Positions 1 to 64,000 of a stretch of DNA of 64,000 nucleotides are shown piece after piece (the stretch's first letter is position 1; the number at the start of each line of letters is the position of its first letter). The notes beneath the pieces are model-generated. The model was not told the origin of the DNA and made no database searches. It worked only from the letters and a program-made list of their open reading frames with translations. Source of the DNA: Ideonella sp. MAG2 (lineage in GTDB: Bacteria > Pseudomonadota > Gammaproteobacteria > Burkholderiales > Burkholderiaceae_C); assembly GCA_004359425.1 (NCBI GenBank), contig PTEU01000001.1, positions 1,019,733 to 1,083,732 on the forward strand, given 5' to 3'. A program made the position numbers and the translations under genes.

Positions 1-164
1 CGGCATGTGCGCGCGGCTCAGGTCGGTGGCGGCCCCCACCACCAGCCACCAGCACGCCCGCAGGCAGGCCCCAGCGCTGGGCCAGGGCCGGGCGCAGTTG
101 GCCGCTGGGCGCGCTGCCTTCCACCAGGCGCGGCATGTGCGCGCGGCTCAGGTCGGTGGCGGCC
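1..164. repeat. 34-bp direct repeat within xylB (copies 1-34 and 131-164)
   Basis: Bases 1-34 and 131-164 are identical and in the same orientation, 130 bp apart. The second copy encodes a normal xylulokinase segment (ATDLSRAHMP). The first copy, at the very edge, is out of frame with the gene. This is either a tandem duplication breaking xylB or an assembly artefact at a contig end. Confidence 0.8.
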
Positions 165-736
165 AGTAGTTCATGGGACCAATCGCGGGCCGCCACATCC
201 AGCCACAAGGTGCCTGATGCATCAGACATGTCGCTGACCCTCTCGCCCGTCATCTGCAGGCGCAGCCAGTCCTTGGGCAGCAGCACGCAGCGGGTGCGCT
301 CAAACAAGGCCGGTTCGTGCTGGGCCACCCAGCGCAGCTTGGGCGCGGTAAAGCCGGGCATGGCCAGGTTGCCGCTGATCTGGCGCAAGCGCGGGCACGC
401 GGCCTCCAGCTCGGCGCATTGCGGGCCGCTTCGGCCATCGTTCCACAAGATGGCGTCGCGCAGCACCTGGTCGGCCTCGTCCAGCAGCACCGCACCATGC
501 ATCTGGCCCGACAGGCCGATGGCCTGTACTTGAGCGAGCGCTTGGGGTTGGTCGGCCCCCAGGCGCAGCAGCGCCCGGTCGGTGGCAGCCCACCAGTCGG
601 CAGGGGCCTGCTCGCGCCACAAGGGCTGGGGTTGCTGCACGGCCAGCGGCTCGCCCACCACGGCCAGCACCTGATGTTGGTCGTTGAGCAACAGCACCTT
701 CACTTCTGAGGTGCCTAGGTCGATGCCGATGAACAT
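1..736 (-). CDS. xylB: xylulokinase, N-terminal half (cut by window edge)
   Basis: FGGY-family carbohydrate kinase that would phosphorylate D-xylulose, the product expected from the polyol dehydrogenases upstream. The start MFIGIDLGTSEVK carries the phosphate-1 loop, and GLSGQMHG and a WNDGR-type sugar-binding segment follow. About 234 residues read normally, up to a VAGGGG segment. The DNA then re-enters a copy of positions 131-164 in another frame. The start codon overlaps the stop of the araC remnant (ATGA), so it is the last visible gene of the polyol operon. The C-terminal half lies outside the window or is disrupted. Confidence 0.85.
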   Translation of the reverse strand, partial: MFIGIDLGTSEVKVLLLNDQHQVLAVVGEPLAVQQPQPLWREQAPADWWAATDRALLRLGADQPQALAQVQAIGLSGQMHGAVLLDEADQVLRDAILWNDGRSGPQCAELEAACPRLRQISGNLAMPGFTAPKLRWVAQHEPALFERTRCVLLPKDWLRLQMTGERVSDMSDASGTLWLDVAARDWSHELLAATDLSRAHMPRLVEGSAPSGQLRPALAQRWGLPAGVLVAGGGGRHRPEPRAHA

Positions 737-1445
737 CAGTGCTTGCCCTTGAAGCGCTGCGCAGCTTGGCGGCGGAACTCGCTGGGCGTCAGGCCCTTGA
801 TTTCCAAGAAGCGGCGGTTGAAGTTGGCCACATTGTTGAAGCCCACCTCGTAGCAGATGTGGGTGATGAGGCGGTCCGAGTCCATCAGCAACTGGCAGGC
901 GCGGTTGACGCGGATGCGGTTCACAAAATCGGTGAAGGTGTTGCCCGTGGCCTTGCGGAAGAAGCGCGAGAAGCGGCTCTCGCTCATGCCCAGGTCTTCG
1001 GCGAGTTCGGTGGCCGACAGGCTTTGGGCCACGTTGTCGGTCAGGCGCTGAACAATGGCGTTGATCTGGTCGAGCTGCGTGTCATCGTCGGCGCTTTGCA
1101 TCTGCACGCTGGACAGCAGACGGTAGTCGGTGCAGGCCGCCATTTCGGCCAACAGCTCGGTGAAGGCGGCAAAGCGATGCAGCCCACGGTGCGCCACAGC
1201 ACCAAGTGGCCCGGCTCAAACGGGCCGATCCAATCGCCCACAAAGGCCTTGCCCGAAGTGGCCACGATGAGGTGCAACTCATACTCGTCGTGGTGGTGCC
1301 AACGTGCCAAGGGTGTGGGAAAGCCGTGCGATAAGCAGCGCACAAAGCCTACTTCCTCCGGGCTCTCATAGCCCAGCGAGGGGCTGCGCGCATAGTCGCG
1401 CTCCAGCTCGGGCTGGCGTTGGCGGGGCAAGGTGGACTTGGGCAT
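736..1445 (-). pseudogene. AraC-family transcriptional regulator, broken by internal deletion
   Basis: Two parts of one AraC-type regulator lie in different frames. From 1445 the N-terminal cupin-like sensor part reads with the HHHDEYELHL motif and runs to PGHLVL. From about 1197 another frame carries the C-terminal part (RFAAFTELLAE, LSSVQMQS, then a full AraC double helix-turn-helix with GMSESRFSRFFRK and VGFNNVANFNRRF). A complete relative would have roughly 75 extra residues between them, so about 0.2 kb is missing near 1190-1207 and the frame is lost. It sits between the SDR gene and xylB on the same strand and was probably the local activator of this polyol operon. As read, no intact sensor-plus-DNA-binding protein can be made. 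Confidence 0.85.
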
Positions 1446-1452
1446 GGGCTGT

Positions 1453-2247
1453 TCAGCTCATCACCGAGCCGCCGTCAACATTCAAAGTCTGAGCCGTCAC
1501 GTAGCTGGACTCCTCGCTCGCCAAAAAGACGGCCGGGCCGCAGATGTCTTCGGGGTGGCCCATATAGCCCAGCGGCACGGCCAGGCCCACGCGCTTCTTT
1601 TTCTCGCCAATGGGCAGGCCCTCGTATTTGGCAAACAGGCCATCCACATGGGCCCACATGGGCGTGTCGATGACGCCAGGCGAGATGGCATTGACGCGGA
1701 TCTGATGCGGCGCCATGGCGAGCGCGGCACTTTGGGTGTAGCTGATCACGGCCGCCTTGGTGGCGCAGTAGTGTGAGACCAGCGCTTCACCGCGCCGCCC
1801 GGCCTGGGAGCTCATGTTGATGACTGAGCCCCGCGTACCCTGGGCCACCATGCGGGCCAGCACCTTTTGCATCACAAAAAACATGCCTTTCACATTCACC
1901 GCAAAGAGTTTGTCATACATGGCCTCGTCGCTCTCCAGCAGCGGGGCCATGTCAAAGACGGCGGCATTGTTGAACAAGACCTGCACGGGGCCAAAGCGGC
2001 CTTCTGCCGAAGCCAGCAGGGCCTCGATCTCGTCCATGCGGGTGATGTCGGCCGGCACATAGTGCAGGGCCTCCGGGTGGGCGGTGAGCAGGGCTTGCAG
2101 CTCGGCACTGGGTTTGGCGCTGAGGTCCACAACGGTGCAGCGCGCACCTTGCTGTAGATAGGCCTGGGCCACGGCCAGGCCGATGCCGCCGCCTGCGCCC
2201 GTCAACAGCGCGTGCTTGCCAGCAAGCCGGAGTGAGGTGGGGTTCAT
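1453..2247 (-). CDS. SDR polyol dehydrogenase (sorbitol/L-iditol 2-dehydrogenase type)
   Basis: 264-residue classical short-chain dehydrogenase. It shows the NAD-binding TGAGGGIG loop near residue 16, NNAA near 92, catalytic Ser followed by YCATK, and a C-terminal dinucleotide-fold ending NVDGGSVMS. Family and neighbours suggest oxidation of a hexitol such as sorbitol or galactitol to a ketose in the cytoplasm. The start overlaps the stop of the upstream dehydrogenase gene by 4 bp (ATGA), showing translational coupling. Exact substrate cannot be read from sequence; the closest named relative is SmoS of the sorbitol/mannitol operon. Confidence 0.85.
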   Translation of the reverse strand: MNPTSLRLAGKHALLTGAGGGIGLAVAQAYLQQGARCTVVDLSAKPSAELQALLTAHPEALHYVPADITRMDEIEALLASAEGRFGPVQVLFNNAAVFDMAPLLESDEAMYDKLFAVNVKGMFFVMQKVLARMVAQGTRGSVINMSSQAGRRGEALVSHYCATKAAVISYTQSAALAMAPHQIRVNAISPGVIDTPMWAHVDGLFAKYEGLPIGEKKKRVGLAVPLGYMGHPEDICGPAVFLASEESSYVTAQTLNVDGGSVMS

Positions 2248-3668
2248 GCGCTGACCTTGAGTGGGTGGTGTTGAACAAAATGGGTGACGCGGGCCTGCGC
2301 TTGGCGCAAGGCGGCCACCAAGCGTGGGTCATTGGCCTCGGGGCCCCACAGCGTGGCCTCGGCCGCCAGCGCGGCCACCGGGTCAGCAGCCTCGCAAATG
2401 GCATGGGCCACCGTCGGGTCCATGGCCTGGTCTTGGTAGGTGTAGGGGATTTGCCCCGCGTGCCAGCGCTGCAAGTAGGCCAAGAACAGCGCGGGCAGCA
2501 TGGCCACGCTGGCGATGGATGCGCCTCGGGCCAAACGCTCCCGGATGGTAGGGGCGATGAAGCCCGGGATCTTGGAAAAGCCGTCCATGGCCACGCGCTG
2601 GTTGGTGTCGGCAATGGCCGGGTTGCTGAAACGGTCTAGCACCACATCCCGATACGCGGCCAGGTCAATGGGGCAGGGGTGCTCGGGGGTGTTGAGCACC
2701 GGCATCACGTCGTCGGTCACGTAGTCATAGGCCATGCGGCGGATGAGTGGGTCCTGCGTGCCCTCGTGGATATAGGTAGTGCTCACCAGGGTACCGGCCC
2801 AGGCAATGCAACTGTGCGGGGCATTCAGCAGGCGGATCTTGGCTTCCTCATAAGGCTGCACGTCGGCCACCATCTGCACGCCCACGTTCTCCCAGGCGGG
2901 GCGGCCCGCCACAAAGCGGTCCTCGATCACCCATTGGATGAAGTCTTCGCCCATCAGCGCGGCGGGGTCGTTCACGCCGGTGGCGGCCAGCACTCGCTCG
3001 CGCACGGCGGGGGTGGGGCGGGGGGTGATGCGGTCCACCATGGCATTGGGGCAACTGGTGTGTTGCTCCACCCAGCCGAGCAGCGCGGTATCGCCCAGCA
3101 GGGTGATGAACTGCAACAGGCCTGCGCGCACGCGATCGCCGTTGTGGCGCAGGTTGTCGCAGTTCAGCAGCGTCACCGGGCCGCTGCCTTGCTGCATGCG
3201 TGCGCGCAAGATCATCACCAGGGCACCATAAATCGTTTGGCCCGCACGGCCCGCTTTGAGCGCTTCCACATCGGCGGCCAGGTCGGCAAAGTTCAGGTCC
3301 AGCCGGTGCTCTGCGTTCAAGTAATAGCCGGCCTCGGTGACGGTGAAAGAGATGATGCGGGTCTGCGGCTGCGCCCCGCAGGCCACCAGCCCGGCCAGTT
3401 CGGCGTCATAAGGGATGACCTGGCGGATGGCGCTGATGCGTTGGTAGCGGCGCTGCCCGGCCGGGCTGACGGTCTCCAGCGTGTAGGCCCCGCAGCTGGC
3501 CTGTAGCGCGGCCAGGGTCTCGGCCATGTCTGGGCGGATATTGCCGCCCGCCAGCACCCAACGGCTGTCGCCTTGGTCGTGCAGGGCTTGTTGGTAAACC
3601 GCTTGGTGCGCCCGGTGGAAGGAGCCCAGGCCCAAGTGCAGGATCACATAGGGGGAGGTAGAGGTCAT
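2244..3668 (-). CDS. dalD: D-arabinitol 4-dehydrogenase / mannitol dehydrogenase family
   Basis: 474-residue long-chain polyol dehydrogenase. The N terminus has the nucleotide-binding HLGLGSFHRAHQA segment. The family catalytic pattern Lys-x4-Asn-x2-His appears as KIRLLNAPH, followed by SCIAWAGTL and a YIHEGT segment that resemble D-arabinitol 4-dehydrogenases more than mannitol 2-dehydrogenases. It would yield D-xylulose, which fits the xylulokinase gene downstream, or fructose if mannitol is the substrate. Located 21 bp after the ATPase gene and coupled by ATGA to the SDR gene. Length matches the family. The family is certain; the substrate is inferred. Confidence 0.85.
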   Translation of the reverse strand: MTSTSPYVILHLGLGSFHRAHQAVYQQALHDQGDSRWVLAGGNIRPDMAETLAALQASCGAYTLETVSPAGQRRYQRISAIRQVIPYDAELAGLVACGAQPQTRIISFTVTEAGYYLNAEHRLDLNFADLAADVEALKAGRAGQTIYGALVMILRARMQQGSGPVTLLNCDNLRHNGDRVRAGLLQFITLLGDTALLGWVEQHTSCPNAMVDRITPRPTPAVRERVLAATGVNDPAALMGEDFIQWVIEDRFVAGRPAWENVGVQMVADVQPYEEAKIRLLNAPHSCIAWAGTLVSTTYIHEGTQDPLIRRMAYDYVTDDVMPVLNTPEHPCPIDLAAYRDVVLDRFSNPAIADTNQRVAMDGFSKIPGFIAPTIRERLARGASIASVAMLPALFLAYLQRWHAGQIPYTYQDQAMDPTVAHAICEAADPVAALAAEATLWGPEANDPRLVAALRQAQARVTHFVQHHPLKVSA

Positions 3669-3689
3669 GGTCGAGCGTCTCCAGCGGCG

Positions 3690-4739
3690 TCAGAGGGCGG
3701 CTGCCGCAGTGCGCGTCACGCGGCCCTGGGCGTCGAACACATGGGCCTGCTCGGCGGCAATGCGCACGCCCACCTGAGCCCCAGCCTGCAGGGCGCTGCG
3801 GCTGTTTTGCCGCGCCACCAACGTGGCTCCACTGGGCGTGCTGACGTAGATCAAGGTCTCAGCCCCCAGTGCTTCGACCAAGTCCACCCGCGCGTCCAAC
3901 TGGCCTTCGCCCGCCGGGGTCAGGCTCACGCTTTCTGGCCGCAAGCCCACTGAGCCTCCCGTCGGAACGGCAAGGCCACAAACGCCGTTCAGTTGGGGCA
4001 GTGTGGCTGCGGCCACCACGTTCATCTGCGGGGTGCCAATGAACTGCGCCACAAACTGGTTGGCGGGGCGGTCGTACAGCTCCAGCGGCGTGCCCACTTG
4101 CTCAATCACACCATCGCGCAGCACCACCACGCGGTCGGCCAGGGTCATGGCTTCGACCTGGTCGTGGGTCACGTAGATGGTGGTGGCACCCAGTTCGCGG
4201 TGCAGCTTGGCAATCTCAACCCGGGTTTGGCCGCGCAGCGCAGCGTCCAGATTGGAGAGGGGCTCGTCAAACAAAAACACCTTGGGCGAGCGCACGATGG
4301 CACGACCAATGGCCACGCGCTGGCGCTGCCCGCCCGACAGCTCTTTGGGCGTGCGCTGAAGGTAGGGTGTGAGGTTGAGGATGTCGGCCGCGCGCTGCAC
4401 TTTTTGGGCGATCACGGCGGGGTCTACCTTGGCCAGCTTGAGCGCAAAGCACATGTTCTCGTACACGCTCATGTGCGGGTAGAGCGCATAGCTCTGGAAC
4501 ACCATGGCCAAGTCGCGCTTGGCTGAAGGGGCATGGGTGATGTTGCGCCCATCCAGCGTCAGCGAACCCTCGGAGATGCTCTCCAGCCCCGCGATCAAGC
4601 GCAGCAGGGTGGACTTGCCGCAGCCTGACGGCCCGACAAACACCACGAACTCGCCTTGGTTGATCTCCAGGTCAATGCCCTTGATGGTTTTGACCGCGCC
4701 GAATGATTTGTGAATGCCTTGCAGATGCAGGTAGGCCAT
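3690..4739 (-). CDS. smoK: polyol ABC transporter ATP-binding protein
   Basis: 349-residue MalK/UgpC-type ATPase that would energise sorbitol/mannitol import at the inner membrane. Walker A GPSGCGKST, Q-loop, signature LSGGQRQRVAIGRA, Walker B VFLFDEPLSNLDA and the H-loop VTHD are all present, followed by a C-terminal TOBE regulatory domain. The start MAYLHLQGIHKSF at 4739 is preferred over a longer reading because it matches family N termini. It follows the second permease gene closely and precedes the polyol dehydrogenase, so transport and catabolism are co-transcribed. Confidence 0.93.
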   Translation of the reverse strand: MAYLHLQGIHKSFGAVKTIKGIDLEINQGEFVVFVGPSGCGKSTLLRLIAGLESISEGSLTLDGRNITHAPSAKRDLAMVFQSYALYPHMSVYENMCFALKLAKVDPAVIAQKVQRAADILNLTPYLQRTPKELSGGQRQRVAIGRAIVRSPKVFLFDEPLSNLDAALRGQTRVEIAKLHRELGATTIYVTHDQVEAMTLADRVVVLRDGVIEQVGTPLELYDRPANQFVAQFIGTPQMNVVAAATLPQLNGVCGLAVPTGGSVGLRPESVSLTPAGEGQLDARVDLVEALGAETLIYVSTPSGATLVARQNSRSALQAGAQVGVRIAAEQAHVFDAQGRVTRTAAAAL

Positions 4740-4749
4740 GGTGGCTCCT

Positions 4750-5577
4750 TTACTTGACAGCGCCAAAGGTCAGGCCTTGGACGAGTTGTTTTTGGCTGAA
4801 CCAGCCGAACACGACGATGGGGGCAATGGCCAGCAACGAGGCAGCCGAGAGCTTGGCCCAGAACAGCCCTTCGGGGCTGGAGTAAGAGGCAATCAAAGTG
4901 GCCAAGGTGCCCGCCTTGGCTGCGCTGAGGTTGAGGCTCCAAAAGGCCTCGTTCCAGCTCAGTACCAAGCACAGCAGGCCGGTGGACGCCAAGCCACCCA
5001 TGCCTAGCGGCAGCAGCACCAAGCGGGCCTCTTGCCACAAGGTGGCACCGTCCATGCGCGCCGCCTCCAGGATCTCGTGCGGGATGTCCTTGAAGTGCGA
5101 GTACAGCATCCACACCATGATGGGCAAGTTGGACAGCGTGAACACGATGATCAGCCCCAACTGCGTGTCCAGCAGCGCGGTCTTTTGCGCCATCACGTAG
5201 ATGGGCACCAGAGCCCCAACGGCCGGCATCATCTTGGTGGACAGCATCCACATCAGCACATCTCGCGTGCGAGGGCTTTTGAAGAAGGCCATCGAGTAAG
5301 CGGCCGGTGCCGCCAGCAGCAAGCCCAAGAGCGTGGACACCACACTGGTGATGACCGAGTTCTTGGCATACAGCAGGTAGTCGCTGCGCTCTTGCACCTC
5401 ATGAAAGTTCTCCAGCGTGGGGCTGAAGAAAAACTCTGGTGGAATGGCAATGGCCTGCAACTCGGTTTTGAAGGCGGTCATCACCAAAAAGGCCAGCGGG
5501 AAGAACAGCAGCAGGGTGATGGCCCAGGCCGCCAGCGTACGCAGGATCAAGGTGTAGGGAAAGGGTGAGGGGCGCAT
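4750..5577 (-). CDS. smoG: polyol ABC transporter permease 2
   Basis: 275-residue MalG-type inner-membrane permease. About six hydrophobic segments are visible, plus the cytoplasmic EAA coupling loop ILEAARMDGATLWQEARLVLLP, which docks onto the ATPase. It begins 5 bp after the first permease gene and ends 10 bp before smoK, so it belongs to the same transcript. The full-length match to the sorbitol/mannitol transporter family comes from overall similarity and gene order. Confidence 0.92.
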   Translation of the reverse strand: MRPSPFPYTLILRTLAAWAITLLLFFPLAFLVMTAFKTELQAIAIPPEFFFSPTLENFHEVQERSDYLLYAKNSVITSVVSTLLGLLLAAPAAYSMAFFKSPRTRDVLMWMLSTKMMPAVGALVPIYVMAQKTALLDTQLGLIIVFTLSNLPIMVWMLYSHFKDIPHEILEAARMDGATLWQEARLVLLPLGMGGLASTGLLCLVLSWNEAFWSLNLSAAKAGTLATLIASYSSPEGLFWAKLSAASLLAIAPIVVFGWFSQKQLVQGLTFGAVK

Positions 5578-5582
5578 GGTCG

Positions 5583-6440
5583 TCAGTCCAGGTTCTTGCC
5601 GATCAGGCGGATCAGGAAGACAGCAGCGATATTGGCCAGCAGCACGGCAAACAGGGCACCGGCCGACGCCACACCCGCGTCAAAGTTCAGCAGGGCTTGT
5701 TTGAAGATCAGAAAGGCGACGTTGGTGGAGGCATCGCCCGGCCCACCGCCCGTGGTGGTGTAAATCTCGGCAAACACGCTGAGCAAAAAGATCATCTCGA
5801 TCATCACCACCACTGCCACGGAGCGGCCCAGGTGGGGCAGCACCATGTAGCGCAACTGCTGCAGGCCATTGGCGCCGTCCATGCGCGCGGCTTCGAGTTG
5901 CTCGCGGTTGAGCGACTGCAGCGCGGTGATGAAAATCAGCGTCGCAAAGGGCAGCCATTGCCAGGCCACCATGATGATGACGGAGCCCAGCGGAAAGTCG
6001 GTCAGCCAGTCCACCGGCTCGGCACCAAAGAAGATCCACACCTGCGCCAGCACGCCGTAGATGGGGTTCATCATCATGTGCTTCCAGAGCAGCGCATTGA
6101 CGGTGGGCATCACAAAGAAGGGCGAGATGAGCAGCACGCGCACCAAGCCTCGGCCAGGGAAGGGCGCATCGATGAGCAGGGCCAGGCCCACGCCGCCGAT
6201 CACGGTGATGACGATGACGCTGCCCAGCAGCAGCAGGGTGTTGCCCACGGCCACCGTGAAGGAAGGGTCGGTGACAAAGTACTCAAAGTTCTCCAACCCC
6301 ACAAAGCCACTTTGGTCGGGCTGCATCAGGTTGTAGCGGATGACGCTGAAGTAAATCGTCATCACCAGCGGCACGATCATCCACAGAAAAAGCGTGATGA
6401 CCGCCGGTGCCATCAGGGCTCGGGGGAGTAGGCGTTTCAT
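5583..6440 (-). CDS. smoF: polyol ABC transporter permease 1
   Basis: 285-residue MalF-type permease of the same importer, with six predicted membrane segments and the EAA loop EQLEAARMDGANGLQQLRYM. The N terminus MKRLLPRALMAPAVITLF opens directly into a first membrane helix. It is separated from the upstream binding-protein gene by 517 bp of repeat-rich DNA, unlike the tight spacing elsewhere in the operon, so smoE and smoFGK may be expressed at different levels. Confidence 0.92.
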   Translation of the reverse strand: MKRLLPRALMAPAVITLFLWMIVPLVMTIYFSVIRYNLMQPDQSGFVGLENFEYFVTDPSFTVAVGNTLLLLGSVIVITVIGGVGLALLIDAPFPGRGLVRVLLISPFFVMPTVNALLWKHMMMNPIYGVLAQVWIFFGAEPVDWLTDFPLGSVIIMVAWQWLPFATLIFITALQSLNREQLEAARMDGANGLQQLRYMVLPHLGRSVAVVVMIEMIFLLSVFAEIYTTTGGGPGDASTNVAFLIFKQALLNFDAGVASAGALFAVLLANIAAVFLIRLIGKNLD

Positions 6441-6957
6441 GGTGATTTCGGAATTTCTTCAACTCTTAGGCTAGGTCGCACAGATGTATCTCGCGATGGA
6501 ACGAAGGTCTTTGGCATGCTGGGGCTTTGCCTCAGAGAGGTCGCTGGGCCACTGGCTCCGTTCATGTCCTCCGCCGCAGGCTGCGCCTGCGGCTCCCCCT
6601 AATACTTCACTGCGCCAGTGGCCCAGCACCCTCTCTGTCCAACGTCTGCGCACTGCCGATGAATGCGGGGATCTGCTGCGAGCCGTCGAAGCATTTGGTG
6701 TGCATAGCTCAACGACTGACGGATGCTCGACGGGGCGCTTCGCAGAGCGAAGTAAAGGGGGAGCCGATGGCCAGTGGCCATCGGCGGAGGACATGAGCGG
6801 CGCGGAGCGCCCCGGCGGGCAGCCCCGCTCCAACCGAAGCAAGCGGGCAGCCCCGCTCCAACCGAAGCAAGCGTGCAGCCTCACTCCAGCCGAAGCAAGC
6901 GTGCAGCCTCACTCCAGCCGACGCAAGCGAGCAGCCACGCACCGACAAACCAGCGTC
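6441..6957. repeat. 517-bp intergenic block of palindromic and tandem repeats between smoE and smoF
   Basis: No supported gene. Near-perfect 24-bp inverted arms lie at about 6531-6554 and 6614-6637. The 15-bp segment 6562-6576 is repeated inverted at 6782-6796. Short hairpins occur at 6738-6752 (CTTCGC/GCGAAG) and 6764-6784 (CCGATGGCC/GGCCATCGG). The 28-bp tandem array at 6819-6930 closes the block. The position between a binding-protein gene and its permease gene resembles the REP-containing malE-malF spacer of E. coli, where hairpins stabilise the upstream mRNA. That functional parallel is inference. Confidence 0.75.
6819..6930. repeat. four tandem copies of a 28-bp unit
   Basis: Units start at 6819, 6847, 6875 and 6903, each beginning GCAGCC and ending AAGCG plus one base. 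Copies 1-2 share CCCCGCTCCAACC, copies 3-4 share CTCACTCCAGCC, and a degenerate fifth start follows at 6931. There are no spacers, so this is not a CRISPR array. Confidence 0.85.
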
Positions 6958-8262
6958 TTACTTGTAGTACCCAGCCTTCTTCATCTCACGCTCGGCTGCC
7001 ACCTGCGAGGCCTTCAGCGCTGCGTCCACGCTGCTCTTGCCGGCCAAGGCTGCGCTCATCTGCTGGCCCACTGCAATGCCAATCGCTTGGAACTCGGGGA
7101 TGGCGGCGAACTGCACGCCCACATACGGGCTCTTGGGCAGTGTGGAGTCATTCGGGTTGGCGGTGTCAATGGCCATCTTCTCAGCGGCGGCAAAACGCGC
7201 GGCCTTCTGGAAGTCAGCGTTGGCATAAGTGCTCTTGCGCGTGCCCGTGGGCACCGAGCCCCACCCATTCGTCTTGCCCACCAGCGTGATGTACTCCTTC
7301 GAGGTGGCCCAGGTCACAAACTTCTGGGCGGCATCCACCTTCTTGGAGCCTGCAGGGATGGCCAGCGACCAAGCCCACAGCCAGTTGGCGCCCTTGGGCG
7401 TGGCTTGCGTGGGGGCCTGGGCAAAGGCCATCTTGTCGGCCACCTTGGACTGCTTGGGGTCACTCACAAACGAGGCCGCGATGGTGGCGTCAATCCACAT
7501 GCCGCACTTGCCCGCATTCGTCAGTGCCAGAATCTCATTGAAGCTGTTGGCCGACGAGCCCGGAGGGCCGTAGTTCTTCAGCAGGTCCACATAAAAGGTG
7601 ATCGCGTCCTTCCAGGGCTTGCTCTCCAGTTGCGGCTTCCAGCTCATGTCGAACCACTGGCCACCAAAAGTGTTGACCAGTGTGGATAAGAAAGCCATGT
7701 TGTCGCCCCAGCCTGGCTTGCCGCGCAGGCAGATGCCGTACACACCGTCCTTGGGGTTGTGCATCTTGGCAGCCAGGTCTTTGATCTGCGTCCAGGTAGG
7801 GCGCTCGGGAACTTGCACGCCAGCCTTGTCGGCCAGGTCCTTGCGGTACATCAGCATCGAGCTTTCGCCGTAGAAGGGCACGGCGTAGAGCTTGCCGTCC
7901 ACACTCAAACCGTTGCGCATGGCGGGCAGCAGGTCGTCCACGTCATAGGCGGCGGTGGTTTTGATCTCTTGCAGCCAGCCTTTCTTGCCCCAGATCGGGG
8001 TTTCATACATACCAATGGTCATCACGTCGAACTGGCCGCCCTTGGTGGCGATGTCGGTCGTGACCCGTTGGCGCAGCACGCCTTCTTCCAGCGTCACCCA
8101 CTTCAGCTTGATGTCGGGGTTGGCGGTTTCAAAGTGCTTGCCGAGCTTTTGCATCTCGATCATGTGGCCGTTGTTGACGGTGGCGATGACCAGTTCGGTG
8201 GCCGCGTGGGCCGAGGCGGCGGCCAAGCCAAAGGCCAGGGCGAGGGCAGCTTTGAGCGTCAT
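6958..8262 (-). CDS. smoE: polyol ABC transporter substrate-binding protein
   Basis: 434-residue periplasmic solute-binding protein of family 1. The signal peptide MTLKAALALAFGLAAASAHA is cleaved before ATELVIATVNN. The mature part has the SmoE/MtlE-like IGMYETPIWGKKGWL and YGICLRGKPGWGDNMAF segments, which indicate hexitol binding. The start at 8262 is chosen because a GGAGA ribosome-binding site lies just upstream and the signal peptide follows at once; a reading from 8316 only adds an unlikely leader. First gene of the polyol operon. Confidence 0.93.
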   Translation of the reverse strand: MTLKAALALAFGLAAASAHAATELVIATVNNGHMIEMQKLGKHFETANPDIKLKWVTLEEGVLRQRVTTDIATKGGQFDVMTIGMYETPIWGKKGWLQEIKTTAAYDVDDLLPAMRNGLSVDGKLYAVPFYGESSMLMYRKDLADKAGVQVPERPTWTQIKDLAAKMHNPKDGVYGICLRGKPGWGDNMAFLSTLVNTFGGQWFDMSWKPQLESKPWKDAITFYVDLLKNYGPPGSSANSFNEILALTNAGKCGMWIDATIAASFVSDPKQSKVADKMAFAQAPTQATPKGANWLWAWSLAIPAGSKKVDAAQKFVTWATSKEYITLVGKTNGWGSVPTGTRKSTYANADFQKAARFAAAEKMAIDTANPNDSTLPKSPYVGVQFAAIPEFQAIGIAVGQQMSAALAGKSSVDAALKASQVAAEREMKKAGYYK

Positions 8263-8588
8263 AGTGATGTCTCCGTTTTTGGGGTGAAGGCGTGGTGGTG
8301 TTGGCCCACCATTCATTCATTCAGCGAGCCAGCGCTGCGAATGTTCCGCCTGGGCGGCCGGGTGTGCTGATACCCGAACGGATTTGACGTGTACGTATTT
8401 GCGGCATTTGCCTAGTGAATACCCGAATATGGTGCAAAGGGGTATCGATTCTTGGCAGATTCACAACCCAGACCGCAAGGAAGCGCGCTGTCTTTAGGCC
8501 GCACAGGCGGCGGCCTGCACCCACGTAGCGTGGCGCATCAGCAGGCTTCGTTGATATCCGCCACACCTCGGTGGCCAGAGGGTCACCC
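8263..8588 (-). promoter_or_regulatory. promoter region of the polyol operon with repeated half-sites
   Basis: 326 bp without a gene, between smoE and the stop of the GGDEF-EAL gene. The 9-mer ATACCCGAA occurs twice in direct orientation (8370-8378 and 8419-8427), and an inverted core GGGTAT lies at about 8441-8446. Paired direct half-sites are the usual binding pattern of AraC-family activators, which fits the broken AraC gene in this operon. Binding is inferred. Confidence 0.5.
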
Positions 8589-10877
8589 TCAGACGGGTTC
8601 GAGGGCGCTTTGCGGCTGCGGGGCCGCCAACCGTGCCAAGAAGGCCTCGACGGGCATGGGGTGGCCATGCAGCCAACCTTGCTGCACATTGCATTGGTGC
8701 TCGGCCAGGAAGCGGGCTTGCTCGGCGGTCTCTACGCCTTCAGCCACCAGGTTGAGGTGCAGATGGTGGCCCATGGAGAGGATGGAGCGCACGATGCCGA
8801 CACTGGGTTGGTCTTGGGGCAAACCGGCCACAAAGCTGCGGTCGATCTTGATCTCGTGCAAGGGCAGACGCCGCAGATAGTTGAGGCTGGAGAAGCCGGT
8901 GCCAAAGTCGTCGATGGAGAAGCGCACACCCTGCTGGGTAATGCGGCGCATTTTGTCGCCCACCTGGGCCAAGTCGCTCAGCAACAAGCCCTCGGTGATC
9001 TCCAGCATCAGGCCCTGGGGGGCGGCCCCGCTGTCTTGCAAGGCCTGCTGCATCTGAGACTCAAACGCCGGGTGGTTGAACTGCAAGGGGCTGATATTGA
9101 TGGACAAGCTGGCCGCAGGCGAGCGCGCCTGCATTTGAGCCAAGATGGCGCAGCCGCGCTGTAGCACCCACAGACCCAGCTCCAAGATGGCCCCGCTGCG
9201 TTCGGCCAGGGGGATGAACTCGGCGGGCGACACCAGGCCTCTCACCGGATGTTGCCAACGCAGCAAGGCCTCACCACCAATCACCTGGCCGTCGGCCCCT
9301 ATCTGCGGCTGTACCAGCAGGTGGAATTGATGCCGAGCCAGGGCTTGCCGCAGGTCTTCCTCCAGCGAGCGCTGTTGCAAGAAGCCGTCCATCATGGTGG
9401 CCTCAAAGGCCAACTGGCCGCCACGCTGCTTTTGTTTGCACAGGCGCAGGGCCAACTGGGCCTCTTGCAAGACTTGTTGTGGGTCGCTGCTCTGCGGCGT
9501 CAGCAGGCTCAGGCCTTTGCTGGCTTGCAGCATCACGGTTTGGCCGGATTGCAGACGTGTGGCGGCCAGGCGCGCACTCAGTTTGGCCAGGGTGCTGCGG
9601 CTTTGCTCCAGGGCTTCGGCAGCGTTGCGCTGTGCCATGGGAATCAGGGCCACAAACTCGTCACTCCCAGAGCGAGCTAAGTAGGCTTGATCGTGCAGAA
9701 CCTCGCGCAGGCTTTGGGCCACGGCACGCAGCACCTCGTCTCCCGCCTGCGGGCCGTAGGCCAGGTTGACGGCCTTGAAGTCGTCCAAGTCCAGGCACAC
9801 CACCGCCGCGGTTTGGCCCTCGCGGGCCAATTGGCTCTGCAAGGCCTCCAGGTGAGACAGCAGGCCACGGCGGTCGGGCAAGCCTGTTAAGGGGTCGCAG
9901 GCCTCTTGGCAGCCCGGTGGGGTCTCTGCAGGCAAAGCCTCGCCGAGCTGTGGCAGGCGGTCGGCCACCCGGTAGGCGTGCTTGCCGTGCCGCTTCACGG
10001 CATACATGGCTTGGTCTGCGGCGCGAATCAGGTCAGCAGCGCTGGCCGCATGCAAGGGGTAGCAGGCCACGCCCACACTGGCCCCAATGCGCACCGCCTG
10101 CCCACCAGGCAATTCAATGTCCTCGCCCAAGGCGGCCACCAAACGTGCTGCAAACATCGGCACCTGCGCATCGTCGGTAGACAGGCCGTCCAGCGCCACC
10201 ACCAACTCGTCGCCACCCAGGCGGGCAATCACGTCGCTGCTGCGCTTGAACAGGGTTCGCATGCGCTCAGCAGCCTCCACCAGCACGGCGTCGCCGGCCG
10301 CGTGGCCCCATTGGTCATTCACCGCTTTAAAACCGTCCAGGTCCACAAAGATCAGCGTCACCGCGCTGCGCCGTTCGCGGGCCTGCGAAATATGGGTCTC
10401 CAGCCAAGACTCCACAAAGCTGCGGCTCTTCAGGCCCGTCAGGCCGTCATGGTCAGCCAAATGGCGGGCGGCATGCTCCCGCGCATGGCGGGTGGTGATG
10501 TCGTAGAGCACGCCTTCGATGTGGGGGACTTGCTGCGCTTCATCGTCAACCACGTTAAGCATGCAGTGGGCCCAGGTCAGGCTGCCGTCTGCATGCCGCA
10601 AGGCCAGGTCTTCAGACTCCGCTTGCCGCGACTGCATGGCCCGCCGCACCATGGCTTGGAGCTGTGGCAGGTCTGCAAAGGGTGGGGCGAACAGCGGGCT
10701 GTGCTCTTGAGGCTCGCGCCTCAGCATGACCATAGCCCCCACCGAGGCCCGCTCTGTGGTCACAAAGTGATCGCGCGCCAGTTGGTAGACGAGCACCGAC
10801 GCCAGCACCAGCAGCAAACCGCTGATGCCGACGATGGTGGTCAAAAACCTGGTGTGCAGCGAGCCCCGTGTGTTCAT
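8589..10877 (-). CDS. membrane-anchored GGDEF-GGDEF-EAL cyclic-di-GMP protein
   Basis: 762 residues. One N-terminal membrane helix (about 11-31) is followed by what looks like only the second half of a PAS domain (about 48-130). A first GGDEF domain has GGDEL at 221-225, a second GGDEF domain has a degenerate GSDEF at 404-408, and an EAL domain follows with EALLRW near 536 and DDFGTGFSS near 645. Two tandem GGDEF domains before an EAL are unusual. The EAL motifs look catalytic, so the protein may hydrolyse c-di-GMP, with one or both GGDEF domains regulatory. No periplasmic sensor domain or second membrane helix is visible, so an in-frame N-terminal loss is possible. It is last in an operon after a PstS-like protein and a porin. 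Confidence 0.88.
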   Translation of the reverse strand: MNTRGSLHTRFLTTIVGISGLLLVLASVLVYQLARDHFVTTERASVGAMVMLRREPQEHSPLFAPPFADLPQLQAMVRRAMQSRQAESEDLALRHADGSLTWAHCMLNVVDDEAQQVPHIEGVLYDITTRHAREHAARHLADHDGLTGLKSRSFVESWLETHISQARERRSAVTLIFVDLDGFKAVNDQWGHAAGDAVLVEAAERMRTLFKRSSDVIARLGGDELVVALDGLSTDDAQVPMFAARLVAALGEDIELPGGQAVRIGASVGVACYPLHAASAADLIRAADQAMYAVKRHGKHAYRVADRLPQLGEALPAETPPGCQEACDPLTGLPDRRGLLSHLEALQSQLAREGQTAAVVCLDLDDFKAVNLAYGPQAGDEVLRAVAQSLREVLHDQAYLARSGSDEFVALIPMAQRNAAEALEQSRSTLAKLSARLAATRLQSGQTVMLQASKGLSLLTPQSSDPQQVLQEAQLALRLCKQKQRGGQLAFEATMMDGFLQQRSLEEDLRQALARHQFHLLVQPQIGADGQVIGGEALLRWQHPVRGLVSPAEFIPLAERSGAILELGLWVLQRGCAILAQMQARSPAASLSINISPLQFNHPAFESQMQQALQDSGAAPQGLMLEITEGLLLSDLAQVGDKMRRITQQGVRFSIDDFGTGFSSLNYLRRLPLHEIKIDRSFVAGLPQDQPSVGIVRSILSMGHHLHLNLVAEGVETAEQARFLAEHQCNVQQGWLHGHPMPVEAFLARLAAPQPQSALEPV

Positions 10878-10885
10878 CGTCCAGC

Positions 10886-11326
10886 CTAGGGCAGGCGCAG
10901 CACCACCCGTACTGCAGGGTCTTTGGGCTCGGCGGTCAGGTAGCCAATGGCGTTGGGGTCAGAGCGCAGGCGCTGGATCACGCTGGCGTCATCGCTCAGG
11001 GCTTGAGGGGGCTGCACCTGGCCGGTGAAGTGCAGCCGCGCCCAATAGCTGTTGATGCGCGCAATGTCCATGCCGGTCAGGGCTAAGTAAAAGCTTGCTC
11101 TGGCACTGCTGTCGCGCTGCTGGTCCAAGGGGGTGGCGGCTGTGCCGTCCGCCAAGGTGCGGCTGCGGCCTGTGAACAGGGCCAGCACCTCTTTTTGGCT
11201 GAGGCTGCGCGCCGGGTGCTGGGACGACACCACCAGGTAGAGCGGCTCCGCAGCCTGGGAGGCGCGGGGCTCCAACGCTGCCAGCGCCAAGAGCAAACCA
11301 AGGAGTAAAGGGGGAGTACGCATCAT
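10886..11326 (-). CDS. PstS-like periplasmic phosphate-binding-type protein
   Basis: About 146 residues with a cleavable signal peptide ending near ASQAAEP. The mature part matches the short PBP-like domain family: LYLVVSSQHPARSLSQKEVLALFTGR at the start, ending in DPNAIGYLTAEP. These proteins resemble one lobe of phosphate-binding PstS but are too short for a full two-lobe receptor. The start overlaps the porin stop (ATGA) and the gene lies 8 bp before the GGDEF-EAL gene, so it may supply an extracytoplasmic input to that signalling protein. Role inferred from context. Confidence 0.75.
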   Translation of the reverse strand: MMRTPPLLLGLLLALAALEPRASQAAEPLYLVVSSQHPARSLSQKEVLALFTGRSRTLADGTAATPLDQQRDSSARASFYLALTGMDIARINSYWARLHFTGQVQPPQALSDDASVIQRLRSDPNAIGYLTAEPKDPAVRVVLRLP

Positions 11327-12717
11327 GGCCCCCATACAAAGTCCAGGCCCACCGACACCAGGTTGCCCCGGGCCGCTGAGGCCGTGCCGTTCATCCAGGC
11401 GGCCGAGCCGCTGGGGTAGACCCGGAAGCGGTCTATTTGAAACTTCAGCGCCATCTGCGGCGTGGCATCCCAGCGCAGGCCCAGCCCCACTGTGCCTTGG
11501 TCAAAGCGCGAGCGCGTGGCGACCTCGGCTGCCACCGTGGCCAGGCCCTGAGCCTGCTGGGCCTGCACCGGCCCGAGCACAGGGCTCAGGCTGCCAACCA
11601 AGTCCGGCACAACGGGCATGTTCTTGTGGGGGCTGACCCGGCTGGCCAAGCCATAGAGGCTGACCGTGCCCAGCCGGTAGCTCACGCTGCCATAGGCGCG
11701 CCGCCCTCCGGTCAAGGTTTTGGGGATGCTCAGGTCACTCCACTCGGCCACGGTGGTCCAGGGGCCATGCTCGTATTGGGCCCCCAAGGCCAGGTAGGTG
11801 GCTTGGCCCTCGGTCCACAGGGCGTCTTGCAGCGGGGCCAGAGATTCATTGAGCCCCGGCAGCGGCAAGCTTTGCAGGCCGGCCAGGCCTTGCTTGAGCT
11901 GCAAAAAGCCCTCAGGCATGCCCATATTGAGGCGGGTTCTCAGGCCACTGGCCTTGAGCAGCAGGCCACCTTCCTCGCGCAAGAGGCTGAAGCCATAGGC
12001 GTCCTTGGCGCGGATGCGAAAGGTGCTGCCATCACCGGCTGTGGCCATGGTGGCAAAGATGCCTGCCGTCAGCCGCATACGCCATCGGGTGTCGTCCAGC
12101 GTCCATTGGTGTTCCAGGTCCACCCCGTCGGTGGCAGCCATGGGCGCAAAGCCATAAAAGTCTACCGGCGGGCGCACCCAAGTCAGGGCATAGCCCACGT
12201 TGCGGCTGTCGGCATACAAATAGGTGTCAGGGTTGGTGCGGCCCAAACGAATACGAGTATGGGGCGAGGGGCGGTAGCCCAGATAGGCCCACTCCACGCT
12301 GTCGCGCCAGGGCGAATGTGCAGGCTTGGAGAGCGACACCGCCTGCACCGCAGCCTCCCACTGCGTGTCGAGCTGCCAGTTGAGCTGCACGCCCAAGCGC
12401 GAGTCCGGGCGGGCACTGACAGGGCCGTCCGCAGGGGCTTGTGTCATATTGCGGTTCATGCGCCAACCCTCGGCCCCATGTTGGGACACCACGCCCACAC
12501 TGCCAAAGCCGCTGACCTCCCAGTGGGAGGCCGGTTCGGCTTGGGCCTGCCCCAGGCACAGCGCCAGCAGCGCAAGCGGCAGCAGGCATCGCAGCGATAC
12601 CGCCAGCGCCCAGCCCTTGCGGGTGTGGCCCGGCAAGCCCTGGCTGGCCCAATGGGCCCGGGCGGTGGCCCGTGGTGAGGCTGGCGGGGCAATAGAGGTG
12701 ATTCTTGGCCTAGGCAT
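11323..12717 (-). CDS. outer-membrane porin-like protein
   Basis: Up to 464 residues. A hydrophobic signal segment (LRCLLPLALLALCLGQAQA, about 42-60) precedes a mature part rich in alternating beta-strand patterns with aromatic residues, ending VSVGLDFVWGP as outer-membrane barrels do. The first 40 residues before the signal look unnatural, so the true start may be internal; no good alternative start with a ribosome-binding site is evident. It is coupled to the PstS-like gene by a 4-bp overlap. Substrate unknown. No C-terminal Phe, so assembly motif is atypical. Confidence 0.7.
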   Translation of the reverse strand: MPRPRITSIAPPASPRATARAHWASQGLPGHTRKGWALAVSLRCLLPLALLALCLGQAQAEPASHWEVSGFGSVGVVSQHGAEGWRMNRNMTQAPADGPVSARPDSRLGVQLNWQLDTQWEAAVQAVSLSKPAHSPWRDSVEWAYLGYRPSPHTRIRLGRTNPDTYLYADSRNVGYALTWVRPPVDFYGFAPMAATDGVDLEHQWTLDDTRWRMRLTAGIFATMATAGDGSTFRIRAKDAYGFSLLREEGGLLLKASGLRTRLNMGMPEGFLQLKQGLAGLQSLPLPGLNESLAPLQDALWTEGQATYLALGAQYEHGPWTTVAEWSDLSIPKTLTGGRRAYGSVSYRLGTVSLYGLASRVSPHKNMPVVPDLVGSLSPVLGPVQAQQAQGLATVAAEVATRSRFDQGTVGLGLRWDATPQMALKFQIDRFRVYPSGSAAWMNGTASAARGNLVSVGLDFVWGP

Positions 12718-12825
12718 GAGGCCTCCAAAGTGAACTCAGTTTGTTTTCGGCCAAGGCGTCCGACAATTGAGGGGGAGCAGGCTGGCCAACAGCGGGGCGT
12801 GACGCAGCAGCGACAATCCCCCCTC

Positions 12826-14016
12826 ATGAAAGCGATCCGTTTACGTGAAGGAAAAGAGCGTTCCCTCTTGCGCCGCCACCCTTGGGTGTTTGCGGGCAGT
12901 GTGGAAAAGGGCAAGGCCGATGCCGGTGAAACCGTGCGGGTGGAGAGCCATGACGGCCGGTTTTTGGCCTGGGCCTCGTTCAGCCCCAGCTCGCAGATCC
13001 GCGTGCGGGCCTGGAGCTTTGACGAGGCCGAGCGCATTGACGCCGCCTTCTTCCAGCGCCGCGTGCAAGCGGCGGTGGCCATGCGCGAGCGGCTGGCCAT
13101 CCAGAGCAATGGCGTGCGCCTCGTCCACGGCGAGGCCGACGGACTGCCGGGGCTGATCGTTGACCGCTATGACGACATCCTCAGTGCGCAGTTTTTGTCC
13201 GCCGGCACTGAGCGCTGGAAGGACGTGATCGCGGACGCGCTGCTGGCCGAGACCCGGAGTATGGGCTGCACCCGCCTCTATGAGCGCAGTGACTCTGGCG
13301 TGCGCCAACTCGAAGGCCTGGAGCCCGCCAAGGGCTGGCTGCGGGGCGAAGGCAACACCACCATCACCCTGCGCGAGCACAGCATCCAGTTGACGGTGGA
13401 TGTGGAAGAGGGCCACAAGACCGGCTACTACCTGGACCAGCGCGAGAACCGCGCGCTCTTTGCCCGCATGGTGCGCCAGTTTGGCTGCAAGAGCGTGCTT
13501 AACTGCTACAGCTACACGGGCGGCTTCAGCGTGGCGGCGCTGGCCGGCGGTGCTACCGAGGTGGTGAGTGTGGATTCCTCGGCCCCGGCCCTGGCTCGCG
13601 CCTCGGCGCATGTCACACTCAACGGGTTTGATGCCGCCCACCACACCGCCTTGGATGCCGATGTGAACGGCACGCTGCGCCAGATGCTCAAAGACGGCCG
13701 CAGCTTTGACGCCATCATCCTGGACCCACCTAAGTTTGCCCCCAGCGCGGCCCATGCCGACCGCGCCAGCCGCGCCTACAAAGACATCAACCGCCTGGGC
13801 CTGAAGCTGCTCAAACCGGGCGGCCTGCTGCTGACGTTCAGTTGCTCGGGCGGCATTGGCGCCGAGCTGTTCCACAAGATCGTGGCCGGTGCGGGCATGG
13901 ACGCCGAGGTGGACGCCTACCTGCTGCAGCGCCTGGAAGCGTCGAGTGACCACCCCACCACCATCTGCTTCCCTGAGGGCGAGTATCTGAAGGGTTTGGT
14001 GCTGCTCAAGCGCTGA
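12826..14016 (+). CDS. rlmI: class I rRNA large-subunit methyltransferase (RlmI type)
   Basis: 396-residue SAM-dependent RNA methyltransferase expected to make 5-methylcytosine in 23S rRNA. An N-terminal PUA domain (MKAIRLREGKERSLLRRHPWVFAGSVEKG) is followed by a Rossmann core with LNCYSYTGGFSVAALAGGA, the DPPKF motif and the catalytic-Cys segment TFSCSGG. Start 12826 matches the family; longer upstream readings run through noncoding DNA. Transcribed away from the porin operon. Length is normal. Confidence 0.92.
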   Translation: MKAIRLREGKERSLLRRHPWVFAGSVEKGKADAGETVRVESHDGRFLAWASFSPSSQIRVRAWSFDEAERIDAAFFQRRVQAAVAMRERLAIQSNGVRLVHGEADGLPGLIVDRYDDILSAQFLSAGTERWKDVIADALLAETRSMGCTRLYERSDSGVRQLEGLEPAKGWLRGEGNTTITLREHSIQLTVDVEEGHKTGYYLDQRENRALFARMVRQFGCKSVLNCYSYTGGFSVAALAGGATEVVSVDSSAPALARASAHVTLNGFDAAHHTALDADVNGTLRQMLKDGRSFDAIILDPPKFAPSAAHADRASRAYKDINRLGLKLLKPGGLLLTFSCSGGIGAELFHKIVAGAGMDAEVDAYLLQRLEASSDHPTTICFPEGEYLKGLVLLKR

Positions 14017-14025
14017 CGAATCGCC

Positions 14026-14402
14026 ATGTTCAAGGTGTTGATCGTCGACGACGATGCCGAGATCGGCACCCTGCTGTGTGCGGCTTTGGCGCGCCACGGC
14101 CTGCAGGCTGAGCACTTGTTGGACGGCCAAGGCCTGCTCAAACGCTTGGCGCGGGGGGATGTGGATGTGCTCATCTTGGACCGCATGCTGCCTAGCGAAG
14201 ACGGCCTGAGCCTTTGCGGCGCGGTGCGCCAGCGCCACACCCTTCCCATCTTGATGCTGACGGCGATGGGCGACCCGGTCGACCGCGTGGTGGGCCTGTA
14301 TGGATGGCCCAGGCCCATGGCGGCACGCTGAGCCTGCACGCACGCGAGGGCGGCGGCCTGACGGTGCGCATGAGCCTGCCCGGCGCAGTGTGTCCAGATT
14401 GA
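14026..14402 (+). pseudogene. collapsed two-component pair: response-regulator receiver fused out of frame to histidine-kinase tail
   Basis: From 14026 an OmpR-type receiver domain starts normally (MFKVLIVDDDAEIGTLLCAAL, phosphoacceptor in VLILDRMLP, then LMLTAMGDPVDRVVGL). It breaks at about 14300, where intact relatives continue with GADDYLPKPF and a DNA-binding domain. The next bases, in another frame, encode the very end of a histidine-kinase ATPase domain (AQAHGGTLSLHAREGGGLTVRMSLPG, stop at 14402). The receiver C terminus, DNA-binding domain and nearly the whole kinase are missing, a loss of well over 1 kb. No functional two-component system remains. Confidence 0.85.
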
Positions 14403-14476
14403 TGTAATTCAGACAGCAAGGGTTCACCGGGCGGGCAGACCATGGCGGCATTGCCTGACTGCTCCAAGGAGAGACC

Positions 14477-15424
14477 GTGAACCGTGCTTTTTTTCGTCGA
14501 GGTGTGATCATGAATGTATGGGCCGCCTTAGGCTTGGCCGTGTTGGTGGGCTGCGGAGGAGGCGAGGCCACCGCCGCTGACCCCGCCGCGCCCACCTCGC
14601 CAGCTGCACAAACCCTCAGCAACGTGGCCTATGCCAGCACCTCGGCAGCCCAGAAGATGGACATCTACATGCCGGCGGGGGCAGGCCCCTTTCCGGCGGT
14701 GGTGCTCATCCACGGCGGGGCCTTCAAGGCGGGCGATAAAGCCATGGACGCCGCGAACGCCGCCACCTTGGTGGCCAACGGCTATGTGGCCGTGGCCATC
14801 AACTACCGTTTGAGTGGCGAAGCCAAGTTCCCGGCGGCCGTGCATGACGCCAAAGCCGCCGTGCGTTACATCCGCGCCAAGGCCAGCGAGTACCGCATCA
14901 ACCCCGACAAGATCGGCGTTTGGGGCGCTTCGGCGGGCGGCCATTTGTCGGCCATGCTGGGCACCACCGGTGGAGACACCTACTTGGAAGGCACCGAAGG
15001 CGCGTACCTGGGGGTTTCTTCCCGTGTGCAAGCCAGCGTGGACTGGTTCGGCCCCATCAACTTCGCCACCATGGTCAGCGAGGGCCTGGCCTTGGGCTTT
15101 GCCTCCAGTTATAACGTTGACAATGAATCTGCCTATTTGGGTGTGAATGCCAACGACCCGACCAACAATGAACTGGTGCAGCAATCCAACCCCAGCCGCT
15201 ACATCGACGCGCAAGACCCGCCGTTTTGGATCCAGGTCGGCGGTGCGGACCCGCTGATTCCCTACACCCAGAGCCTGAACTTCTACACCGCGCTCAAGGC
15301 GGTGCTGGGCGACGCCAAAGTGAGCTATGAAAAGCTCGAAGGTGCTGGGCACGGTGGTGCGCCGTTCTCCACCACGGCCAACCTGGACAAAGTGGTGGCC
15401 TTTCTCAACAGCCACCTGAAGTGA
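14477..15424 (+). CDS. alpha/beta-hydrolase esterase, putative lipoprotein
   Basis: 315 residues, GTG start supported by AAGGAG five bases upstream. The signal segment ends in LAVLVGC, a plausible lipobox, so the protein is probably anchored to a membrane outside the cytoplasm. Hormone-sensitive-lipase/BD-FAE-type core: oxyanion HGG (LIHGGAFKAGD), nucleophile GASAGG, acid residue in VGGADPLIP and His in GAGHGG. Likely a carboxylesterase on small acyl or acetylated sugar substrates. Located just after the collapsed two-component genes, which may once have controlled it. Confidence 0.85.
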   Translation: MNRAFFRRGVIMNVWAALGLAVLVGCGGGEATAADPAAPTSPAAQTLSNVAYASTSAAQKMDIYMPAGAGPFPAVVLIHGGAFKAGDKAMDAANAATLVANGYVAVAINYRLSGEAKFPAAVHDAKAAVRYIRAKASEYRINPDKIGVWGASAGGHLSAMLGTTGGDTYLEGTEGAYLGVSSRVQASVDWFGPINFATMVSEGLALGFASSYNVDNESAYLGVNANDPTNNELVQQSNPSRYIDAQDPPFWIQVGGADPLIPYTQSLNFYTALKAVLGDAKVSYEKLEGAGHGGAPFSTTANLDKVVAFLNSHLK

Positions 15425-15478
15425 GCGCCATGGCCCGAACCTTTGGGCACCCGACTCAAGGAGCGGGCCGACCAAGGC

Positions 15479-17275
15479 TTAGCGCTTCACTTTGCGCCGT
15501 ATCACCCGGGCCAAATCAACATCGGTGAAGGGCTTGGTGAGGTAGTCGTCCATGCCTGCTTGCAGGGCGCGCTCGCGGTCGCCCTCCAGGGCGTTGGCTG
15601 TGAGCGCCACGATGGGCACATGGGCTTGGCCGGTGATTTGCTCCAGTGCGCGGATCTGGCGCGTGGCCTCAAAGCCGTCCATGCCGGGCATTTGGCAGTC
15701 CATCAAGATCAGGTCATAGCGCGCAGCGGCAAAGCGGGTGACGGCCTGGCTGCCGTCTTCGGCTTGGTCGTGGGCGATACCCAAGCCTTTGAGGATCGCC
15801 CCCGCCACCAGCGCATTGACGAGGTTGTCTTCCACCAGCAGTACCTTGATGTCGTCTAGCGGAACCGAGGGGTTGTGGGGGGTGTCAGCCTGCACCAGGG
15901 GAGCCGTGGGCGGCAGCGTGAGGGTGAGCGTAAAAGTCGTGCCCTGGCCGGGCACGGACTGGCACACCAAGTCACCTTGCATGGCTCGCGCAATCTCGCG
16001 TGAGATGGTCAGGCCCAGGCCAGTGCCACCATGGCGGCGGCGGTCTGTGTCGTCCACCTGATGAAAGGGTTTGAACACCGCCTCCAACTGGTCGGCAGGG
16101 ATGCCTTCGCCCGTGTCTTGCACCTCAATCACGGTGTGGCCGTTGGGCGAATGCTGGCTGCGCAAAGACACACTGCCTTGCTCGGTGAACTTCACCGCGT
16201 TGCCCACCAGGTTGATCAAAATTTGCCGCACCCGTGTGGGGTCTCCCACCACCCAGTGCTCGCCCTTGGGCTGACACACCAGGTTCAGGCGCAGGCCTTT
16301 GTCGTCGGCCTGTACGGTGGATACAGCCATCACGCTTTCTAGCAGTGCGCGCAGGTCAAACTGGCGCTTGGACAACTGCATGTGGCCGCCGTCGATCTTG
16401 GAGTAATCCAGCACGTCGTTGATCACGCCCAGCAGGTGCTCGCAAGTGCGTTGCAGCATTTGGAGATGGTTGACTTGCTCGGGCTTGGCGGCGGGGCGGT
16501 GGTCGGCTTCGATGAGCCGCGCCAGGCCCAACATCCCGTGCAAGGGTGTGCGCAACTCGTGGCTCATGGTGGCCAAAAAACGGTCTTTCACGGCGCTGTT
16601 GCGGTGAGCCAGGTCCAAGGCCTGCTGGCGCTGGTGGGCTAACTCGTCCATCTGAAAGCGCAGCCGCAGCATGGAGCGGGTGTGCTCGGCCGAGCGCTTG
16701 CCTTCGGAGACCACGATCAACATAAACAACAGCAGCCCGAAGCCGGTAAACATGCTGACCGAGGTGCCCTGGGCAAACTGGTACACGATGCCGGGCACCA
16801 ACAAGGGCAGGGCCATGGCCACCAGGGTTCTGAAGCTCATGGCCATGACCACCAAGGCCAAGCCGGCCACTGCCACCACGGTGGTGATCAAGGTGACACC
16901 CATCACCGGGTCATTGGGCGGTTGCATCAAGGAGCCGAGCAGGCCAAACATCGCGCCGTCAGCAAACAGGGTCCACTCAAAGCGGCGCACCCAGTAAGGG
17001 CCTTTGGAGGGGTCGTCGCGCTTGAAGCGCATGGTGACCCACAGCCGCGCGGCACTGGTGAGGCACTTGCCCACAAACCAGAAGACCAGCAGGCTCAGCG
17101 GGGTGTAAGACCACATCAACCAGCACAGCAAGGCGGCCACGGGAATGCCCGTCATGGTGGTTTTGCGGGAGCGCTCAAACACCATGGCCGCCTGGGCAAT
17201 GTGGATCTGCCTTTCTACCGCCGCTGAATCCGGCGGCGCGTCTTTGCGGGGTGGGGTGCTGGTGCTCATGCTCAT
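15479..17275 (-). CDS. hybrid sensor histidine kinase with receiver domain
   Basis: About 598 residues. Roughly six membrane helices in the first 200 residues form an integral-membrane sensor without an obvious periplasmic domain. HisKA carries H in ATMSHELRTPLHGML, HATPase carries N (LVGNAVKF), GEGIP and GTGLGL, and a C-terminal receiver carries the phosphoacceptor Asp in LILMDCQMPGMDGFEATRQIRAL. There is no downstream Hpt domain, so phosphate must pass to a separate phosphotransfer protein. Start is uncertain: methionines at 17275 and 17269 look best; a GTG at 17329 is also open. It faces the esterase gene convergently. Confidence 0.87.
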   Translation of the reverse strand: MSMSTSTPPRKDAPPDSAAVERQIHIAQAAMVFERSRKTTMTGIPVAALLCWLMWSYTPLSLLVFWFVGKCLTSAARLWVTMRFKRDDPSKGPYWVRRFEWTLFADGAMFGLLGSLMQPPNDPVMGVTLITTVVAVAGLALVVMAMSFRTLVAMALPLLVPGIVYQFAQGTSVSMFTGFGLLLFMLIVVSEGKRSAEHTRSMLRLRFQMDELAHQRQQALDLAHRNSAVKDRFLATMSHELRTPLHGMLGLARLIEADHRPAAKPEQVNHLQMLQRTCEHLLGVINDVLDYSKIDGGHMQLSKRQFDLRALLESVMAVSTVQADDKGLRLNLVCQPKGEHWVVGDPTRVRQILINLVGNAVKFTEQGSVSLRSQHSPNGHTVIEVQDTGEGIPADQLEAVFKPFHQVDDTDRRRHGGTGLGLTISREIARAMQGDLVCQSVPGQGTTFTLTLTLPPTAPLVQADTPHNPSVPLDDIKVLLVEDNLVNALVAGAILKGLGIAHDQAEDGSQAVTRFAAARYDLILMDCQMPGMDGFEATRQIRALEQITGQAHVPIVALTANALEGDRERALQAGMDDYLTKPFTDVDLARVIRRKVKR

Positions 17276-17341
17276 GGCCTTGTGGGCCAGTCTATGCATA
17301 AAGCGGGCCATTAAAAGCCCGAAACACACCGGGTTTAGGGA

Positions 17342-17824
17342 TTACGCCGAAGGCTTGGAAACGGTGGGCGCAAACTTGCTACGCTTGATCGCAAAGTAGC
17401 TCTTCACATTGCGCACATTGGCGTCTTGGGTAAACAGCCTCTGCGTTAGCTCGGCAAACGCCGCCATGTGCGGAGCCCACAGCACCAGCACAAAGTCTGG
17501 CCCTGGAGACACCTGCCAGCACTGCTGCACAGCAGCTTCGGCCACAGCGCGGGCCTCAAACGCGGCCTGATGCTCGGCACCCTGGCGGTCTAGCGAGACC
17601 TCGCAAATGGCGCTCAGGCCTTGGCCGCCCGCTGTGGGGGCCACCAGGGCGGTGATGCGCTCAATGACCCCACCGTCTCGCAGCCGCTTGACCCGCCGCA
17701 GCGCCGTGGCCGGGCTGCACAGTGCGGCAGCGGCCAGTGCATGGTTGGTCTGGCTGGCGTCGGCTTGTAGCAGGCTCAAGATCCGCCAGTCCAGCTCGTC
17801 TAGGGTGATTGATTCATCCATCAA
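17342..17824 (-). CDS. Lrp/AsnC-family transcriptional regulator
   Basis: 160 residues. The N-terminal winged helix (LDELDWRILSLLQADASQTNHALA, then SPATALRRVKRLRDGGVIERI) is followed by the RAM ligand-binding domain (CWQVSPGPDFVLVLW). Such proteins sense amino acids and regulate nearby or global genes. It is divergent from glmS across a 150-bp AT-rich promoter region. Ligand not predictable. Confidence 0.9.
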   Translation of the reverse strand: MMDESITLDELDWRILSLLQADASQTNHALAAAALCSPATALRRVKRLRDGGVIERITALVAPTAGGQGLSAICEVSLDRQGAEHQAAFEARAVAEAAVQQCWQVSPGPDFVLVLWAPHMAAFAELTQRLFTQDANVRNVKSYFAIKRSKFAPTVSKPSA

Positions 17825-17974
17825 CGCATCCTAAATGAAATAAATTATCTATTAATGCAATTGGTGATTGAAAAATTCATCCTGATATTCAAATTGAAAG
17901 CTTAATTCTTTGTCTCAGGGCTACGATCCATCCCATCGCAAACGCGGCTCGGGCCGCAACCGGAGATTCAAAGC
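17825..17974. promoter_or_regulatory. divergent promoter region between lrp-type gene and glmS
   Basis: 150 bp, unusually AT-rich for this window around 17830-17910 (runs such as AAATAAATTATCTATTAAT). Divergent placement of an Lrp-type gene makes autoregulatory sites here likely. No single motif stands out enough to call. Confidence 0.4.
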
Positions 17975-19813
17975 ATGTGTGGCATCGTCGGCGCCGTCAG
18001 CGCCCAAAACATCGTTCCCATCCTGGTTCAAGGCCTGCAGCGCCTGGAGTACCGTGGCTATGACTCCTGCGGCGTGGCCGTGCACCAGGGTGGCGAGCTG
18101 CGCCGCAGCCGCTCTACCTCCCGCGTGGCCGAGCTGCGCACCATGACGGAAGACGACGGCGTGGCCAGCGGCACCGGCATTGCCCACACCCGCTGGGCCA
18201 CCCACGGCGCACCCGCAGTGCACAACGCCCACCCCCATTTCAGCCGCGGCCAGATTGCGCTGGTGCACAACGGCATCATCGAGAACCACGACGAGCTGCG
18301 CGACGAGCTCAAAGCCAAAGGCTACGAGTTTGAGAGCCAAACCGACACCGAGGTCATCGCCCACCTGGTGCACCACCTCTATGCCGGCGACCTGCTGGAA
18401 GCCGTGCAAGGCGCGGTGTTGCGCCTCAAGGGTGCCTACGCCATTGCCGTGTTCTGCCGCGACGAGCCCGGCCGCGTGGTGGGGGCCCGTGAAGGCTCGC
18501 CCCTGATCTTGGGCGTGGGCAGCGACGCAGACCCGACGGCCCGCTACCTGGCGTCTGACGCCATGGCCCTGGCCGGCGTGACTGACCGCATCGTTTACCT
18601 GGAAGAGGGCGACGTGGTCGACCTGCAACTGGGCAAGCACTGGGTGCTGGCGCGCGATGGAGAGCGCTTCAAGCCCACCGAGCGCGAGGTCAAGATCGTG
18701 CAGGCCCACAGCGGCGCGGCCGAGTTGGGCCCCTATCGCCACTACATGCAGAAGGAAATCTTCGAGCAGCCCCGCGCCCTGGCCGACACCCTGGAGGGCG
18801 TGGAAGGCATCACCCCCGAGCTGTTTGGCGATGGCGCCTACAACGTGTTCAAAAACGTGGACCGCGTGCTCATCTTGGCCTGCGGCACCAGCAGCTACTC
18901 AGGCATGACGGCCAAGTACTGGCTGGAGAGCATTGCCAAGATCCCCTGCAGCGTGGAGATCGCCAGCGAATACCGCTACCGCGACAGCGTGCCCGACCCA
19001 CGCACCCTGGTGGTCACCATCAGCCAAAGCGGCGAGACGGCCGACACCCTGGCCGCGCTCAAGCATGCGCGCAGCCTAGGCATGGAGCACACCCTGACCA
19101 TCTGCAACGTGGCCACCAGCGCCATGGTGCGCGAGTGCAAGCTGGCCTACATCACCCGCGCTGGCGTGGAAGTGGGCGTGGCCAGCACCAAGGCCTTCAG
19201 CACCCAATTGGCTGGCCTGTTCCTGCTGACCCTGGCCTTGGCCCAAGTGCGCGGCCACCTGACAGAAGAGCAAGAGGCCCAGCACCTCAAAGCCATGCGC
19301 CACCTGCCCGTGGCCCTGCAAGCCGTGCTGGCGCTGGAGCCCCAAGTGGTGGCCTGGGCCGAAGCCTTTGCCCGCAAAGAAAACGCCCTGTTCCTGGGCC
19401 GTGGCCTGCACTACCCCATCGCCCTGGAAGGCGCGCTCAAGCTCAAAGAGATCAGCTACATCCACGCCGAGGCCTACCCCGCCGGTGAGCTGAAGCACGG
19501 CCCCCTGGCCCTGGTGACAGCCGAAATGCCCGTGGTCACCGTCGCCCCCAACGACGCTCTGCTCGAAAAGCTCAAGAGCAACCTGCAAGAAGTGCGCGCC
19601 CGCGGCGGCGAACTCTTTGTGTTTGCCGACGACGACACCAAGATCGAATCCAGCCCCGGCCTGCACGTTATCCGCATGCCCGAGCACTACGGCGCCCTGT
19701 CCCCGATATTGCATGTGGTGCCGCTGCAGTTGCTGGCGTATCACACGGCGTGTGCGCGGGGGACGGATGTGGACAAGCCTAGAAACTTGGCCAAGTCGGT
19801 TACGGTTGAGTGA
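17975..19813 (+). CDS. glmS: glutamine-fructose-6-phosphate aminotransferase (isomerizing)
   Basis: 612 residues, full length. It makes glucosamine-6-phosphate from fructose-6-phosphate and glutamine, the first step to UDP-GlcNAc for peptidoglycan and LPS. After Met1 the nucleophile Cys begins [11 protein letters not shown], and the class II amidotransferase domain has TRWATHG and HNGIIEN. Two SIS sugar-isomerase domains follow ([10 protein letters not shown] and [16 protein letters not shown]), ending [11 protein letters not shown] as expected. A normal housekeeping gene. Confidence 0.97.
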
Positions 19814-19870
19814 GGGTGGCTGGCGAGGGGTTGCTGTAGTTCGTGAACGCTTTGTATGCCTTCTTGTTCT

Positions 19871-20314
19871 TCAGCGCTTCGCACTGGGGCACGACACATC
19901 CAGGCGAGCCATGACTTGAATCACATTGCTGGGCCATTCTTCGAAGGTGTCTCTCGACTCTTCCTCCACCAAGGTCTTGACCTCTTGCTTGAAGAGGCCC
20001 ACCACAAGAAAAGCCCGTTGCACATGAGCCAATCGAAGTGAAAGTAAATACTCTCTCAGTGGCTTGGGCAGTGAATGGCCATCTCCTCTAGCCAACACAA
20101 ATATCTCGGGGTGTTGGGCGCAGTTCCGTCGGGGAAAGGTGTTCTCCTCCACAGCACGCACCAAGCCTTGCAGTTTTCGCTCTTCAGCCTCGCTCAGAAT
20201 GCTGGCACCCGGTGCGAACTCCAAGCTTACTCCCCGCTCCTGATAGGGTGAGTGCGCTAGCGCTGACAGGCTGACTGCCAGCAAGCCGACCAGAAGTGTG
20301 GCGTGCCTCTTCAT
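19871..20314 (-). CDS. small secreted hypothetical protein
   Basis: 147 residues with a clear signal peptide (MKRHATLLVGLLAVSLSALAHS). The mature region begins GVSLEFAPGASILSEAEERKL, faintly like the start of an OmpA-type peptidoglycan-binding domain, but the rest does not support that well. Two Cys could form a periplasmic disulfide. Codon use is less GC-rich than neighbours. Function unknown. Confidence 0.6.
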   Translation of the reverse strand: MKRHATLLVGLLAVSLSALAHSPYQERGVSLEFAPGASILSEAEERKLQGLVRAVEENTFPRRNCAQHPEIFVLARGDGHSLPKPLREYLLSLRLAHVQRAFLVVGLFKQEVKTLVEEESRDTFEEWPSNVIQVMARLDVSCPSAKR

Positions 20315-20414
20315 GAGTCAAACTCAGCTCAGATCGTCTGGGTTGCCACTGATGGCAGCGTGCGTGTGGGTGTTCTCATGTTCATCAAGGAACCCCAGCC
20401 CGGACCGATGCGCA

Positions 20415-21614
20415 TCAATCGTCCTCCAGCCCCAGGCTCTCCTGAGGCGATGCAGGCGGCCATCGCCCACCCTCTACTCGCCCCTGAAACCAACGGTGCA
20501 TGGTCGCGTCTTCCACTGCATATTCCCCTCGCGCCGACTTCCACACCAGGGCTGGGGTGCGCTGCCGAAGTGACTCCAAGGCCTTTTGCGCCTGTTGCAC
20601 GCTCACCGGGCGGCCCAGCTTCTCGCGGTAGAAGCGCAGGGCTTCAGCGTCATACGGGCGAAAGCGTGGCCCTAGGCTCAACATGCGCCATAGCAAGGTC
20701 TGCTCGGTGGCTTTGAGGCCCAGATAGTCGGACTCCATCTGCGCTTCATCCTGGGCTTGCTGGTCCCGAGCGGCCTGTTGCAGCGCAGGCTCGAAGCGCC
20801 CGCTGTGGCCCGCCAAGGGGCTGAGGACTGCGCCCATGGCCGCCATGAAGAATTGCGGCCGGTGGCCAAAGGCGGCAAAAGCCTCCTGCAGGGCTGCTCG
20901 GTCCACGGGCACAAGGTCAGGCCGCTGGGCTTCCACCAAACCAGCCACATGGGCAATGAAGTCGGTGTCTAGGGGGGGCAGCGTCTGGATCTGCGAGCCG
21001 TAGAACGGTGCCCCTGCGCTGACCACCAAGCGCAGCAGCTTGTCGCGGTCGGAGCCTGACATCACCAGCATCAGGTTGACCACACCGGGCTGGTTCATCT
21101 GGTCGCGCGCCGACTTCAGTGCCGTCATCGCCACCTCGCCGGCCTCGCTGGTCAAGGCGTGCTGCGCCTCGTCAATGATCAGCGCCACGGGTTTCTCTGC
21201 CGCCTGGTGCAGGCTGCGCAAAGCGTCTACCAGGGTCAGACCGTCGATCTGGCCGATCTTGCTGGTGTCGATGTCCAGTGCTCCCGCCACCTTCACGCCT
21301 TTGACGCCGGCCTTTTTGGCCGCGCGGGCCACCAGCCCTAAGTGCGCTTGCAATGCCTGGGCTATCGCCTCGGCAATCAGCGCGCCGGGGTCGCGGCGCG
21401 TGTCGGCCCACAAGTCCACGTACACCACTTCCACTCCGGCTAGTTGCAAAGCGGGTGCCAGGTCACCTTGCAAAAACGTGCTTTTGCCGGTTCGGCGGGG
21501 CGCAGCCAGGAACAGGCCATTGTGTGCATCGCCCAACAGGGCCTTGCCCTGCAAAGCCTGAACCAATTGCTGCGCAAGCGCGGTGCGGTGGTATGCGATC
21601 ATGCAACTACCCAT
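20415..21614 (-). CDS. AAA-type ATPase, uncharacterised
   Basis: 399-residue ATPase. Walker A APRRTGKST (38-46), Walker B VALIIDEAQH (143-152), a probable sensor-1 segment LMLVMSGSDRD, and a C-terminal winged-helix-like region (TEQTLLWRMLSLGPRFRPYDAEALRFY). The architecture resembles the archaeal-type/STAND-like ATPases that act as orphan regulators or phage-defence components. AAGGAT four bases before ATG 21614 supports this start. An AT-rich promoter region (21615-21685) separates it from hipA. No effector gene is adjacent, so the role is open. Confidence 0.75.
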   Translation of the reverse strand: MGSCMIAYHRTALAQQLVQALQGKALLGDAHNGLFLAAPRRTGKSTFLQGDLAPALQLAGVEVVYVDLWADTRRDPGALIAEAIAQALQAHLGLVARAAKKAGVKGVKVAGALDIDTSKIGQIDGLTLVDALRSLHQAAEKPVALIIDEAQHALTSEAGEVAMTALKSARDQMNQPGVVNLMLVMSGSDRDKLLRLVVSAGAPFYGSQIQTLPPLDTDFIAHVAGLVEAQRPDLVPVDRAALQEAFAAFGHRPQFFMAAMGAVLSPLAGHSGRFEPALQQAARDQQAQDEAQMESDYLGLKATEQTLLWRMLSLGPRFRPYDAEALRFYREKLGRPVSVQQAQKALESLRQRTPALVWKSARGEYAVEDATMHRWFQGRVEGGRWPPASPQESLGLEDD

Positions 21615-21685
21615 TTACATCCTTGGAAAGGATATTTTATCTTTTTTTGGATAAAAATGGATAGTAGTCTGGATCAGACCAGCGA

Positions 21686-23020
21686 TTAGCCTGCTGAATC
21701 GGCCAACACCCTAGCCATCCGCCAAACCCCGCTAAAGATGGCGCTCGCTACTTTCTCCGGAAAGCCCGCTGGCAGCCTCGCCGCCACGGCCGCCATGGCA
21801 GGCTCCAGGCCCTGCAGCACCTCTTCAATGACATCTTCCGCACTCTCGCGTTGGCAGAACTTTGCAGCCACGGCGTTGAAGTGGCGGCGCTGGATGTTTT
21901 TGAAGTGGTAATGCCGGTTCTTGCCGTGCAGCGCCATGGCAAGCTTGGCCTTGTGCCAAGAGAATTGGCTGGCGCTGTTGCCCTCCACGGGCCAGATGGA
22001 CATCACGTCGTAGAGCGGCGTCAGCGCATAGCGGCCGCGCGGCAAGATGCGCAGGCTGAAGTTTTTGGCGTGGCCATCGGGGGCGGCCATCATCCAAAAC
22101 AGTAACTGCGTCTTGAGGAAGTTCTTGAGGTCGGCTTGCGCGTTCACAGAGCCCGCCAGCACTTGCGCGATGTCGGCCATGCTGGGCCCGCCATCGGCCT
22201 CGTATTTGCGGTGGGGTGCTGTGCCTGTGGCTTGGCAAAAGTCTTCTTGCGCCAGGCGCATCAGCCAGGTGCCAGAAGAGTGCATTTGCCGGTCAAACCG
22301 CTCCACGCACAGCACCTTCTGCCGCCCGAACTGGAGCATGGCCGTCTTGGCGGTGGGCAGGCCCAGCTCGCGCAGCAGCTCCATGCAAAGCCACTCGTTC
22401 TCTACGGATGTCCCGAAGTCGGCCTTGCGCGCACCCACCAAACCGATGGGCAGCTTCAGGATGTGCGTGGTGGGCGTGGCGCCGTGCGGGCGCTTCCATT
22501 GGCCCTCATGCCACAAGAGCGCGGTCTTCTCTTGGGCACCGGCCAGAGAGAGGCGAAAGTGCTCGTCGTCTTCCGCACGCGGCTGCCCGCCTGAGCCTGC
22601 AGCCAGCAACAGCAGTTGCTCCACCTCGCCCTCATCCAGCGCGGTGCCTTCTATGCAAGTGACCTTGGCGGGCTGCTCGTCTGCACCCAGCAGTTGGATA
22701 GCGCCTACGCAGTCACGCCCTATGGCTTCGAGCAAGTCAAAGGCTTCCAGGGAGTCGGTCTTGAACCGGGTGGCCAAGCGCCTGCGGATGGACTCACTGT
22801 CGGGCAGAAGGTTGTCAAAGTAGTGGCTGACTGGGGCACCGCGCAAGGCCTGCGAGCCGGTGAAGGGCAGTGAGAGCGACAGCGGCCGTCCGGCCTCTGA
22901 GGCCATCCAGTGCGGGTCGTAGACGAGTTCCATGTCGCCCCGGGCCGGGTGGGTCCAGGTGCCGACCCGCTCGCCATTGGCCCAGATGGAGAGGACCCGA
23001 GTTTTGGTGGCGCGTCCCAT
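21686..23020 (-). CDS. hipA: HipA-family serine/threonine kinase toxin
   Basis: 444 residues, full length. HipA toxins phosphorylate aminoacyl-tRNA synthetases and induce dormancy. The N-terminal Couple_hipA domain (SIWANGERVGTW, FDNLLPDSESIRRRL), the activation segment LSLAGAQEKTALL, catalytic loop DGHAKNFSL and metal-binding PLYDVMS are all present. The start at 23020 lies 10 bp after hipB, the usual antitoxin-toxin order. Key catalytic residues look intact. Confidence 0.9.
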   Translation of the reverse strand: MGRATKTRVLSIWANGERVGTWTHPARGDMELVYDPHWMASEAGRPLSLSLPFTGSQALRGAPVSHYFDNLLPDSESIRRRLATRFKTDSLEAFDLLEAIGRDCVGAIQLLGADEQPAKVTCIEGTALDEGEVEQLLLLAAGSGGQPRAEDDEHFRLSLAGAQEKTALLWHEGQWKRPHGATPTTHILKLPIGLVGARKADFGTSVENEWLCMELLRELGLPTAKTAMLQFGRQKVLCVERFDRQMHSSGTWLMRLAQEDFCQATGTAPHRKYEADGGPSMADIAQVLAGSVNAQADLKNFLKTQLLFWMMAAPDGHAKNFSLRILPRGRYALTPLYDVMSIWPVEGNSASQFSWHKAKLAMALHGKNRHYHFKNIQRRHFNAVAAKFCQRESAEDVIEEVLQGLEPAMAAVAARLPAGFPEKVASAIFSGVWRMARVLADSAG

Positions 23021-23030
23021 GCTGGCTTGC

Positions 23031-23285
23031 CTACCACTCCACCTGGCCTGCGGGCGGCACGCCAGCACCACCCCGGGGCTGCACCTGCAACTCAAGGCCC
23101 AGCGCAGCAAAGATGGCCAAGAGCTGGTCCACCCGCATAGAGCCTGGGTCGGTCTCCAGCTCAGACACGCGGTTTTGGCTCAGGCCCAGTTTGGCGGCCA
23201 ATTGCTTCTGGCTCAGCTTGGCGCTCTTGCGCTCAGCGCGCAGCACCAGGCCAAGCTGGCTGGGGACGGAGAGGATTTGTGTCAT
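23031..23285 (-). CDS. hipB: HipB-like XRE antitoxin/repressor
   Basis: 84-residue helix-turn-helix protein (LGLVLRAERKSAKLSQKQLAAKLGLSQNRVSELE) with a short Pro/Gly-rich tail, typical of HipB. It would neutralise HipA and repress the operon by binding the palindrome at 23310-23350 directly upstream. Confidence 0.9.
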   Translation of the reverse strand: MTQILSVPSQLGLVLRAERKSAKLSQKQLAAKLGLSQNRVSELETDPGSMRVDQLLAIFAALGLELQVQPRGGAGVPPAGQVEW

Positions 23286-23309
23286 GGGTCAAGGCGGCGC
23301 GGCAGGCGC

Positions 23310-23350
23310 ATCGCTAAAGCCGATATTCATATTTTATCGGCATTGGCGAT
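23310..23350. promoter_or_regulatory. two-part palindromic operator of hipBA
   Basis: 41-bp dyad just upstream of hipB: outer arms ATCGC (23310-23314) and GCGAT (23346-23350), inner arms GCCGATA (23319-23325) and TATCGGC (23335-23341), with a centre of AT-rich bases. Classic autoregulatory site for a HipB dimer pair. Confidence 0.75.
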
Positions 23351-23449
23351 ATGTGCAATGTCGCCTCACGATGCCGGGCGAACCGAAGCCCAGCTCTGCA
23401 AGGCTACCATTCGGGCCTTTTTGACAAGTCGCTACAGACTTTCGCCAGG

Positions 23450-24361
23450 ATGAGCACAAACCCTTCTATTCATCCAAAAAACGTATCGCCACTCCCTGTT
23501 CGGAGCGGTGTCGGGTTTGCGTGGCAAGCCTTGTGGACGACCCGGCGCAAGGGCACGCGCGCACTTCAGCCGGTGCTGAAGCGCTTTGCGGTGCCATCGC
23601 TCGACGATGCGCATGTCCAGCGCTATAGGCAGGCTCTCGGGTTTGCGCAGCCTGGCTTGCCGCTAACCTATCTGTACCTTCTGGCGCAGCGCGCGCATTT
23701 GGCAGTGATGCTGTCCCCCAACTTCCCCTACGCTTTGCCCGGCACCGTGCATGTGGCCAATGACTTGCATTGGGTGGGGTCGGCCGCACAAGACTTTGAG
23801 CCAAGTCGAGCCAGCACCTTGGAGCTGCGCATTGACCCCGAGCTTCCCAGTGCCTCAGGCGCACATTTTTTGACGCTGCACGCCAGCTTCTGCCAACACG
23901 GGCCACCCCTGGCGGTGTGCAGCAGTCGCTACCTCGTCAAGCGGGGCGCGCGCACGGGTGCTCGGCGGCCACGTGACGAGTTGCCGCCAAGGCCGCTCAG
24001 CGCGGAGTGGGCGCGCTACCGGCTGCCCAAAGATGCGGGCCGCACCTACGCCAAGCTCTCCGGCGACGCCAATCCCATTCACCTGTGGCCGTGGTCGGCG
24101 CGCCTGCTTGGGTTTCCGCAGCCCATCATCCACGGCATGCATACGCTGGGGCACGTCGCTGCGGATATGGAGCGGGTCTACGGCAGGCGACTGCAGCGTC
24201 TGCAAGCCCGCTTTTTGCGGCCCATTCCAATGCCGGGGGTGGTCGTGGTGCTGGGGCAGGGCCATCAGGCCCAAGCCTGGTCAGGGGGCGTACTGGCCTT
24301 GGCCGCAGAGGGGGCGTTCATGTGTACCCCGCAGGATCAGCCAGTGTCTCTGCCACGTTGA
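23450..24361 (+). CDS. MaoC-like (hot-dog) hydratase/dehydratase
   Basis: 303 residues if started at 23450. The C-terminal half carries the hydratase-2 pattern YAKLSGDANPIHLWPWSARLLGF followed by PIIHGMHTLG, the catalytic Asp/His segment of R-specific enoyl-CoA hydratases. The N-terminal half is a degenerate second hot-dog. Probably acts on acyl-CoA or acyl-ACP. It reads toward the macroglobulin operon but is separated from it by about 90 bp; whether it is co-transcribed is unclear. Confidence 0.8.
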   Translation: MSTNPSIHPKNVSPLPVRSGVGFAWQALWTTRRKGTRALQPVLKRFAVPSLDDAHVQRYRQALGFAQPGLPLTYLYLLAQRAHLAVMLSPNFPYALPGTVHVANDLHWVGSAAQDFEPSRASTLELRIDPELPSASGAHFLTLHASFCQHGPPLAVCSSRYLVKRGARTGARRPRDELPPRPLSAEWARYRLPKDAGRTYAKLSGDANPIHLWPWSARLLGFPQPIIHGMHTLGHVAADMERVYGRRLQRLQARFLRPIPMPGVVVVLGQGHQAQAWSGGVLALAAEGAFMCTPQDQPVSLPR

Positions 24362-24453
24362 TTTTGGGGGGCAGCGCTGCACTCAGCACTGGCCGAGATA
24401 GACTGGCTCACCCCACCAGCGTGGGGCCCAATAAGAGAGAAGAAGGAGAGCCT

Positions 24454-26127
24454 GTGGGGCGCAAATGGATGATGGGAGTGGGGGCGCTCGTGGTGGCCAC
24501 TGCGGGCTTGGCGGCTTGGGCCGGTGGGCTGTGGGGCTGGAAGCGGTATGAGGGGCGCATCAATGCCCTGGAGGTGGATCTCAGCCAGCCCGCGGCCTAT
24601 GTGGTCACGCCGTCCTTGTCGGCCCTGCCGCGCGACTTGGTCAAGGCGCCGGTGCTGCGAGACCTGCTGACGGCCGACTTCGCCTTCTATTACGAAGAGC
24701 ATGAAGACCGCCTGGGCCTGAGTGGCGCGCTGCGGCGGATCGCCTTTGAGCATGACCCCAGCCTGAGCGACCAACTGCTGGCGCTGGCGTTGGATGAACC
24801 GTCGGAAGTCGCTCTCTGGGCTGATGCCAAAGGGGCACCTCGCCATTGGGCCCTGGCCATGACACGGGGGGCCCTGGCCAAAGCCTTGCAGGGCTTGGCC
24901 ACCGTGGCCACCAAAGACCAGCAGCTCACGGTGATTGGCGAGCTCAAGACTTCCTCTTGGAGTTTGGAGGGCTTGCCGGTTTATGCCCTGCAACTCTCCT
25001 CGCGCCGCACCTTGGCCCTGGTCAGCCAGGGCAACCGGGTAGTGGTGCTGTCGGACCCGGGGCTGTTGTTCAGCAGCAAACGTGTGGCCGACCCCCAGGC
25101 GACCGAGGTGATTGCGGGCTTGATCTCGGGCGACAGCGGGGCCCAGGGCGTGTGGCGGCGCTACTTTGGCCTGGGCGAGCCAGGCCCGCAGCACACCTTG
25201 GTGGCGGGTGCAGATCTGCTGTCGTTGGGCTATCAGCAGTTTTTTCCCGCGCTCCAAGCCTTTCGCCTTGAGCTGATGCCGGGCGGTGGCCCGCTCAGCA
25301 GCGCGGTGCGTTACCGGCCCGCCAGCGGGGCTGCGGCTGCCAGCGCCGGGCCGTGGTCCTCCTTGCCCGGTCAGGCGGCGGCCTGCTCGATGTTGCAGGT
25401 GGATTGGGCCCAAACTCGACACCTGATAGCAGACACGGCCCGGGCGGCCGAAGCGCCAGTGGCAGCGGCCTCAGTGGCCCCGGCCACCGACCCTACTCAG
25501 CGCAACACGCAGGCGGCTGCGCTGCGCCGAATGGCCGATGTTTTTGACGGGGCGGCGGGGGTCTGCTGGTATGAACGCTCGCAACTGCACACCCCGTTGT
25601 GGGTGGCCCATGCCAAAGGCGACGCGCCCAGCGCCCAAGTGCTGGAAGACTTCGCCCACTGGTTGCTGCCAGCATCGGCCGAGGTGCAGGTCGGCGACGG
25701 CCCGGCCGTGTCGGCGCGCATCCGGGCACCGTATGGCGCGCTGCGGGGGCCTGAGGGCGCGTCCTACCAACTGCGTATGGCGCGGGTGGGGGACTGGTGG
25801 GTGTTCTCCCCAGACGCCGAGCTGGTGGAGCAAGCCCAGGCCACGCTGGACCGGCGCTACCCGAGCGTGGCCGACAGCCTGAGCAGCCCGGACCACACCT
25901 TGTTGGTGGTGTCCCCTGGGCCATTGGCGGCCTTGATCAAGCGCGAAACCTTGGCGGTGATCACCCCGCAGCAAACCGGCTTCAGGCAGGCGCTTGAAAC
26001 CCATGGCCTGCCGCGGCTGGCCAGCCTGGGTCAATGGCCTGCCAGCCAGGCGGTCTTGCAAGGCAAGCCCGATGCGCAGGGCTGGCAGGCCTTGAGCTGG
26101 CAGCCGCTCAAGGCCGTGCAGCCATGA
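24454..26127 (+). CDS. yfaA: DUF2138 protein, YfaA-like, of the macroglobulin operon
   Basis: 557 residues. The GTG start at 24454 is chosen for the AAGGAG just upstream and for the single N-terminal membrane anchor (MMGVGALVVATAGLAAWAGG). The rest is predicted extracytoplasmic. It matches the DUF2138 family by segments such as LSALPRDLVKAPVLRDLLT and DFAFYYEEHEDRLGLSGALRRIAFEHD. It is the first gene of the operon and is coupled to the DUF1175 gene by ATGA. Biochemical role unknown; E. coli yfaA has the same position. Confidence 0.85.
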   Translation: MGRKWMMGVGALVVATAGLAAWAGGLWGWKRYEGRINALEVDLSQPAAYVVTPSLSALPRDLVKAPVLRDLLTADFAFYYEEHEDRLGLSGALRRIAFEHDPSLSDQLLALALDEPSEVALWADAKGAPRHWALAMTRGALAKALQGLATVATKDQQLTVIGELKTSSWSLEGLPVYALQLSSRRTLALVSQGNRVVVLSDPGLLFSSKRVADPQATEVIAGLISGDSGAQGVWRRYFGLGEPGPQHTLVAGADLLSLGYQQFFPALQAFRLELMPGGGPLSSAVRYRPASGAAAASAGPWSSLPGQAAACSMLQVDWAQTRHLIADTARAAEAPVAAASVAPATDPTQRNTQAAALRRMADVFDGAAGVCWYERSQLHTPLWVAHAKGDAPSAQVLEDFAHWLLPASAEVQVGDGPAVSARIRAPYGALRGPEGASYQLRMARVGDWWVFSPDAELVEQAQATLDRRYPSVADSLSSPDHTLLVVSPGPLAALIKRETLAVITPQQTGFRQALETHGLPRLASLGQWPASQAVLQGKPDAQGWQALSWQPLKAVQP

Positions 26128-26804
26128 GCCCGGCCCACGGGCCCTGCTGCCCGCCTGCACGCCGGGCCATGCTCCGGGCGGGCTTGGCCGCTTGCACCGT
26201 CGGTTTGGGGCTGGCAGCGGGGGCGCAGACGCCGCCGCCTGCGGGGCTGGATACCGTGCAAAGCCGCCGCCTGCGCGACTGGCTGGTGGTGCTCATCCAT
26301 GCCCAGCTCGACAGCGGCCCCAGCCCGCGCTGGACGCATCGCGACTGCGCGGGCCTGCTGCGCTTTGCCGTGGCCGAGGCCTTGCGCGAGCACGACCTGG
26401 CCTGGCGACGCAGCATGGGCTTGTTGGGCAAACGCCTGCCGCCCGACCTGGACCCCGCCCAGGCCGGCCCTCTGCGCCACGCGTGGCGGCGGGCCGATGG
26501 CAGCCGAGCCGCCTTTGTGGGTGCCTTGGAGTTGGTGCAAGAAAACACCCGCTTGGTGGGTCGCAACTTGGCCCAGGCCCAGTCTGGGGATCTGCTGTTC
26601 TACGACTTTGGGGACGACCAGCACCTGATGGTTTGGATGGGCCCTTACATGGCCTACCACACCGGCCGCCAGCAGCCGGGGGATAGTGGCCTGCGTGCGC
26701 TGCGCCCGGCCCAGCTCATGGCTTGGCAAGACACCCGCTGGCGTCCCAGCACCGACAACCCCAACTTCCGCGGTCTGTACCGCCTCGCCTTTTTGGCGAA
26801 CTGA
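26124..26804 (+). CDS. yfaT: DUF1175 protein, YfaT-like, secreted
   Basis: 226 residues with a signal-like N terminus that contains RR before a hydrophobic stretch (ARRAMLRAGLAACTVGLGLAAGAQ), possibly a Tat signal. Family segments include HRDCAGLLRFAVAEALREHD, GDLLFYDFGDDQHLMVWMG and RGLYRLAFL. The Cys/His/Asp set in the first two resembles an NlpC/P60-like hydrolase arrangement, which is only a suggestion. Overlaps the DUF2138 stop and precedes the macroglobulin gene by 20 bp. Confidence 0.85.
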   Translation: MSPAHGPCCPPARRAMLRAGLAACTVGLGLAAGAQTPPPAGLDTVQSRRLRDWLVVLIHAQLDSGPSPRWTHRDCAGLLRFAVAEALREHDLAWRRSMGLLGKRLPPDLDPAQAGPLRHAWRRADGSRAAFVGALELVQENTRLVGRNLAQAQSGDLLFYDFGDDQHLMVWMGPYMAYHTGRQQPGDSGLRALRPAQLMAWQDTRWRPSTDNPNFRGLYRLAFLAN

Positions 26805-26824
26805 CCTTTGGGCCTTCGCACCTC

Positions 26825-29800
26825 ATGATGCCGACCTCACGCCTTACTCACTCGCTGGGCCGCCACCTGTGTCTGGCCGCGCTGTGCGCCAGCCTCTGGG
26901 CCCTGGCTCCCACTAGCCAAGCCGCCCGCCCCAGCGTGGCTGAAGCACCCCCTCTGGCCAATGTTTACGAGCCCTTTGTCGGTGAGCCCTTTTTCTTGCT
27001 CAGCGACGCCACCTACGGGTCCTCCGAGCGGCCCTTGGTGCGGCTGGAGGTGAATGCGCCCAAGGAGCTGGAACGCTTGGGTGGCGTCGATGTGGTGGTC
27101 TACCGCATTCCCGACCCGCTGGCTTTCTTGCAAAAGCAGCGCAACTTGCACCGCATTCAAGTCGACGGATTGGCCTCGGGAGACGGCTTGGCCAATGCCC
27201 TCACCCATGTGTGGGACAACTGGGTGGTGAAGTCGCGCCAGGCTTGGCAAAAGCTGTTCTCGGCCGAGGCGCGCAAGGCCGTCACCACTCAAGCCCCCCA
27301 GCTCAAAACGCCCAAGGGCTTGACCGCGCCCTCGCGCTTTGAGGAGCCACGCCAGTTCAAGCCTCTGCCTGGCCTACCTGTGGTGGAGCGGCTGCGCTAC
27401 CCGGTGCAGTTTGCGCGCCCCATTGCACCGCCCAAGGACCTGAAGTTGGAGGGCAGCAGCAGCGAATTCATCAAGCCCACCGAGGGCAATGTGCAAGTGC
27501 CGCTGGCCCCTCAAAAGCCGGGGCTCTACTTGGTGGAGGCCATGGCCGGCCAGCACCGCGCCACCACCTTGCTGTTCGTCAGCGACACCGTGGCCGTGAC
27601 CAAGGTTTCGGGCCAGCAGATGCTGGTCTGGACGGCACAGCGCAGCGCCGGTGCGGCCGTGCCGGGGGCCAAGCTGGTGTGGACGGACGGCGTGGGCGTG
27701 CTCAAGAGCGGCAGCACCGATGCCCAGGGTCTGGCCCGCCTAGACCACGTGGCCCCAGAGCAGACCTACCTCTTTGGCCAGGACCCGGCCGGAGGTGTGT
27801 TCATCTCTGAAAACTTCTACTACGACAGCGAGATTTACAACACCAAGGTCTATGCCACGACCGACAGGCCGCTGTATCGCCCCGGCGATACGGTGATGGT
27901 CAAGGTCACGGGCCGTGAGTTCAAAAGTGCCCGCAGCTCGGCCCCCTTGGCCGACGGCGACATTCAGCTCAGTGCTTTAGACCCGGCCGGCCAGATGGTG
28001 GCCAGCCAGACCCTGCGCTTTGCCAGCACCTCGGGGGCCGATGGTCGCTTCATCCTGCCCAGCAATGCGGCGGCCGGTGGCTATGAGCTGCGCCTGGCGC
28101 TGCGCGATCAGGTCTACACCGCCGCCTTCCGGGTGGCGGACTATCAGAAGCCGCACTTCGAGCTGTTGGTGCTGCCGGACAAACCCGACTTTCACACCGG
28201 CGACAAGCCCAGTGGCAAGCTCCAGCTCAATTACCCAGACGGCAAACCGGTGGCACGGGCTCGGGTGTCCCTGACGGCGCGCATGCAGCAGCTCAGCATG
28301 GTGGACGGCGAGCTGGACTACAGCGGCAGCTTTGCCGTCAAGCTGGCGCAACAAGAGCTGGTCACCGACAGCTCGGGCGTGGCCAGCTTCAGTTTGCCGC
28401 AAGCCACTCAAGCCAGTCGTTACATTCTGACCGCCCTGGCCACCGATGGGGCGGCCTACCGCGTGCGGGTGTCGCGAGAGCTGTTGGTCGACCGCGCGGC
28501 CGCCGCCTGGCGCTTGCAGCCTCAGGCCCAGTTCTCCCGCCCGGGCGAGGCCATGGCCTTCCGCTTTGTGCCCAGCCAACAAACTGCCACCTCCCGTGTG
28601 GGCCTGCAAGGGGCCACCGCACCGCAGCGACCGGTGAGCTGGGAATGGCTGCGCCTAGAGGACCGCAGCCAAGACAGCGGCAAGCTGGGCAGCAGTGGCG
28701 ACAGTGTGTCGCTGAGCTTCAAACAGCCCGGCTCCTACACCGTGACCTTGCGTGATGAGCAGCGCCGCATCGTTGCGGCCACCAGCCACTGGGTCAGCGG
28801 CGAGGGCCAGAAGGCCCCGGCTGGCAGCATCGCCATCGTGTTTGATAAGCCCAGCTACCAACCCGGCGAGATGGCCCAGGCCTTGCTGACCTTCCCGGAG
28901 CCGGTGGAGCAGGCCTTGCTCAGCCTAGAGCGGGATCAGGTCGAAGCGGTGGGCCTGCTGACCCAACCGCCCAGTGGCCTGAGCGCCAAGCGGCTCAATG
29001 CCACTCAATGGCAGGTCGGTCTGAAGGTCAGCACCGAGATGAGCCCCAACATCACCCTCTCGGTGGCCACGGTTCAGCGCGGCGACATGGTGTTTCAAAA
29101 CCAAGGCTTGAAGGTGGCTCAGCCCCGCATCAGCATGGCCATCAAGACCGAGCGCGAGGTCTATGCGCCGGGCGATACGGTGAATGTAGAGCTGAACACC
29201 CTGGTCGACGGCAAGCCCGGGCCGGCCGAGGTGGCGGTGGGCGTGGTCGATGAAATGATCTACGTGCTTCAGCCCGAGATCGCCCCCAGCATCGACGATT
29301 TCTTCTATCACCCCCGGCGCAACAATGTGCGCACTGCCGCCTCCTTGAACTTTATTGGCTACGACCTGGCCACCCGTAAAGTGGGCGAGTTGCCCCAGCG
29401 GCGTCAGGTCAACGAGCGGGCGGTCAAGACCCTGGAGCGACCCCGGCGCGACAACGTGGACACCGCCACTTGGCAACCCAATCTGCGCAGCGACGCCAGC
29501 GGCAAGCTGCGCTTTAGCTTCACCATGCCCGACTCGCTGACCCGCTGGCGCATCACCGCTCGCGCCATCGAGCGCGGTGGGCTGGTGGGCCAGCAGACCG
29601 CCTGGGTGCGTAGCGACAAACCCTTCTACGCCAAGTGGACCAGCCCCGATTGGCAGCGCGTGGGCGACAAGGTCCAGGCCAGCGTCGCCCTGTTCAACCA
29701 AGGGCAGGAAGAGCGCAGTGTGGAATGGTCGGTCACGGGGCCCGGCATTGAGCTCAAGGACAAGGTCAAGCTCAAGCCGGGTGCCAACTTTGTGACCCTG

Positions 29801-31537
29801 CCGCTGCACGCCGAGCAGGTGGGGGCGCTGGAGCTGAGCCTGCAACTGCGTAGCGAAGGCAAGCTGGTCGATACCTTGCGCAGCCCCCTGCAGCGCCTGC
29901 CGCTGAACTGGGCGGCACCACGCGAGCTGGTGCTCGACCTCAGCAACGGCAGTGCCGAGCTTAAGCTGCCGGCCGATGCGCGTCAGGTACAGGTCACGCT
30001 GGGGGCGGACCCGGCCGCCGCCGCTTTCAGCCGCTGGGTGGATGAACTGGTGGACTACCCCTACGGTTGTGTGGAGCAAACCGCCAGCCGCTTGCTGCCG
30101 CTGAGCCTGGCACTGCAGTCGCTCTCAGCCGCGCAGCAGCCGCTGGCCCCGCAGCTCACTCAGCGCCTGGCCACCGCCCGCCTAGCCCTGGCTCAGATGG
30201 CTGGCCCGGAAGCCCGCTTTGGGTGGTGGGGTCGGCAGATGGAGGCCGACGGCTTCCTGACGGCCTATGCCTACTATGCCGACTGGCGTGCCACCCAAGC
30301 TTTGCGCGCGAGCCTGCCCGAGGAGCATTGGGCACGCTTGCTGGACGTGTATGCCAAGCAAGTCGCTGCCATGACACCGCTGCAGCGTGCCTTGGCCCTG
30401 CAATGGATGCAGGAAATGGGCCTGCCTGTGGGCAGCCTGCAAGCGGCCTTGCTGGACCAGTTACAGGCCCAACCCGCCACCGACCCGGCCGCTTTGGCGC
30501 AGCAGCGCGGCAGCGTGGTGATGCGCTCGGCAGACGCGGTGAACAGCCGCGATATGGCCCTGGTGCTGGCGGTACACAGCGCCGCTGGTCGGGCTACACC
30601 GGCCCAACGGGCCGAAGCCGAGGCAGCCGCCCAGCGCTTGGCCAGCGTGCCCGCGCCACTGGTGCAAAGCCTGTTGGTGCTGACCCAGCGCGGCGGCCCC
30701 GAACAGGCCCGCGCCCTGCTGACCCAGGTGCGGGGCGATGTGCCCACCTTCGATCGGGCCCAGTCACTGCTGTGGCTGCACAAGGCCTTGGGCGGTCGGC
30801 CCGAGTTGCGGGTGGAGCTCACCGCGCTGGCCGCACCCTGGGTGGCCCAGCGCAGCAGCACGGGCGAGATGCGCTGGCACCTGCCCGCCGGTGCCGCCCG
30901 CCCGGCCCAACTCAGCCTGGCTGGCGGTGCCAAGGCCGCTGTGGCTTACGTCAGCTTTGAGAGCGCGGAAGCTCCCAGCGACGCCGCTCAGCCGGCGTTG
31001 CCGGTGCAACTGGAGCGACAGCTCTTCAAGGTGGTGACCCAAGACAAGCCTGCGGCCGAAAAGGCGACGCCCGACAAGGCCGCCTCCGCAGCGCGCGCGG
31101 CCTCGGCCCCCGTGGCCGCCGATGATGGCCGCCTGAGGATCAAGCTGGAGCCTGTGAAGCCGGGGTCGCCCCTGGACAGCAATGCCCTCTATTTGGACCA
31201 GATCACTGTGCGCAGCGAGAAGGCCATGCGCTGGGCGCTGCTGGAGGTGCCCCTGCCTCCCGGCGCGGCGGTGGAATCCAGCACCTGGGGCTTGGAGCTG
31301 CAACAAGGCGACAAGATGGTGCCGCTGGAGCGCGCCATCCACCAAGCTATGCCGAGGGGCTATGCCGTGCCCTTTGATGAAGTCGGTGCCCAGTCCACGG
31401 TAACGGCCCGTCATCTGATTCGCTTTGCCCAGCGTGGGGAGTACAAGTTGCCCGCCGCCCGGCTCTACCGCATGTATGAGCCGGAGGCCAAGGCCCAAGA
31501 CAGCTCTGGCCAGTGGACCAGCATGGAGGTGCGCTGA
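26825..31537 (+). CDS. yfaS: bacterial alpha-2-macroglobulin, YfaS/MagD branch, with CxEQ thioester motif
   Basis: 1570 residues with a signal peptide (SLGRHLCLAALCASLWALAPTSQA). Macroglobulin domains run through the first 900 residues; the MG10/A2M core has TATWQPNLRSDASGKLRFSFTMPDSLTRWR. The thioester domain carries Cys1082-Val-Glu-Gln1085 in YPYGCVEQTASRLLP. Such proteins act in the periplasm as protease traps. The two ATGs at 26825 and 26828 are both possible; an upstream reading adds noncoding sequence. As I recall, P. aeruginosa MagD of the same operon type lacks the CxEQ motif, so its presence here is notable. No transpeptidase pbpC neighbour of the YfhM type is present. A 34-bp stretch (30579-30612) recurs at 35900-35933. 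Confidence 0.93.
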   Translation: MMPTSRLTHSLGRHLCLAALCASLWALAPTSQAARPSVAEAPPLANVYEPFVGEPFFLLSDATYGSSERPLVRLEVNAPKELERLGGVDVVVYRIPDPLAFLQKQRNLHRIQVDGLASGDGLANALTHVWDNWVVKSRQAWQKLFSAEARKAVTTQAPQLKTPKGLTAPSRFEEPRQFKPLPGLPVVERLRYPVQFARPIAPPKDLKLEGSSSEFIKPTEGNVQVPLAPQKPGLYLVEAMAGQHRATTLLFVSDTVAVTKVSGQQMLVWTAQRSAGAAVPGAKLVWTDGVGVLKSGSTDAQGLARLDHVAPEQTYLFGQDPAGGVFISENFYYDSEIYNTKVYATTDRPLYRPGDTVMVKVTGREFKSARSSAPLADGDIQLSALDPAGQMVASQTLRFASTSGADGRFILPSNAAAGGYELRLALRDQVYTAAFRVADYQKPHFELLVLPDKPDFHTGDKPSGKLQLNYPDGKPVARARVSLTARMQQLSMVDGELDYSGSFAVKLAQQELVTDSSGVASFSLPQATQASRYILTALATDGAAYRVRVSRELLVDRAAAAWRLQPQAQFSRPGEAMAFRFVPSQQTATSRVGLQGATAPQRPVSWEWLRLEDRSQDSGKLGSSGDSVSLSFKQPGSYTVTLRDEQRRIVAATSHWVSGEGQKAPAGSIAIVFDKPSYQPGEMAQALLTFPEPVEQALLSLERDQVEAVGLLTQPPSGLSAKRLNATQWQVGLKVSTEMSPNITLSVATVQRGDMVFQNQGLKVAQPRISMAIKTEREVYAPGDTVNVELNTLVDGKPGPAEVAVGVVDEMIYVLQPEIAPSIDDFFYHPRRNNVRTAASLNFIGYDLATRKVGELPQRRQVNERAVKTLERPRRDNVDTATWQPNLRSDASGKLRFSFTMPDSLTRWRITARAIERGGLVGQQTAWVRSDKPFYAKWTSPDWQRVGDKVQASVALFNQGQEERSVEWSVTGPGIELKDKVKLKPGANFVTLPLHAEQVGALELSLQLRSEGKLVDTLRSPLQRLPLNWAAPRELVLDLSNGSAELKLPADARQVQVTLGADPAAAAFSRWVDELVDYPYGCVEQTASRLLPLSLALQSLSAAQQPLAPQLTQRLATARLALAQMAGPEARFGWWGRQMEADGFLTAYAYYADWRATQALRASLPEEHWARLLDVYAKQVAAMTPLQRALALQWMQEMGLPVGSLQAALLDQLQAQPATDPAALAQQRGSVVMRSADAVNSRDMALVLAVHSAAGRATPAQRAEAEAAAQRLASVPAPLVQSLLVLTQRGGPEQARALLTQVRGDVPTFDRAQSLLWLHKALGGRPELRVELTALAAPWVAQRSSTGEMRWHLPAGAARPAQLSLAGGAKAAVAYVSFESAEAPSDAAQPALPVQLERQLFKVVTQDKPAAEKATPDKAASAARAASAPVAADDGRLRIKLEPVKPGSPLDSNALYLDQITVRSEKAMRWALLEVPLPPGAAVESSTWGLELQQGDKMVPLERAIHQAMPRGYAVPFDEVGAQSTVTARHLIRFAQRGEYKLPAARLYRMYEPEAKAQDSSGQWTSMEVR
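30579..30612 (+). repeat. 34-bp repeat, copy 1 (inside yfaS)
   Basis: Identical to 35900-35933 in the same orientation, starting GCGCCGCTGGTC and ending CCCAACGGGC. It forms an imperfect GC-rich hairpin. Here it is read in frame as SAAGRATPAQRA, and reads like native macroglobulin sequence. Confidence 0.85.
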
Positions 31538-31539
31538 GC

Positions 31540-33264
31540 ATGTGCCACCTGCGCCCGACCCAGCGCCACTGGCTGTGCCGCCTGCCGCTGTGGGCGGCGG
31601 GCGTGTTGCTGTGCGGCGTTTGGGGCGCGGCGGCGTCATGGGCCAAGCCGACGGCGGCTGCCTTGCCGCAACTGGTGTGGTTGGACGATGCCGGGGTGCA
31701 GGCCACCCCAGCCACGGCAGGCGCGGCCCGCACGCCACTGGGCAGCCTGTGGAAGCTGTTTGTCTACAGCTATCTCGTCGCCCAGGGCGAGCAGGAGCCG
31801 GCCTACCGCTGCGAGGCGGGCCGACGGCGTGACGACGAGGAGTATTGCTGCGAGCCCGGCGAGTCGGTGGACCGCGACACCGCGCTGGCGCGCTCTTGTG
31901 GCCCTTACTTTGCCCCCCAGCGTCTGGGCCTGCGCCCCCAAGCCTGGCAGGCCTTTTGGCAGGCCCAGGCCGAGCGCGGCAGCGCTGGCTCGGCCACGGC
32001 TTGGCTGCAAGACCTGAACGTCCTGCAGCCCTCTACGTTGGTGCCCCTGCCCAGCCTGTTGCAAGCTTTGCAGCAAGTGCCCCCTGGGGCCCGCCAAGCG
32101 GCGCGCCAAGCCTTGTTGCCCAACACCTTGCGCGAGCCAGGTGTGCTGGCAGCGCTGGGCAGCGGGCCACGGTTCAAGACTTGGTCGTGGCATAACACCA
32201 AAAATGAGCGCATCGGCGGGGCTGCTGGTTGGCTGGCCGATGGCACGCCCTTTTGGCTGGGGGGCGCTGGCACCAGCCGCAGCGTGCTGAAGGCCCAGGC
32301 CGCTTGGGTCGCCCAGCAGTGGCAGGCCCAGCGCCTGCTGCTGCGCTCGCCGGATGCGGCAGGCCTGCGGGCCCAGGCCTGCGTGGAGGTGGCTTTTTTC
32401 AAGCGCTATCCGCTGGCCACTGTGCAGCGGGACGATGGCCAATCCGCCAAGCCTGGGCCCCTGGCCCCGCAGCGCTATCAACTGCGCTTTGCCAACGGCC
32501 AAAGCTTGTCGCTGCAAGGCAGCCCCGCCTTGCAATTGCGGCTGGACGGTAGCCAGCCCCGCTTGTTCGCCCGCCTGCCGCTGGAAGACTATGTGGCCCG
32601 GGTGTTGGACCGCGAGGCCGACCCCACCCGCACCGAGGCCGCAAGGGCGCTGGCCATTGCGGCCCGCACATGGCTGCTGCACAACACGGTGGAGCAGAGC
32701 GGCTGCCGGGCGGTGGACGACGACAGCCGTGCCCAGCGCGTCAGTCCCCAGGCACCCAGTCCCGCCGCACAGGCGGTGGCGGCCTTCACCGCTGACGTGG
32801 TGCTGCGCGGGGCCTCGGTGCGCTACCACCTGGACCAAGCGAGCCCGGGCGTTTTGGCTTGGCGTCAGGCTGAGCGGCAGGCCGAAGAAGGGCAGGGCTT
32901 TGAGGCCATTCTGCGCCATGCCTTCCCGGCCGCAGTGCTGGCGGGGGTGGACAGTGTGGCCGACTGCCAGCCTCTGGCCGAGGCCAGCCAGTGGCTGCAA
33001 GACCGCCAGCGGCGCTGGCGCAGCCGTCTGCAGGCTGAGGTGGGCTACGAAGCGCCCGCCACGGCTGTGCAGGTCTGCCAACTCCAGCAAGGCATGCCGC
33101 ATTCCGACCAACGCCGCCTGCGCATTCATGTGCGCGAGTGGCTCAGCCGCGAGGGGCGCGTGACCTTGATCCATGAATACCTGCACCTGGCCTTTCGCCA
33201 TCACCCCAGAGGCCAAGACGAGGCCTTTGTCGAGCGTCTGGCGCAAAGCCTGGCCGATCACTGA
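31540..33264 (+). CDS. yfaQ: DUF2300 protein, YfaQ-like, multi-domain secreted
   Basis: 574 residues; start 31540 preferred because GGAGGT lies nine bases upstream. Signal-type N terminus. Residues 60-290 contain a serine-hydrolase-like SxxK (Ser69-Leu-Trp-Lys72 in GSLWKLFVY) and later KTWSWHN before GGAAGWLADG, reminiscent of penicillin-binding/OXA folds. Residues about 340-400 (RLPLEDYVARVLDREAD, then AARALAIAARTWLL) resemble the SpoIID/LytB glycan-cleaving domain. Near the C terminus is a zinc-protease-like HExxH (His545-Glu-Tyr-Leu-His549). The family assignment is solid by operon position; the domain readings are my inference. Suggests peptidoglycan work tied to the protease trap. Confidence 0.85.
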   Translation: MCHLRPTQRHWLCRLPLWAAGVLLCGVWGAAASWAKPTAAALPQLVWLDDAGVQATPATAGAARTPLGSLWKLFVYSYLVAQGEQEPAYRCEAGRRRDDEEYCCEPGESVDRDTALARSCGPYFAPQRLGLRPQAWQAFWQAQAERGSAGSATAWLQDLNVLQPSTLVPLPSLLQALQQVPPGARQAARQALLPNTLREPGVLAALGSGPRFKTWSWHNTKNERIGGAAGWLADGTPFWLGGAGTSRSVLKAQAAWVAQQWQAQRLLLRSPDAAGLRAQACVEVAFFKRYPLATVQRDDGQSAKPGPLAPQRYQLRFANGQSLSLQGSPALQLRLDGSQPRLFARLPLEDYVARVLDREADPTRTEAARALAIAARTWLLHNTVEQSGCRAVDDDSRAQRVSPQAPSPAAQAVAAFTADVVLRGASVRYHLDQASPGVLAWRQAERQAEEGQGFEAILRHAFPAAVLAGVDSVADCQPLAEASQWLQDRQRRWRSRLQAEVGYEAPATAVQVCQLQQGMPHSDQRRLRIHVREWLSREGRVTLIHEYLHLAFRHHPRGQDEAFVERLAQSLADH

Positions 33265-33270
33265 CACACC

Positions 33271-34071
33271 ATGAACACCTTGACCCACGTTTCAGTTTTC
33301 ACGCGCTTTCTGCTGAGTTTGGCCAGCCTCTTGGCCGGGTCAGCTTGGGCGCAAGTGCAATTGGACACGCCTCGCGGGGGCTGGCGCGCCACGCCCTCTC
33401 AGCAGCAGGACTTTCTGCAAGAGGTGCATTACCCGGCGGCCAGCGTCAACACCCTGGGACGCAGCGAGTCCGCCTTGATCAAGGGCCGCATTGCACAGGC
33501 GGCCCAGGCCAAGACCGAAGGGCCGCGCAAGCCGGGCACCCTGGTGGTGGACGGCATAGCCATTCCGCTGGAGATCGGCCCTGACGGCCAATTTGCTCGG
33601 CCCTGGTCGTTTGGCGCAGGCGCGCATGGGGTGACGGTGCGTGGCCCGGGCAGCCATGGGGCGAGCCAGCGCAGCCAGTTCATCGAGGCCAACCCGGGCC
33701 GGGCCCGGGTGCGGCTGCGGGTGGTGCTGAGCTGGAACAGCGACAACACCGACCTCGATTTGCATGTGGTGTCGCCCGACGGTCAGCATGTGTTTTTTGG
33801 CAATCGGGTCGTGCCCAACGGCGGGGCCTTGGATGTGGATGTGACCACCGGCTTCGGTCCTGAGATTTTTGCCCACCCCGCCCCGCCTCCGGGCCTTTGG
33901 CATGTGTACGTCAACTATTACGGCGCGGGGGACTTGCGCGACGATCTCAGCGTGGCCCAGGTGGCCATCATCGAGCAGGAGGGCACGCTGCAAGAAAAGC
34001 AGCAGACCTTTCGCGTGCCGCTGCGCAAACCTGGCGAGCTGACCTTGGTGCGCTCTTTCTTGGTGCGGTGA
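33271..34071 (+). CDS. yfaP: DUF2135 protein, YfaP-like, copy 1
   Basis: 266 residues with a signal peptide (FLLSLASLLAGSAWAQVQLD). The DUF2135 core reads VRLRVVLSWNSDNTDLDLHVVSPDGQHVFFGN, then GGALDVDVTTGFGPEIF and WHVYVNYYG, a beta-sandwich with acidic residues that may bind calcium. It follows yfaQ by 6 bp in the operon. Confidence 0.88.
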   Translation: MNTLTHVSVFTRFLLSLASLLAGSAWAQVQLDTPRGGWRATPSQQQDFLQEVHYPAASVNTLGRSESALIKGRIAQAAQAKTEGPRKPGTLVVDGIAIPLEIGPDGQFARPWSFGAGAHGVTVRGPGSHGASQRSQFIEANPGRARVRLRVVLSWNSDNTDLDLHVVSPDGQHVFFGNRVVPNGGALDVDVTTGFGPEIFAHPAPPPGLWHVYVNYYGAGDLRDDLSVAQVAIIEQEGTLQEKQQTFRVPLRKPGELTLVRSFLVR

Positions 34072-34076
34072 GCGTG

Positions 34077-34961
34077 ATGACGCCGCAGACGAGGACGGGC
34101 CATGCCCGGTCACGGGAGCAGGCCGCTCAGTGGCTTGGGGCGTTGCTTGTCGGTCTGCTTGGAGGCCTTAGCCCGTTGGCATGGGCCCAGTCGGCCCCGG
34201 GGGCTGGGGTCACGTCGGCCCAAGCCAAGGCCGATGGGCTGGCCCGCCCTGCAGGTGGCTGGACCTATGGCGGCTTGGTCGATGATGCCCAGCGGGTGGA
34301 ATACGCCTACCCCGCCAACCTGATTGACCGGGGTGGCCAACGGGGGCGCACCCTCATTGAAGGCCAATTGCGGGCCCAACGCCAACAAGGCCGTCGCACC
34401 CCCGCCTTGGTGGTCAACGGCAATGCCTTGCCGCTGTATACCGGTACTGACGGGCGATACGCCCGCCCCTATGCCTTTGGCGCAGGCAGCAACAGCGTGG
34501 AGCTGCGCGACGCTGAAGGGCGCAGCCTCAAGCGAGTGCAGTTTTACGAAGCCAATCGCCTCAAGACCCAGGCCAAGGTGCGGGTGATATTGGCCTGGGA
34601 CGACCCCCAGGCTGAACTCGATCTGCACGTCATCACCCCCGACGGCGGCCACGCCTTCTTTGCCAACCCAGTGCTGGCCAACGGTGGTGGTCTGGATGTT
34701 GACAGCGTGGACGGCGCAGGCCCAGAAATGTTTTCCATCACCACCCCGCTGCGCGGCCCCTACCATGTCTACGTGAACTACTGGGGCAACTTCGGTGAGG
34801 GCGGCTATCACTTTGACGAGACTACCCGCCAGCAGCCGGTCATCACCGCCCGCATCAGCCTGGTGTTCGATGAAAATACGGGCAGCGAGCGCCGTGAGAC
34901 CTTTACCGTGCCCATGCGCAAGATCGGCGATCTGACGCTGGTGCGGTCGTTTGTCAGGTGA
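34077..34961 (+). CDS. yfaP: DUF2135 protein, YfaP-like, copy 2
   Basis: 294 residues, the last gene of the macroglobulin operon and a paralogue of the gene before it. The core matches domain by domain: VRVILAWDDPQAELDLHVITPDGGHAFFAN, GGGLDVDSVDGAGPEMFSI and YHVYVNYWGNF, ending in the same RKxGxLTLVRSF tail as copy 1. Signal peptide MTPQTRTGHARSRE to LSPLAWAQS. GTG 34074 or ATG 34077 can start it. Overlaps the stop of the truD fusion convergently by 8 bp. Confidence 0.88.
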   Translation: MTPQTRTGHARSREQAAQWLGALLVGLLGGLSPLAWAQSAPGAGVTSAQAKADGLARPAGGWTYGGLVDDAQRVEYAYPANLIDRGGQRGRTLIEGQLRAQRQQGRRTPALVVNGNALPLYTGTDGRYARPYAFGAGSNSVELRDAEGRSLKRVQFYEANRLKTQAKVRVILAWDDPQAELDLHVITPDGGHAFFANPVLANGGGLDVDSVDGAGPEMFSITTPLRGPYHVYVNYWGNFGEGGYHFDETTRQQPVITARISLVFDENTGSERRETFTVPMRKIGDLTLVRSFVR

Positions 34962-37074
34962 GGGGTGGGTCCTCGTCCTGGCGCTCGGGCTCTGTGCTGT
35001 GGAGGATCTCACCCAGCACCGCTGTGGCATAGCTGCCTGCGGCCAGGCTAAAGCTGATGATCAGTTGGTCGGCCTGCGGCCATTCCCAGCTCATGTCTAT
35101 CGGCTGGGCCACCAGGGCGCGGCGCTCTTGGTCTAGGCCGGCAAATTCCATGCCGCTGCACAAGGTGGCGTGGCGTTCGGCCACGCTGTTTTCCAGGGCT
35201 TGGGCTTGGTCGGTGGTGCTCACGCGGCCACGGCCCCACAGCGGGCCGGTGGGCTGGCCGGCCTCGTTCAGCACGTCGCCGGGCAGGGTTTGGCCCCACA
35301 GCCCTTGCTGCATGCGCAGCGCCAGCACTTCATTGAAGATGAAAGAGCGCACCGCCGACAGGTAGATGCCTTTCTTCTTCGGGTTGCGCACGCGGATCTC
35401 GCGGGCCAGCATGGCGCGGCCTTGCTCAACGTTGCCACCATCGTGGCCAAAACGCTGGGCGCCAAAGTAGTTGGGCACACCCTTCGCCGCCACGGCTTGC
35501 AGGTTCGCCTCCAGCGCCTCGCGGTCGCCCGTCACCTCACGCAGCACGATGCGAAAGCGGTTGCCTTGCAGGTCACCCGGGCGCAGCTTCTTCACGTGGC
35601 GGCTCTGGCTCAGCACCTTATATTCTGGGTGCTGAAGCTGGGTCAGGTCGGGCGTGTCACCCTTGGGCAGATAGATGCTGAACCATTGCCGGGTGATGGC
35701 GTAGCGGTCCTTCAGGCCGGCATAGCCCACATCCCACTCGTTCACCCCGGCGGCCAGGGCCAACTGCTGGGCGACAAAGACGGTGTTGGCGCCGTTCTTC
35801 TCCACATCCACCCAAATGTGCTCGCCCGTGCCCGAGGGCAGTTGCAGCGGCAGCTCGGTGACGATGAAGTCCTCGTTGTGGAGCTTCAGGGTGGCGCTGG
35901 CGCCGCTGGTCGGGCTACACCGGCCCAACGGGCATTCAAACACTTTGCCGCCCAGCCATGCGCCCAGGAAGCCGCCGATTTGGTGGGTCAGCATCACGCC
36001 GCCAAACAGCATGGCCATATTGCCGGTGCCAAAGAATTTGGCTACCAAACCAGCCGTGGGTGGCACGGTGGACAGAAAGGTCAGGCCCATCACGGCGGCA
36101 AACACCAACATCACCACGCCTGTTTTGGGTGCGGACAAAAACACCAACACAGCCAGCGCCCGGGTGGCGTACACCAAAGACAGCAAAGACTTCATGCGCC
36201 AGCGGCCCACCGCCCAGCCCATGGCGATGCTGCCAATGATGTTGAATAGGCCCAGCATGGCCAGCGACCAAGCGCCGTATTGCAGGGGCAGGCCGCACAG
36301 CTCGATCACGCCGGGCAGGTGCGTGGCCAAGAAGGCGACGTGGAAGCCGCAGACAAAAAAGCCGCTGGCCAGCATGAGGTAGCTGGGGTGGCGCAGGGCC
36401 TGCGCCAGCGCCTGCCGTGCGGGCAAGGGGGTGCTTTGGGGCGCGCCTGCTGTTGGCCCCACAGCACCGGGCGCGGCGCCGCGCAGCACCCAGGCGGCGG
36501 GCAGTGCCAGCAAGACCAACATGGCCATGACTTGCATGGCGGCCGACCACCCCAGCCCCAGGATCAAGGTGCTGGCAATCGGGGCCATGACAAATTGGCC
36601 AAAGGACCCACCTGCATTGACGATGCCGGTGGCCAGTCCGCGCCGCGCGGGGGGCAGATGGCGCATCGTGGCCGCCATCAGCACGGCAGGCCCGGCAATA
36701 CCGGCTCCACCGGCCGCCAGCACGCCGATAGAGAAGATCAATCCCGCGGTGCTGCTCATCAAGGGTGTCAAAAAGGTGCCCAGCGCCACCAGTGCAATGC
36801 CCATGGCCAGCAAGCGGCCCGCCCCCAGGCGGTCCGCCAGGGCCCCAGCAAAGGGCTGGGTCAAGCCCCACCAGAGCTGCCCCACCGCAAAGGCCAGGCT
36901 GATACTGGCCAGCCCCAGCCCGGTGGCACTGTTTAAGGGACCCAGGAACAAGCCCATGGTCTGGCGGGTGCCCATGGTCAGCGCAAACGTTCCTGCGGCG
37001 GCCACGAGCACGCCCACAAAGAGCCAGTGCGCGCGGCGGTCTGTGGCTGCGGGGTCAAGCTGCGGAGTGGACAT
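34954..37074 (-). CDS. truD: MFS transporter fused in frame to tRNA pseudouridine-13 synthase TruD
   Basis: 706-residue open frame. Residues 1-380 are a major-facilitator transporter (RAHWLFVGVLVAAAGTF through HQIGGFLGAWLGGKVFE) lacking its last helix. Residues 381-393 are encoded by a 34-bp repeat. From about 394 the protein is TruD, which converts U13 of tRNA-Glu to pseudouridine: LKLHNEDFIVTELPL, catalytic Asp in GYAGLKDRYAITRQW, GVPNYFGAQRFG, ending SLAAGSYATAVLGEIL. About 15 N-terminal TruD residues are absent. Normally two separate genes; the fusion looks like a deletion across the gene boundary. The TruD half may still fold. Its MFS half follows marR by 4 bp. Confidence 0.88.
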   Translation of the reverse strand: MSTPQLDPAATDRRAHWLFVGVLVAAAGTFALTMGTRQTMGLFLGPLNSATGLGLASISLAFAVGQLWWGLTQPFAGALADRLGAGRLLAMGIALVALGTFLTPLMSSTAGLIFSIGVLAAGGAGIAGPAVLMAATMRHLPPARRGLATGIVNAGGSFGQFVMAPIASTLILGLGWSAAMQVMAMLVLLALPAAWVLRGAAPGAVGPTAGAPQSTPLPARQALAQALRHPSYLMLASGFFVCGFHVAFLATHLPGVIELCGLPLQYGAWSLAMLGLFNIIGSIAMGWAVGRWRMKSLLSLVYATRALAVLVFLSAPKTGVVMLVFAAVMGLTFLSTVPPTAGLVAKFFGTGNMAMLFGGVMLTHQIGGFLGAWLGGKVFECPLGRCSPTSGASATLKLHNEDFIVTELPLQLPSGTGEHIWVDVEKNGANTVFVAQQLALAAGVNEWDVGYAGLKDRYAITRQWFSIYLPKGDTPDLTQLQHPEYKVLSQSRHVKKLRPGDLQGNRFRIVLREVTGDREALEANLQAVAAKGVPNYFGAQRFGHDGGNVEQGRAMLAREIRVRNPKKKGIYLSAVRSFIFNEVLALRMQQGLWGQTLPGDVLNEAGQPTGPLWGRGRVSTTDQAQALENSVAERHATLCSGMEFAGLDQERRALVAQPIDMSWEWPQADQLIISFSLAAGSYATAVLGEILHSTEPERQDEDPPLT
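35900..35933 (+). repeat. 34-bp repeat, copy 2, at the MFS-TruD junction
   Basis: Perfect copy of 30579-30612. It occupies almost exactly the 12-13 codons that belong to neither the transporter nor TruD (CPLGRCSPTSGA on the minus strand). Imperfect hairpin potential suggests a REP-like dispersed element or filler DNA at a deletion junction. Confidence 0.85.
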
Positions 37075-37078
37075 GGCG

Positions 37079-37549
37079 TTAGGGCTCGGTGGGCTGGTGG
37101 GGCTCAAGCAAGGTGAGCGATTCGTCGATCAGGGCATGCAGGGCAGCCACGTTGTGAAGCCCCAGCACAGCGTTGAGCCCGTCTTGCGCGGCGCGCCAGC
37201 GGCGCTGGGCTTCGGTGCGCTTGTCGCGGCCCAGCGGGGTGATGGAGACGCTGCGGGTGCGGCCATCGGCGCCGGGCTGCATGTCCACCCAACCGGCCTC
37301 TAACAGCGGTTTGAGGTTGCGCGTCAGCGTGGAGGCGTCCATGGTCATGGCGCGCGCCAAGGCGCCGGGGGCCAGCGGCCCGAGCTTGAGCACATGAGAG
37401 AGCAGCGAATATTGCGAGGTCTTCAACCCCACGGCGGCCATTTCGGTGTCGTAGTGCTGGGTGACCCGGCGCACCAGCTGCCGCAGCTTGAAATTGGTGC
37501 AGCCCTGGGGCCGGGGGCTGTCCGTCGTCACCATGGGTTTGGCAGTCAT
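37079..37549 (-). CDS. MarR-family transcriptional regulator
   Basis: 156 residues from MTAKPMVTTDS at 37549. Winged-helix core: SLLSHVLKLGPLAPGALARAMTMDASTLTRNLKPLLEAGWV and the DGRTRSVSITPLGR wing. Likely represses the downstream MFS gene (4 bp away) and the divergent thioesterase gene through the palindrome at 37556-37569. Confidence 0.9.
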   Translation of the reverse strand: MTAKPMVTTDSPRPQGCTNFKLRQLVRRVTQHYDTEMAAVGLKTSQYSLLSHVLKLGPLAPGALARAMTMDASTLTRNLKPLLEAGWVDMQPGADGRTRSVSITPLGRDKRTEAQRRWRAAQDGLNAVLGLHNVAALHALIDESLTLLEPHQPTEP

Positions 37550-37555
37550 AGTGTC

Positions 37556-37577
37556 ATTGTATATACAATCATTGTAT
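37556..37577. promoter_or_regulatory. MarR operator palindrome in divergent promoter
   Basis: Perfect 14-bp palindrome ATTGTATATACAAT at 37556-37569, with an extra half-site ATTGTAT at 37571-37577. It lies between the divergent marR (start 37549) and thioesterase (start 37602) genes, the standard position for a MarR site. Confidence 0.75.
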
Positions 37578-37601
37578 CTGCAACAAATAGACGAGACAGC
37601 C

Positions 37602-38147
37602 ATGAGCACCGAAGACACCCTGGCCCAATGGACTCAAGAATTCAATGTCGTGCGTGAGCGCATGCTGGCGGCTAAGCCCACCGCAGGCTTTGTGACACCT
37701 GCCCAAGCGGCAGGCAAGAGTGGGCTAGAGGTGCTGCAGGCCATGCTGGCGGGTGAGCTGCCTTACCCGCACATCTCAGACACGATGGACTTTGGCCTGG
37801 TGTCGGTGGCGCCGGGCAAGGCGGTGTTTCAGGGCACGCCGCAGCTCAAGCACCTGAACCCCATGGGCGGTGTGCATGGTGGCTGGTATGCCACGTTGTT
37901 GGATTCAGCCCTGGGCTGTGCCGTGCACACGCTGATGCCGCCTGGCCGGGGCTACACCACGGCCGAGTTGAGCGTGAACATCGTGCGCGGCGCCACGCCC
38001 AAGACGGGGCCGCTGCGCGCCCTGGGCGAGGTGCTGCACTGTGGCCGCCAATTGGCCACGGCCGAGGCCCGCATCGTGGGGCCGGATGGCAAGCTCTATG
38101 CTCACGCCACCACCACCTGCTTGGTGCTTGAGTTGCCCAGCGCTTGA
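37602..38147 (+). CDS. PaaI-type hot-dog thioesterase
   Basis: 181 residues. The 4HBT core reads LKHLNPMGGVHGGWYATLLDSALGCAVHTLMPPG, with the catalytic-loop HGG and an Asp/Ser pair, and ends ATAEARIVGPDGKLYAHATTTCLVL. Would hydrolyse an aromatic or medium-chain acyl-CoA. ATG 37602 is the family-like start. Divergent from marR and likely under its control together with the exporter. Confidence 0.87.
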   Translation: MSTEDTLAQWTQEFNVVRERMLAAKPTAGFVTPAQAAGKSGLEVLQAMLAGELPYPHISDTMDFGLVSVAPGKAVFQGTPQLKHLNPMGGVHGGWYATLLDSALGCAVHTLMPPGRGYTTAELSVNIVRGATPKTGPLRALGEVLHCGRQLATAEARIVGPDGKLYAHATTTCLVLELPSA

Positions 38148-38206
38148 GCTGGGTGTTGGCTCACCCTGCACCTGGCTTCAGCTTTTGATGATAAATGGCG
38201 AATTTT

Positions 38207-38258
38207 TAGTAGCCATAAAAAAGACTACTGAATGCGTTTCAATGATTTAATAGTCATT
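38207..38258. promoter_or_regulatory. AT-rich region with inverted repeats upstream of hipB2
   Basis: AGTAG (38208-38212) pairs with CTACT (38225-38229), and AATGA (38241-38245) with TCATT (38254-38258), in an AT-rich island upstream of the second hipB-like gene. Candidate operator pair; weaker than the site at the first hipBA. Confidence 0.45.
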
Positions 38259-38283
38259 TAAACGGCTCCCATTTGATTCTGCT

Positions 38284-38610
38284 GTGACGCCCTCCGACTT
38301 CAACCTTGCTTCATCGGCCGAGATCATGCAAGCGCTGGGTCAACGCCTGCGCGCGCAGCGTTTGGCCAAGCTCATAACGCAAGAGGAGTTGTCGCATCGA
38401 GCAGGTGTGGCCCTGGGGGCCGTGAAGAAGCTGGAGTCCTCTGGCAAGGTCACCTTGGAGACCTTGGTGCAGGTGGCGCGCGTGCTGGGCTTGGTGAATG
38501 AGCTGTCGGGTTTGTTTGCTGTGCCCGCCTACGCCAGCATTGCCGACATGGAGCGTCACGCCGCGCCCAAGCGCCTACGCGCGCGCAAGCGAGCGGGCTT
38601 GGCACCATGA
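38284..38610 (+). CDS. HipB-like XRE regulator, second module
   Basis: 108 residues, GTG start. XRE fold: RLRAQRLAKLITQEELSHRAGVALGAVKKLESSGKVTLETLVQVARVLG, followed by a basic tail. Overlaps the following hipA-type gene by 4 bp (ATGA), the standard coupling of this toxin-antitoxin type. Confidence 0.85.
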   Translation: MTPSDFNLASSAEIMQALGQRLRAQRLAKLITQEELSHRAGVALGAVKKLESSGKVTLETLVQVARVLGLVNELSGLFAVPAYASIADMERHAAPKRLRARKRAGLAP

Positions 38611-39680
38611 AGAAGCTGGATGTCTTCTTTGGCGGCTGGGGCCAACGGTGGCTGCTGGGCACATTGGCGGACGATGGGCGGCAGTTGTTGTTTGAGTATT
38701 CAGCAGAGGCCTTGAAGCAGGGCCTTGAGTTGTCTGCCCTGAAACTGCCCTTGCGCGCGCAGGCCTACGGCGGTTTCCCGCCCTACCTCAGCCGCCTGCC
38801 TGGCGTGGTGGCCGACTCCCTGCCCGATGGCTGGGGCCTGCTGCTGATGGACCGCCTCTTCTTGCAGAGCAGGCGGCCCTTGGCAGGCATCTCGCCGCTG
38901 GATAGGTTGAGCTTCATTGGTGAGCGGGGCATGAGCGCCTTAACCTTTGTGCCGGCAAGCAAAGCATCTTTGTCGGCAGACGACCTGAGCCTGTTGCAGA
39001 TGGCTCAAGCGGTGCGCGAGGTGGTGGCGGACAGGGACACGGCGGCCTTGCAGCAATTGGCCATGGTGGGCGGCTCCCCGCATGGCGCGCGGCCCAAGGT
39101 GCTGGTGCAATACGACGTTCAGCATCAGCGCATCAGCACCTTAGATGGCGCACCCGGCACACCCTGGCTCATCAAGTTTCCTGCCGGGCAAGAGCACAAA
39201 GAGGTCTGTGCCATTGAGCTGGCTTACTGCGGCATGGCTCGCCGCTGCGGCTTGGAAGTGCCCACCACAAAGCTGTTTGAGATCAATCGCAACTTGGCTG
39301 CGTTTGGCATCGAGCGCTTTGATCGCGAGCGCGGCATGCGGGTGCCGGTGCAATCTTTTGCTGCCGCACTCCACGCGGATTTCAGAGTCCCGTCTCTGGA
39401 CTATCAAAGCATTCTTCGAGCGACGCTGTACTTCACGGCAGATGTCAGGCAGGTCGAAGCGGCCTTCCGGCGCTGTGTGTTCAATGTGGTGTTCAACAAC
39501 CGTGACGACCACGCCAAGAACTTTGCGCTGCGCATGAATGAGCAAATGCAATGGCAGCTCGCACCCGCCTATGACCTGACGTTCAACAGCGGCCCCGGCG
39601 GCTACTACCCCTCGATCCGAAAGGGAAGCGTGGCCATGATCACGTCTGCTGTCGCTGCCAACATGAATCGTTGCGCTTGA
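38607..39680 (+). CDS. HipA-like kinase toxin, second module, C-terminally truncated
   Basis: 357 residues. The N-terminal domain (LPDGWGLLLMDRLF), activation segment MVGGSPHGARPKVLV, catalytic loop NRDDHAKNFAL and PAYDLTFNSGPGG are present. Intact relatives of this short HipA group continue for about 80 residues past GPGG; here the frame ends after an unrelated tail (YYPSIRKGSVAMITS and on). The kinase core is mostly complete but the C-terminal helical bundle is missing, so activity is doubtful. It is distinct in sequence from the hipA at 21.7-23.0 kb. Confidence 0.8.
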   Translation: MKKLDVFFGGWGQRWLLGTLADDGRQLLFEYSAEALKQGLELSALKLPLRAQAYGGFPPYLSRLPGVVADSLPDGWGLLLMDRLFLQSRRPLAGISPLDRLSFIGERGMSALTFVPASKASLSADDLSLLQMAQAVREVVADRDTAALQQLAMVGGSPHGARPKVLVQYDVQHQRISTLDGAPGTPWLIKFPAGQEHKEVCAIELAYCGMARRCGLEVPTTKLFEINRNLAAFGIERFDRERGMRVPVQSFAAALHADFRVPSLDYQSILRATLYFTADVRQVEAAFRRCVFNVVFNNRDDHAKNFALRMNEQMQWQLAPAYDLTFNSGPGGYYPSIRKGSVAMITSAVAANMNRCA

Positions 39681-39832
39681 GCGTGGTGTGACCGCTGCAA
39701 TCAATGAGCCACAGTTCGCAGCAAGGGCGAATCAAGAAAAGATGCAGGGATCCTCAATCATGCCCAAGCCTCTGCGCGTCATTTGAAAGAGGCTGCTCCA
39801 TGGCCAATGATCGATGATTGAGGCACCATAAC

Positions 39833-39852
39833 GGTATGATGGCAATCATGCC
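39833..39852. promoter_or_regulatory. TetR-type operator over the tetR start
   Basis: Imperfect dyad with left arm GGTATGAT (39833-39840) and right arm ATCATGCC (39845-39852), spaced by GGCA. A related perfect palindrome lies before the downstream oxidoreductase gene, so both are probable sites for this regulator. Confidence 0.5.
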
Positions 39853-40441
39853 GAACAAGACCCGCCACAGCAGAATGTCCGCCAAAGAGGCCACCCGCGA
39901 GCGCATCGTGGCAGTGGCGGCCCGCGCCATTCGCCGCCAGGGTTACGACGGCGTGGGCGTGGCAGATGTCATGAAGCAAGCCGGTTTGACGCACGGCGCG
40001 TTCTATGCACATTTCGCTTCACGCGAGGCCATGTTGGCCGAGGCAGCCCGTCAAGCCTGTGCGGAGTCGGCTACCGCCGTGGCCAGCGTTGTGGCCCAAG
40101 CACAGCAGGGTGAGGCGCTCACCGCGCTGCTTCAGGCCTACCTTTCCAAAGAACATCTGGAGCATGCCGAGGTGGGTTGCCCACTGGCTGCCTTGGCCTC
40201 AGAGACCCCGCGTCAAGCCGCAGAGGTGAGGCGCGCCACCACCCAGCACCTGAAGGAAATGGTGGACTTGGCGGCCCGCCAATCGCCAGACTGGGGCCAA
40301 GCCGCCGCTCATGAGCGTGCCTTGGCCACCATCGCGACGCTGGTGGGCACCGTGGTGCTGGCCCGTGCTGTGGATGACCCCACCTTGGTTGACAGCCTGC
40401 GAGAAGCGGCGCTGAAGCACTTGCGCCCGCCTGCCTCCTGA
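39848..40441 (+). CDS. TetR-family transcriptional regulator
   Basis: 197 residues from ATG 39848; ATG 39875 (MSAKEATRERIVAVAARAI) is an equally good start. Helix-turn-helix: GYDGVGVADVMKQAGLTHGAFYAHFASREAML. The C-terminal part (GCPLAALASETPRQ) matches the AcrR/NemR-like group with a conserved Cys. Divergent regulation is not possible here; it reads toward the oxidoreductase, probably its repressor. Confidence 0.87.
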   Translation: MPNKTRHSRMSAKEATRERIVAVAARAIRRQGYDGVGVADVMKQAGLTHGAFYAHFASREAMLAEAARQACAESATAVASVVAQAQQGEALTALLQAYLSKEHLEHAEVGCPLAALASETPRQAAEVRRATTQHLKEMVDLAARQSPDWGQAAAHERALATIATLVGTVVLARAVDDPTLVDSLREAALKHLRPPAS

Positions 40442-40481
40442 CATTGGAGTCTGAGCCCGGCGCGCTATACCGTCTTTTGAT

Positions 40482-40495
40482 ATGATGATCATCAT
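40482..40495. promoter_or_regulatory. perfect palindrome before the oxidoreductase gene
   Basis: ATGATGATCATCAT, 14 bp, shares the ATGAT/ATCAT arms of the dyad at 39833-39852. Likely second operator of the TetR regulator. Confidence 0.5.
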
Positions 40496-40500
40496 GCGAA

Positions 40501-41361
40501 ATGACGACGATGGCCTGTTTGGCGTCACATTCCTTACCGCTCATCTTGGGGCACGACGTTGCGGGCGAGGTGGCCCAGGTCGGCGCACAAGTGACCCAAT
40601 TTCGGCCTGGTGACGAAGTCTATGCAAGGCTGGGCGACCTGCGTCTTGGCAGCTTTGCAGAGATGGCGGCCGTGAAGCAAGGCTTGCTCGCACACAAGCC
40701 TGCGGGCATCAGCATGGTAGAGGCGGCCTCTTTGCCTCTGGTGGGACTGACCGCTTGGCAGGCCCTGGTCGAAGTCGCCCAAGTGAAGCAGGGTCACAAG
40801 GTGTTCATTCAAGCGGGTTCGGGTGGCGTGGGCACCTTTGCCATCCAGCTGGCCAAGCATCTGGGTGCGACCGTGGCCACCACCACCAGCGCGGCGAACG
40901 TGGACCTTGTGAAACGCTTGGGCGCTGACCTGGTGATCGACTACAAAACACAGGACTTTGAAGCACTGCTGCAAGACTACGACGTGGTGCTTCACAGCCA
41001 AGATGCGACGGCGCTCGAAAAGTCTCTGCGTGTGCTCAGGCCAGGCGGCAAGCTGGTGTCCATCTCTGGCCCCGCAGACCCTGCATTTGGCCAGCAAGTG
41101 GCCGCCTCTGGGTTGGTGAAACTCGTTCTACGACTACTCAGCGCCGGGGTGCGCCGCCGGGCTCGCCACCGAGGCGTGGACTACCACTTTCTCTTCATGC
41201 GGCCTGATGGGGCGCAATTGAAGGAGATCACCCGGCTTGTGGAATCGGGCGTCATTCGGCCCGTCATCGACAAAGTCTTTCCCTGGGAAGCCACCAACCA
41301 AGCCCTGGACTATGTGGAGTCTGGGCGTGCCAAGGGCAAGGTGGTGGTGAGCATGCACTGA
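40501..41361 (+). pseudogene. NADP-dependent quinone oxidoreductase, N-terminally truncated
   Basis: 286 residues of a zinc-free medium-chain dehydrogenase (QOR/RTN4IP1 type). The nucleotide fold is intact: VFIQAGSGGVGTFAIQLAKHLGA and VIRPVIDKVFPWEATNQALDYVESGRAKGKVVV. The frame opens with MTTMACLASHS and joins the family at LPLILGHDVAGEV, so about 50-55 residues of the GroES-like substrate domain are missing. Located downstream of tetR, with a palindrome in between. Probably non-functional, though the frame is open. Confidence 0.8.
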
Positions 41362-41375
41362 GCGCCCTGCGACCG

Positions 41376-41990
41376 TTAGGCCTCCGCCTCAACGGCGGCC
41401 AGGTCCTGCTGCAACTCATCGGCACACTGGGTCCTTACCGGCGTCGCCTGCGCCAAAGCCATCCACACCTCAAAGGGCAATGTGCAGGGCGCATGCCGGG
41501 CAGGGCGCAGCATCTCCAGGCGGCCGCCCTCCGCGTCGCTGTGCAGCACCCACACGCCCAGGTCTTCGGGCAGCTCTTTGGGCTCGGCCATGCCGGCAGG
41601 GAAGACGTAGTAGCACTCGCTGCACAGCCATTGGTAGGAGGCCCGCTTGGCCTTGTTGCGCAGGTCTGAGAACAGATCCGCCCGGCTGACTTTGACTTCG
41701 TGCACCATGGGCTGCAGATAGGCCGGGTTGCTGGTGCGCCGCACCGAGAACAGATCAGGCCGGGCCAGGCGCCATTGAGTGGCGGGCTTGGGCGGCGTGG
41801 GGGCGGTGCCTGCCTTGGGTTCTTCATCGGCCCACAGACTGGGGCACGCCATGAAGGGTGCGCGTTGCGGGCCTGGGGCTGACGCAGTTGTTAAGGGGGT
41901 GTTCTCGGCCGACGGTTCAATGTCAACCTGTGCCCGCAGCGACAGCTCATGCCACACCAGCCGGCCGGTCTCGACCAGCAGGTCGGCCAT
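41376..41990 (-). CDS. MmcB-like predicted PD-(D/E)XK nuclease
   Basis: 204 residues. The central part has RPDLFSVRR and HEVKVSRADLFSDLRNKAKRASYQWLCSECYYVFP, which fits the D...ExK catalytic layout of restriction-like nucleases, as in the MmcB repair family. N- and C-terminal thirds are low-complexity or unknown. Its start at 41990 abuts the broken end of the HD-hydrolase fragment on the other strand, so upstream sequence and promoter may have been lost. Family reading is by motif only. Confidence 0.6.
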   Translation of the reverse strand: MADLLVETGRLVWHELSLRAQVDIEPSAENTPLTTASAPGPQRAPFMACPSLWADEEPKAGTAPTPPKPATQWRLARPDLFSVRRTSNPAYLQPMVHEVKVSRADLFSDLRNKAKRASYQWLCSECYYVFPAGMAEPKELPEDLGVWVLHSDAEGGRLEMLRPARHAPCTLPFEVWMALAQATPVRTQCADELQQDLAAVEAEA

Positions 41991-41997
41991 GCGCAGG

Positions 41998-42382
41998 GAC
42001 GGACCCTGTGGTGCTGCAGGCGGCTGTGCTTCACGACACGGTGGAGGACACCGATACCAGCTTGGAAGAGCTGACCACGCACTTCGGCCCGCAAGTAGCC
42101 GCTGTGGTGGCCGAGTTGACTGACGACAAGCGCCTGCCCAAAGTTCAGCGCAAGGCTTTGCAGGTTGAGCACGCACCGCACAAGTCGGCTCAAGCCGCTC
42201 TGGTCAAGTTGGCCGACAAAACCTGCAATCTGCGGGACATCATCGCCTCGCCCCCTGCAGATTGGCCGCTGCAGCGTCGCCGCGATTACTTCGACTGGGC
42301 CTTGCAGGTGGTGCAAGGCTTGCCGCCGGTCAGCCCCGCGCTGCGGGCTGCCTTTGATGCGGCGTATGCTCAGCGGCCGTGA
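41998..42382 (+). pseudogene. HD-domain (p)ppGpp-hydrolase-like protein, N-terminally truncated
   Basis: From GTDPVVLQAAVLHDTVEDT the frame follows small alarmone hydrolases (SpoT/MESH1 type): HD motif in VLHDTVED, ALVKLADKTCNLRDI, and a C-terminal DYFDWALQVVQGL. The first ~45 residues, with the first metal-binding His, are absent; upstream codons are antisense to the nuclease-like gene. The missing part would lie exactly at 41991-42006. As read, the metal site is incomplete. Confidence 0.8.
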
Positions 42383-42387
42383 GTGCC

Positions 42388-43811
42388 TCACACATCAATC
42401 GCACCGGCCGACCCGGCCTGCTTGCGCAGCTCGAACTTTTGGATCTTGCCGGTTGAGGTTTTGGGCAGCTCCCCAAAGACCACGGCCTTGGGCACTTTGA
42501 AGCCCGCGAGGTGCTGTTTGCAGTGGGCGACTACGGCCTCAGCGCTGAGTTGTGAGCCGGGCTTCAGTTCCACAAAGGCGCATGGCGTTTCGCCCCACTT
42601 AGGGTCGGGCTTGGCCACCACGGCGGCAGCCAGCACATCGGGGTGGCGGTAGAGCACGTCTTCAACCTCAATGGAAGACACGTTCTCGCCGCCCGAGATG
42701 ATGATGTCTTTGCTGCGGTCCTTGATCTTTATGTAGCCATCCGGATACTGCACTGCCAAGTCGCCCGTGTGGTACCAGCCACCGGCAAAGGCCTCTGCGG
42801 TGGCAGCGGGGTTCTTCAAGTAGCCCTTCATCACGATATTGCCGCGGAACATGATCTCGCCCATGGTCTCGCCATCCCAGGGCACGGGCTGCAGGGTGGT
42901 GGGGTCGAGCACCGCCGCGCCGCGCTGTAGGTGATAGCGCACGCCTTGGCGGGCGTTCAAGCGGGCGCGCTCGCCGATGTCCAACTGCTCCCACTCGCCA
43001 TGCTTGGCACAGGCCGTGGCGGGGCCGTAAACCTCGGTCAGGCCATAGACATGGGTGAGGTCAAAGCCCAGGGCTTCCATGCCTTCAATCAACGAGGCCG
43101 GTGGTGCGGCGCCCGCCACCATGGCTTTGACACCGCGAGGCAGCTTGGCCTTGAGCTCGGCCGGTGCGTTGACCAGCAAGCTGTGCACGATGGGCGCGCC
43201 GCAATAGTGGGTCACGCCATGCTCGGCCATGGCTTGGGCCATCGCGGCGGCTTCCACTTTGCGCAGGCACACATTGACGGCGGCGCGGGCGGCCAGCGTC
43301 CAGGGGAAGCACCAGCCATTGCAATGGAACATGGGCAGCGTCCACAAATAGACCGCATGCTTGGGCAGGTCCCACTCCAAGATGTTGGAGACTTGCTTTT
43401 GCGCAGGGTCAGTGCCTTGTGCAACGTGGCTGCAAACTCCACATCCACGATCACCGCTTTGGCCTCGCCATGGTCCAGCATGAAGGCAATGGTCTCGGCA
43501 TCCAGCCGGGTGTTGAGCGCATTCAACACCGCACCGGCCATCGGAATGCCAAAGTGCGCTTCCACCATGGGCGGCGTGTTGGGCAACATCACCGCCACGG
43601 TTTCACCCACACCGATGCCCGCTTGGCTCAAGGCACTGGCCAGGCGGCGGCAGCGGGCGTAGGTTTCGCCCCAGCTTTGGCGCAGTGAGCCGTGAATGAT
43701 GGCCGTGCGCTGGGGATAAACCTCGGCCGTGCGCTCGATGAACAGCAGCGGCGTGATGGGCGCGTGGTTGGCAGGGTTGCGGTCCAGGTGCTGTTGATAG
43801 ATGGAGGGCAT
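42388..43811 (-). pseudogene. acyl-CoA synthetase (AMP-forming), internal deletion with frameshift
   Basis: From 43811 the N-terminal half reads MPSIYQQHLDRNPANH to HKALTLRKSK. From about 43380 another frame continues ISNILEWDLPKHAVYLWTLPMFHCNGW through the AMP-binding C-terminal domain (YHTGDLAVQYPDGYIKIKDRSKDIIISGGENVSSIEVED, TGKIQKFELRKQ). About 85 residues, including the P-loop-like YTSGTTGNPKG motif, are missing near 43390-43397. Such enzymes activate medium-chain or aromatic acids with CoA. Not functional as read. Confidence 0.87.
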
Positions 43812-44043
43812 GGGCGTCCTTTGCGTTATCAGGGCGGAGAGAGCCGACGGTGGCTTCTGTCGTCGATTACACCGTGAATCTCTGACGGCATGCTGCGGCG
43901 CCCAAGCTCGGGCAGTTCTGAAGAGGGTGATGGATGCATACAAACATCTTTAAAATCACAGAAAAGCTCTTTTAATGAATAGTTGGTACTGTTAAAGTGC
44001 TTTCCATGGATTCGGTACCGGCCTCCTTCACCTTGCCTTGATC

Positions 44044-44862
44044 ATGAAGACCAGCAAAGCCCAACAAGAGTTGACTCGCACTCAGATCGTTCGTGCTGCC
44101 GTGGCGCTCATGGTCGAGCAAGGTTATGACGCGGTGACCATGAAGGACATCGCTCGGGCAGCCGGCATTGGTGACGCCACCATCTACAAATACTTCGCCA
44201 CCAAGGAGCGCTTGCTCCTGGGCTACTTTGACTGGGTGGCGGCTGAAGCGGTGCGCGCCTCGCGCCATGCACCGGGCTTTGCTGACTATCCGCTGCAAGC
44301 CCGCTTGCAGCGCCTAACAGATGCATTGCTCGAATGTCTGGTGCCCGATCGAGCATTTGTCGACTTGGCACGGCGCATTCTGGTCAAGTCCCCGCTCCTG
44401 ATGTTGGGGGACCAACTGCAGGCCAAGATGGTCCTGAAGGAGGCCGTACAACAAGACCTTCAGCACGCTGTCGCCACCTGGGAGATCGAGCCCAGCGATT
44501 TTCTGGGGCTGCTCAGTGGGCTCTATGTCGACTATTGCTTTGGGGTCGTGGTTTATTGGCTGAACGACACCTCAGAGGACGCGGCCGACACGGTGCGCTT
44601 TGTGGACCAGACCTTAGGCATCATGGTGGCTGCGCTCAAGTCGGGCTTGCCGGACAAACTGGTTCAATTGGCCTTGTTTGTGCTGCGCAGCCAATTGGCG
44701 AGGGTGATGTCTTCGGGGGCCATGGCAGGAGTGATGTCAATGGTTGCACCCGTCAGGTCACCTGACGCACAGCGAGCACGCGCCGCAAACGCACAGCAGC
44801 CTGCGGCACCTCGAGCGCGCAAGCGCGTCAAACCAGCCTCGCGCGGAGATTCTCGTGGCTGA
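44044..44862 (+). CDS. TetR-family regulator of the ABC1-kinase operon
   Basis: 272 residues. Helix-turn-helix: GYDAVTMKDIARAAGIGDATIYKYFATKERLLLGYF. A basic, Ala/Pro/Arg-rich tail ends in RKRVKPASRGDSRG. The following ABC1 gene starts at a GTG overlapping its last codons by 8 bp, so the four genes from 44044 to 46903 form one operon. Upstream (43944-44043) is AT-rich with no clear palindrome. Confidence 0.88.
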   Translation: MKTSKAQQELTRTQIVRAAVALMVEQGYDAVTMKDIARAAGIGDATIYKYFATKERLLLGYFDWVAAEAVRASRHAPGFADYPLQARLQRLTDALLECLVPDRAFVDLARRILVKSPLLMLGDQLQAKMVLKEAVQQDLQHAVATWEIEPSDFLGLLSGLYVDYCFGVVVYWLNDTSEDAADTVRFVDQTLGIMVAALKSGLPDKLVQLALFVLRSQLARVMSSGAMAGVMSMVAPVRSPDAQRARAANAQQPAAPRARKRVKPASRGDSRG

Positions 44863-46219
44863 TGCCAAGAGTGCTGTCAGTGCCCGTGCCCCACGCACGG
44901 GGCGGCTGGCCCGTACGGCCATGGCGGGCTTGGCCTCTGCCCGTGTGGGCGCTTTGACGGTGCGCCATCGCTGGCAGGCAGATGCGTCGGATCAGGCGGC
45001 TTTGGAAGCCGAGATCGGCCGTGTGCTGCTGGGCGTGATGAGCCAGATGCGCGGCACGGCGCTCAAGGCGGCTCAGTTGTTGAGCATGGAGAGTTGCTTT
45101 CTTCCGGAAGGCGTGAAGACGCAACTGGCGCGAGCCAGCCATCAAGCGGTGCCCCTGAACCGTGCCTTGATCGGCAAGGTCTTCCGCCAGGCTTTTGGCC
45201 GTGAACCTGAGGAGATTTATCAGCACTTTGAGCCCACGGCCTTTGCGGCGGCAAGCCTGGGACAGGTGCATCGCGCTCGCTTGCAAGACGGCCGATGGGT
45301 GGCGGTGAAGATTCAATATCCCGGCATGTCGGCCACCATTGAGACCGATATCGCCCTGCTGAGAACAGCCTTGCGCCATGTCGGCAAGGGCTTGCTGAAG
45401 CTACCCAATCCGGAGGTGGTGGAGTCCACCTTGGCGGAGATTCGCCGCCAACTCCTGGAAGAGGTGGATTACACCTTAGAGGCTGAAAGGCAGCAGCAAT
45501 TTGCGGCGGTACTGCAGGACACCCGCCTGGTGGTGGCTGATGTGGTGGCCAGCCATACGCGCCCCACCGTGTTGACCCAAACACTGCTTGTCGGCCAGCA
45601 TTTGGCGGACTTTCGGGCCAGCCAGCCCGCGCCTGCACTGGTGGACGCGCAGGGCCAAGCCTTGTTCGATTGGCTCGTGCGCAGTGCCTTTGTGCAGGGG
45701 CGTATCCAGGCTGACTTGCATGTAGGTAATGTGCTGTTTCTGGGCGACGGTCGGGTGGGTCTGCTCGATTTCGGCTGTACGCGTGAGTTGTCTCCCATCT
45801 TTGCGCAAGCCCTAGCCAAGAGTTGGGTCTGTCATCTTGAGGAGCCAGCCCCCGCTCTGGGCCTGTTCAGTGCCTACAAGACCTTGGGCTTGATCACACC
45901 AAGCCTGAGCTTGGCGCAGTTTGAGGCACAGGTCCTTCCTGCCATCACGCCCCTGCTGGCATGGGCGACCGAGCCTTTGACCCAGACGCGATTCAACTAT
46001 GCGAGCAAGTCTGCAGTGCCGTTGCCCAGCCCCGAGAGTCAGGGTGCGGTCTTCAGCCATGTGAATGCAATTCCGCCCGAGATGATCTCCTTCGACCGCG
46101 CATGGTTGGGGCTGACACACCTGCTGCAAGGTTTGGGCGCTCGGGTCGACACCCGCAGCGCCGTGGACATTTTGCGCCGCGCCGCGCAGGACCTTGGCCC
46201 AGAGGAGAGCCCGTCATGA
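44855..46219 (+). CDS. ABC1/UbiB-family atypical kinase
   Basis: 454 residues from GTG 44855, favoured by GGAG six bases upstream; an ATG at 44744 would overlap tetR by 120 bp. UbiB-type features: KxGQ-like region RGTALKAAQLLSME, the Ala-rich nucleotide loop AAASLGQVHRARLQDGRWVAVKIQYPGM, catalytic QADLHVGNVLF and DFG in VGLLDFGCTRE. These ATPases support ubiquinone/lipid metabolism; this one is in a regulator-linked operon, not with ubi genes. Confidence 0.87.
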   Translation: MADAKSAVSARAPRTGRLARTAMAGLASARVGALTVRHRWQADASDQAALEAEIGRVLLGVMSQMRGTALKAAQLLSMESCFLPEGVKTQLARASHQAVPLNRALIGKVFRQAFGREPEEIYQHFEPTAFAAASLGQVHRARLQDGRWVAVKIQYPGMSATIETDIALLRTALRHVGKGLLKLPNPEVVESTLAEIRRQLLEEVDYTLEAERQQQFAAVLQDTRLVVADVVASHTRPTVLTQTLLVGQHLADFRASQPAPALVDAQGQALFDWLVRSAFVQGRIQADLHVGNVLFLGDGRVGLLDFGCTRELSPIFAQALAKSWVCHLEEPAPALGLFSAYKTLGLITPSLSLAQFEAQVLPAITPLLAWATEPLTQTRFNYASKSAVPLPSPESQGAVFSHVNAIPPEMISFDRAWLGLTHLLQGLGARVDTRSAVDILRRAAQDLGPEESPS

Positions 46220-46514
46220 CCCACTCTCACACCCGAGTCGTGGCGTGCCGGGCCCCAAAGGACAGTAGTTCACTTTGCTCAGCCACACCATGGATGAGGT
46301 CTTGGTCCAGGACGACGACAAGCACTTGCGCGTGGTTCTTTCCCTGCACCGAACACGCGACCCGCATGGGCTGTCTGACGACTTGGTACTAACCACGGTG
46401 GTACATATTCACAATCTATGGGGTCACCTTTATATGTTGCCCGTTAAGCCCTTGCATCAAATCATTGCACCAGCAGTGCTGGCGCGGTTTTCGCAGGGGA
46501 GTGTGATCGCGTGA
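46216..46514 (+). pseudogene. DUF2867 protein remnant, internal deletion
   Basis: The N terminus MTHSHTRVVACRAPKDSSS starts at ATG 46216, overlapping the ABC1 stop (ATGA). The C-terminal part is in another frame: MDEVLVQDDDKHLRVVLSLHR to DLVLTTVVHIHNLWGHLYMLPVKPLHQIIAPAVLARF, ending at 46514. Roughly 90-100 residues expected between them are missing around 46262-46280. The remnant keeps operon spacing with both neighbours. Confidence 0.75.
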
Positions 46515-46903
46515 ACAACTGGTTCCTGGCGGCAGGCGTGCTGACCACCTTCATTGCAGTGGCACATTCGGTCGTGGGCGAGTGGATGATTTTTCGACAT
46601 CCTCTTTGGCGTCAAAGACAGGCACAGAGCGATGCTGCTGGGCGATTCCTCATGCGGCGCTCTGGGATTCTGTGGGCGACCTGGCATGTGACCACGGTGT
46701 TCGGCCTGCTTCACGCGGCCTTTCTGATTGAACTCGGCCATGGTGCCATCGCGCTTTCTTTGGTGCGTGGTGGCGTGGCGGCTTTGGCAATAGGCTTTGG
46801 CCTGGCTGGACTGTTGGTGGGCGTGGCCACCAAGGGCCGTCACCCTGGAGGCCTGGGGCTGTTGCTAGCGTCTGGGCTGGTGGGTCTCGGGCTTTATGCT
46901 TGA
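46511..46903 (+). CDS. small four-helix membrane protein, uncharacterised
   Basis: 130 residues, GTG start overlapping the DUF2867 stop. Four hydrophobic segments: NNWFLAAGVLTTFIAVAHSVVG, WATWHVTTVFGLLHAAFLI, ALSLVRGGVAALAIGFGLAGLLVG and GGLGLLLASGLVGLGLYA. His residues at helix ends could bind metal or heme, but nothing fixes a function. Last gene of the TetR-ABC1 operon. Confidence 0.7.
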   Translation: MNNWFLAAGVLTTFIAVAHSVVGEWMIFRHPLWRQRQAQSDAAGRFLMRRSGILWATWHVTTVFGLLHAAFLIELGHGAIALSLVRGGVAALAIGFGLAGLLVGVATKGRHPGGLGLLLASGLVGLGLYA

Positions 46904-46924
46904 GGCTTGAACAGAGCGCTGCCC

Positions 46925-47134
46925 ATGAACCCCGAAGACCTGCAAAAGCTTGTCAGCACCCCCATGCCCTTTGGCAAGCACAAGGGCGTGCTGTTGGCCG
47001 ACCTGCCCGGCAACTACCTGAACTGGTTTGCGCGCGAGGGCTTTCCCAAAAGCGAGATCGGCCGCTTGCTGGCGCTGATGCAGGAGATCGACCACAACGG
47101 CCTGAGCGATTTGCTCAAACCGCTGCGGCGATAG
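46925..47134 (+). CDS. DUF3820 small protein
   Basis: 69 residues from MNPEDLQKLVSTPMPFGKHKG. Matches DUF3820 (MPFGKHKGVLLADLPGNYLNWFAREGFP), a short basic fold found alone or fused to exonucleases. Function unknown. Independent small transcript facing the solute-binding protein gene, 2 bp from its stop. Confidence 0.85.
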   Translation: MNPEDLQKLVSTPMPFGKHKGVLLADLPGNYLNWFAREGFPKSEIGRLLALMQEIDHNGLSDLLKPLRR

Positions 47135-47136
47135 GA

Positions 47137-49020
47137 CTATGGGGCGCTAGGCTCGACCGCCACAAAGCGCCAAAAATCGCGCATGAAGGGATGCGGGCGA
47201 AAGCCCTGCACCCGCTGCTGCATCAACCAGGTGTTGACGTCATGCCCGCTGGCTTTGTAGGGCATGTAGGCCAGGCTCAGCTTCACGGCTTGGTCGATCA
47301 CCGCTTGGCGCTCGGGGCCGTCGGGCAGCACGCGTTGCTGCTCGTTGAGCGTGTTGAAGGCTGGCAGGTCAAAGCGCGCGTAGTTGCTTTGGCCCTTGTT
47401 GGGGCCGTACATCAGGTCCAAGAAGTAGCTGCCATCGGGGATGGCGGCGCTCCAGCCGGTGGTCCACATCATCAGCTTGCCCGCCCGTGCGGCCTTGATG
47501 TTCTCTTGCCAAGCGCCCATGCGAAAGCTCATCTTCACGCCAATGGCATCCATAGAGCTCTTCCAGTGCCCCTGCCATTGGCGGGCCAACTGGGTGGGCT
47601 CGGTGTGCAGCTCTAGCTGCAAGGGCTGACCGTCGGGCTGGTCGCGCCAGCCGTCGCCGTCTTTGTCCACATAGCCGGCCAAGTCCAACAAGGCTTTGGC
47701 GCGCTGCGGGTCGTAATCACTCATCTCCGACTTTAGTGTGGGGTCGTAGCCGCTGACCTGGGGCGGGATCACGCTCTGCGCTGGCTTCATCTGGCCACGC
47801 CGCATCAGGGCGCGTTCGCGCGGTGAGTTATAGGCCAGAGCCAGGGCACGGCGCAGGGCCACGCGCTCCGGGGTGTAGCCGCCCACCACCGGGTTCTCCA
47901 TATTGAAGAACACATGCCGCGTGGTGGGGGCCACCACGCGAGTCATACGCACTCCTCGCTTCGCCAGATAGGGCGCCACCTGGCCTTGGGGTGCTGCGCT
48001 GCCCACGAACTCGTCCGGCACCCAGACCACGTCCAGCTCGCCATTCAAAAAAGCCAGCCAGCGCGGCTGCGCCTCTTCAATGATGGAGACTTCCACCCTG
48101 TCCACCAGGGGCAGCTTGCGGCCCCGGAAGCGCTGCGCAAAGGCTTGGCCTTCGGCATCCTCTGCGGCCGGGTGTTCGTCCACCACATTGTGCTGGTGGG
48201 CGGGGTTGCGCTCCAGCACGATGCGTGAGCCGCGCCGCCACGCGCCCAGCTTGAAGGGGCCGGTGCCGACAGGATGCTCCATCGCCGACTTGGTGTCGGG
48301 CAGGCTCTCGATGACCTCGCGGGCCAAGGCGCCACTCAAGGCCGGTGTGGCCAGCACATAAGGCAGGCGCGGCGCGGGCTTGGCCACCCGGATCTGCAAG
48401 GTGTAGCGGTCAAGCGCCTTGATGCCTTCGACCTCAGTGTCATAAGAGAAGGGCGTCTTGGTGCTCAGGGCCTTTTGGCGCAGTTCTTCCAGGCCCAGCA
48501 GGCCCGCGCCTTGGTAGTGGAAGAGCGTGGGGCTGCGCACGGCCGGGTCGTAATAGCGCTTGATGCTGTAGACGTAGTCCGCAGCCACCAGCTCGCGCTT
48601 GACCGGGCGGCCGTCTTTGTCTTTGAAGGCAGGGTGCTCGCTGAAGGTGATGCCGGGCTTGATGCGAAACACAAAGCGGGTGTAGTTGTCGCTGACCTCG
48701 GGCAGGCTGACGGCGGTGTTGGGCTTGAGCCGGGCCGGCCGCGCCAGGTAGTCATAGGTCAGCAGCGCGTCAAATAAGCTTCCCACCAAGGCCGCCGAGA
48801 CCACATCCGAGATTTGGGCCGGGTCAAAGCCGTTTTCGTGGCCTTGGAAGGCCACCCGAAAGGTGCTGGGGGCAGCGCTCGCCTTGCTCTGAGACGGTTC
48901 GGTCGCTGTGGCGGCTGTGGCCAGGGTCAGCGTACAGAAGGCCGTCCAAGCCCAACGCCAGCGCTTCTCCAGCGGGACGGCAGGTCGGCCAAGGCTCGGC
49001 GAAGCGGTGTCTGGGGGCAT
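47137..49020 (-). CDS. peptide-type ABC transporter substrate-binding protein (family 5)
   Basis: 627 residues from 49020, with a signal peptide (WAWTAFCTLTLATAATATEPS). SBP_bac_5 features: FRVAFQGHENGFDPAQISDVVSAALVGSLFDALLTYD, PVGTGPFKLGAWRRGSRIVLERNP, and a C-terminal WMTTGW-like segment with YGPNKGQSNYARF. Binds oligopeptides or nickel-type cargo in the periplasm. No permease or ATPase gene adjoins it, so it must use a transporter encoded elsewhere. Confidence 0.9.
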   Translation of the reverse strand: MPPDTASPSLGRPAVPLEKRWRWAWTAFCTLTLATAATATEPSQSKASAAPSTFRVAFQGHENGFDPAQISDVVSAALVGSLFDALLTYDYLARPARLKPNTAVSLPEVSDNYTRFVFRIKPGITFSEHPAFKDKDGRPVKRELVAADYVYSIKRYYDPAVRSPTLFHYQGAGLLGLEELRQKALSTKTPFSYDTEVEGIKALDRYTLQIRVAKPAPRLPYVLATPALSGALAREVIESLPDTKSAMEHPVGTGPFKLGAWRRGSRIVLERNPAHQHNVVDEHPAAEDAEGQAFAQRFRGRKLPLVDRVEVSIIEEAQPRWLAFLNGELDVVWVPDEFVGSAAPQGQVAPYLAKRGVRMTRVVAPTTRHVFFNMENPVVGGYTPERVALRRALALAYNSPRERALMRRGQMKPAQSVIPPQVSGYDPTLKSEMSDYDPQRAKALLDLAGYVDKDGDGWRDQPDGQPLQLELHTEPTQLARQWQGHWKSSMDAIGVKMSFRMGAWQENIKAARAGKLMMWTTGWSAAIPDGSYFLDLMYGPNKGQSNYARFDLPAFNTLNEQQRVLPDGPERQAVIDQAVKLSLAYMPYKASGHDVNTWLMQQRVQGFRPHPFMRDFWRFVAVEPSAP

Positions 49021-49113
49021 GGGCGGTGCTCTCGTGATACAGGCCAGCGCATTGTCCACATCTTGCAACGGCGCGGATGCGGGCTTGCACGGTGTTGGCA
49101 TAAGATGGCCCCT

Positions 49114-49230
49114 ATGTCTTTGATCGCCTTCTCCTCCACCAGCGCTGCCCAAGCGCGAGCTGCACGAGCCGCACGAGCCCGTTGCTCGCTGCCGTGCGCT
49201 GCGCGTGAGAGAAAGCCGAAGTCGATCTAA
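49114..49230 (+). promoter_or_regulatory. possible leader peptide with clustered Arg and Ala codons
   Basis: A 38-codon frame (start ATG 49114 or 49105) before the aminotransferase gene. It contains 6 Arg and 11 Ala codons, with four Arg inside codons 15-23. CGA three times and AGA once are rare choices for a GC-rich genome. A strong terminator follows 26 bp later and the aminotransferase starts 26 bp after that, the layout of transcription attenuation. The sequence CCGTG in the leader could pair with CACGG of the terminator arm as an antiterminator. No proof of translation. Confidence 0.4.
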
Positions 49231-49255
49231 GCCCCAGACTCCACCTTCTCCCCCC

Positions 49256-49291
49256 AAAGGCCACGGTTCACTCCCGTGGCCTTTTTCTTTG
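49256..49291 (+). terminator. intrinsic terminator / attenuator hairpin
   Basis: Perfect 11-bp stem AAAGGCCACGG (49256-49266) with CCGTGGCCTTT (49274-49284), 7-nt loop, then a T-rich run. Because it lies just upstream of, and in the same direction as, the aminotransferase gene, it is more likely an attenuator than an end-of-gene terminator. Confidence 0.85.
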
Positions 49292-49316
49292 TCTCGCCAC
49301 TTTTGAAAGGCCCGTC

Positions 49317-50464
49317 ATGACTTGCCCCAAGCCCCCCATCACCTCCAAGCCCTTGAATGTCCACACCTTGATGCCCGTCACCGACCGCCCAGAGCAGGTC
49401 TTTGTGCGGGGCGAGGGCGCCTGGCTGTGGGATGCGGCGGGCAGGCTTTGCAGGCGCAAAGCAGCTTGCTGCTGACGCCCAGCCCCGCGCTCTACAACCT
49501 GCCGGCGCTGCAACTGGCCCAGCAGCTGTGTGGCTTGAGTGGCATGGACCAGGTCTTCTTTGGCAGCACGGGGGCGGAGGCGAACGAAGGGGCGATCAAA
49601 CTGGCGCGCAAATGGGGGCGGCTGCATCGAGCGGGGGCGCACGAGATCATCACGTTTGAATATGGCTTTCATGGGCGCAACTTGGCGACCATGGCGGCCA
49701 GTGGCAAGCCGGGCTGGGACCAACTATTTGCGCCGCGCATGGAAGGCTTTGCCAAGGCGCGCTTGAACGACCTGGGCAGTGTGAAGGCGCTGCTGAACGA
49801 GCGCACCGTGGCCATCATGCTGGAGCCCGTGCAGGGCGAGGCCGGCGTGCGGCCCGCCACGCCAGCCTTTTTGCAAGCCCTGCGCGCGCTGTGTGACGAG
49901 CAGGGCTTGCTGCTGATCTTTGACGAGGTGCAGACCGGCTGTGGCCGCCTGGGCACTTTGTTTGGCTTTCAGCACTTTGGCGTGCGGCCCGACATCCTGA
50001 CCCTGGGCAAGGGCTTGGGCGGCGGCGTGCCCATTTCGGCCGTGCTGGCGCAGGCCCACTGCAGCGTGTTTGAGCACGGCGACCAAGGCGGCACCTATGC
50101 CGGCAACCCGCTGATGTGTGCGGTGAGCTTGGCAGTGCTGGCGCAGTTGAGCCAGCCGGAATTTTTGGCGCAGGTGCGCAGTTTGGGGCAGCAACTGCGG
50201 CGCGGTTTGGTGATGCTCTCGGCCCAGCATGGCCTGGGCGAAGTGCGCGGCGCGGGCTTGCTGTGGGCGCTGGAGTTGGGCTGCGACCATGCTCCGGACC
50301 TGGTGCGCGCGTGCCGCGAGCGAGGCCTGCTGCTCAATGCAGCTCGCCCGCATTGCCTGCGCTTCATGCCTCGGCTCAACAGCACGGCTGAGGAGATCGA
50401 GCAAGGCCTAGGCATTCTGGGGGCGGCCTTGGCGTCGCAGCCCGCCCTCGGCATGGCCGCCTAG
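49317..50464 (+). pseudogene. acetylornithine/aspartate-family aminotransferase (PLP), internal deletion
   Basis: From ATG 49317 the N terminus reads MTCPKPPITSK to VRGEGAWLWDAAG, then enters a stop. Another frame continues from about 49450 with LTPSPALYNLPALQLAQQL, GSTGAEANEGAIKLARKWGR and the PLP-Lys segment LTLGKGLGGGVPISAV. About 30 residues (the usual YLDWVQGWAVNCLGH region) are missing, with a frame change, at 49437-49452. A GCTTTGC/GCAAAGC dyad lies at the junction. Class III transaminase of the ArgD/GabT group; not functional as read. Confidence 0.85.
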
Positions 50465-50522
50465 CGCCAGGGTTTGCGCAGGGCGGCCTGCGGGGTTAGC
50501 GGTTTGCAGGCATCATCGCGCC

Positions 50523-51572
50523 ATGCACACCGCTCGCCCTGTTCCCCTCTCGATGTTGGATCTGGTTGCCGTCCGTGAGGGCAGCAGCGTGGCCGATGCG
50601 CTGGCCGTGGCGCGCCGCACCGCCCAGCATGTGGAGGCCCTGGGCTTCAAGCGCTATTGGCTGGCTGAACACCACAATATGGCGGGCATTGCCAGCTCCG
50701 CCACCGCCGTCTTGGTGGGCCACATCGCGGGGGCCACCCAGCGCATCCGCGTGGGCTCGGGCGGGGTGATGCTGCCCAACCATGCGCCACTGGTGGTGGC
50801 AGAGGCCTTTGGCACCTTGGCCGAGCTCTACCCTGGTCGCATCGATCTGGGCCTGGGCCGCGCCCCTGGCACCGACCGCGAAACCATGCGCGCCCTGCGC
50901 CGCGACAGGCCCGAGACCGAAGATGACTTTCCGCGCGAGGTGCAAGCCTTGCAGCAGTTTCTCGCCCCCGCGCAGCCAGGCCAGCGCGTGGTGGCCATGC
51001 CGGGCGCGGGCACGCAAGTGCCGATCTGGCTGCTGGGCTCCAGCTTGTTTTCAGCGCAGTTGGCGGCCGAGCGCGGCTTGCCCTATGCCTTTGCCTCGCA
51101 CTTTGCGCCGCGCATGTTGATGCAGGCTTTGGAGGTGTATCGCAGCGCGTTCAAGCCCTCGGCCACGCTGGCCAAGCCTTATGTGGTGATCGGGGTGCCT
51201 CTGGTGGCTGCGCCCACCGACGAGGAAGCGCAGTTTTTGGCCAGCAGCATCTACCAGCGGGTGCTGGGCATTCTGCGCGGTGACCGCCGCCGCCTTGGCC
51301 CCCCGGTGGTGGACTATGTGGCCCAACTGGGCCCGGCCGAGCGCGCTGGCATTGCCGACTTTCTGGGCGCGGCCGTCATTGGCGGCCCAGACACGGTGCG
51401 TGAGGGCTTTGCCACGCTCTTGCAGGCCACAGGGGCCGATGAGCTGATGCTGGTGTGCGATGTCTATGACCCCGCGTTGCGACTGCGCTCACTGGACATT
51501 GCTGCCGAGGCGATGGCCGCCCTCAGCACTCAGGCGGCTGAGGTGGCCGCAGCGCCTTCAGCCTGGCGCTGA
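50523..51572 (+). CDS. LLM-class flavin-dependent oxidoreductase (luciferase-like)
   Basis: 349 residues. F420/FMN-dependent monooxygenase fold: [71 protein letters not shown] and [12 protein letters not shown]. Length is typical of the MsnO8 group. Its end overlaps the convergent methyltransferase by 43 bp. Substrate unknown. Confidence 0.9.
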
Positions 51573-52201
51573 AACACCAGCACCTTCAAGGCGCGGTCTT
51601 CATCTACATCGGCAAATGAGGGCGGGTTGGCCAACCGCTCCACCAGGGTGAACATGGGGGCCTCTTGCTGCACCAGGTCCAGCAAGAACTGCGGCCCCAA
51701 CTCCGGCGCATTCAAGGCCAGCAAGGCGTGGCCGCCGGGGGCGATCAGGTCGGGCAGGCGGCGCACCACGCGCGCATAGTCTTTGCTGGCCACAAAGCTG
51801 CCTTTAACCTCATAGCGCGCATCATGCTCGGTGACGATGTGCGGCGCAGGCACGCTACCTGCCATCAGCCGGTTCTCCGTACCCCCAAGGGACGGGCTGT
51901 GCCCGTCCCTGCCCCCCGAGGGGGCGCAAGAAAACTTGGGGCGGTATTCATCCCGATGCTGAAACACCCAGTTCAAGGGCTGGCCCGGTGCCAGCTCAGC
52001 CCAGCGGGCCTCCAGCGCCTTGCCTACTTGCTCCAACTCATCGTCAGTGACCGACGCAAAGCTGGTCAGCAGCCAAACCGGAGGGTAGAAGTCCAAGGCC
52101 CACTGCTCATGGCCTGGGTGCAAGCCACCCCGGCCATGAAAGACGCGGCAGGCCTGGGTTGGCTTGGGCAGGCTGGCAATGGTGGCGAGCAAGGCGCGCA
52201 T
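51530..52201 (-). pseudogene. class I SAM methyltransferase with the SAM-binding core deleted in frame
   Basis: 223 residues where relatives have over 300. The N terminus (MRALLATIASLPKPTQACRVFHGRGGLHPG) and the C terminus (KGSFVASKDYARVVRRLPDLIAPGGHALLALNAPELG) both match one family of RlmI-like methyltransferases. The middle, with the glycine-rich SAM loop and DPP motif, is gone; the junction ARYEV-KGSF lies at about 51801-51805. An extra ~20-residue segment (CAPSGGRDGHSPSLGG) is encoded by an in-frame double hairpin at 51887-51924. Confidence 0.8.
51887..51924. repeat. double-hairpin mini-repeat inserted in the methyltransferase gene
   Basis: Perfect arms AGGGACGGGC (51888-51897) and GCCCGTCCCT (51901-51910), then CCCCC-GA-GGGGG. 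The element is in frame and lacks an equivalent in the protein family. It resembles the REP-like elements common between genes in this group of bacteria, here inside a coding region. Confidence 0.75.
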
Positions 52202-52207
52202 CTAGGC

Positions 52208-53374
52208 TCAGCGTGCCACCACAGACTCAATCAACTCCTGGCGGCCCAAGCTGGTCTTCTGGCCATCGTGCCAATGGGTCAACTCATATCCATTGGTGTA
52301 GAGCAATTGGCCATTGGGTAGCACATCAAAGCCAGCCACATGGTTGGCCACAATTTGCAATTGGCGGCCCGGTGGGCGGCGCACCAGCTCCCAACTTGCT
52401 GGCACCAAATGGCCGGCGTGGCCAGCGTCCGTGCGCACCTTGTTCAGCTCAATCATGCGGCCATGCAGCCACAGGCGGCCCAGGTCTTGGTCCAACTCCG
52501 GTGTGCGCGGGCCACCGGCCGAACGCAGCGGCTCTTTGCCATACAGCATGGAGAAGATATTGAGGAAGCCGAACACCGCCTTGATCAGCCGAATGGGCAT
52601 CATGATGGTGTCCAGCAAGGCGTTGCTGGCGCGCTCTGTGGGGGGCTTCTCAATGGGGCGGCGGATGGCATAGAGCGTGCCGTCGCTGCCCATCTTGGGC
52701 GCAATGAAGTCGAACTGCTTGTCTTCTAGCAAGGTTTGAAGCTGGCCGCTGCGGTAGTCCAACTGGCACACCGTGGCATGGGCGGCTGCCACCACATAGC
52801 CATGCTGGGGGTGCCTGGCCACCCCAGTGCTTTGAAACACAATGGCGCTGGCACTGCCGGGCACCAGTGTGGGCTGGCCGTCTTGGCTGTCGCCGCCGGT
52901 AATGGCTCCTTTGAGGTTGCCGTCGTCGTCATAAACCTCTAACTGAGCTGTGCCGTCGTGCATGCGCATGCCCAGGACCAAACGCTGGTCTTGCGGGTTG
53001 TAGGCCAGGCCGTCAACACTCAAGCCCGTGCGGTGGAAGAGACGAACCTCTCGGTCTTCGTCCAAATGCTGACGAAACAAGCCGGTGGCCTCGCCCACTT
53101 TGAGCACGTAGTAAATCGTCTGCTCATTGGCCCCAAAACAAGCCTGCAAAAACTTGGGCGGGGCCATGGCCGCAGTCTGTTGCGTGCCCCACAGAGAACT
53201 GCTGGGGATGATGCCGCTTTGCTGCTCCCGGGGGGCATGCTTCCAAGAGGTGGTACGGCGGCTGCGCTCGTCGCGCTCAATCACTTCGCGTGCGAACGCA
53301 GACACAATCTGTCGAGGCGCGGCGGCACCGTCGTACAGCCACAATTCTCCCTTGGCGATAACCAGCGCTTTCAT
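52208..53374 (-). CDS. uncharacterised protein, beta-propeller-like
   Basis: 388 residues, no signal peptide. Repeated WxxG/DGxxY-type strand patterns (LYAIRRPIEKPP, GVARHPQHGYVVAAAHATVCQLDYRSGQL, GFDVLPNGQLLYTNGYELTHW) suggest a six- or seven-blade propeller. One hydrophobic segment near 265-285 (TIMMPIRLIKAVFGFLNIFSML) could associate with the membrane. It lies next to the methyltransferase and downstream of the GST genes. I do not recognise a family. Confidence 0.6.
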   Translation of the reverse strand: MKALVIAKGELWLYDGAAAPRQIVSAFAREVIERDERSRRTTSWKHAPREQQSGIIPSSSLWGTQQTAAMAPPKFLQACFGANEQTIYYVLKVGEATGLFRQHLDEDREVRLFHRTGLSVDGLAYNPQDQRLVLGMRMHDGTAQLEVYDDDGNLKGAITGGDSQDGQPTLVPGSASAIVFQSTGVARHPQHGYVVAAAHATVCQLDYRSGQLQTLLEDKQFDFIAPKMGSDGTLYAIRRPIEKPPTERASNALLDTIMMPIRLIKAVFGFLNIFSMLYGKEPLRSAGGPRTPELDQDLGRLWLHGRMIELNKVRTDAGHAGHLVPASWELVRRPPGRQLQIVANHVAGFDVLPNGQLLYTNGYELTHWHDGQKTSLGRQELIESVVAR

Positions 53375-53415
53375 GCGCTCCTCCTGTTCTTGCTGGGCGC
53401 GAATGATAGCGCCGC

Positions 53416-54051
53416 CTACAGCGCCATGGACGGCCTCAGAGCCATGTCTGCGCGCCAGCGCAGCAGATGCGGGTGCTGATTGGCATCTGGCTTGACCTTG
53501 ACCACCCGCGCAAAGTCCACCGCCACCACGGCGGTGATGTCGGCGATGCTGAATTGATTGGCGGCCACAAACTGGCGCCCGTCGAGTTGGGCGTTCAAGT
53601 CACTGAAGAATTGCTGCAAGCGGCTCAGGCCGCGCTGGGCCAACGCCGGGATCTGCTCATAGTTCACTGGCCCAGGCAAGGCACGTTGGGCCATGGCGGG
53701 GCTGCTGTTGCGCAGCGCCTCGGCAATGGCCATCAGGCCTTCAAACTCGGCGCGCCAGTGCCAAGTGGCGATCTCGGCCTTCTCGCTGGGGCTGCGCCCC
53801 ATCAAGGGCGGCTCGGGGTAGCGAGCCTCCAGGTAGGCGGCAATGGCAGCGTTGTCGGTCAGGACCTGGCCTTCATCAGTGCGCAAGGCAGGCACCGTGC
53901 ACTGTGGGTTGATGCTGCGGTAGGCCTCACCCAACTGCTCTCCTTGGCGCAGGTCGATCTGCACGGTCTCATGGGCCACGCCCTTCTCGGCCAACAAGAT
54001 GCGAGCCCGGCGTGGGCTGGGGGCGGTGGCGCAGTCGTAGAGCGTGATCAT
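53416..54051 (-). CDS. glutathione S-transferase
   Basis: 211 residues. The thioredoxin-like N domain (LYDCATAPSPRRARILLAEKG, cis-Pro in CTVPALRTDEGQVLTDNAAIAAYLE) is followed by an all-helical C domain with the NSIADITA-type N-cap SIADITAVV. Coupled to yghU by ATGA. Probably detoxifies electrophiles. Confidence 0.92.
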   Translation of the reverse strand: MITLYDCATAPSPRRARILLAEKGVAHETVQIDLRQGEQLGEAYRSINPQCTVPALRTDEGQVLTDNAAIAAYLEARYPEPPLMGRSPSEKAEIATWHWRAEFEGLMAIAEALRNSSPAMAQRALPGPVNYEQIPALAQRGLSRLQQFFSDLNAQLDGRQFVAANQFSIADITAVVAVDFARVVKVKPDANQHPHLLRWRADMALRPSMAL

Positions 54052-54929
54052 GGCTGCGTGGCCTGCAGCTTGTCTTGCGTTCGGGTGTCGAAGTCGCTGG
54101 CATCGTGCCGCTCATGCAGTTGGCTGCTGAGTTCGCCAAAAGTGCGGTTGACCATGCGGCCACGCTGCACCGCCGGGCGCTGGGCGATGAGATCGGCCCA
54201 GCGGCGAACATGGGTGTATTCGTGGACCTGCAAAAACTCACCCGCGTTGTAGAGCACGCCTTTGACCAGCGCGCCATACCAGGGCCAGACCGCGATGTCA
54301 GCGATGCTGTAGTCATCACCCGCCAAATAGGTGTGCTGGGCCAGGTGTTTGTCCAGCACATCCAACTGGCGCTTCACTTCCATGGCATAGCGGTCAATCG
54401 CGTACTCGATCTTGATGGGTGCATAGGCATAAAAATGCCCAAAACCGCCGCCCAGAAAGGGCGCGCTGCCCATCTGCCAGAACAACCACGACAAACAAGC
54501 CGTGCGCGCAGCGGGCTCGGTGGGCATGAAAGCGCCGAACTTCTCGGACAAATACATCAAGATGGCACCCGACTCGAACACCCGCTGGGGTGTGGCCCCG
54601 CTGTGGTCCAGCAGCGCCGGAATCTTGGAGTTGGGGTTGATCTCCACAAAGCCACTGCCAAACTGCTCGCCTTGGTGGATGCGGATCAGCCAAGCGTCAT
54701 ACTCAGCCCCGCTGTAGCCCAGGGCCAGCAGTTCCTCCAGCATGATGGTGACCTTAACGCCATTGGGCGTGCCCAAGGAGTAGAGCTGCAGAGGGTGGCG
54801 GCCCACCTGCAGGGCTTGCTCGTGCGTGGCCCCGCTGATGGGGCGGTTGACGCTGGCAAAGGTGCCGCCGTTGGCTTGGTTCCAAGTCCAGATGGCGGGC
54901 GGTGTGTAGGCTTTGTTGTCTTCAGTCAC
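54048..54929 (-). CDS. yghU: nu-class glutathione S-transferase, YghU-like
   Basis: 293 residues, GTG start at 54929, eight bases after the SRPBCC stop. Follows YghU closely: NGVKVTIMLEELLALG, INPNSKIPALLDHSG, WLFWQMGSAPFLGGGFGHFYAYAPIKIEYAIDRYAMEVKRQLDVLD and ending LHERHDASDFDT. Disulfide reductase activity with two bound glutathiones is known for YghU. Middle gene of a three-gene operon. Confidence 0.93.
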   Translation of the reverse strand: MTEDNKAYTPPAIWTWNQANGGTFASVNRPISGATHEQALQVGRHPLQLYSLGTPNGVKVTIMLEELLALGYSGAEYDAWLIRIHQGEQFGSGFVEINPNSKIPALLDHSGATPQRVFESGAILMYLSEKFGAFMPTEPAARTACLSWLFWQMGSAPFLGGGFGHFYAYAPIKIEYAIDRYAMEVKRQLDVLDKHLAQHTYLAGDDYSIADIAVWPWYGALVKGVLYNAGEFLQVHEYTHVRRWADLIAQRPAVQRGRMVNRTFGELSSQLHERHDASDFDTRTQDKLQATQP

Positions 54930-54936
54930 GGCAGCC

Positions 54937-55377
54937 TCACTGAACTTCGGTTTCAACCAGCTTTCCCAGCAGCAGCAGAGACTCCTGCCAGCCCACATAG
55001 CAGGCTTCGGCCGGGATCACATCCGGAATACCAGCTTGCTCGATGCGCAGATCCGTCCCCAGCAACACGGCCTTCAGCGTGATGGTGACCTCGATGGTGC
55101 CCGGCAGGCTGGGGTCTTCAAATTGGTCGGTGTATCGCAGGCGTTCATGGGGCACCAACTCCAAATAGGTGCCGCCGAACGCATGGCTGTGGCCTGTGCT
55201 GAAGTTGGTGAAGCTGATGCGAAAACCGCCGCCCACTCGGGCGTCGAGGTGGTGCACTTTGGCGGTGAAGCCGTTGGGGGACATCCACTTGGCAAGTGCA
55301 TCGGCATCCAAAAAGGCGCGGTAAACGCGCTCAGGCGGGGCCTTCAAAACGCGGTGCAGGTTGACGGTAAAGGGCAT
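54937..55377 (-). CDS. SRPBCC/AHSA1-domain protein
   Basis: 146 residues from 55377, with AGAGGAAACC upstream. START/Bet v 1-type fold: VNLHRVLKAPPERVYRAFLDADALAKWMSPNGF and the C-terminal GWQESLLLLGKLVE. Such proteins bind hydrophobic ligands or act in stress responses. First gene of the GST operon. Confidence 0.9.
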   Translation of the reverse strand: MPFTVNLHRVLKAPPERVYRAFLDADALAKWMSPNGFTAKVHHLDARVGGGFRISFTNFSTGHSHAFGGTYLELVPHERLRYTDQFEDPSLPGTIEVTITLKAVLLGTDLRIEQAGIPDVIPAEACYVGWQESLLLLGKLVETEVQ

Positions 55378-55501
55378 GGAGGTTTCCTCTAGGGGGCGCG
55401 CACCATGCGCGCTCTGAGTGTGGATCATAGCCATGGCAGTTCGCGCATTGGCCGGTGCAGGCGCCCGGGGTGCCGGCTCCAGCCCAGGAGCCAGCGCAAC
55501 C

Positions 55502-56506
55502 TCAATCGGGCTTGATCTTGGCCCGCTGCACCACGGCCTTCCAGCGCTGCTGCTCCTTGGCGATGAAGGCGGCAAAGTCTGCAGGGCTGCTGCCCACGGC
55601 TTGGGCCGCGTCGGCCGTGAGCTTGTCTTGGGAGCCTTGCTCCTTCACGGCCTTGATGGCGGCGTTGGCGATTTTGTCGGCCATCTCTGGCTTGAGCGTG
55701 GAGGGTGCCATCAGGCCATACCACTGCGTCATCTCAAAGCCCGGCCAGCCTTGCTCGGCCACGGTGGGCACGTCAGGCAGTTGCGGGATGCGCTGAGGCG
55801 TGCCCGTGGCAATGCAGCGCAGCTTGCCGGTCTTGATGAACTGCAAGACTGCAGGTGCACCGACCGAGGCCAGGTCCAGCCGCCCGGCCAGCAAGTCGGT
55901 GAGTTGCGGGCCGGTGCCACGGTAGGGCACATGCAGCATAAAGGTCTCGGTGACCATCTTCAGATACTCCATCGCCAAATGCCCGGCGCTGCCGTTGCCC
56001 GCAGAGCCGTAGTTCAGCTTGGCGGGGTTCTTCTTGGCATAAGCGATCAGCTCTTTCAAGTTCTTGACGGGCAAATCCGGGTGCACCAAGTAGAGGCTGG
56101 GCACTTTGGCCAGCAAGGTCAGGGGCCGGAAGTCCTTGTTGGCGTCATAGGGCAGCTTGTCGAACATATAGGGGTTCACGGCCAGGGTGCCGATGTGGCC
56201 CAGGATCAGCGTGTGTTCATCGGTGGCGCGGGCCACCTCCTGCATGGCCACATTGCCGGCCGCACCGGGCTTGTTCTCGACAAACACGCTCTGGCCCAGG
56301 TGCTTGCCCATTTCGTGCGCCGTGGTTCGGGCCACGATCTCTGAGCTGCCGCCCGGCGCAAAAGGCACCACCAGGCGCACAGGTTTGCTGGGCCAGGCTT
56401 GCGCCTGGGCTGAAGGCAGGATCAAGCCAGCGGCACCGGCGGCGCTGGCTTGCAAAAGGGTGCGGCGGTCAAGAAGGCGGGCTTCAGGGCATTGAGACAT
56501 GGGCAA
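55502..56506 (-). CDS. Bug-family tripartite tricarboxylate transporter receptor
   Basis: 334 residues with a twin-arginine-type signal (LLDRRTLLQASAAGAAGLILPSAQA). Bug fold: WPSKPVRLVVPFAPGGSSEIVAR, LNYGSAGNGSAGHLAMEYLK and VPYRGTGPQLTDLLAGRLDLA. Binds a small acid in the periplasm; these receptors are hugely expanded in betaproteobacteria and often lack neighbouring transporter genes, as here. Divergent from the chromate transporter. Confidence 0.93.
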   Translation of the reverse strand: MPMSQCPEARLLDRRTLLQASAAGAAGLILPSAQAQAWPSKPVRLVVPFAPGGSSEIVARTTAHEMGKHLGQSVFVENKPGAAGNVAMQEVARATDEHTLILGHIGTLAVNPYMFDKLPYDANKDFRPLTLLAKVPSLYLVHPDLPVKNLKELIAYAKKNPAKLNYGSAGNGSAGHLAMEYLKMVTETFMLHVPYRGTGPQLTDLLAGRLDLASVGAPAVLQFIKTGKLRCIATGTPQRIPQLPDVPTVAEQGWPGFEMTQWYGLMAPSTLKPEMADKIANAAIKAVKEQGSQDKLTADAAQAVGSSPADFAAFIAKEQQRWKAVVQRAKIKPD

Positions 56507-56615
56507 TCATCCAAGGGCAAATCAAAGGTGCAGTATCACCAAGGCCAGCCTCCAATGTCATGCGGCATCTACGCAGATGGGTCATGCCCTTCAGCCGTTA
56601 CCATTGATGGTTCAC

Positions 56616-57194
56616 ATGAGCAGCGACCTCACTCATCAGCGCCTCCCGCACAGCCCGGCCCCCTTGTTCTGGGCCTTTTCTTGGATGGCCTTGCAAGGCT
56701 TTGGTGGCGTGCTGACGGTGGCTCAGCGCGAGCTGGTGGAGAGGCGTGGCTGGTTCACCGACCAAGAGTTTTTGGAGGAGTGGGCGCTGGCCCAGGTGCT
56801 GCCTGGCCCCAATATTTGCAATTTGGCAGTGGTGTTTGGTGGGCGCTGCTGTGGCTGGCGTGGCTCTGCGGCTGCTCTGGCGGGCCTACTGTGCTTGCCC
56901 TTGCTCTTGCTGATTGGCCTGATGTGGGGCTATCAGCAGCTCTCCACCTGGCCCGCAGTGGCCGGTGCCTTGCGGGGCATGATGGCCGTGGTGGTGGGCC
57001 TGATTGCTGGTGCGTGCTTGAAGCTCTCTAAGCCGCTGCTGAGCCACCCGATGGGCCCGCTCTGGTGTGGCGCCGTGGCCTTGTGCGCGCTGCTAGCCAT
57101 TGCCTGGTGGCGGGTGCCCTTGATGGTCTGCGTGTTTGGGCTGGGCGGCGCTGCCTGCGTGTGGACCGGCTGGCGCCTGCGAGGTGCGCCATGA
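56616..57194 (+). CDS. chrA: chromate transporter, N-terminal half protein
   Basis: About 192 residues from MSSDLTHQRL (ATG 56607 also possible). Short-chain CHR: FWAFSWMALQGFGGVLTVAQRELVERRGWFTDQEF and VLPGPNICNLAVVFG, then four to five membrane helices. Exports chromate, or possibly sulfate-like anions, with its partner. Overlaps the partner gene by 4 bp. Confidence 0.9.
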   Translation: MSSDLTHQRLPHSPAPLFWAFSWMALQGFGGVLTVAQRELVERRGWFTDQEFLEEWALAQVLPGPNICNLAVVFGGRCCGWRGSAAALAGLLCLPLLLLIGLMWGYQQLSTWPAVAGALRGMMAVVVGLIAGACLKLSKPLLSHPMGPLWCGAVALCALLAIAWWRVPLMVCVFGLGGAACVWTGWRLRGAP

Positions 57195-57772
57195 GCGCGA
57201 TGGACTGGCTGCACTGGCTGGGCTTCATGCTCTCGCTGTCGGTTTTGGCGGTGGGTGGTGCCATGACATTGGCCCCTGAGCTTCATCGTTACATGGTGCT
57301 TGAGCACGGCTGGATCAGCGACGTTCAGTTTGCCGCCGCCATCACCTTGGCCCAGGCCGCCCCTGGCCCCAACGTGCTGTTCATTGCCTTGCTAGGCTGG
57401 CAGGTAGGTTGGGCTGCCGTGCCCGGCGCTGCCGGTGCGTGGCTGCAAACCGCCATGGCCCTGCTGGGATTGGCCGTGGCCTTGGGCGGTGTGCTGGCCC
57501 CCAGCACCGCGCTCACCTACTGGGCCAGCCGGTGGCTGCAGCGCCACCGCCAACACTGGGCGGTGCAGGCTTTTCAAAAAGGCATGGCCCCTGTGGTGGT
57601 GGGCGTCATGCTGTCAACCGCCTGGCTGATCGGCCAAGGGGCCGGTGTGTGGGCGGACACCAAACTCGCCGCACTGGCTCTGCTAAGCCTGTTGCTCGTA
57701 TGGCGCACTCAGCTTCACCTCTTGTGGCTGCTGGGTGCTGGGGCTTTTGCGGGTGCTATGGGGTGGGTGTGA
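57191..57772 (+). CDS. chrA: chromate transporter, C-terminal half protein
   Basis: 193 residues, ATGA-coupled to the gene before. The same CHR pattern recurs with opposite topology: AVGGAMTLAPELHRYMVLEHGWISDVQFAAAITLAQAAPGPNVLF, then helices to the end. The two halves together form one antiporter. Its end is 27 bp from the convergent NADAR gene. Confidence 0.9.
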   Translation: MSAMDWLHWLGFMLSLSVLAVGGAMTLAPELHRYMVLEHGWISDVQFAAAITLAQAAPGPNVLFIALLGWQVGWAAVPGAAGAWLQTAMALLGLAVALGGVLAPSTALTYWASRWLQRHRQHWAVQAFQKGMAPVVVGVMLSTAWLIGQGAGVWADTKLAALALLSLLLVWRTQLHLLWLLGAGAFAGAMGWV

Positions 57773-57799
57773 TTCCGATTGGCCAGATCGTGACTTGAG

Positions 57800-58387
57800 T
57801 TAATTTGAGATGGCCTTGCGCAGCGCAATTTGTTGCCGGACCTCCATCAAGGCAATTCCCAAGAGATTGAGCCCAGGCCATTGGGTGGGCCTTGACGCAT
57901 TAGGATGGTCGGCCGCCAGACCAATGCCCCAAATGCTGTCAACGGGACTGGCCTCGACGAGAACTCTGCTGCCAGTGGAGAGAAGAAAACCGGACATGCG
58001 GTCGCGTTGCGAAAACTTGGCCAAGTTGGCAGAGCAGACGATTTGGAACCGATGGGCCTCCCAAGTCGATTCCACATACCCCCGAACCTGACGCCCGAGT
58101 CGTTTAGCCTCGCCAGGATGCACGGCTTTGAGGATGCGTTCACGGCAGGCAAGGTCACCAAACAGCAGCGCTTTGGCCGCCATCATGTAATGCTCTGCCG
58201 TTCGGTAGATGTGGCCATCTAGCTCGAATGGAGCTGGATACCACTGGCTAAAGCATGCCTTGCAAACTACGTCCGGTTGGGTGGGTGTATGCCCCCAAAA
58301 GAATAGGTACTTGACCTGCCCGCCGCTTCGGGTCTGCTCCCGCAGCTTTTCTAGGTGGCGCGAGTCATTTATGAGACTTGCCTTCAT
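57800..58387 (-). CDS. NADAR-domain ADP-ribose hydrolase (YbiA-like)
   Basis: 195 residues from 58387. NADAR features: [52 protein letters not shown] and DSIWGIGL. These remove ADP-ribose, notably from guanine bases, or act in riboflavin/NAD turnover. The gene is read downstream of and overlaps the macrodomain gene by 23 bp, so both act on ADP-ribosylated substrates. Less GC-rich than nearby genes. Confidence 0.87.
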
Positions 58388-58880
58388 TGAGTATTCGTTG
58401 GTAGATGTTGGTGTCCTTTTGGGTGAAGCAGCAGAAAACGACCTGACTAGGCCACTGGCCTCGCCAAGCGGTGACTGTTGCCATGGCAATCTCAGCAGCC
58501 TGCTCCGCCGGGAACCCATATGAACCTGTGCTGATGCAGGGAAAGGCGATGCTCTTCAGTTGATGCAGTTCGGCCAAACTCAAACAGGCGGCGTAGCAAC
58601 TGGCGAGAAGTTCTGGTTCGCCGTCCGAGCCTCCACGCCAGACAGGCCCCACCGTGTGGATGACATGAGCGGCAGGCAGGCGAAACCCCGGTGTGATTTT
58701 GGCCGCACCTGGTTGGCAGCTATACAGGGCACGGCATGCGTCCAGCAGTTCTGGGCCCGCCGCGCGGTGGATGGCCCCGTCGACACCACCTCCTCCCAAG
58801 AGACGGCTGTTGGCTGCATTGACAACGGCGTCGACATGTAAGCGTGTGATGTCGCCTTGAAAAACGGTGATGCTTAGCAT
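58365..58880 (-). CDS. macrodomain ADP-ribose-binding/hydrolase
   Basis: 171 residues. Macro fold of the YmdB/MacroD type: [39 protein letters not shown], catalytic Asn/Asp loop, and ISTGSYGFP. Would deacetylate O-acetyl-ADP-ribose or remove ADP-ribose from proteins. Its promoter carries the 48-bp dyad at 58899-58946, shared with divergent kptA. Confidence 0.92.
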
Positions 58881-58898
58881 GATGTGTGGTTTCGCTTG

Positions 58899-58946
58899 AC
58901 TTAGTTTTATAAATGAACTTATGATAGTTCATTAATACAACTAAGT
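58899..58946. promoter_or_regulatory. nested palindromic operator between macrodomain and kptA genes
   Basis: Outer arms ACTTAGTT (58899-58906) and AACTAAGT (58939-58946) enclose inner arms ATGAACT (58913-58919) and AGTTCAT (58926-58932). The 48-bp AT-rich dyad sits in the divergent promoter. The outer arms recur before pncA at the window end, pointing to one NAD-responsive repressor; an NrtR-type regulator is the natural candidate, though none lies here. Confidence 0.7.
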
Positions 58947-59026
58947 AAAGATAGGGGGTGACGGGTTACCTGGGAGGGCCCCTCACATTTGAATGACCTC
59001 AGCCTCCCCAAAAGAAGAAGGAAATC

Positions 59027-59243
59027 ATGATGTCTCAGAGAAATTCCCTGGTATCTGCCAGCAAGTTTCTCAGCCTGGTACTGCGGCACGAACCGCAACG
59101 AGCAGGCTTGACGCTGGAAGAGGGCGGATGGGTCAAAGTAGACAACCTATTGCAGGGCTAAGGGACATGTGTTCTATCGCTCTGCTAACGGAGTCTGGTT
59201 GGTCGATCATGTGCCCGTCAGTCGCGTGAGTGTGTTGAACTGA
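59027..59243 (+). pseudogene. kptA: RNA 2'-phosphotransferase KptA/Tpt1, internal deletion
   Basis: N terminus MMSQRNSLVSASKFLSLVLRHEPQ to EGGWVKVDNLL, then a stop at 59161. The next two bases on, a second frame gives GHVFYRSANGVWLVDHVPVSRV to 59243, the KptA end. Roughly 100 central residues, including most NAD-binding residues, are missing. KptA removes a 2'-phosphate using NAD, producing ADP-ribose cyclic phosphate, so it belongs to this cluster by function. AAGGA precedes the start. Confidence 0.87.
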
Positions 59244-59260
59244 TTGAAGGTGATCAAGAC

Positions 59261-59638
59261 ATGCCAAGAACCATCACCCTCTATCGTCCGGTTGGGCCCT
59301 CAGAGCTGGCCCTGTTGAAAGCCAGTGGCTGGCGACGTTGGCCCGCGCGGCTTCCAGACCAGCCCATTTTTTACCCAGTAACCAATCAGGTTTACGCTGA
59401 GGAAATCGCCCGTGATTGGAACGTGCCAGCGAGCGGTGCTGGCTATGTGACTCGCTTTGAGGTGTTGTCGTCTTTCATGGCGCGATACTCGATCCATCAG
59501 GTTGGGGCCGCACAACACAAAGAGTGGTGGATTCCGGCGGAGGAACTTGAAGCGCTCAACGAGGCCATCATTGGCCAGATCGAGTTGGTCGCTTCTTTCA
59601 CAACCACTGGCTCCAACCAGTCGAAAAGTGCTGAATGA
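59261..59638 (+). CDS. ADP-ribosylation/crystallin J1-like small protein
   Basis: 125 residues starting MPRTITLYRPVGPSELALLKASGW. Matches the family usually labelled ADP-ribosylation/crystallin J1 (QPIFYPVTNQVYAEEIARDWNVPASGAGYVTRFEV, EWWIPAEELEALN). The biochemical role is undetermined; the fold may be of the ADP-ribosyltransferase type. Downstream of kptA and overlapping the convergent NadM-Nudix gene by 41 bp. Confidence 0.8.
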   Translation: MPRTITLYRPVGPSELALLKASGWRRWPARLPDQPIFYPVTNQVYAEEIARDWNVPASGAGYVTRFEVLSSFMARYSIHQVGAAQHKEWWIPAEELEALNEAIIGQIELVASFTTTGSNQSKSAE

Positions 59639-60464
59639 TGTGGAAATGGTCGTCGTGGAACTGGTCTTCCAGCGCAGCCAGTTCTTGCAAAGGCACCCAC
59701 TGGGCCGTCTGTGCGTCATCAGCCGCTTCAATGTGCGGTAGCGGAATGTCACCCAGGTCGAAGTAAAAGGCATGCGTGATGGTGCGGCCGCGTTGGCTGC
59801 GGTCAGGGTGGTCAAACACCTGGCTGCCGCGCAGGGCACTCATGAGGCGGGTGTCGCTGAGGCGGGTTTCCTCTTCCAGCTCGCGCAGGGCGGATTGCAG
59901 CGCGGTTTCGTTGAGGTCAATGAATCCACCAGGCAGGGCCAGCAGGCCCAGGCCAGGGTGCTGGCCACGCCGGATCAGCAGCACGTGGTTGGCACAACGC
60001 ACTACCGCATCCACGGTGACGAAGACGGGTGGATAGGGGGCCACCGACCATGCTTGGGCATAAGCCTGAAGTGAGCGCCATTCGGCCTGCAATGCGGCCC
60101 ATGGGGGGCTACCGGCCCAGGCTCGAAGCAGGGCTTGGCTGCCCTGGGGCAAGTCGGCGGAGAGAGCTTGCAGGGTGTCGGGTAGTTGCTCGGCCGTGGA
60201 TGCCCACAAGCGTTGCCGCAGGGCGGTGGCGTCGATGTCAGCCTGGTGGGGCATCAGGTGTTTTTGCCACTGCGGAACGGCCTGCAGGTACTCGCTGCTG
60301 CCGCCTTTCTCATGGCCCACCAGCAGCACTCGTTGTGGCTGGGGGGACAGTGCCATGATGAGTGCTTCGACGGCCACAGCCCACCGGGCAGGGTCGTAGA
60401 GATCTCGCTGGGGCAGCACGGTGATGCGTGCCCGCTCCTCGGCCGTTAGTGAGGCCTGAATCAT
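59598..60464 (-). pseudogene. nadM: bifunctional NMN adenylyltransferase/Nudix hydrolase, N-terminus deleted
   Basis: 288 residues of a family that is about 340 long. The frame starts at MIQASLTAEERARITVLPQRDLYDPARW, so the first ~50 residues with the GRFQPFHNGH nucleotidyltransferase site are absent. The rest is intact, including the Nudix box GFIDLNETALQSALRELEEET. The Nudix part (ADP-ribose pyrophosphatase) might still work; NAD synthesis by this protein could not. The start overlaps the truncated nadE stop, evidently a junction artefact of one deletion. Confidence 0.85.
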
Positions 60465-61879
60465 CTCCGATCTGCAGAAGGGGGCTTGTCGAGGATGGCT
60501 TCGGGAATGAGGGGGTAGCCTGCGCTGTCATTGAGGTGGCGGGCCAGGGCAAAGACCTCGGTTTTGTAGAGGTCGCCGATGAGCCCTAAGCCGCCATTGG
60601 TGTCGCCATACAGCGTGCAGTAGCCCACCGCGATCTCAGACTTGTTGCCCGTGGTCAGCAAGAGGTGGCCTTCTTGGTTGGAGTAGGCCATCAGCATCAA
60701 GCCGCGAATGCGGGCTTGCAGGTTCTCGGCGGCCACCCCTTGCAGGGCCAAGCCTGTGGCCTCTCGATAGGCAGTCTCGGCGCTGCTGACCATGGGGGCG
60801 ATGGGCAGCTCGATCAATTTAACGCCCAAGTTGCGGCACAGCGCCACAGAGTCGGTGACCGAGCCCGTAGACGAATAGCGCGAGGGCAGGGTGATGGCAA
60901 CAACCTGCTCGGCCCCCAGGGTTTCGGCGGCCAGGGCCAGGGTGACGGCGCTGTCTATGCCACCAGAGCAGCCCACCAGGGCGCGGCTGAAACCGCAGCG
61001 CCGCGCATAGTCACGCAGGCCCAGCACGATTTGCGCTCGGTAGAACGCCTGGGTGCTGAGGCCCACTGGGTCGATGGCGGCTGGCCGCTGTCCGTCTAAG
61101 AGGCTGAAGCGGCCGTCGGCAAAGGCCAAGGTTTGCACATGCTCGGTGAAGCGTTGGGCTTCATAGACCACGCCAGCTTGGGGCTCTACGGCGAAGGAGG
61201 CACCATCAAATACCAATTGGTCTTGCCCACCCACCTGGTTGACATAGAGCAGGGGCAGCCCATGGCGGCGGCTGGCCTGTGTGAAGACCTGATGCCGCAG
61301 CGCGCGCTTGCCCACATCCGAGGGGCTGGCATTGAGGGACACCAACAGGTCTGGCGCAGCCGCTTGCAAGCGCTCAAAGGGGTTAAGTTCGTAGTCCTCG
61401 CCGTCGTCGTTCCAGCCGTCTTCGCAGATGAGCAGGCCGATGCGGGTGTCGCCCACCTTGAGCACAGGGGCCACGTCAGGGCCGGGCTCAAAGTGCCGCC
61501 GTTCGTCAAAAATGTTGTAGGTGGGCAGCAGTTGCTTGGCATAGCGCAGCAGCTCTTCGCCGGCTTTGAGCACCACCAGGCCGTTGTGAAGCGGCTTGCC
61601 AGGGCCTGTGCGGGGCAGGGGCAGGCCAATCACCCAGACCAAATCGCGCATCTGGCGTGAGGCTTGGCGCAAGGCCTCCAAGCCACTGTCAATGCGGGCC
61701 AGAAAGGCGGGGTCTTCCAGCCAGTCACCGGGGCTGTAGCCACACAAGGAAAGCTCAGGAAAGACGATGACATCGGCGTCGTCTTGCCGGGCCTGTTGCG
61801 CTGCTTGAACCATGCGGGCGACATTGCCGCTCATGTCACCCAACGTAGGGTTGAGTTGGGCTAAGGTGATGCGGATCAT
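60461..61879 (-). pseudogene. nadE: glutamine-dependent NAD synthetase, C-terminus truncated
   Basis: 472 residues from [19 protein letters not shown]. The nitrilase-type glutaminase domain is complete (PELSLCGYSPGDW, LICEDGWNDDGEDYELNPF), as is the ATP pyrophosphatase P-loop GCSGGIDSAVTLALAAE and TTGNKSEIAVGYCTLYGD. It ends ILDKPPSADRR, where relatives go on for about 85 residues. The lost part and the start of nadM are joined at about 60470-60476. Makes NAD from deamido-NAD; normally essential. ATGA-coupled to pncB. Confidence 0.87.
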
Positions 61880-63069
61880 GCGTCGCTCGCAATCTTGAAG
61901 ACTTGGCGCAGATAGGCCAAAAAGGTCTCGTCTTGGCAAAGGGTTTTGCCGGGCGTGTCCGAGAGCTTGGCCACGGGCTGGCCGTTGGCGGCGGTCAGCT
62001 TCATCACAATGTTCAGCGGTGTCAGCCCCAGGTCATTGCTCAAATGGGTGCCAATGCCAAAGCCCAGTTGGGTGCGGTCGCCAAAGTGCTGGTAGAGGCC
62101 GAGGGCGCTGTCCATGCTCAAGCCGTCAGAGAAGACCAAACGCTTGCTGTGTGGGTCGATGCGCAGCGCTTGGTAATGTGCCAGAGCCTTCTCGCCCCAG
62201 GCCACAGGGTCACCTGAGTCGTGCCTCAGGCCATCAAACAGCTTGGCAAAGTAGAGGTCAAAGTCGGCCAAGAAGGCCTCCATGCCCACCACATCGGTCA
62301 GGGCAATGCCCAGGTCACCTCGGTACTCTTGCACCCACTCTTCCAGTGCCAGCCGCTGAAAGTCCCGCAAGCGCACGCCCAGGGCTTGATAGGTTTGCAA
62401 ATATTCGTGGGCCATGGTGCCAATGGGCGTTAAGCCCAGGCTGCGGGCCAGGTGGACGTTGGAGCTGCCCTTGAAAAAGCCAGGCATCGCCTCTTGCAGC
62501 GTCTGCACCACCTCCTGGTGCCAGGCCGCGCTAAAGCGCCTGCGCGTGCCAAAGTCGAAAAACTCAAAGGGATGGCGGCGCGAAGTGGTGCTTAAACCCT
62601 GCGCTAAATGAGTGATCTTGTCTTGCAGGCGTTGCCGCCCTTGGGCCAGGGTGCTTTCGCTGCTGAAACGCCGGAAGTACAGCTCGTTGACCATGGCCAA
62701 GACCGGAATCTCAAAGGCCATGATGTGAACCTGAGGACCTCGGGCCACGATGTGCAGCGTGTCGCCCTCGGTGCTGACCTCTATGAAGCGGCGCTGAAAG
62801 CGGAACAGGCGCAAAAAGTCGACGAAGTCGGACTTGATGTAGCGCAACTGGCCCAGGTAGGCCAACTCCTCGTCCGTCAGCGAGAGGGTGCAGAGATGAT
62901 CGAGCTGTTGGTTCAGCTCGGCGGCCAGGTCGGCCAAGGCGAAGGCCGGTGTGTTGCGGCAGACAAAGCGGTACTCCGCCTGGGTTTGCGGGTGGCGGTG
63001 CAACATGGCCTGCCACATGGTGAATTTGTAGAGGTCGGTGTCCAGCAGGGTGTGGATGATGGGGGTCAT
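61876..63069 (-). CDS. pncB: nicotinate phosphoribosyltransferase
   Basis: 397 residues from [23 protein letters not shown]. Family segments: [60 protein letters not shown] and [14 protein letters not shown]. Converts nicotinate and PRPP to NaMN in the Preiss-Handler salvage pathway. Between pncA and nadE, giving the order nicotinamide to nicotinate to NaMN to NAD. Confidence 0.95.
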
Positions 63070-63079
63070 AGCAGGGTTC

Positions 63080-63934
63080 TCAAAACAGCCTGTCAAGTGC
63101 TTGGGTGCTGGTGGCCAGGCGCACGCCTTGGGCTTGCATGGTGTCAAAAAACGTTTGCGCGGCTGGCTCAAAACCGGTGACGGGGCTCATGCAGTCTGTC
63201 AACAGCACAATGCGTTGGGGCCGCCCACTGGGCAGGTGGGCGACCAGGTGCTCCACACTGGCCCTGACGCAGTGGCTGCTGGCCTGCCCGGCCACCAGCA
63301 GCAGCTCGGCAGTGTCCAGGTGGGCCAAGGCAGCCTCTTGTAGGCCGGTGTCAGGGTCGGTGAGGTCGGGCACTTCGGCTTGAAAGGCGCTGTAGTGTTC
63401 CGTCCAGGGGTTCAGGCCCTTGAACAGGTAGCGCACAGCTTGTTGCTGGTGTTGTTCCCAGGCTTGGGCAGCCTGGGCAATGTCGGCATGCAGATTGTGG
63501 CCCCAAGTGCCAGTCACGCAGTGGGTGGGCCACACCATCAATTGGTAGCGGCCGGTGGCTTCCAGGGTGTCCAGGTAGCTGAGAACCTTGGGCCGCGCTG
63601 CGGCTGAGCGGGGGCTGTACTCGCCCGCCCGCACCTGGGCTGCGGTGATGCTGGTAAAGGGCGCAACAGGCTGCTCGCCCCGGCTCCACCAAAAGGCCGG
63701 GTGGGCGATGTCAAACACATGGTGGGAATCCAGGGTGATGGTGACGCTCAAGAGGGCGCGCTGGGCCTGGCGCATGAAACCGGCCAAGCGCTGCATGTCT
63801 TGGTGGGCACCGGCCACCGGTAGGGCGGGTGCCATGGGCTGGCTGGTGTGAGGGTCCCTGGGCCACCAATCGGGAGGCAGGTCGCAGAAATCGTTCTGGG
63901 GGTCGATGATGAGCAGTTGAATCGAGCTGGTCAT
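63080..63934 (-). CDS. pncA: nicotinamidase (isochorismatase fold), long form
   Basis: 284 residues. The catalytic Asp is in [12 protein letters not shown], metal-binding residues in [15 protein letters not shown], and the nucleophile Cys in [15 protein letters not shown]. Hydrolyses nicotinamide to nicotinate, entry to the salvage path completed by pncB and nadE. It has inserts that make it longer than E. coli PncA. First gene of the minus-strand NAD operon. Confidence 0.92.
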
Positions 63935-63972
63935 GCAAGTCTCCTTGGAGATGGGACGATGAACGCACTATA

Positions 63973-64000
63973 ACTTAGAAAGTTGCAACAGTAAACTAAG
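63973..64000. promoter_or_regulatory. inverted-repeat operator before pncA
   Basis: ACTTAG (63973-63978) and CTAAG (63996-64000, cut by the window end) flank an inner palindrome GTTGCAAC (63982-63989). The outer arms match those at 58899-58946. Lies about 40 bp upstream of the pncA start, where a repressor would act. Confidence 0.6.

Follow-up and report, generated by a model that had tools for sequence, protein, structure and literature searches.

The window, that is, the whole 64,000-nucleotide stretch of DNA analysed (G000:C2:1019733–1083732), belongs to an assembly (G000) of 4.39 Mb in eight contigs, with a completeness of 91.14. The reference for comparison was G012, an assembly from the same genus (20 contigs, completeness 100) that ranked first in a search of 40 relatives; its contig C17 is colinear with the window, on the opposite strand. 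The earlier note had listed 12 sites in the window at which two conserved parts of genes are abruptly joined, and this deletion anatomy is truly present in the sequence: at eight of the 12 sites the segment is kept by relatives, two sites are partly supported, and the remaining two show a truncated profile only.

An araC-type regulator is interrupted by a join at positions 1186–1198 (site 1197), with a net 220 bp missing, and all seven of the relative loci fetched were longer by 220 bp. Alignment with G012 revealed a net loss of 1299 bp at the join involving a response regulator and the C-terminal part of a histidine kinase (14303–14305, with an odd A at 14304), and a loss of 1553 bp at 41997–41999, where the interiors of two unrelated genes are brought together, that on the right encoding an HD hydrolase. 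No copy of the 1.55 kb segment lost at 41998 was found elsewhere in G000, save for 46 bp with an 83% match. The same comparison showed internal joins in an acyl-CoA synthetase gene (43390–43395, site 43392; 223 bp missing), a class III aminotransferase gene (49441–49444, site 49442; 70 bp missing, A not being the best-fitting base) and a methyltransferase gene (51805–51807, odd A at 51806), the last of these lacking about 336 bp relative to G012 (G012:C17 393316 to 392978). Beyond the methyltransferase join, a palindromic repeat between genes, rich in GC and about 64 bp long (51877–51940), is absent from the equivalent place in G012, and copies 86–92% similar to it occur elsewhere in G000 and in G012.

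In kptA, the internal join at 59158–59163 (site 59159) corresponds to about 345 bp missing: the two pieces of the gene are 4 bp apart in the window and 345–351 bp apart in all seven relative loci with both pieces, a count that leaves aside four more loci yielding a single piece. A Pfam search with the short second piece gave no match. At the nadE/nadM join (60468–60473, site 60472), nadE loses its end and the gene after it its start, usually with about 476 bp missing. Both flanks were matched in 45 of 80 loci, and in 35 of these 45 the window pieces abut (overlap of 4–6 bp) whereas the relative has 461–733 bp between them. Eight of the other 10 loci agree, with a net difference of 470–590 bp; L056 differs by a net 154 bp, and L071, in which nadE was unmatched, is shorter than the window. 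These joins strike two genes of an NAD-related cluster (57800–63934) containing NADAR and macro-domain proteins, kptA, a NUDIX protein, an NAD synthase and a nicotinate phosphoribosyltransferase.

The remaining four sites are less well delimited. The fusion of an MFS permease with TruD (35914–35918, site 35915) is partly supported by Pfam and by the TruD of G012: with a start codon of our own choice, some 20 residues at the N-terminus of the G012 protein have no counterpart in the fused frame, and the gap cannot be sized, since G012 has no MFS gene at this position. Partial support was also obtained for a probable join at 40423–40547 (site 40520) between a tetR gene and a zinc-type oxidoreductase without its N-terminus, the ADH_N match starting at residue 29 of 104; the spacing between tetR and the dehydrogenase gene is 1.1–1.2 kb, at most 1184 bp, in four of the five relatives with both genes and 420 bp in the fifth, as against 102–182 bp in the window. 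The two sites with a truncated profile only are a probable join at 39590–39600, at which hipA has a cut HipA C-terminal domain (HipA_C 2–162 of 213) and no colinear relative, and another at 46220–46275 (site 46270) in a DUF2867 gene (profile positions 82–141 of 142), across which none of the 80 family genomes compared could be matched. Between genes, G012 is longer than the window by 5.2 kb at 42382–42392 and by 6.2 kb at 15425–15478; each of these may be either a difference in gene content or a scaffold join. An RNA family, tRNA or mobile element at the joins was considered and rejected, the Rfam search over the window having returned no RNA family and a single tRNA-Arg only.

The comparison was extended to 464 kb of G000, including the window, and about 520 kb of G012 (GC content of this stretch, 0.641), with chained alignment blocks spanning 263 kb. 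Clean joins were defined as neighbouring blocks no more than 12 bases apart in one genome, between which the other genome has 30 bp or more of additional sequence; a further 88 block pairs with gaps in both genomes were left out of these classes. There were 33 clean joins at which G000 was the shorter genome and six at which G012 was the shorter. The 33 losses ranged from 70 to 5215 bp, with a median of 290 bp, and 27 of them did not exceed 532 bp. The window is ordinary for this assembly. Low coverage driven by base composition was rejected as the cause of the gaps, because the GC content of the missing segments (0.538–0.711) is not extreme. Most of the clean joins had 1–9 extra bases in the alignment, and the blocks overlapped at eight of the 33. 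Microhomology at the gap ends, which the earlier note had proposed as a check, combined with the lack of any constant extra base, as real deletions would show, was not the pattern encountered. A search of the literature on microhomology-driven genome reduction in Comamonadaceae gave nothing useful.

For each join, we scored the single base that, as an insert, gave the best fit of both flanks to G012. A was among the best-fitting bases at 29 of the 33 joins, the exceptions being C2 894634, 984137, 1069174 (window 49442) and 1156958. Plain deletions simulated in the same alignments accommodated A in 35.6% of 2261 cases, and in 39.4% of 4000 cases in a second run. Several equally good positions were common at the real joins, so the simulations were matched on the number of ties; the expectation was then 13.5 joins with A, and none of 20,000 resamplings reached the observed 29. 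When a single position was uniquely best, A was present in eight of 11 joins (the other three having G), against 20% in the simulations (P 2.7e-4). A one-base insert fitted better than none at 13 of the 33 joins, against 18% of the simulations, and worse at one. At the opposite joins, at which G012 is short, A was permitted in two of six. Such a recurrent single A is characteristic of a placeholder of one letter set into gaps.

The 464 kb contain ten single Ns and no longer run of N. At four of the ten (943465, 947864, 1185914 and 1226004), homology to G012 stops on the base preceding the N; at C2:1019732, the base directly before the window, it stops ten bases earlier, and for the other five neither flank is matched in G012. 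Three of the ten Ns have a complete Nextera mate-pair junction adapter no more than 13 bp away. This adapter consists of two 19-base sequences placed head to head, the Tn5 mosaic end in the paired form that arises when Nextera mate-pair fragments are circularised. PMC11575248 gives the 19-mer within the Nextera junction adapters, and the steps of mate-pair library construction, A-tailing among them, are given in PMC6298255. G000 carries 75 copies of the adapter half-site (37 forward, 38 reverse; contigs C1, C2, C4, C5 and C8), but none was found in 15 congeners, and a reversed-pattern control gave no occurrences. The window itself contains no N and no adapter half-site. Seven full adapter pairs lie in the 464 kb; around three of them the G012 coordinates jump back, around three they jump forward, and one is unmatched, so the backward jump predicted for a circularised fragment is not universal. 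At G000:C2:943000–949000 and 1137900–1141500, near retained adapters, blocks are disordered or doubled relative to G012, and these are local misassemblies.

One of the joins outside the window, at C2:875133, falls within secA and cuts it out of frame. G000 has a single secA, in two pieces (profile positions 1–255 and 343–785 of 787), and no third piece covering the middle of the profile (256–342) was found anywhere in the assembly. Neither piece attains the curated cut-off, which is attained in 10 of 14 control genomes. Bacteria cannot do without SecA, and the gene must therefore be whole in the cell. There was no bias towards in-frame losses: the net loss was divisible by three at eight of the 33 joins, and at three of the 18 with both edges in the same ORF. 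Mismatches to G012 in the broken genes (16 of the 18 same-gene cases, two doubtful ORFs being left out) numbered 450, 216 and 1692 at codon positions 1, 2 and 3, with 71.8% at the third position, as compared with 4539, 2262 and 13744 (66.9%) in 114 intact genes. The broken genes are thus under ordinary constraint, with no relaxed selection. The earlier note had left a choice between erosion of the genome by some unusual deletion process and DNA skipped by the assembly or consensus. The former is not supported, in view of the absence of relaxed selection and of in-frame bias and the damage to an indispensable gene; the latter is borne out by the placeholder base, the single Ns, the retained adapters and the broken sole secA.

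We are therefore all but certain that the scars are collapsed gaps from the mate-pair scaffolding of a short-read draft, and not a feature of the organism. Short contigs would have been ordered with a Nextera mate-pair library and, where the length of a gap was not known or was estimated to be nil or negative, the scaffolder would have set one placeholder letter between them. Some of these letters are still N and most now appear as A, the odd A presumably being a converted N. The intervening DNA, 70 bp to about 1.5 kb at each gap, would be present in the cell and lost from the assembly. The lower completeness of G000 (91.14, against 100 for G012) agrees with this reading. What speaks against it is that the window has neither an N nor an adapter, that A is not the best fit at four of the 33 joins, that two of the six opposite joins permit an A, that the missing segments are not extreme in GC content and that the backward jump is seen at only some of the adapters. 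PMC3158087 discusses the possibility that estimated gap lengths are negative, and large scaffolding errors and indels in mate-pair drafts are described in the report on NxRepair (PMC4458127).

A variant of the artefact, in which chimeric reads (arising, for example, from the ligation of A-tailed fragments) were built into contigs with no placeholder from the scaffolder, has very little probability in our view. The commonest odd base is indeed a single A, A-tailing belongs to the mate-pair protocol according to the steps laid out in PMC6298255, and adapters did enter the contigs. However, short forward skips would have to have been favoured over tens of places, and the single Ns at similar breaks make this variant less likely than the setting of a placeholder by the scaffolder. 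There is a similarly slight chance that true recent deletions lie among the gaps, the likeliest candidates being the intergenic joins or the 70 bp loss at 49442, where A is not the best fit, in a lineage with unusually active end-joining.

It is also very improbable that the joins as a whole are real recent deletions, reflecting a very high rate of loss of short segments by end joining, as in an eroding symbiont genome. The joins are clean, relatives keep the segments in place and losses fall predominantly on one of the two genomes (33 against six), which speaks for such deletions. However, they would also have had to cut the only secA out of frame, leave no sign of relaxed selection in the genes that they broke and deposit a single A recurrently at the joins, in an assembly that has single Ns and mate-pair adapters at its other breaks. 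The converse possibility, that the relatives gained the segments by insertion and that the window retains an ancestral short form, is virtually nil: it could apply to the long intergenic differences at 42382 (5.2 kb) and 15425 (6.2 kb), but it is refuted at the gene-internal sites compared with more than one relative, because several relatives from different genera share the long form and the missing parts are conserved parts of their families, such as positions 256–342 of SecA.

Deletional erosion of symbiont genomes produces truncated and fused genes. These are also found in G000, but without decay, with an indispensable gene cut and with a placeholder base at the joins. The mate-pair scaffold misassemblies treated in PMC4458127 resemble those of G000 in the joining of contigs by Nextera mate pairs, in large indel errors and in the preservation of gene order, whereas the errors in G000 are mostly shorter than 600 bp and are marked by one letter. 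The carry-over of Nextera adapters covered in PMC6298255 and PMC11575248 involves the same 19-base half-site and head-to-head pair and the same need for trimming before assembly; in G000, by contrast, 75 half-sites remain in the deposited assembly. The scars have no biological significance: they inform on the sequencing, and their value is that of a warning. Gene fusions, truncated enzymes and absent pathway steps in G000, such as the MFS-TruD fusion and the broken NAD salvage cluster, should not be trusted. Similar drafts can be tested cheaply by looking for a single A or N that recurs where genes are truncated, in combination with the adapter half-site.
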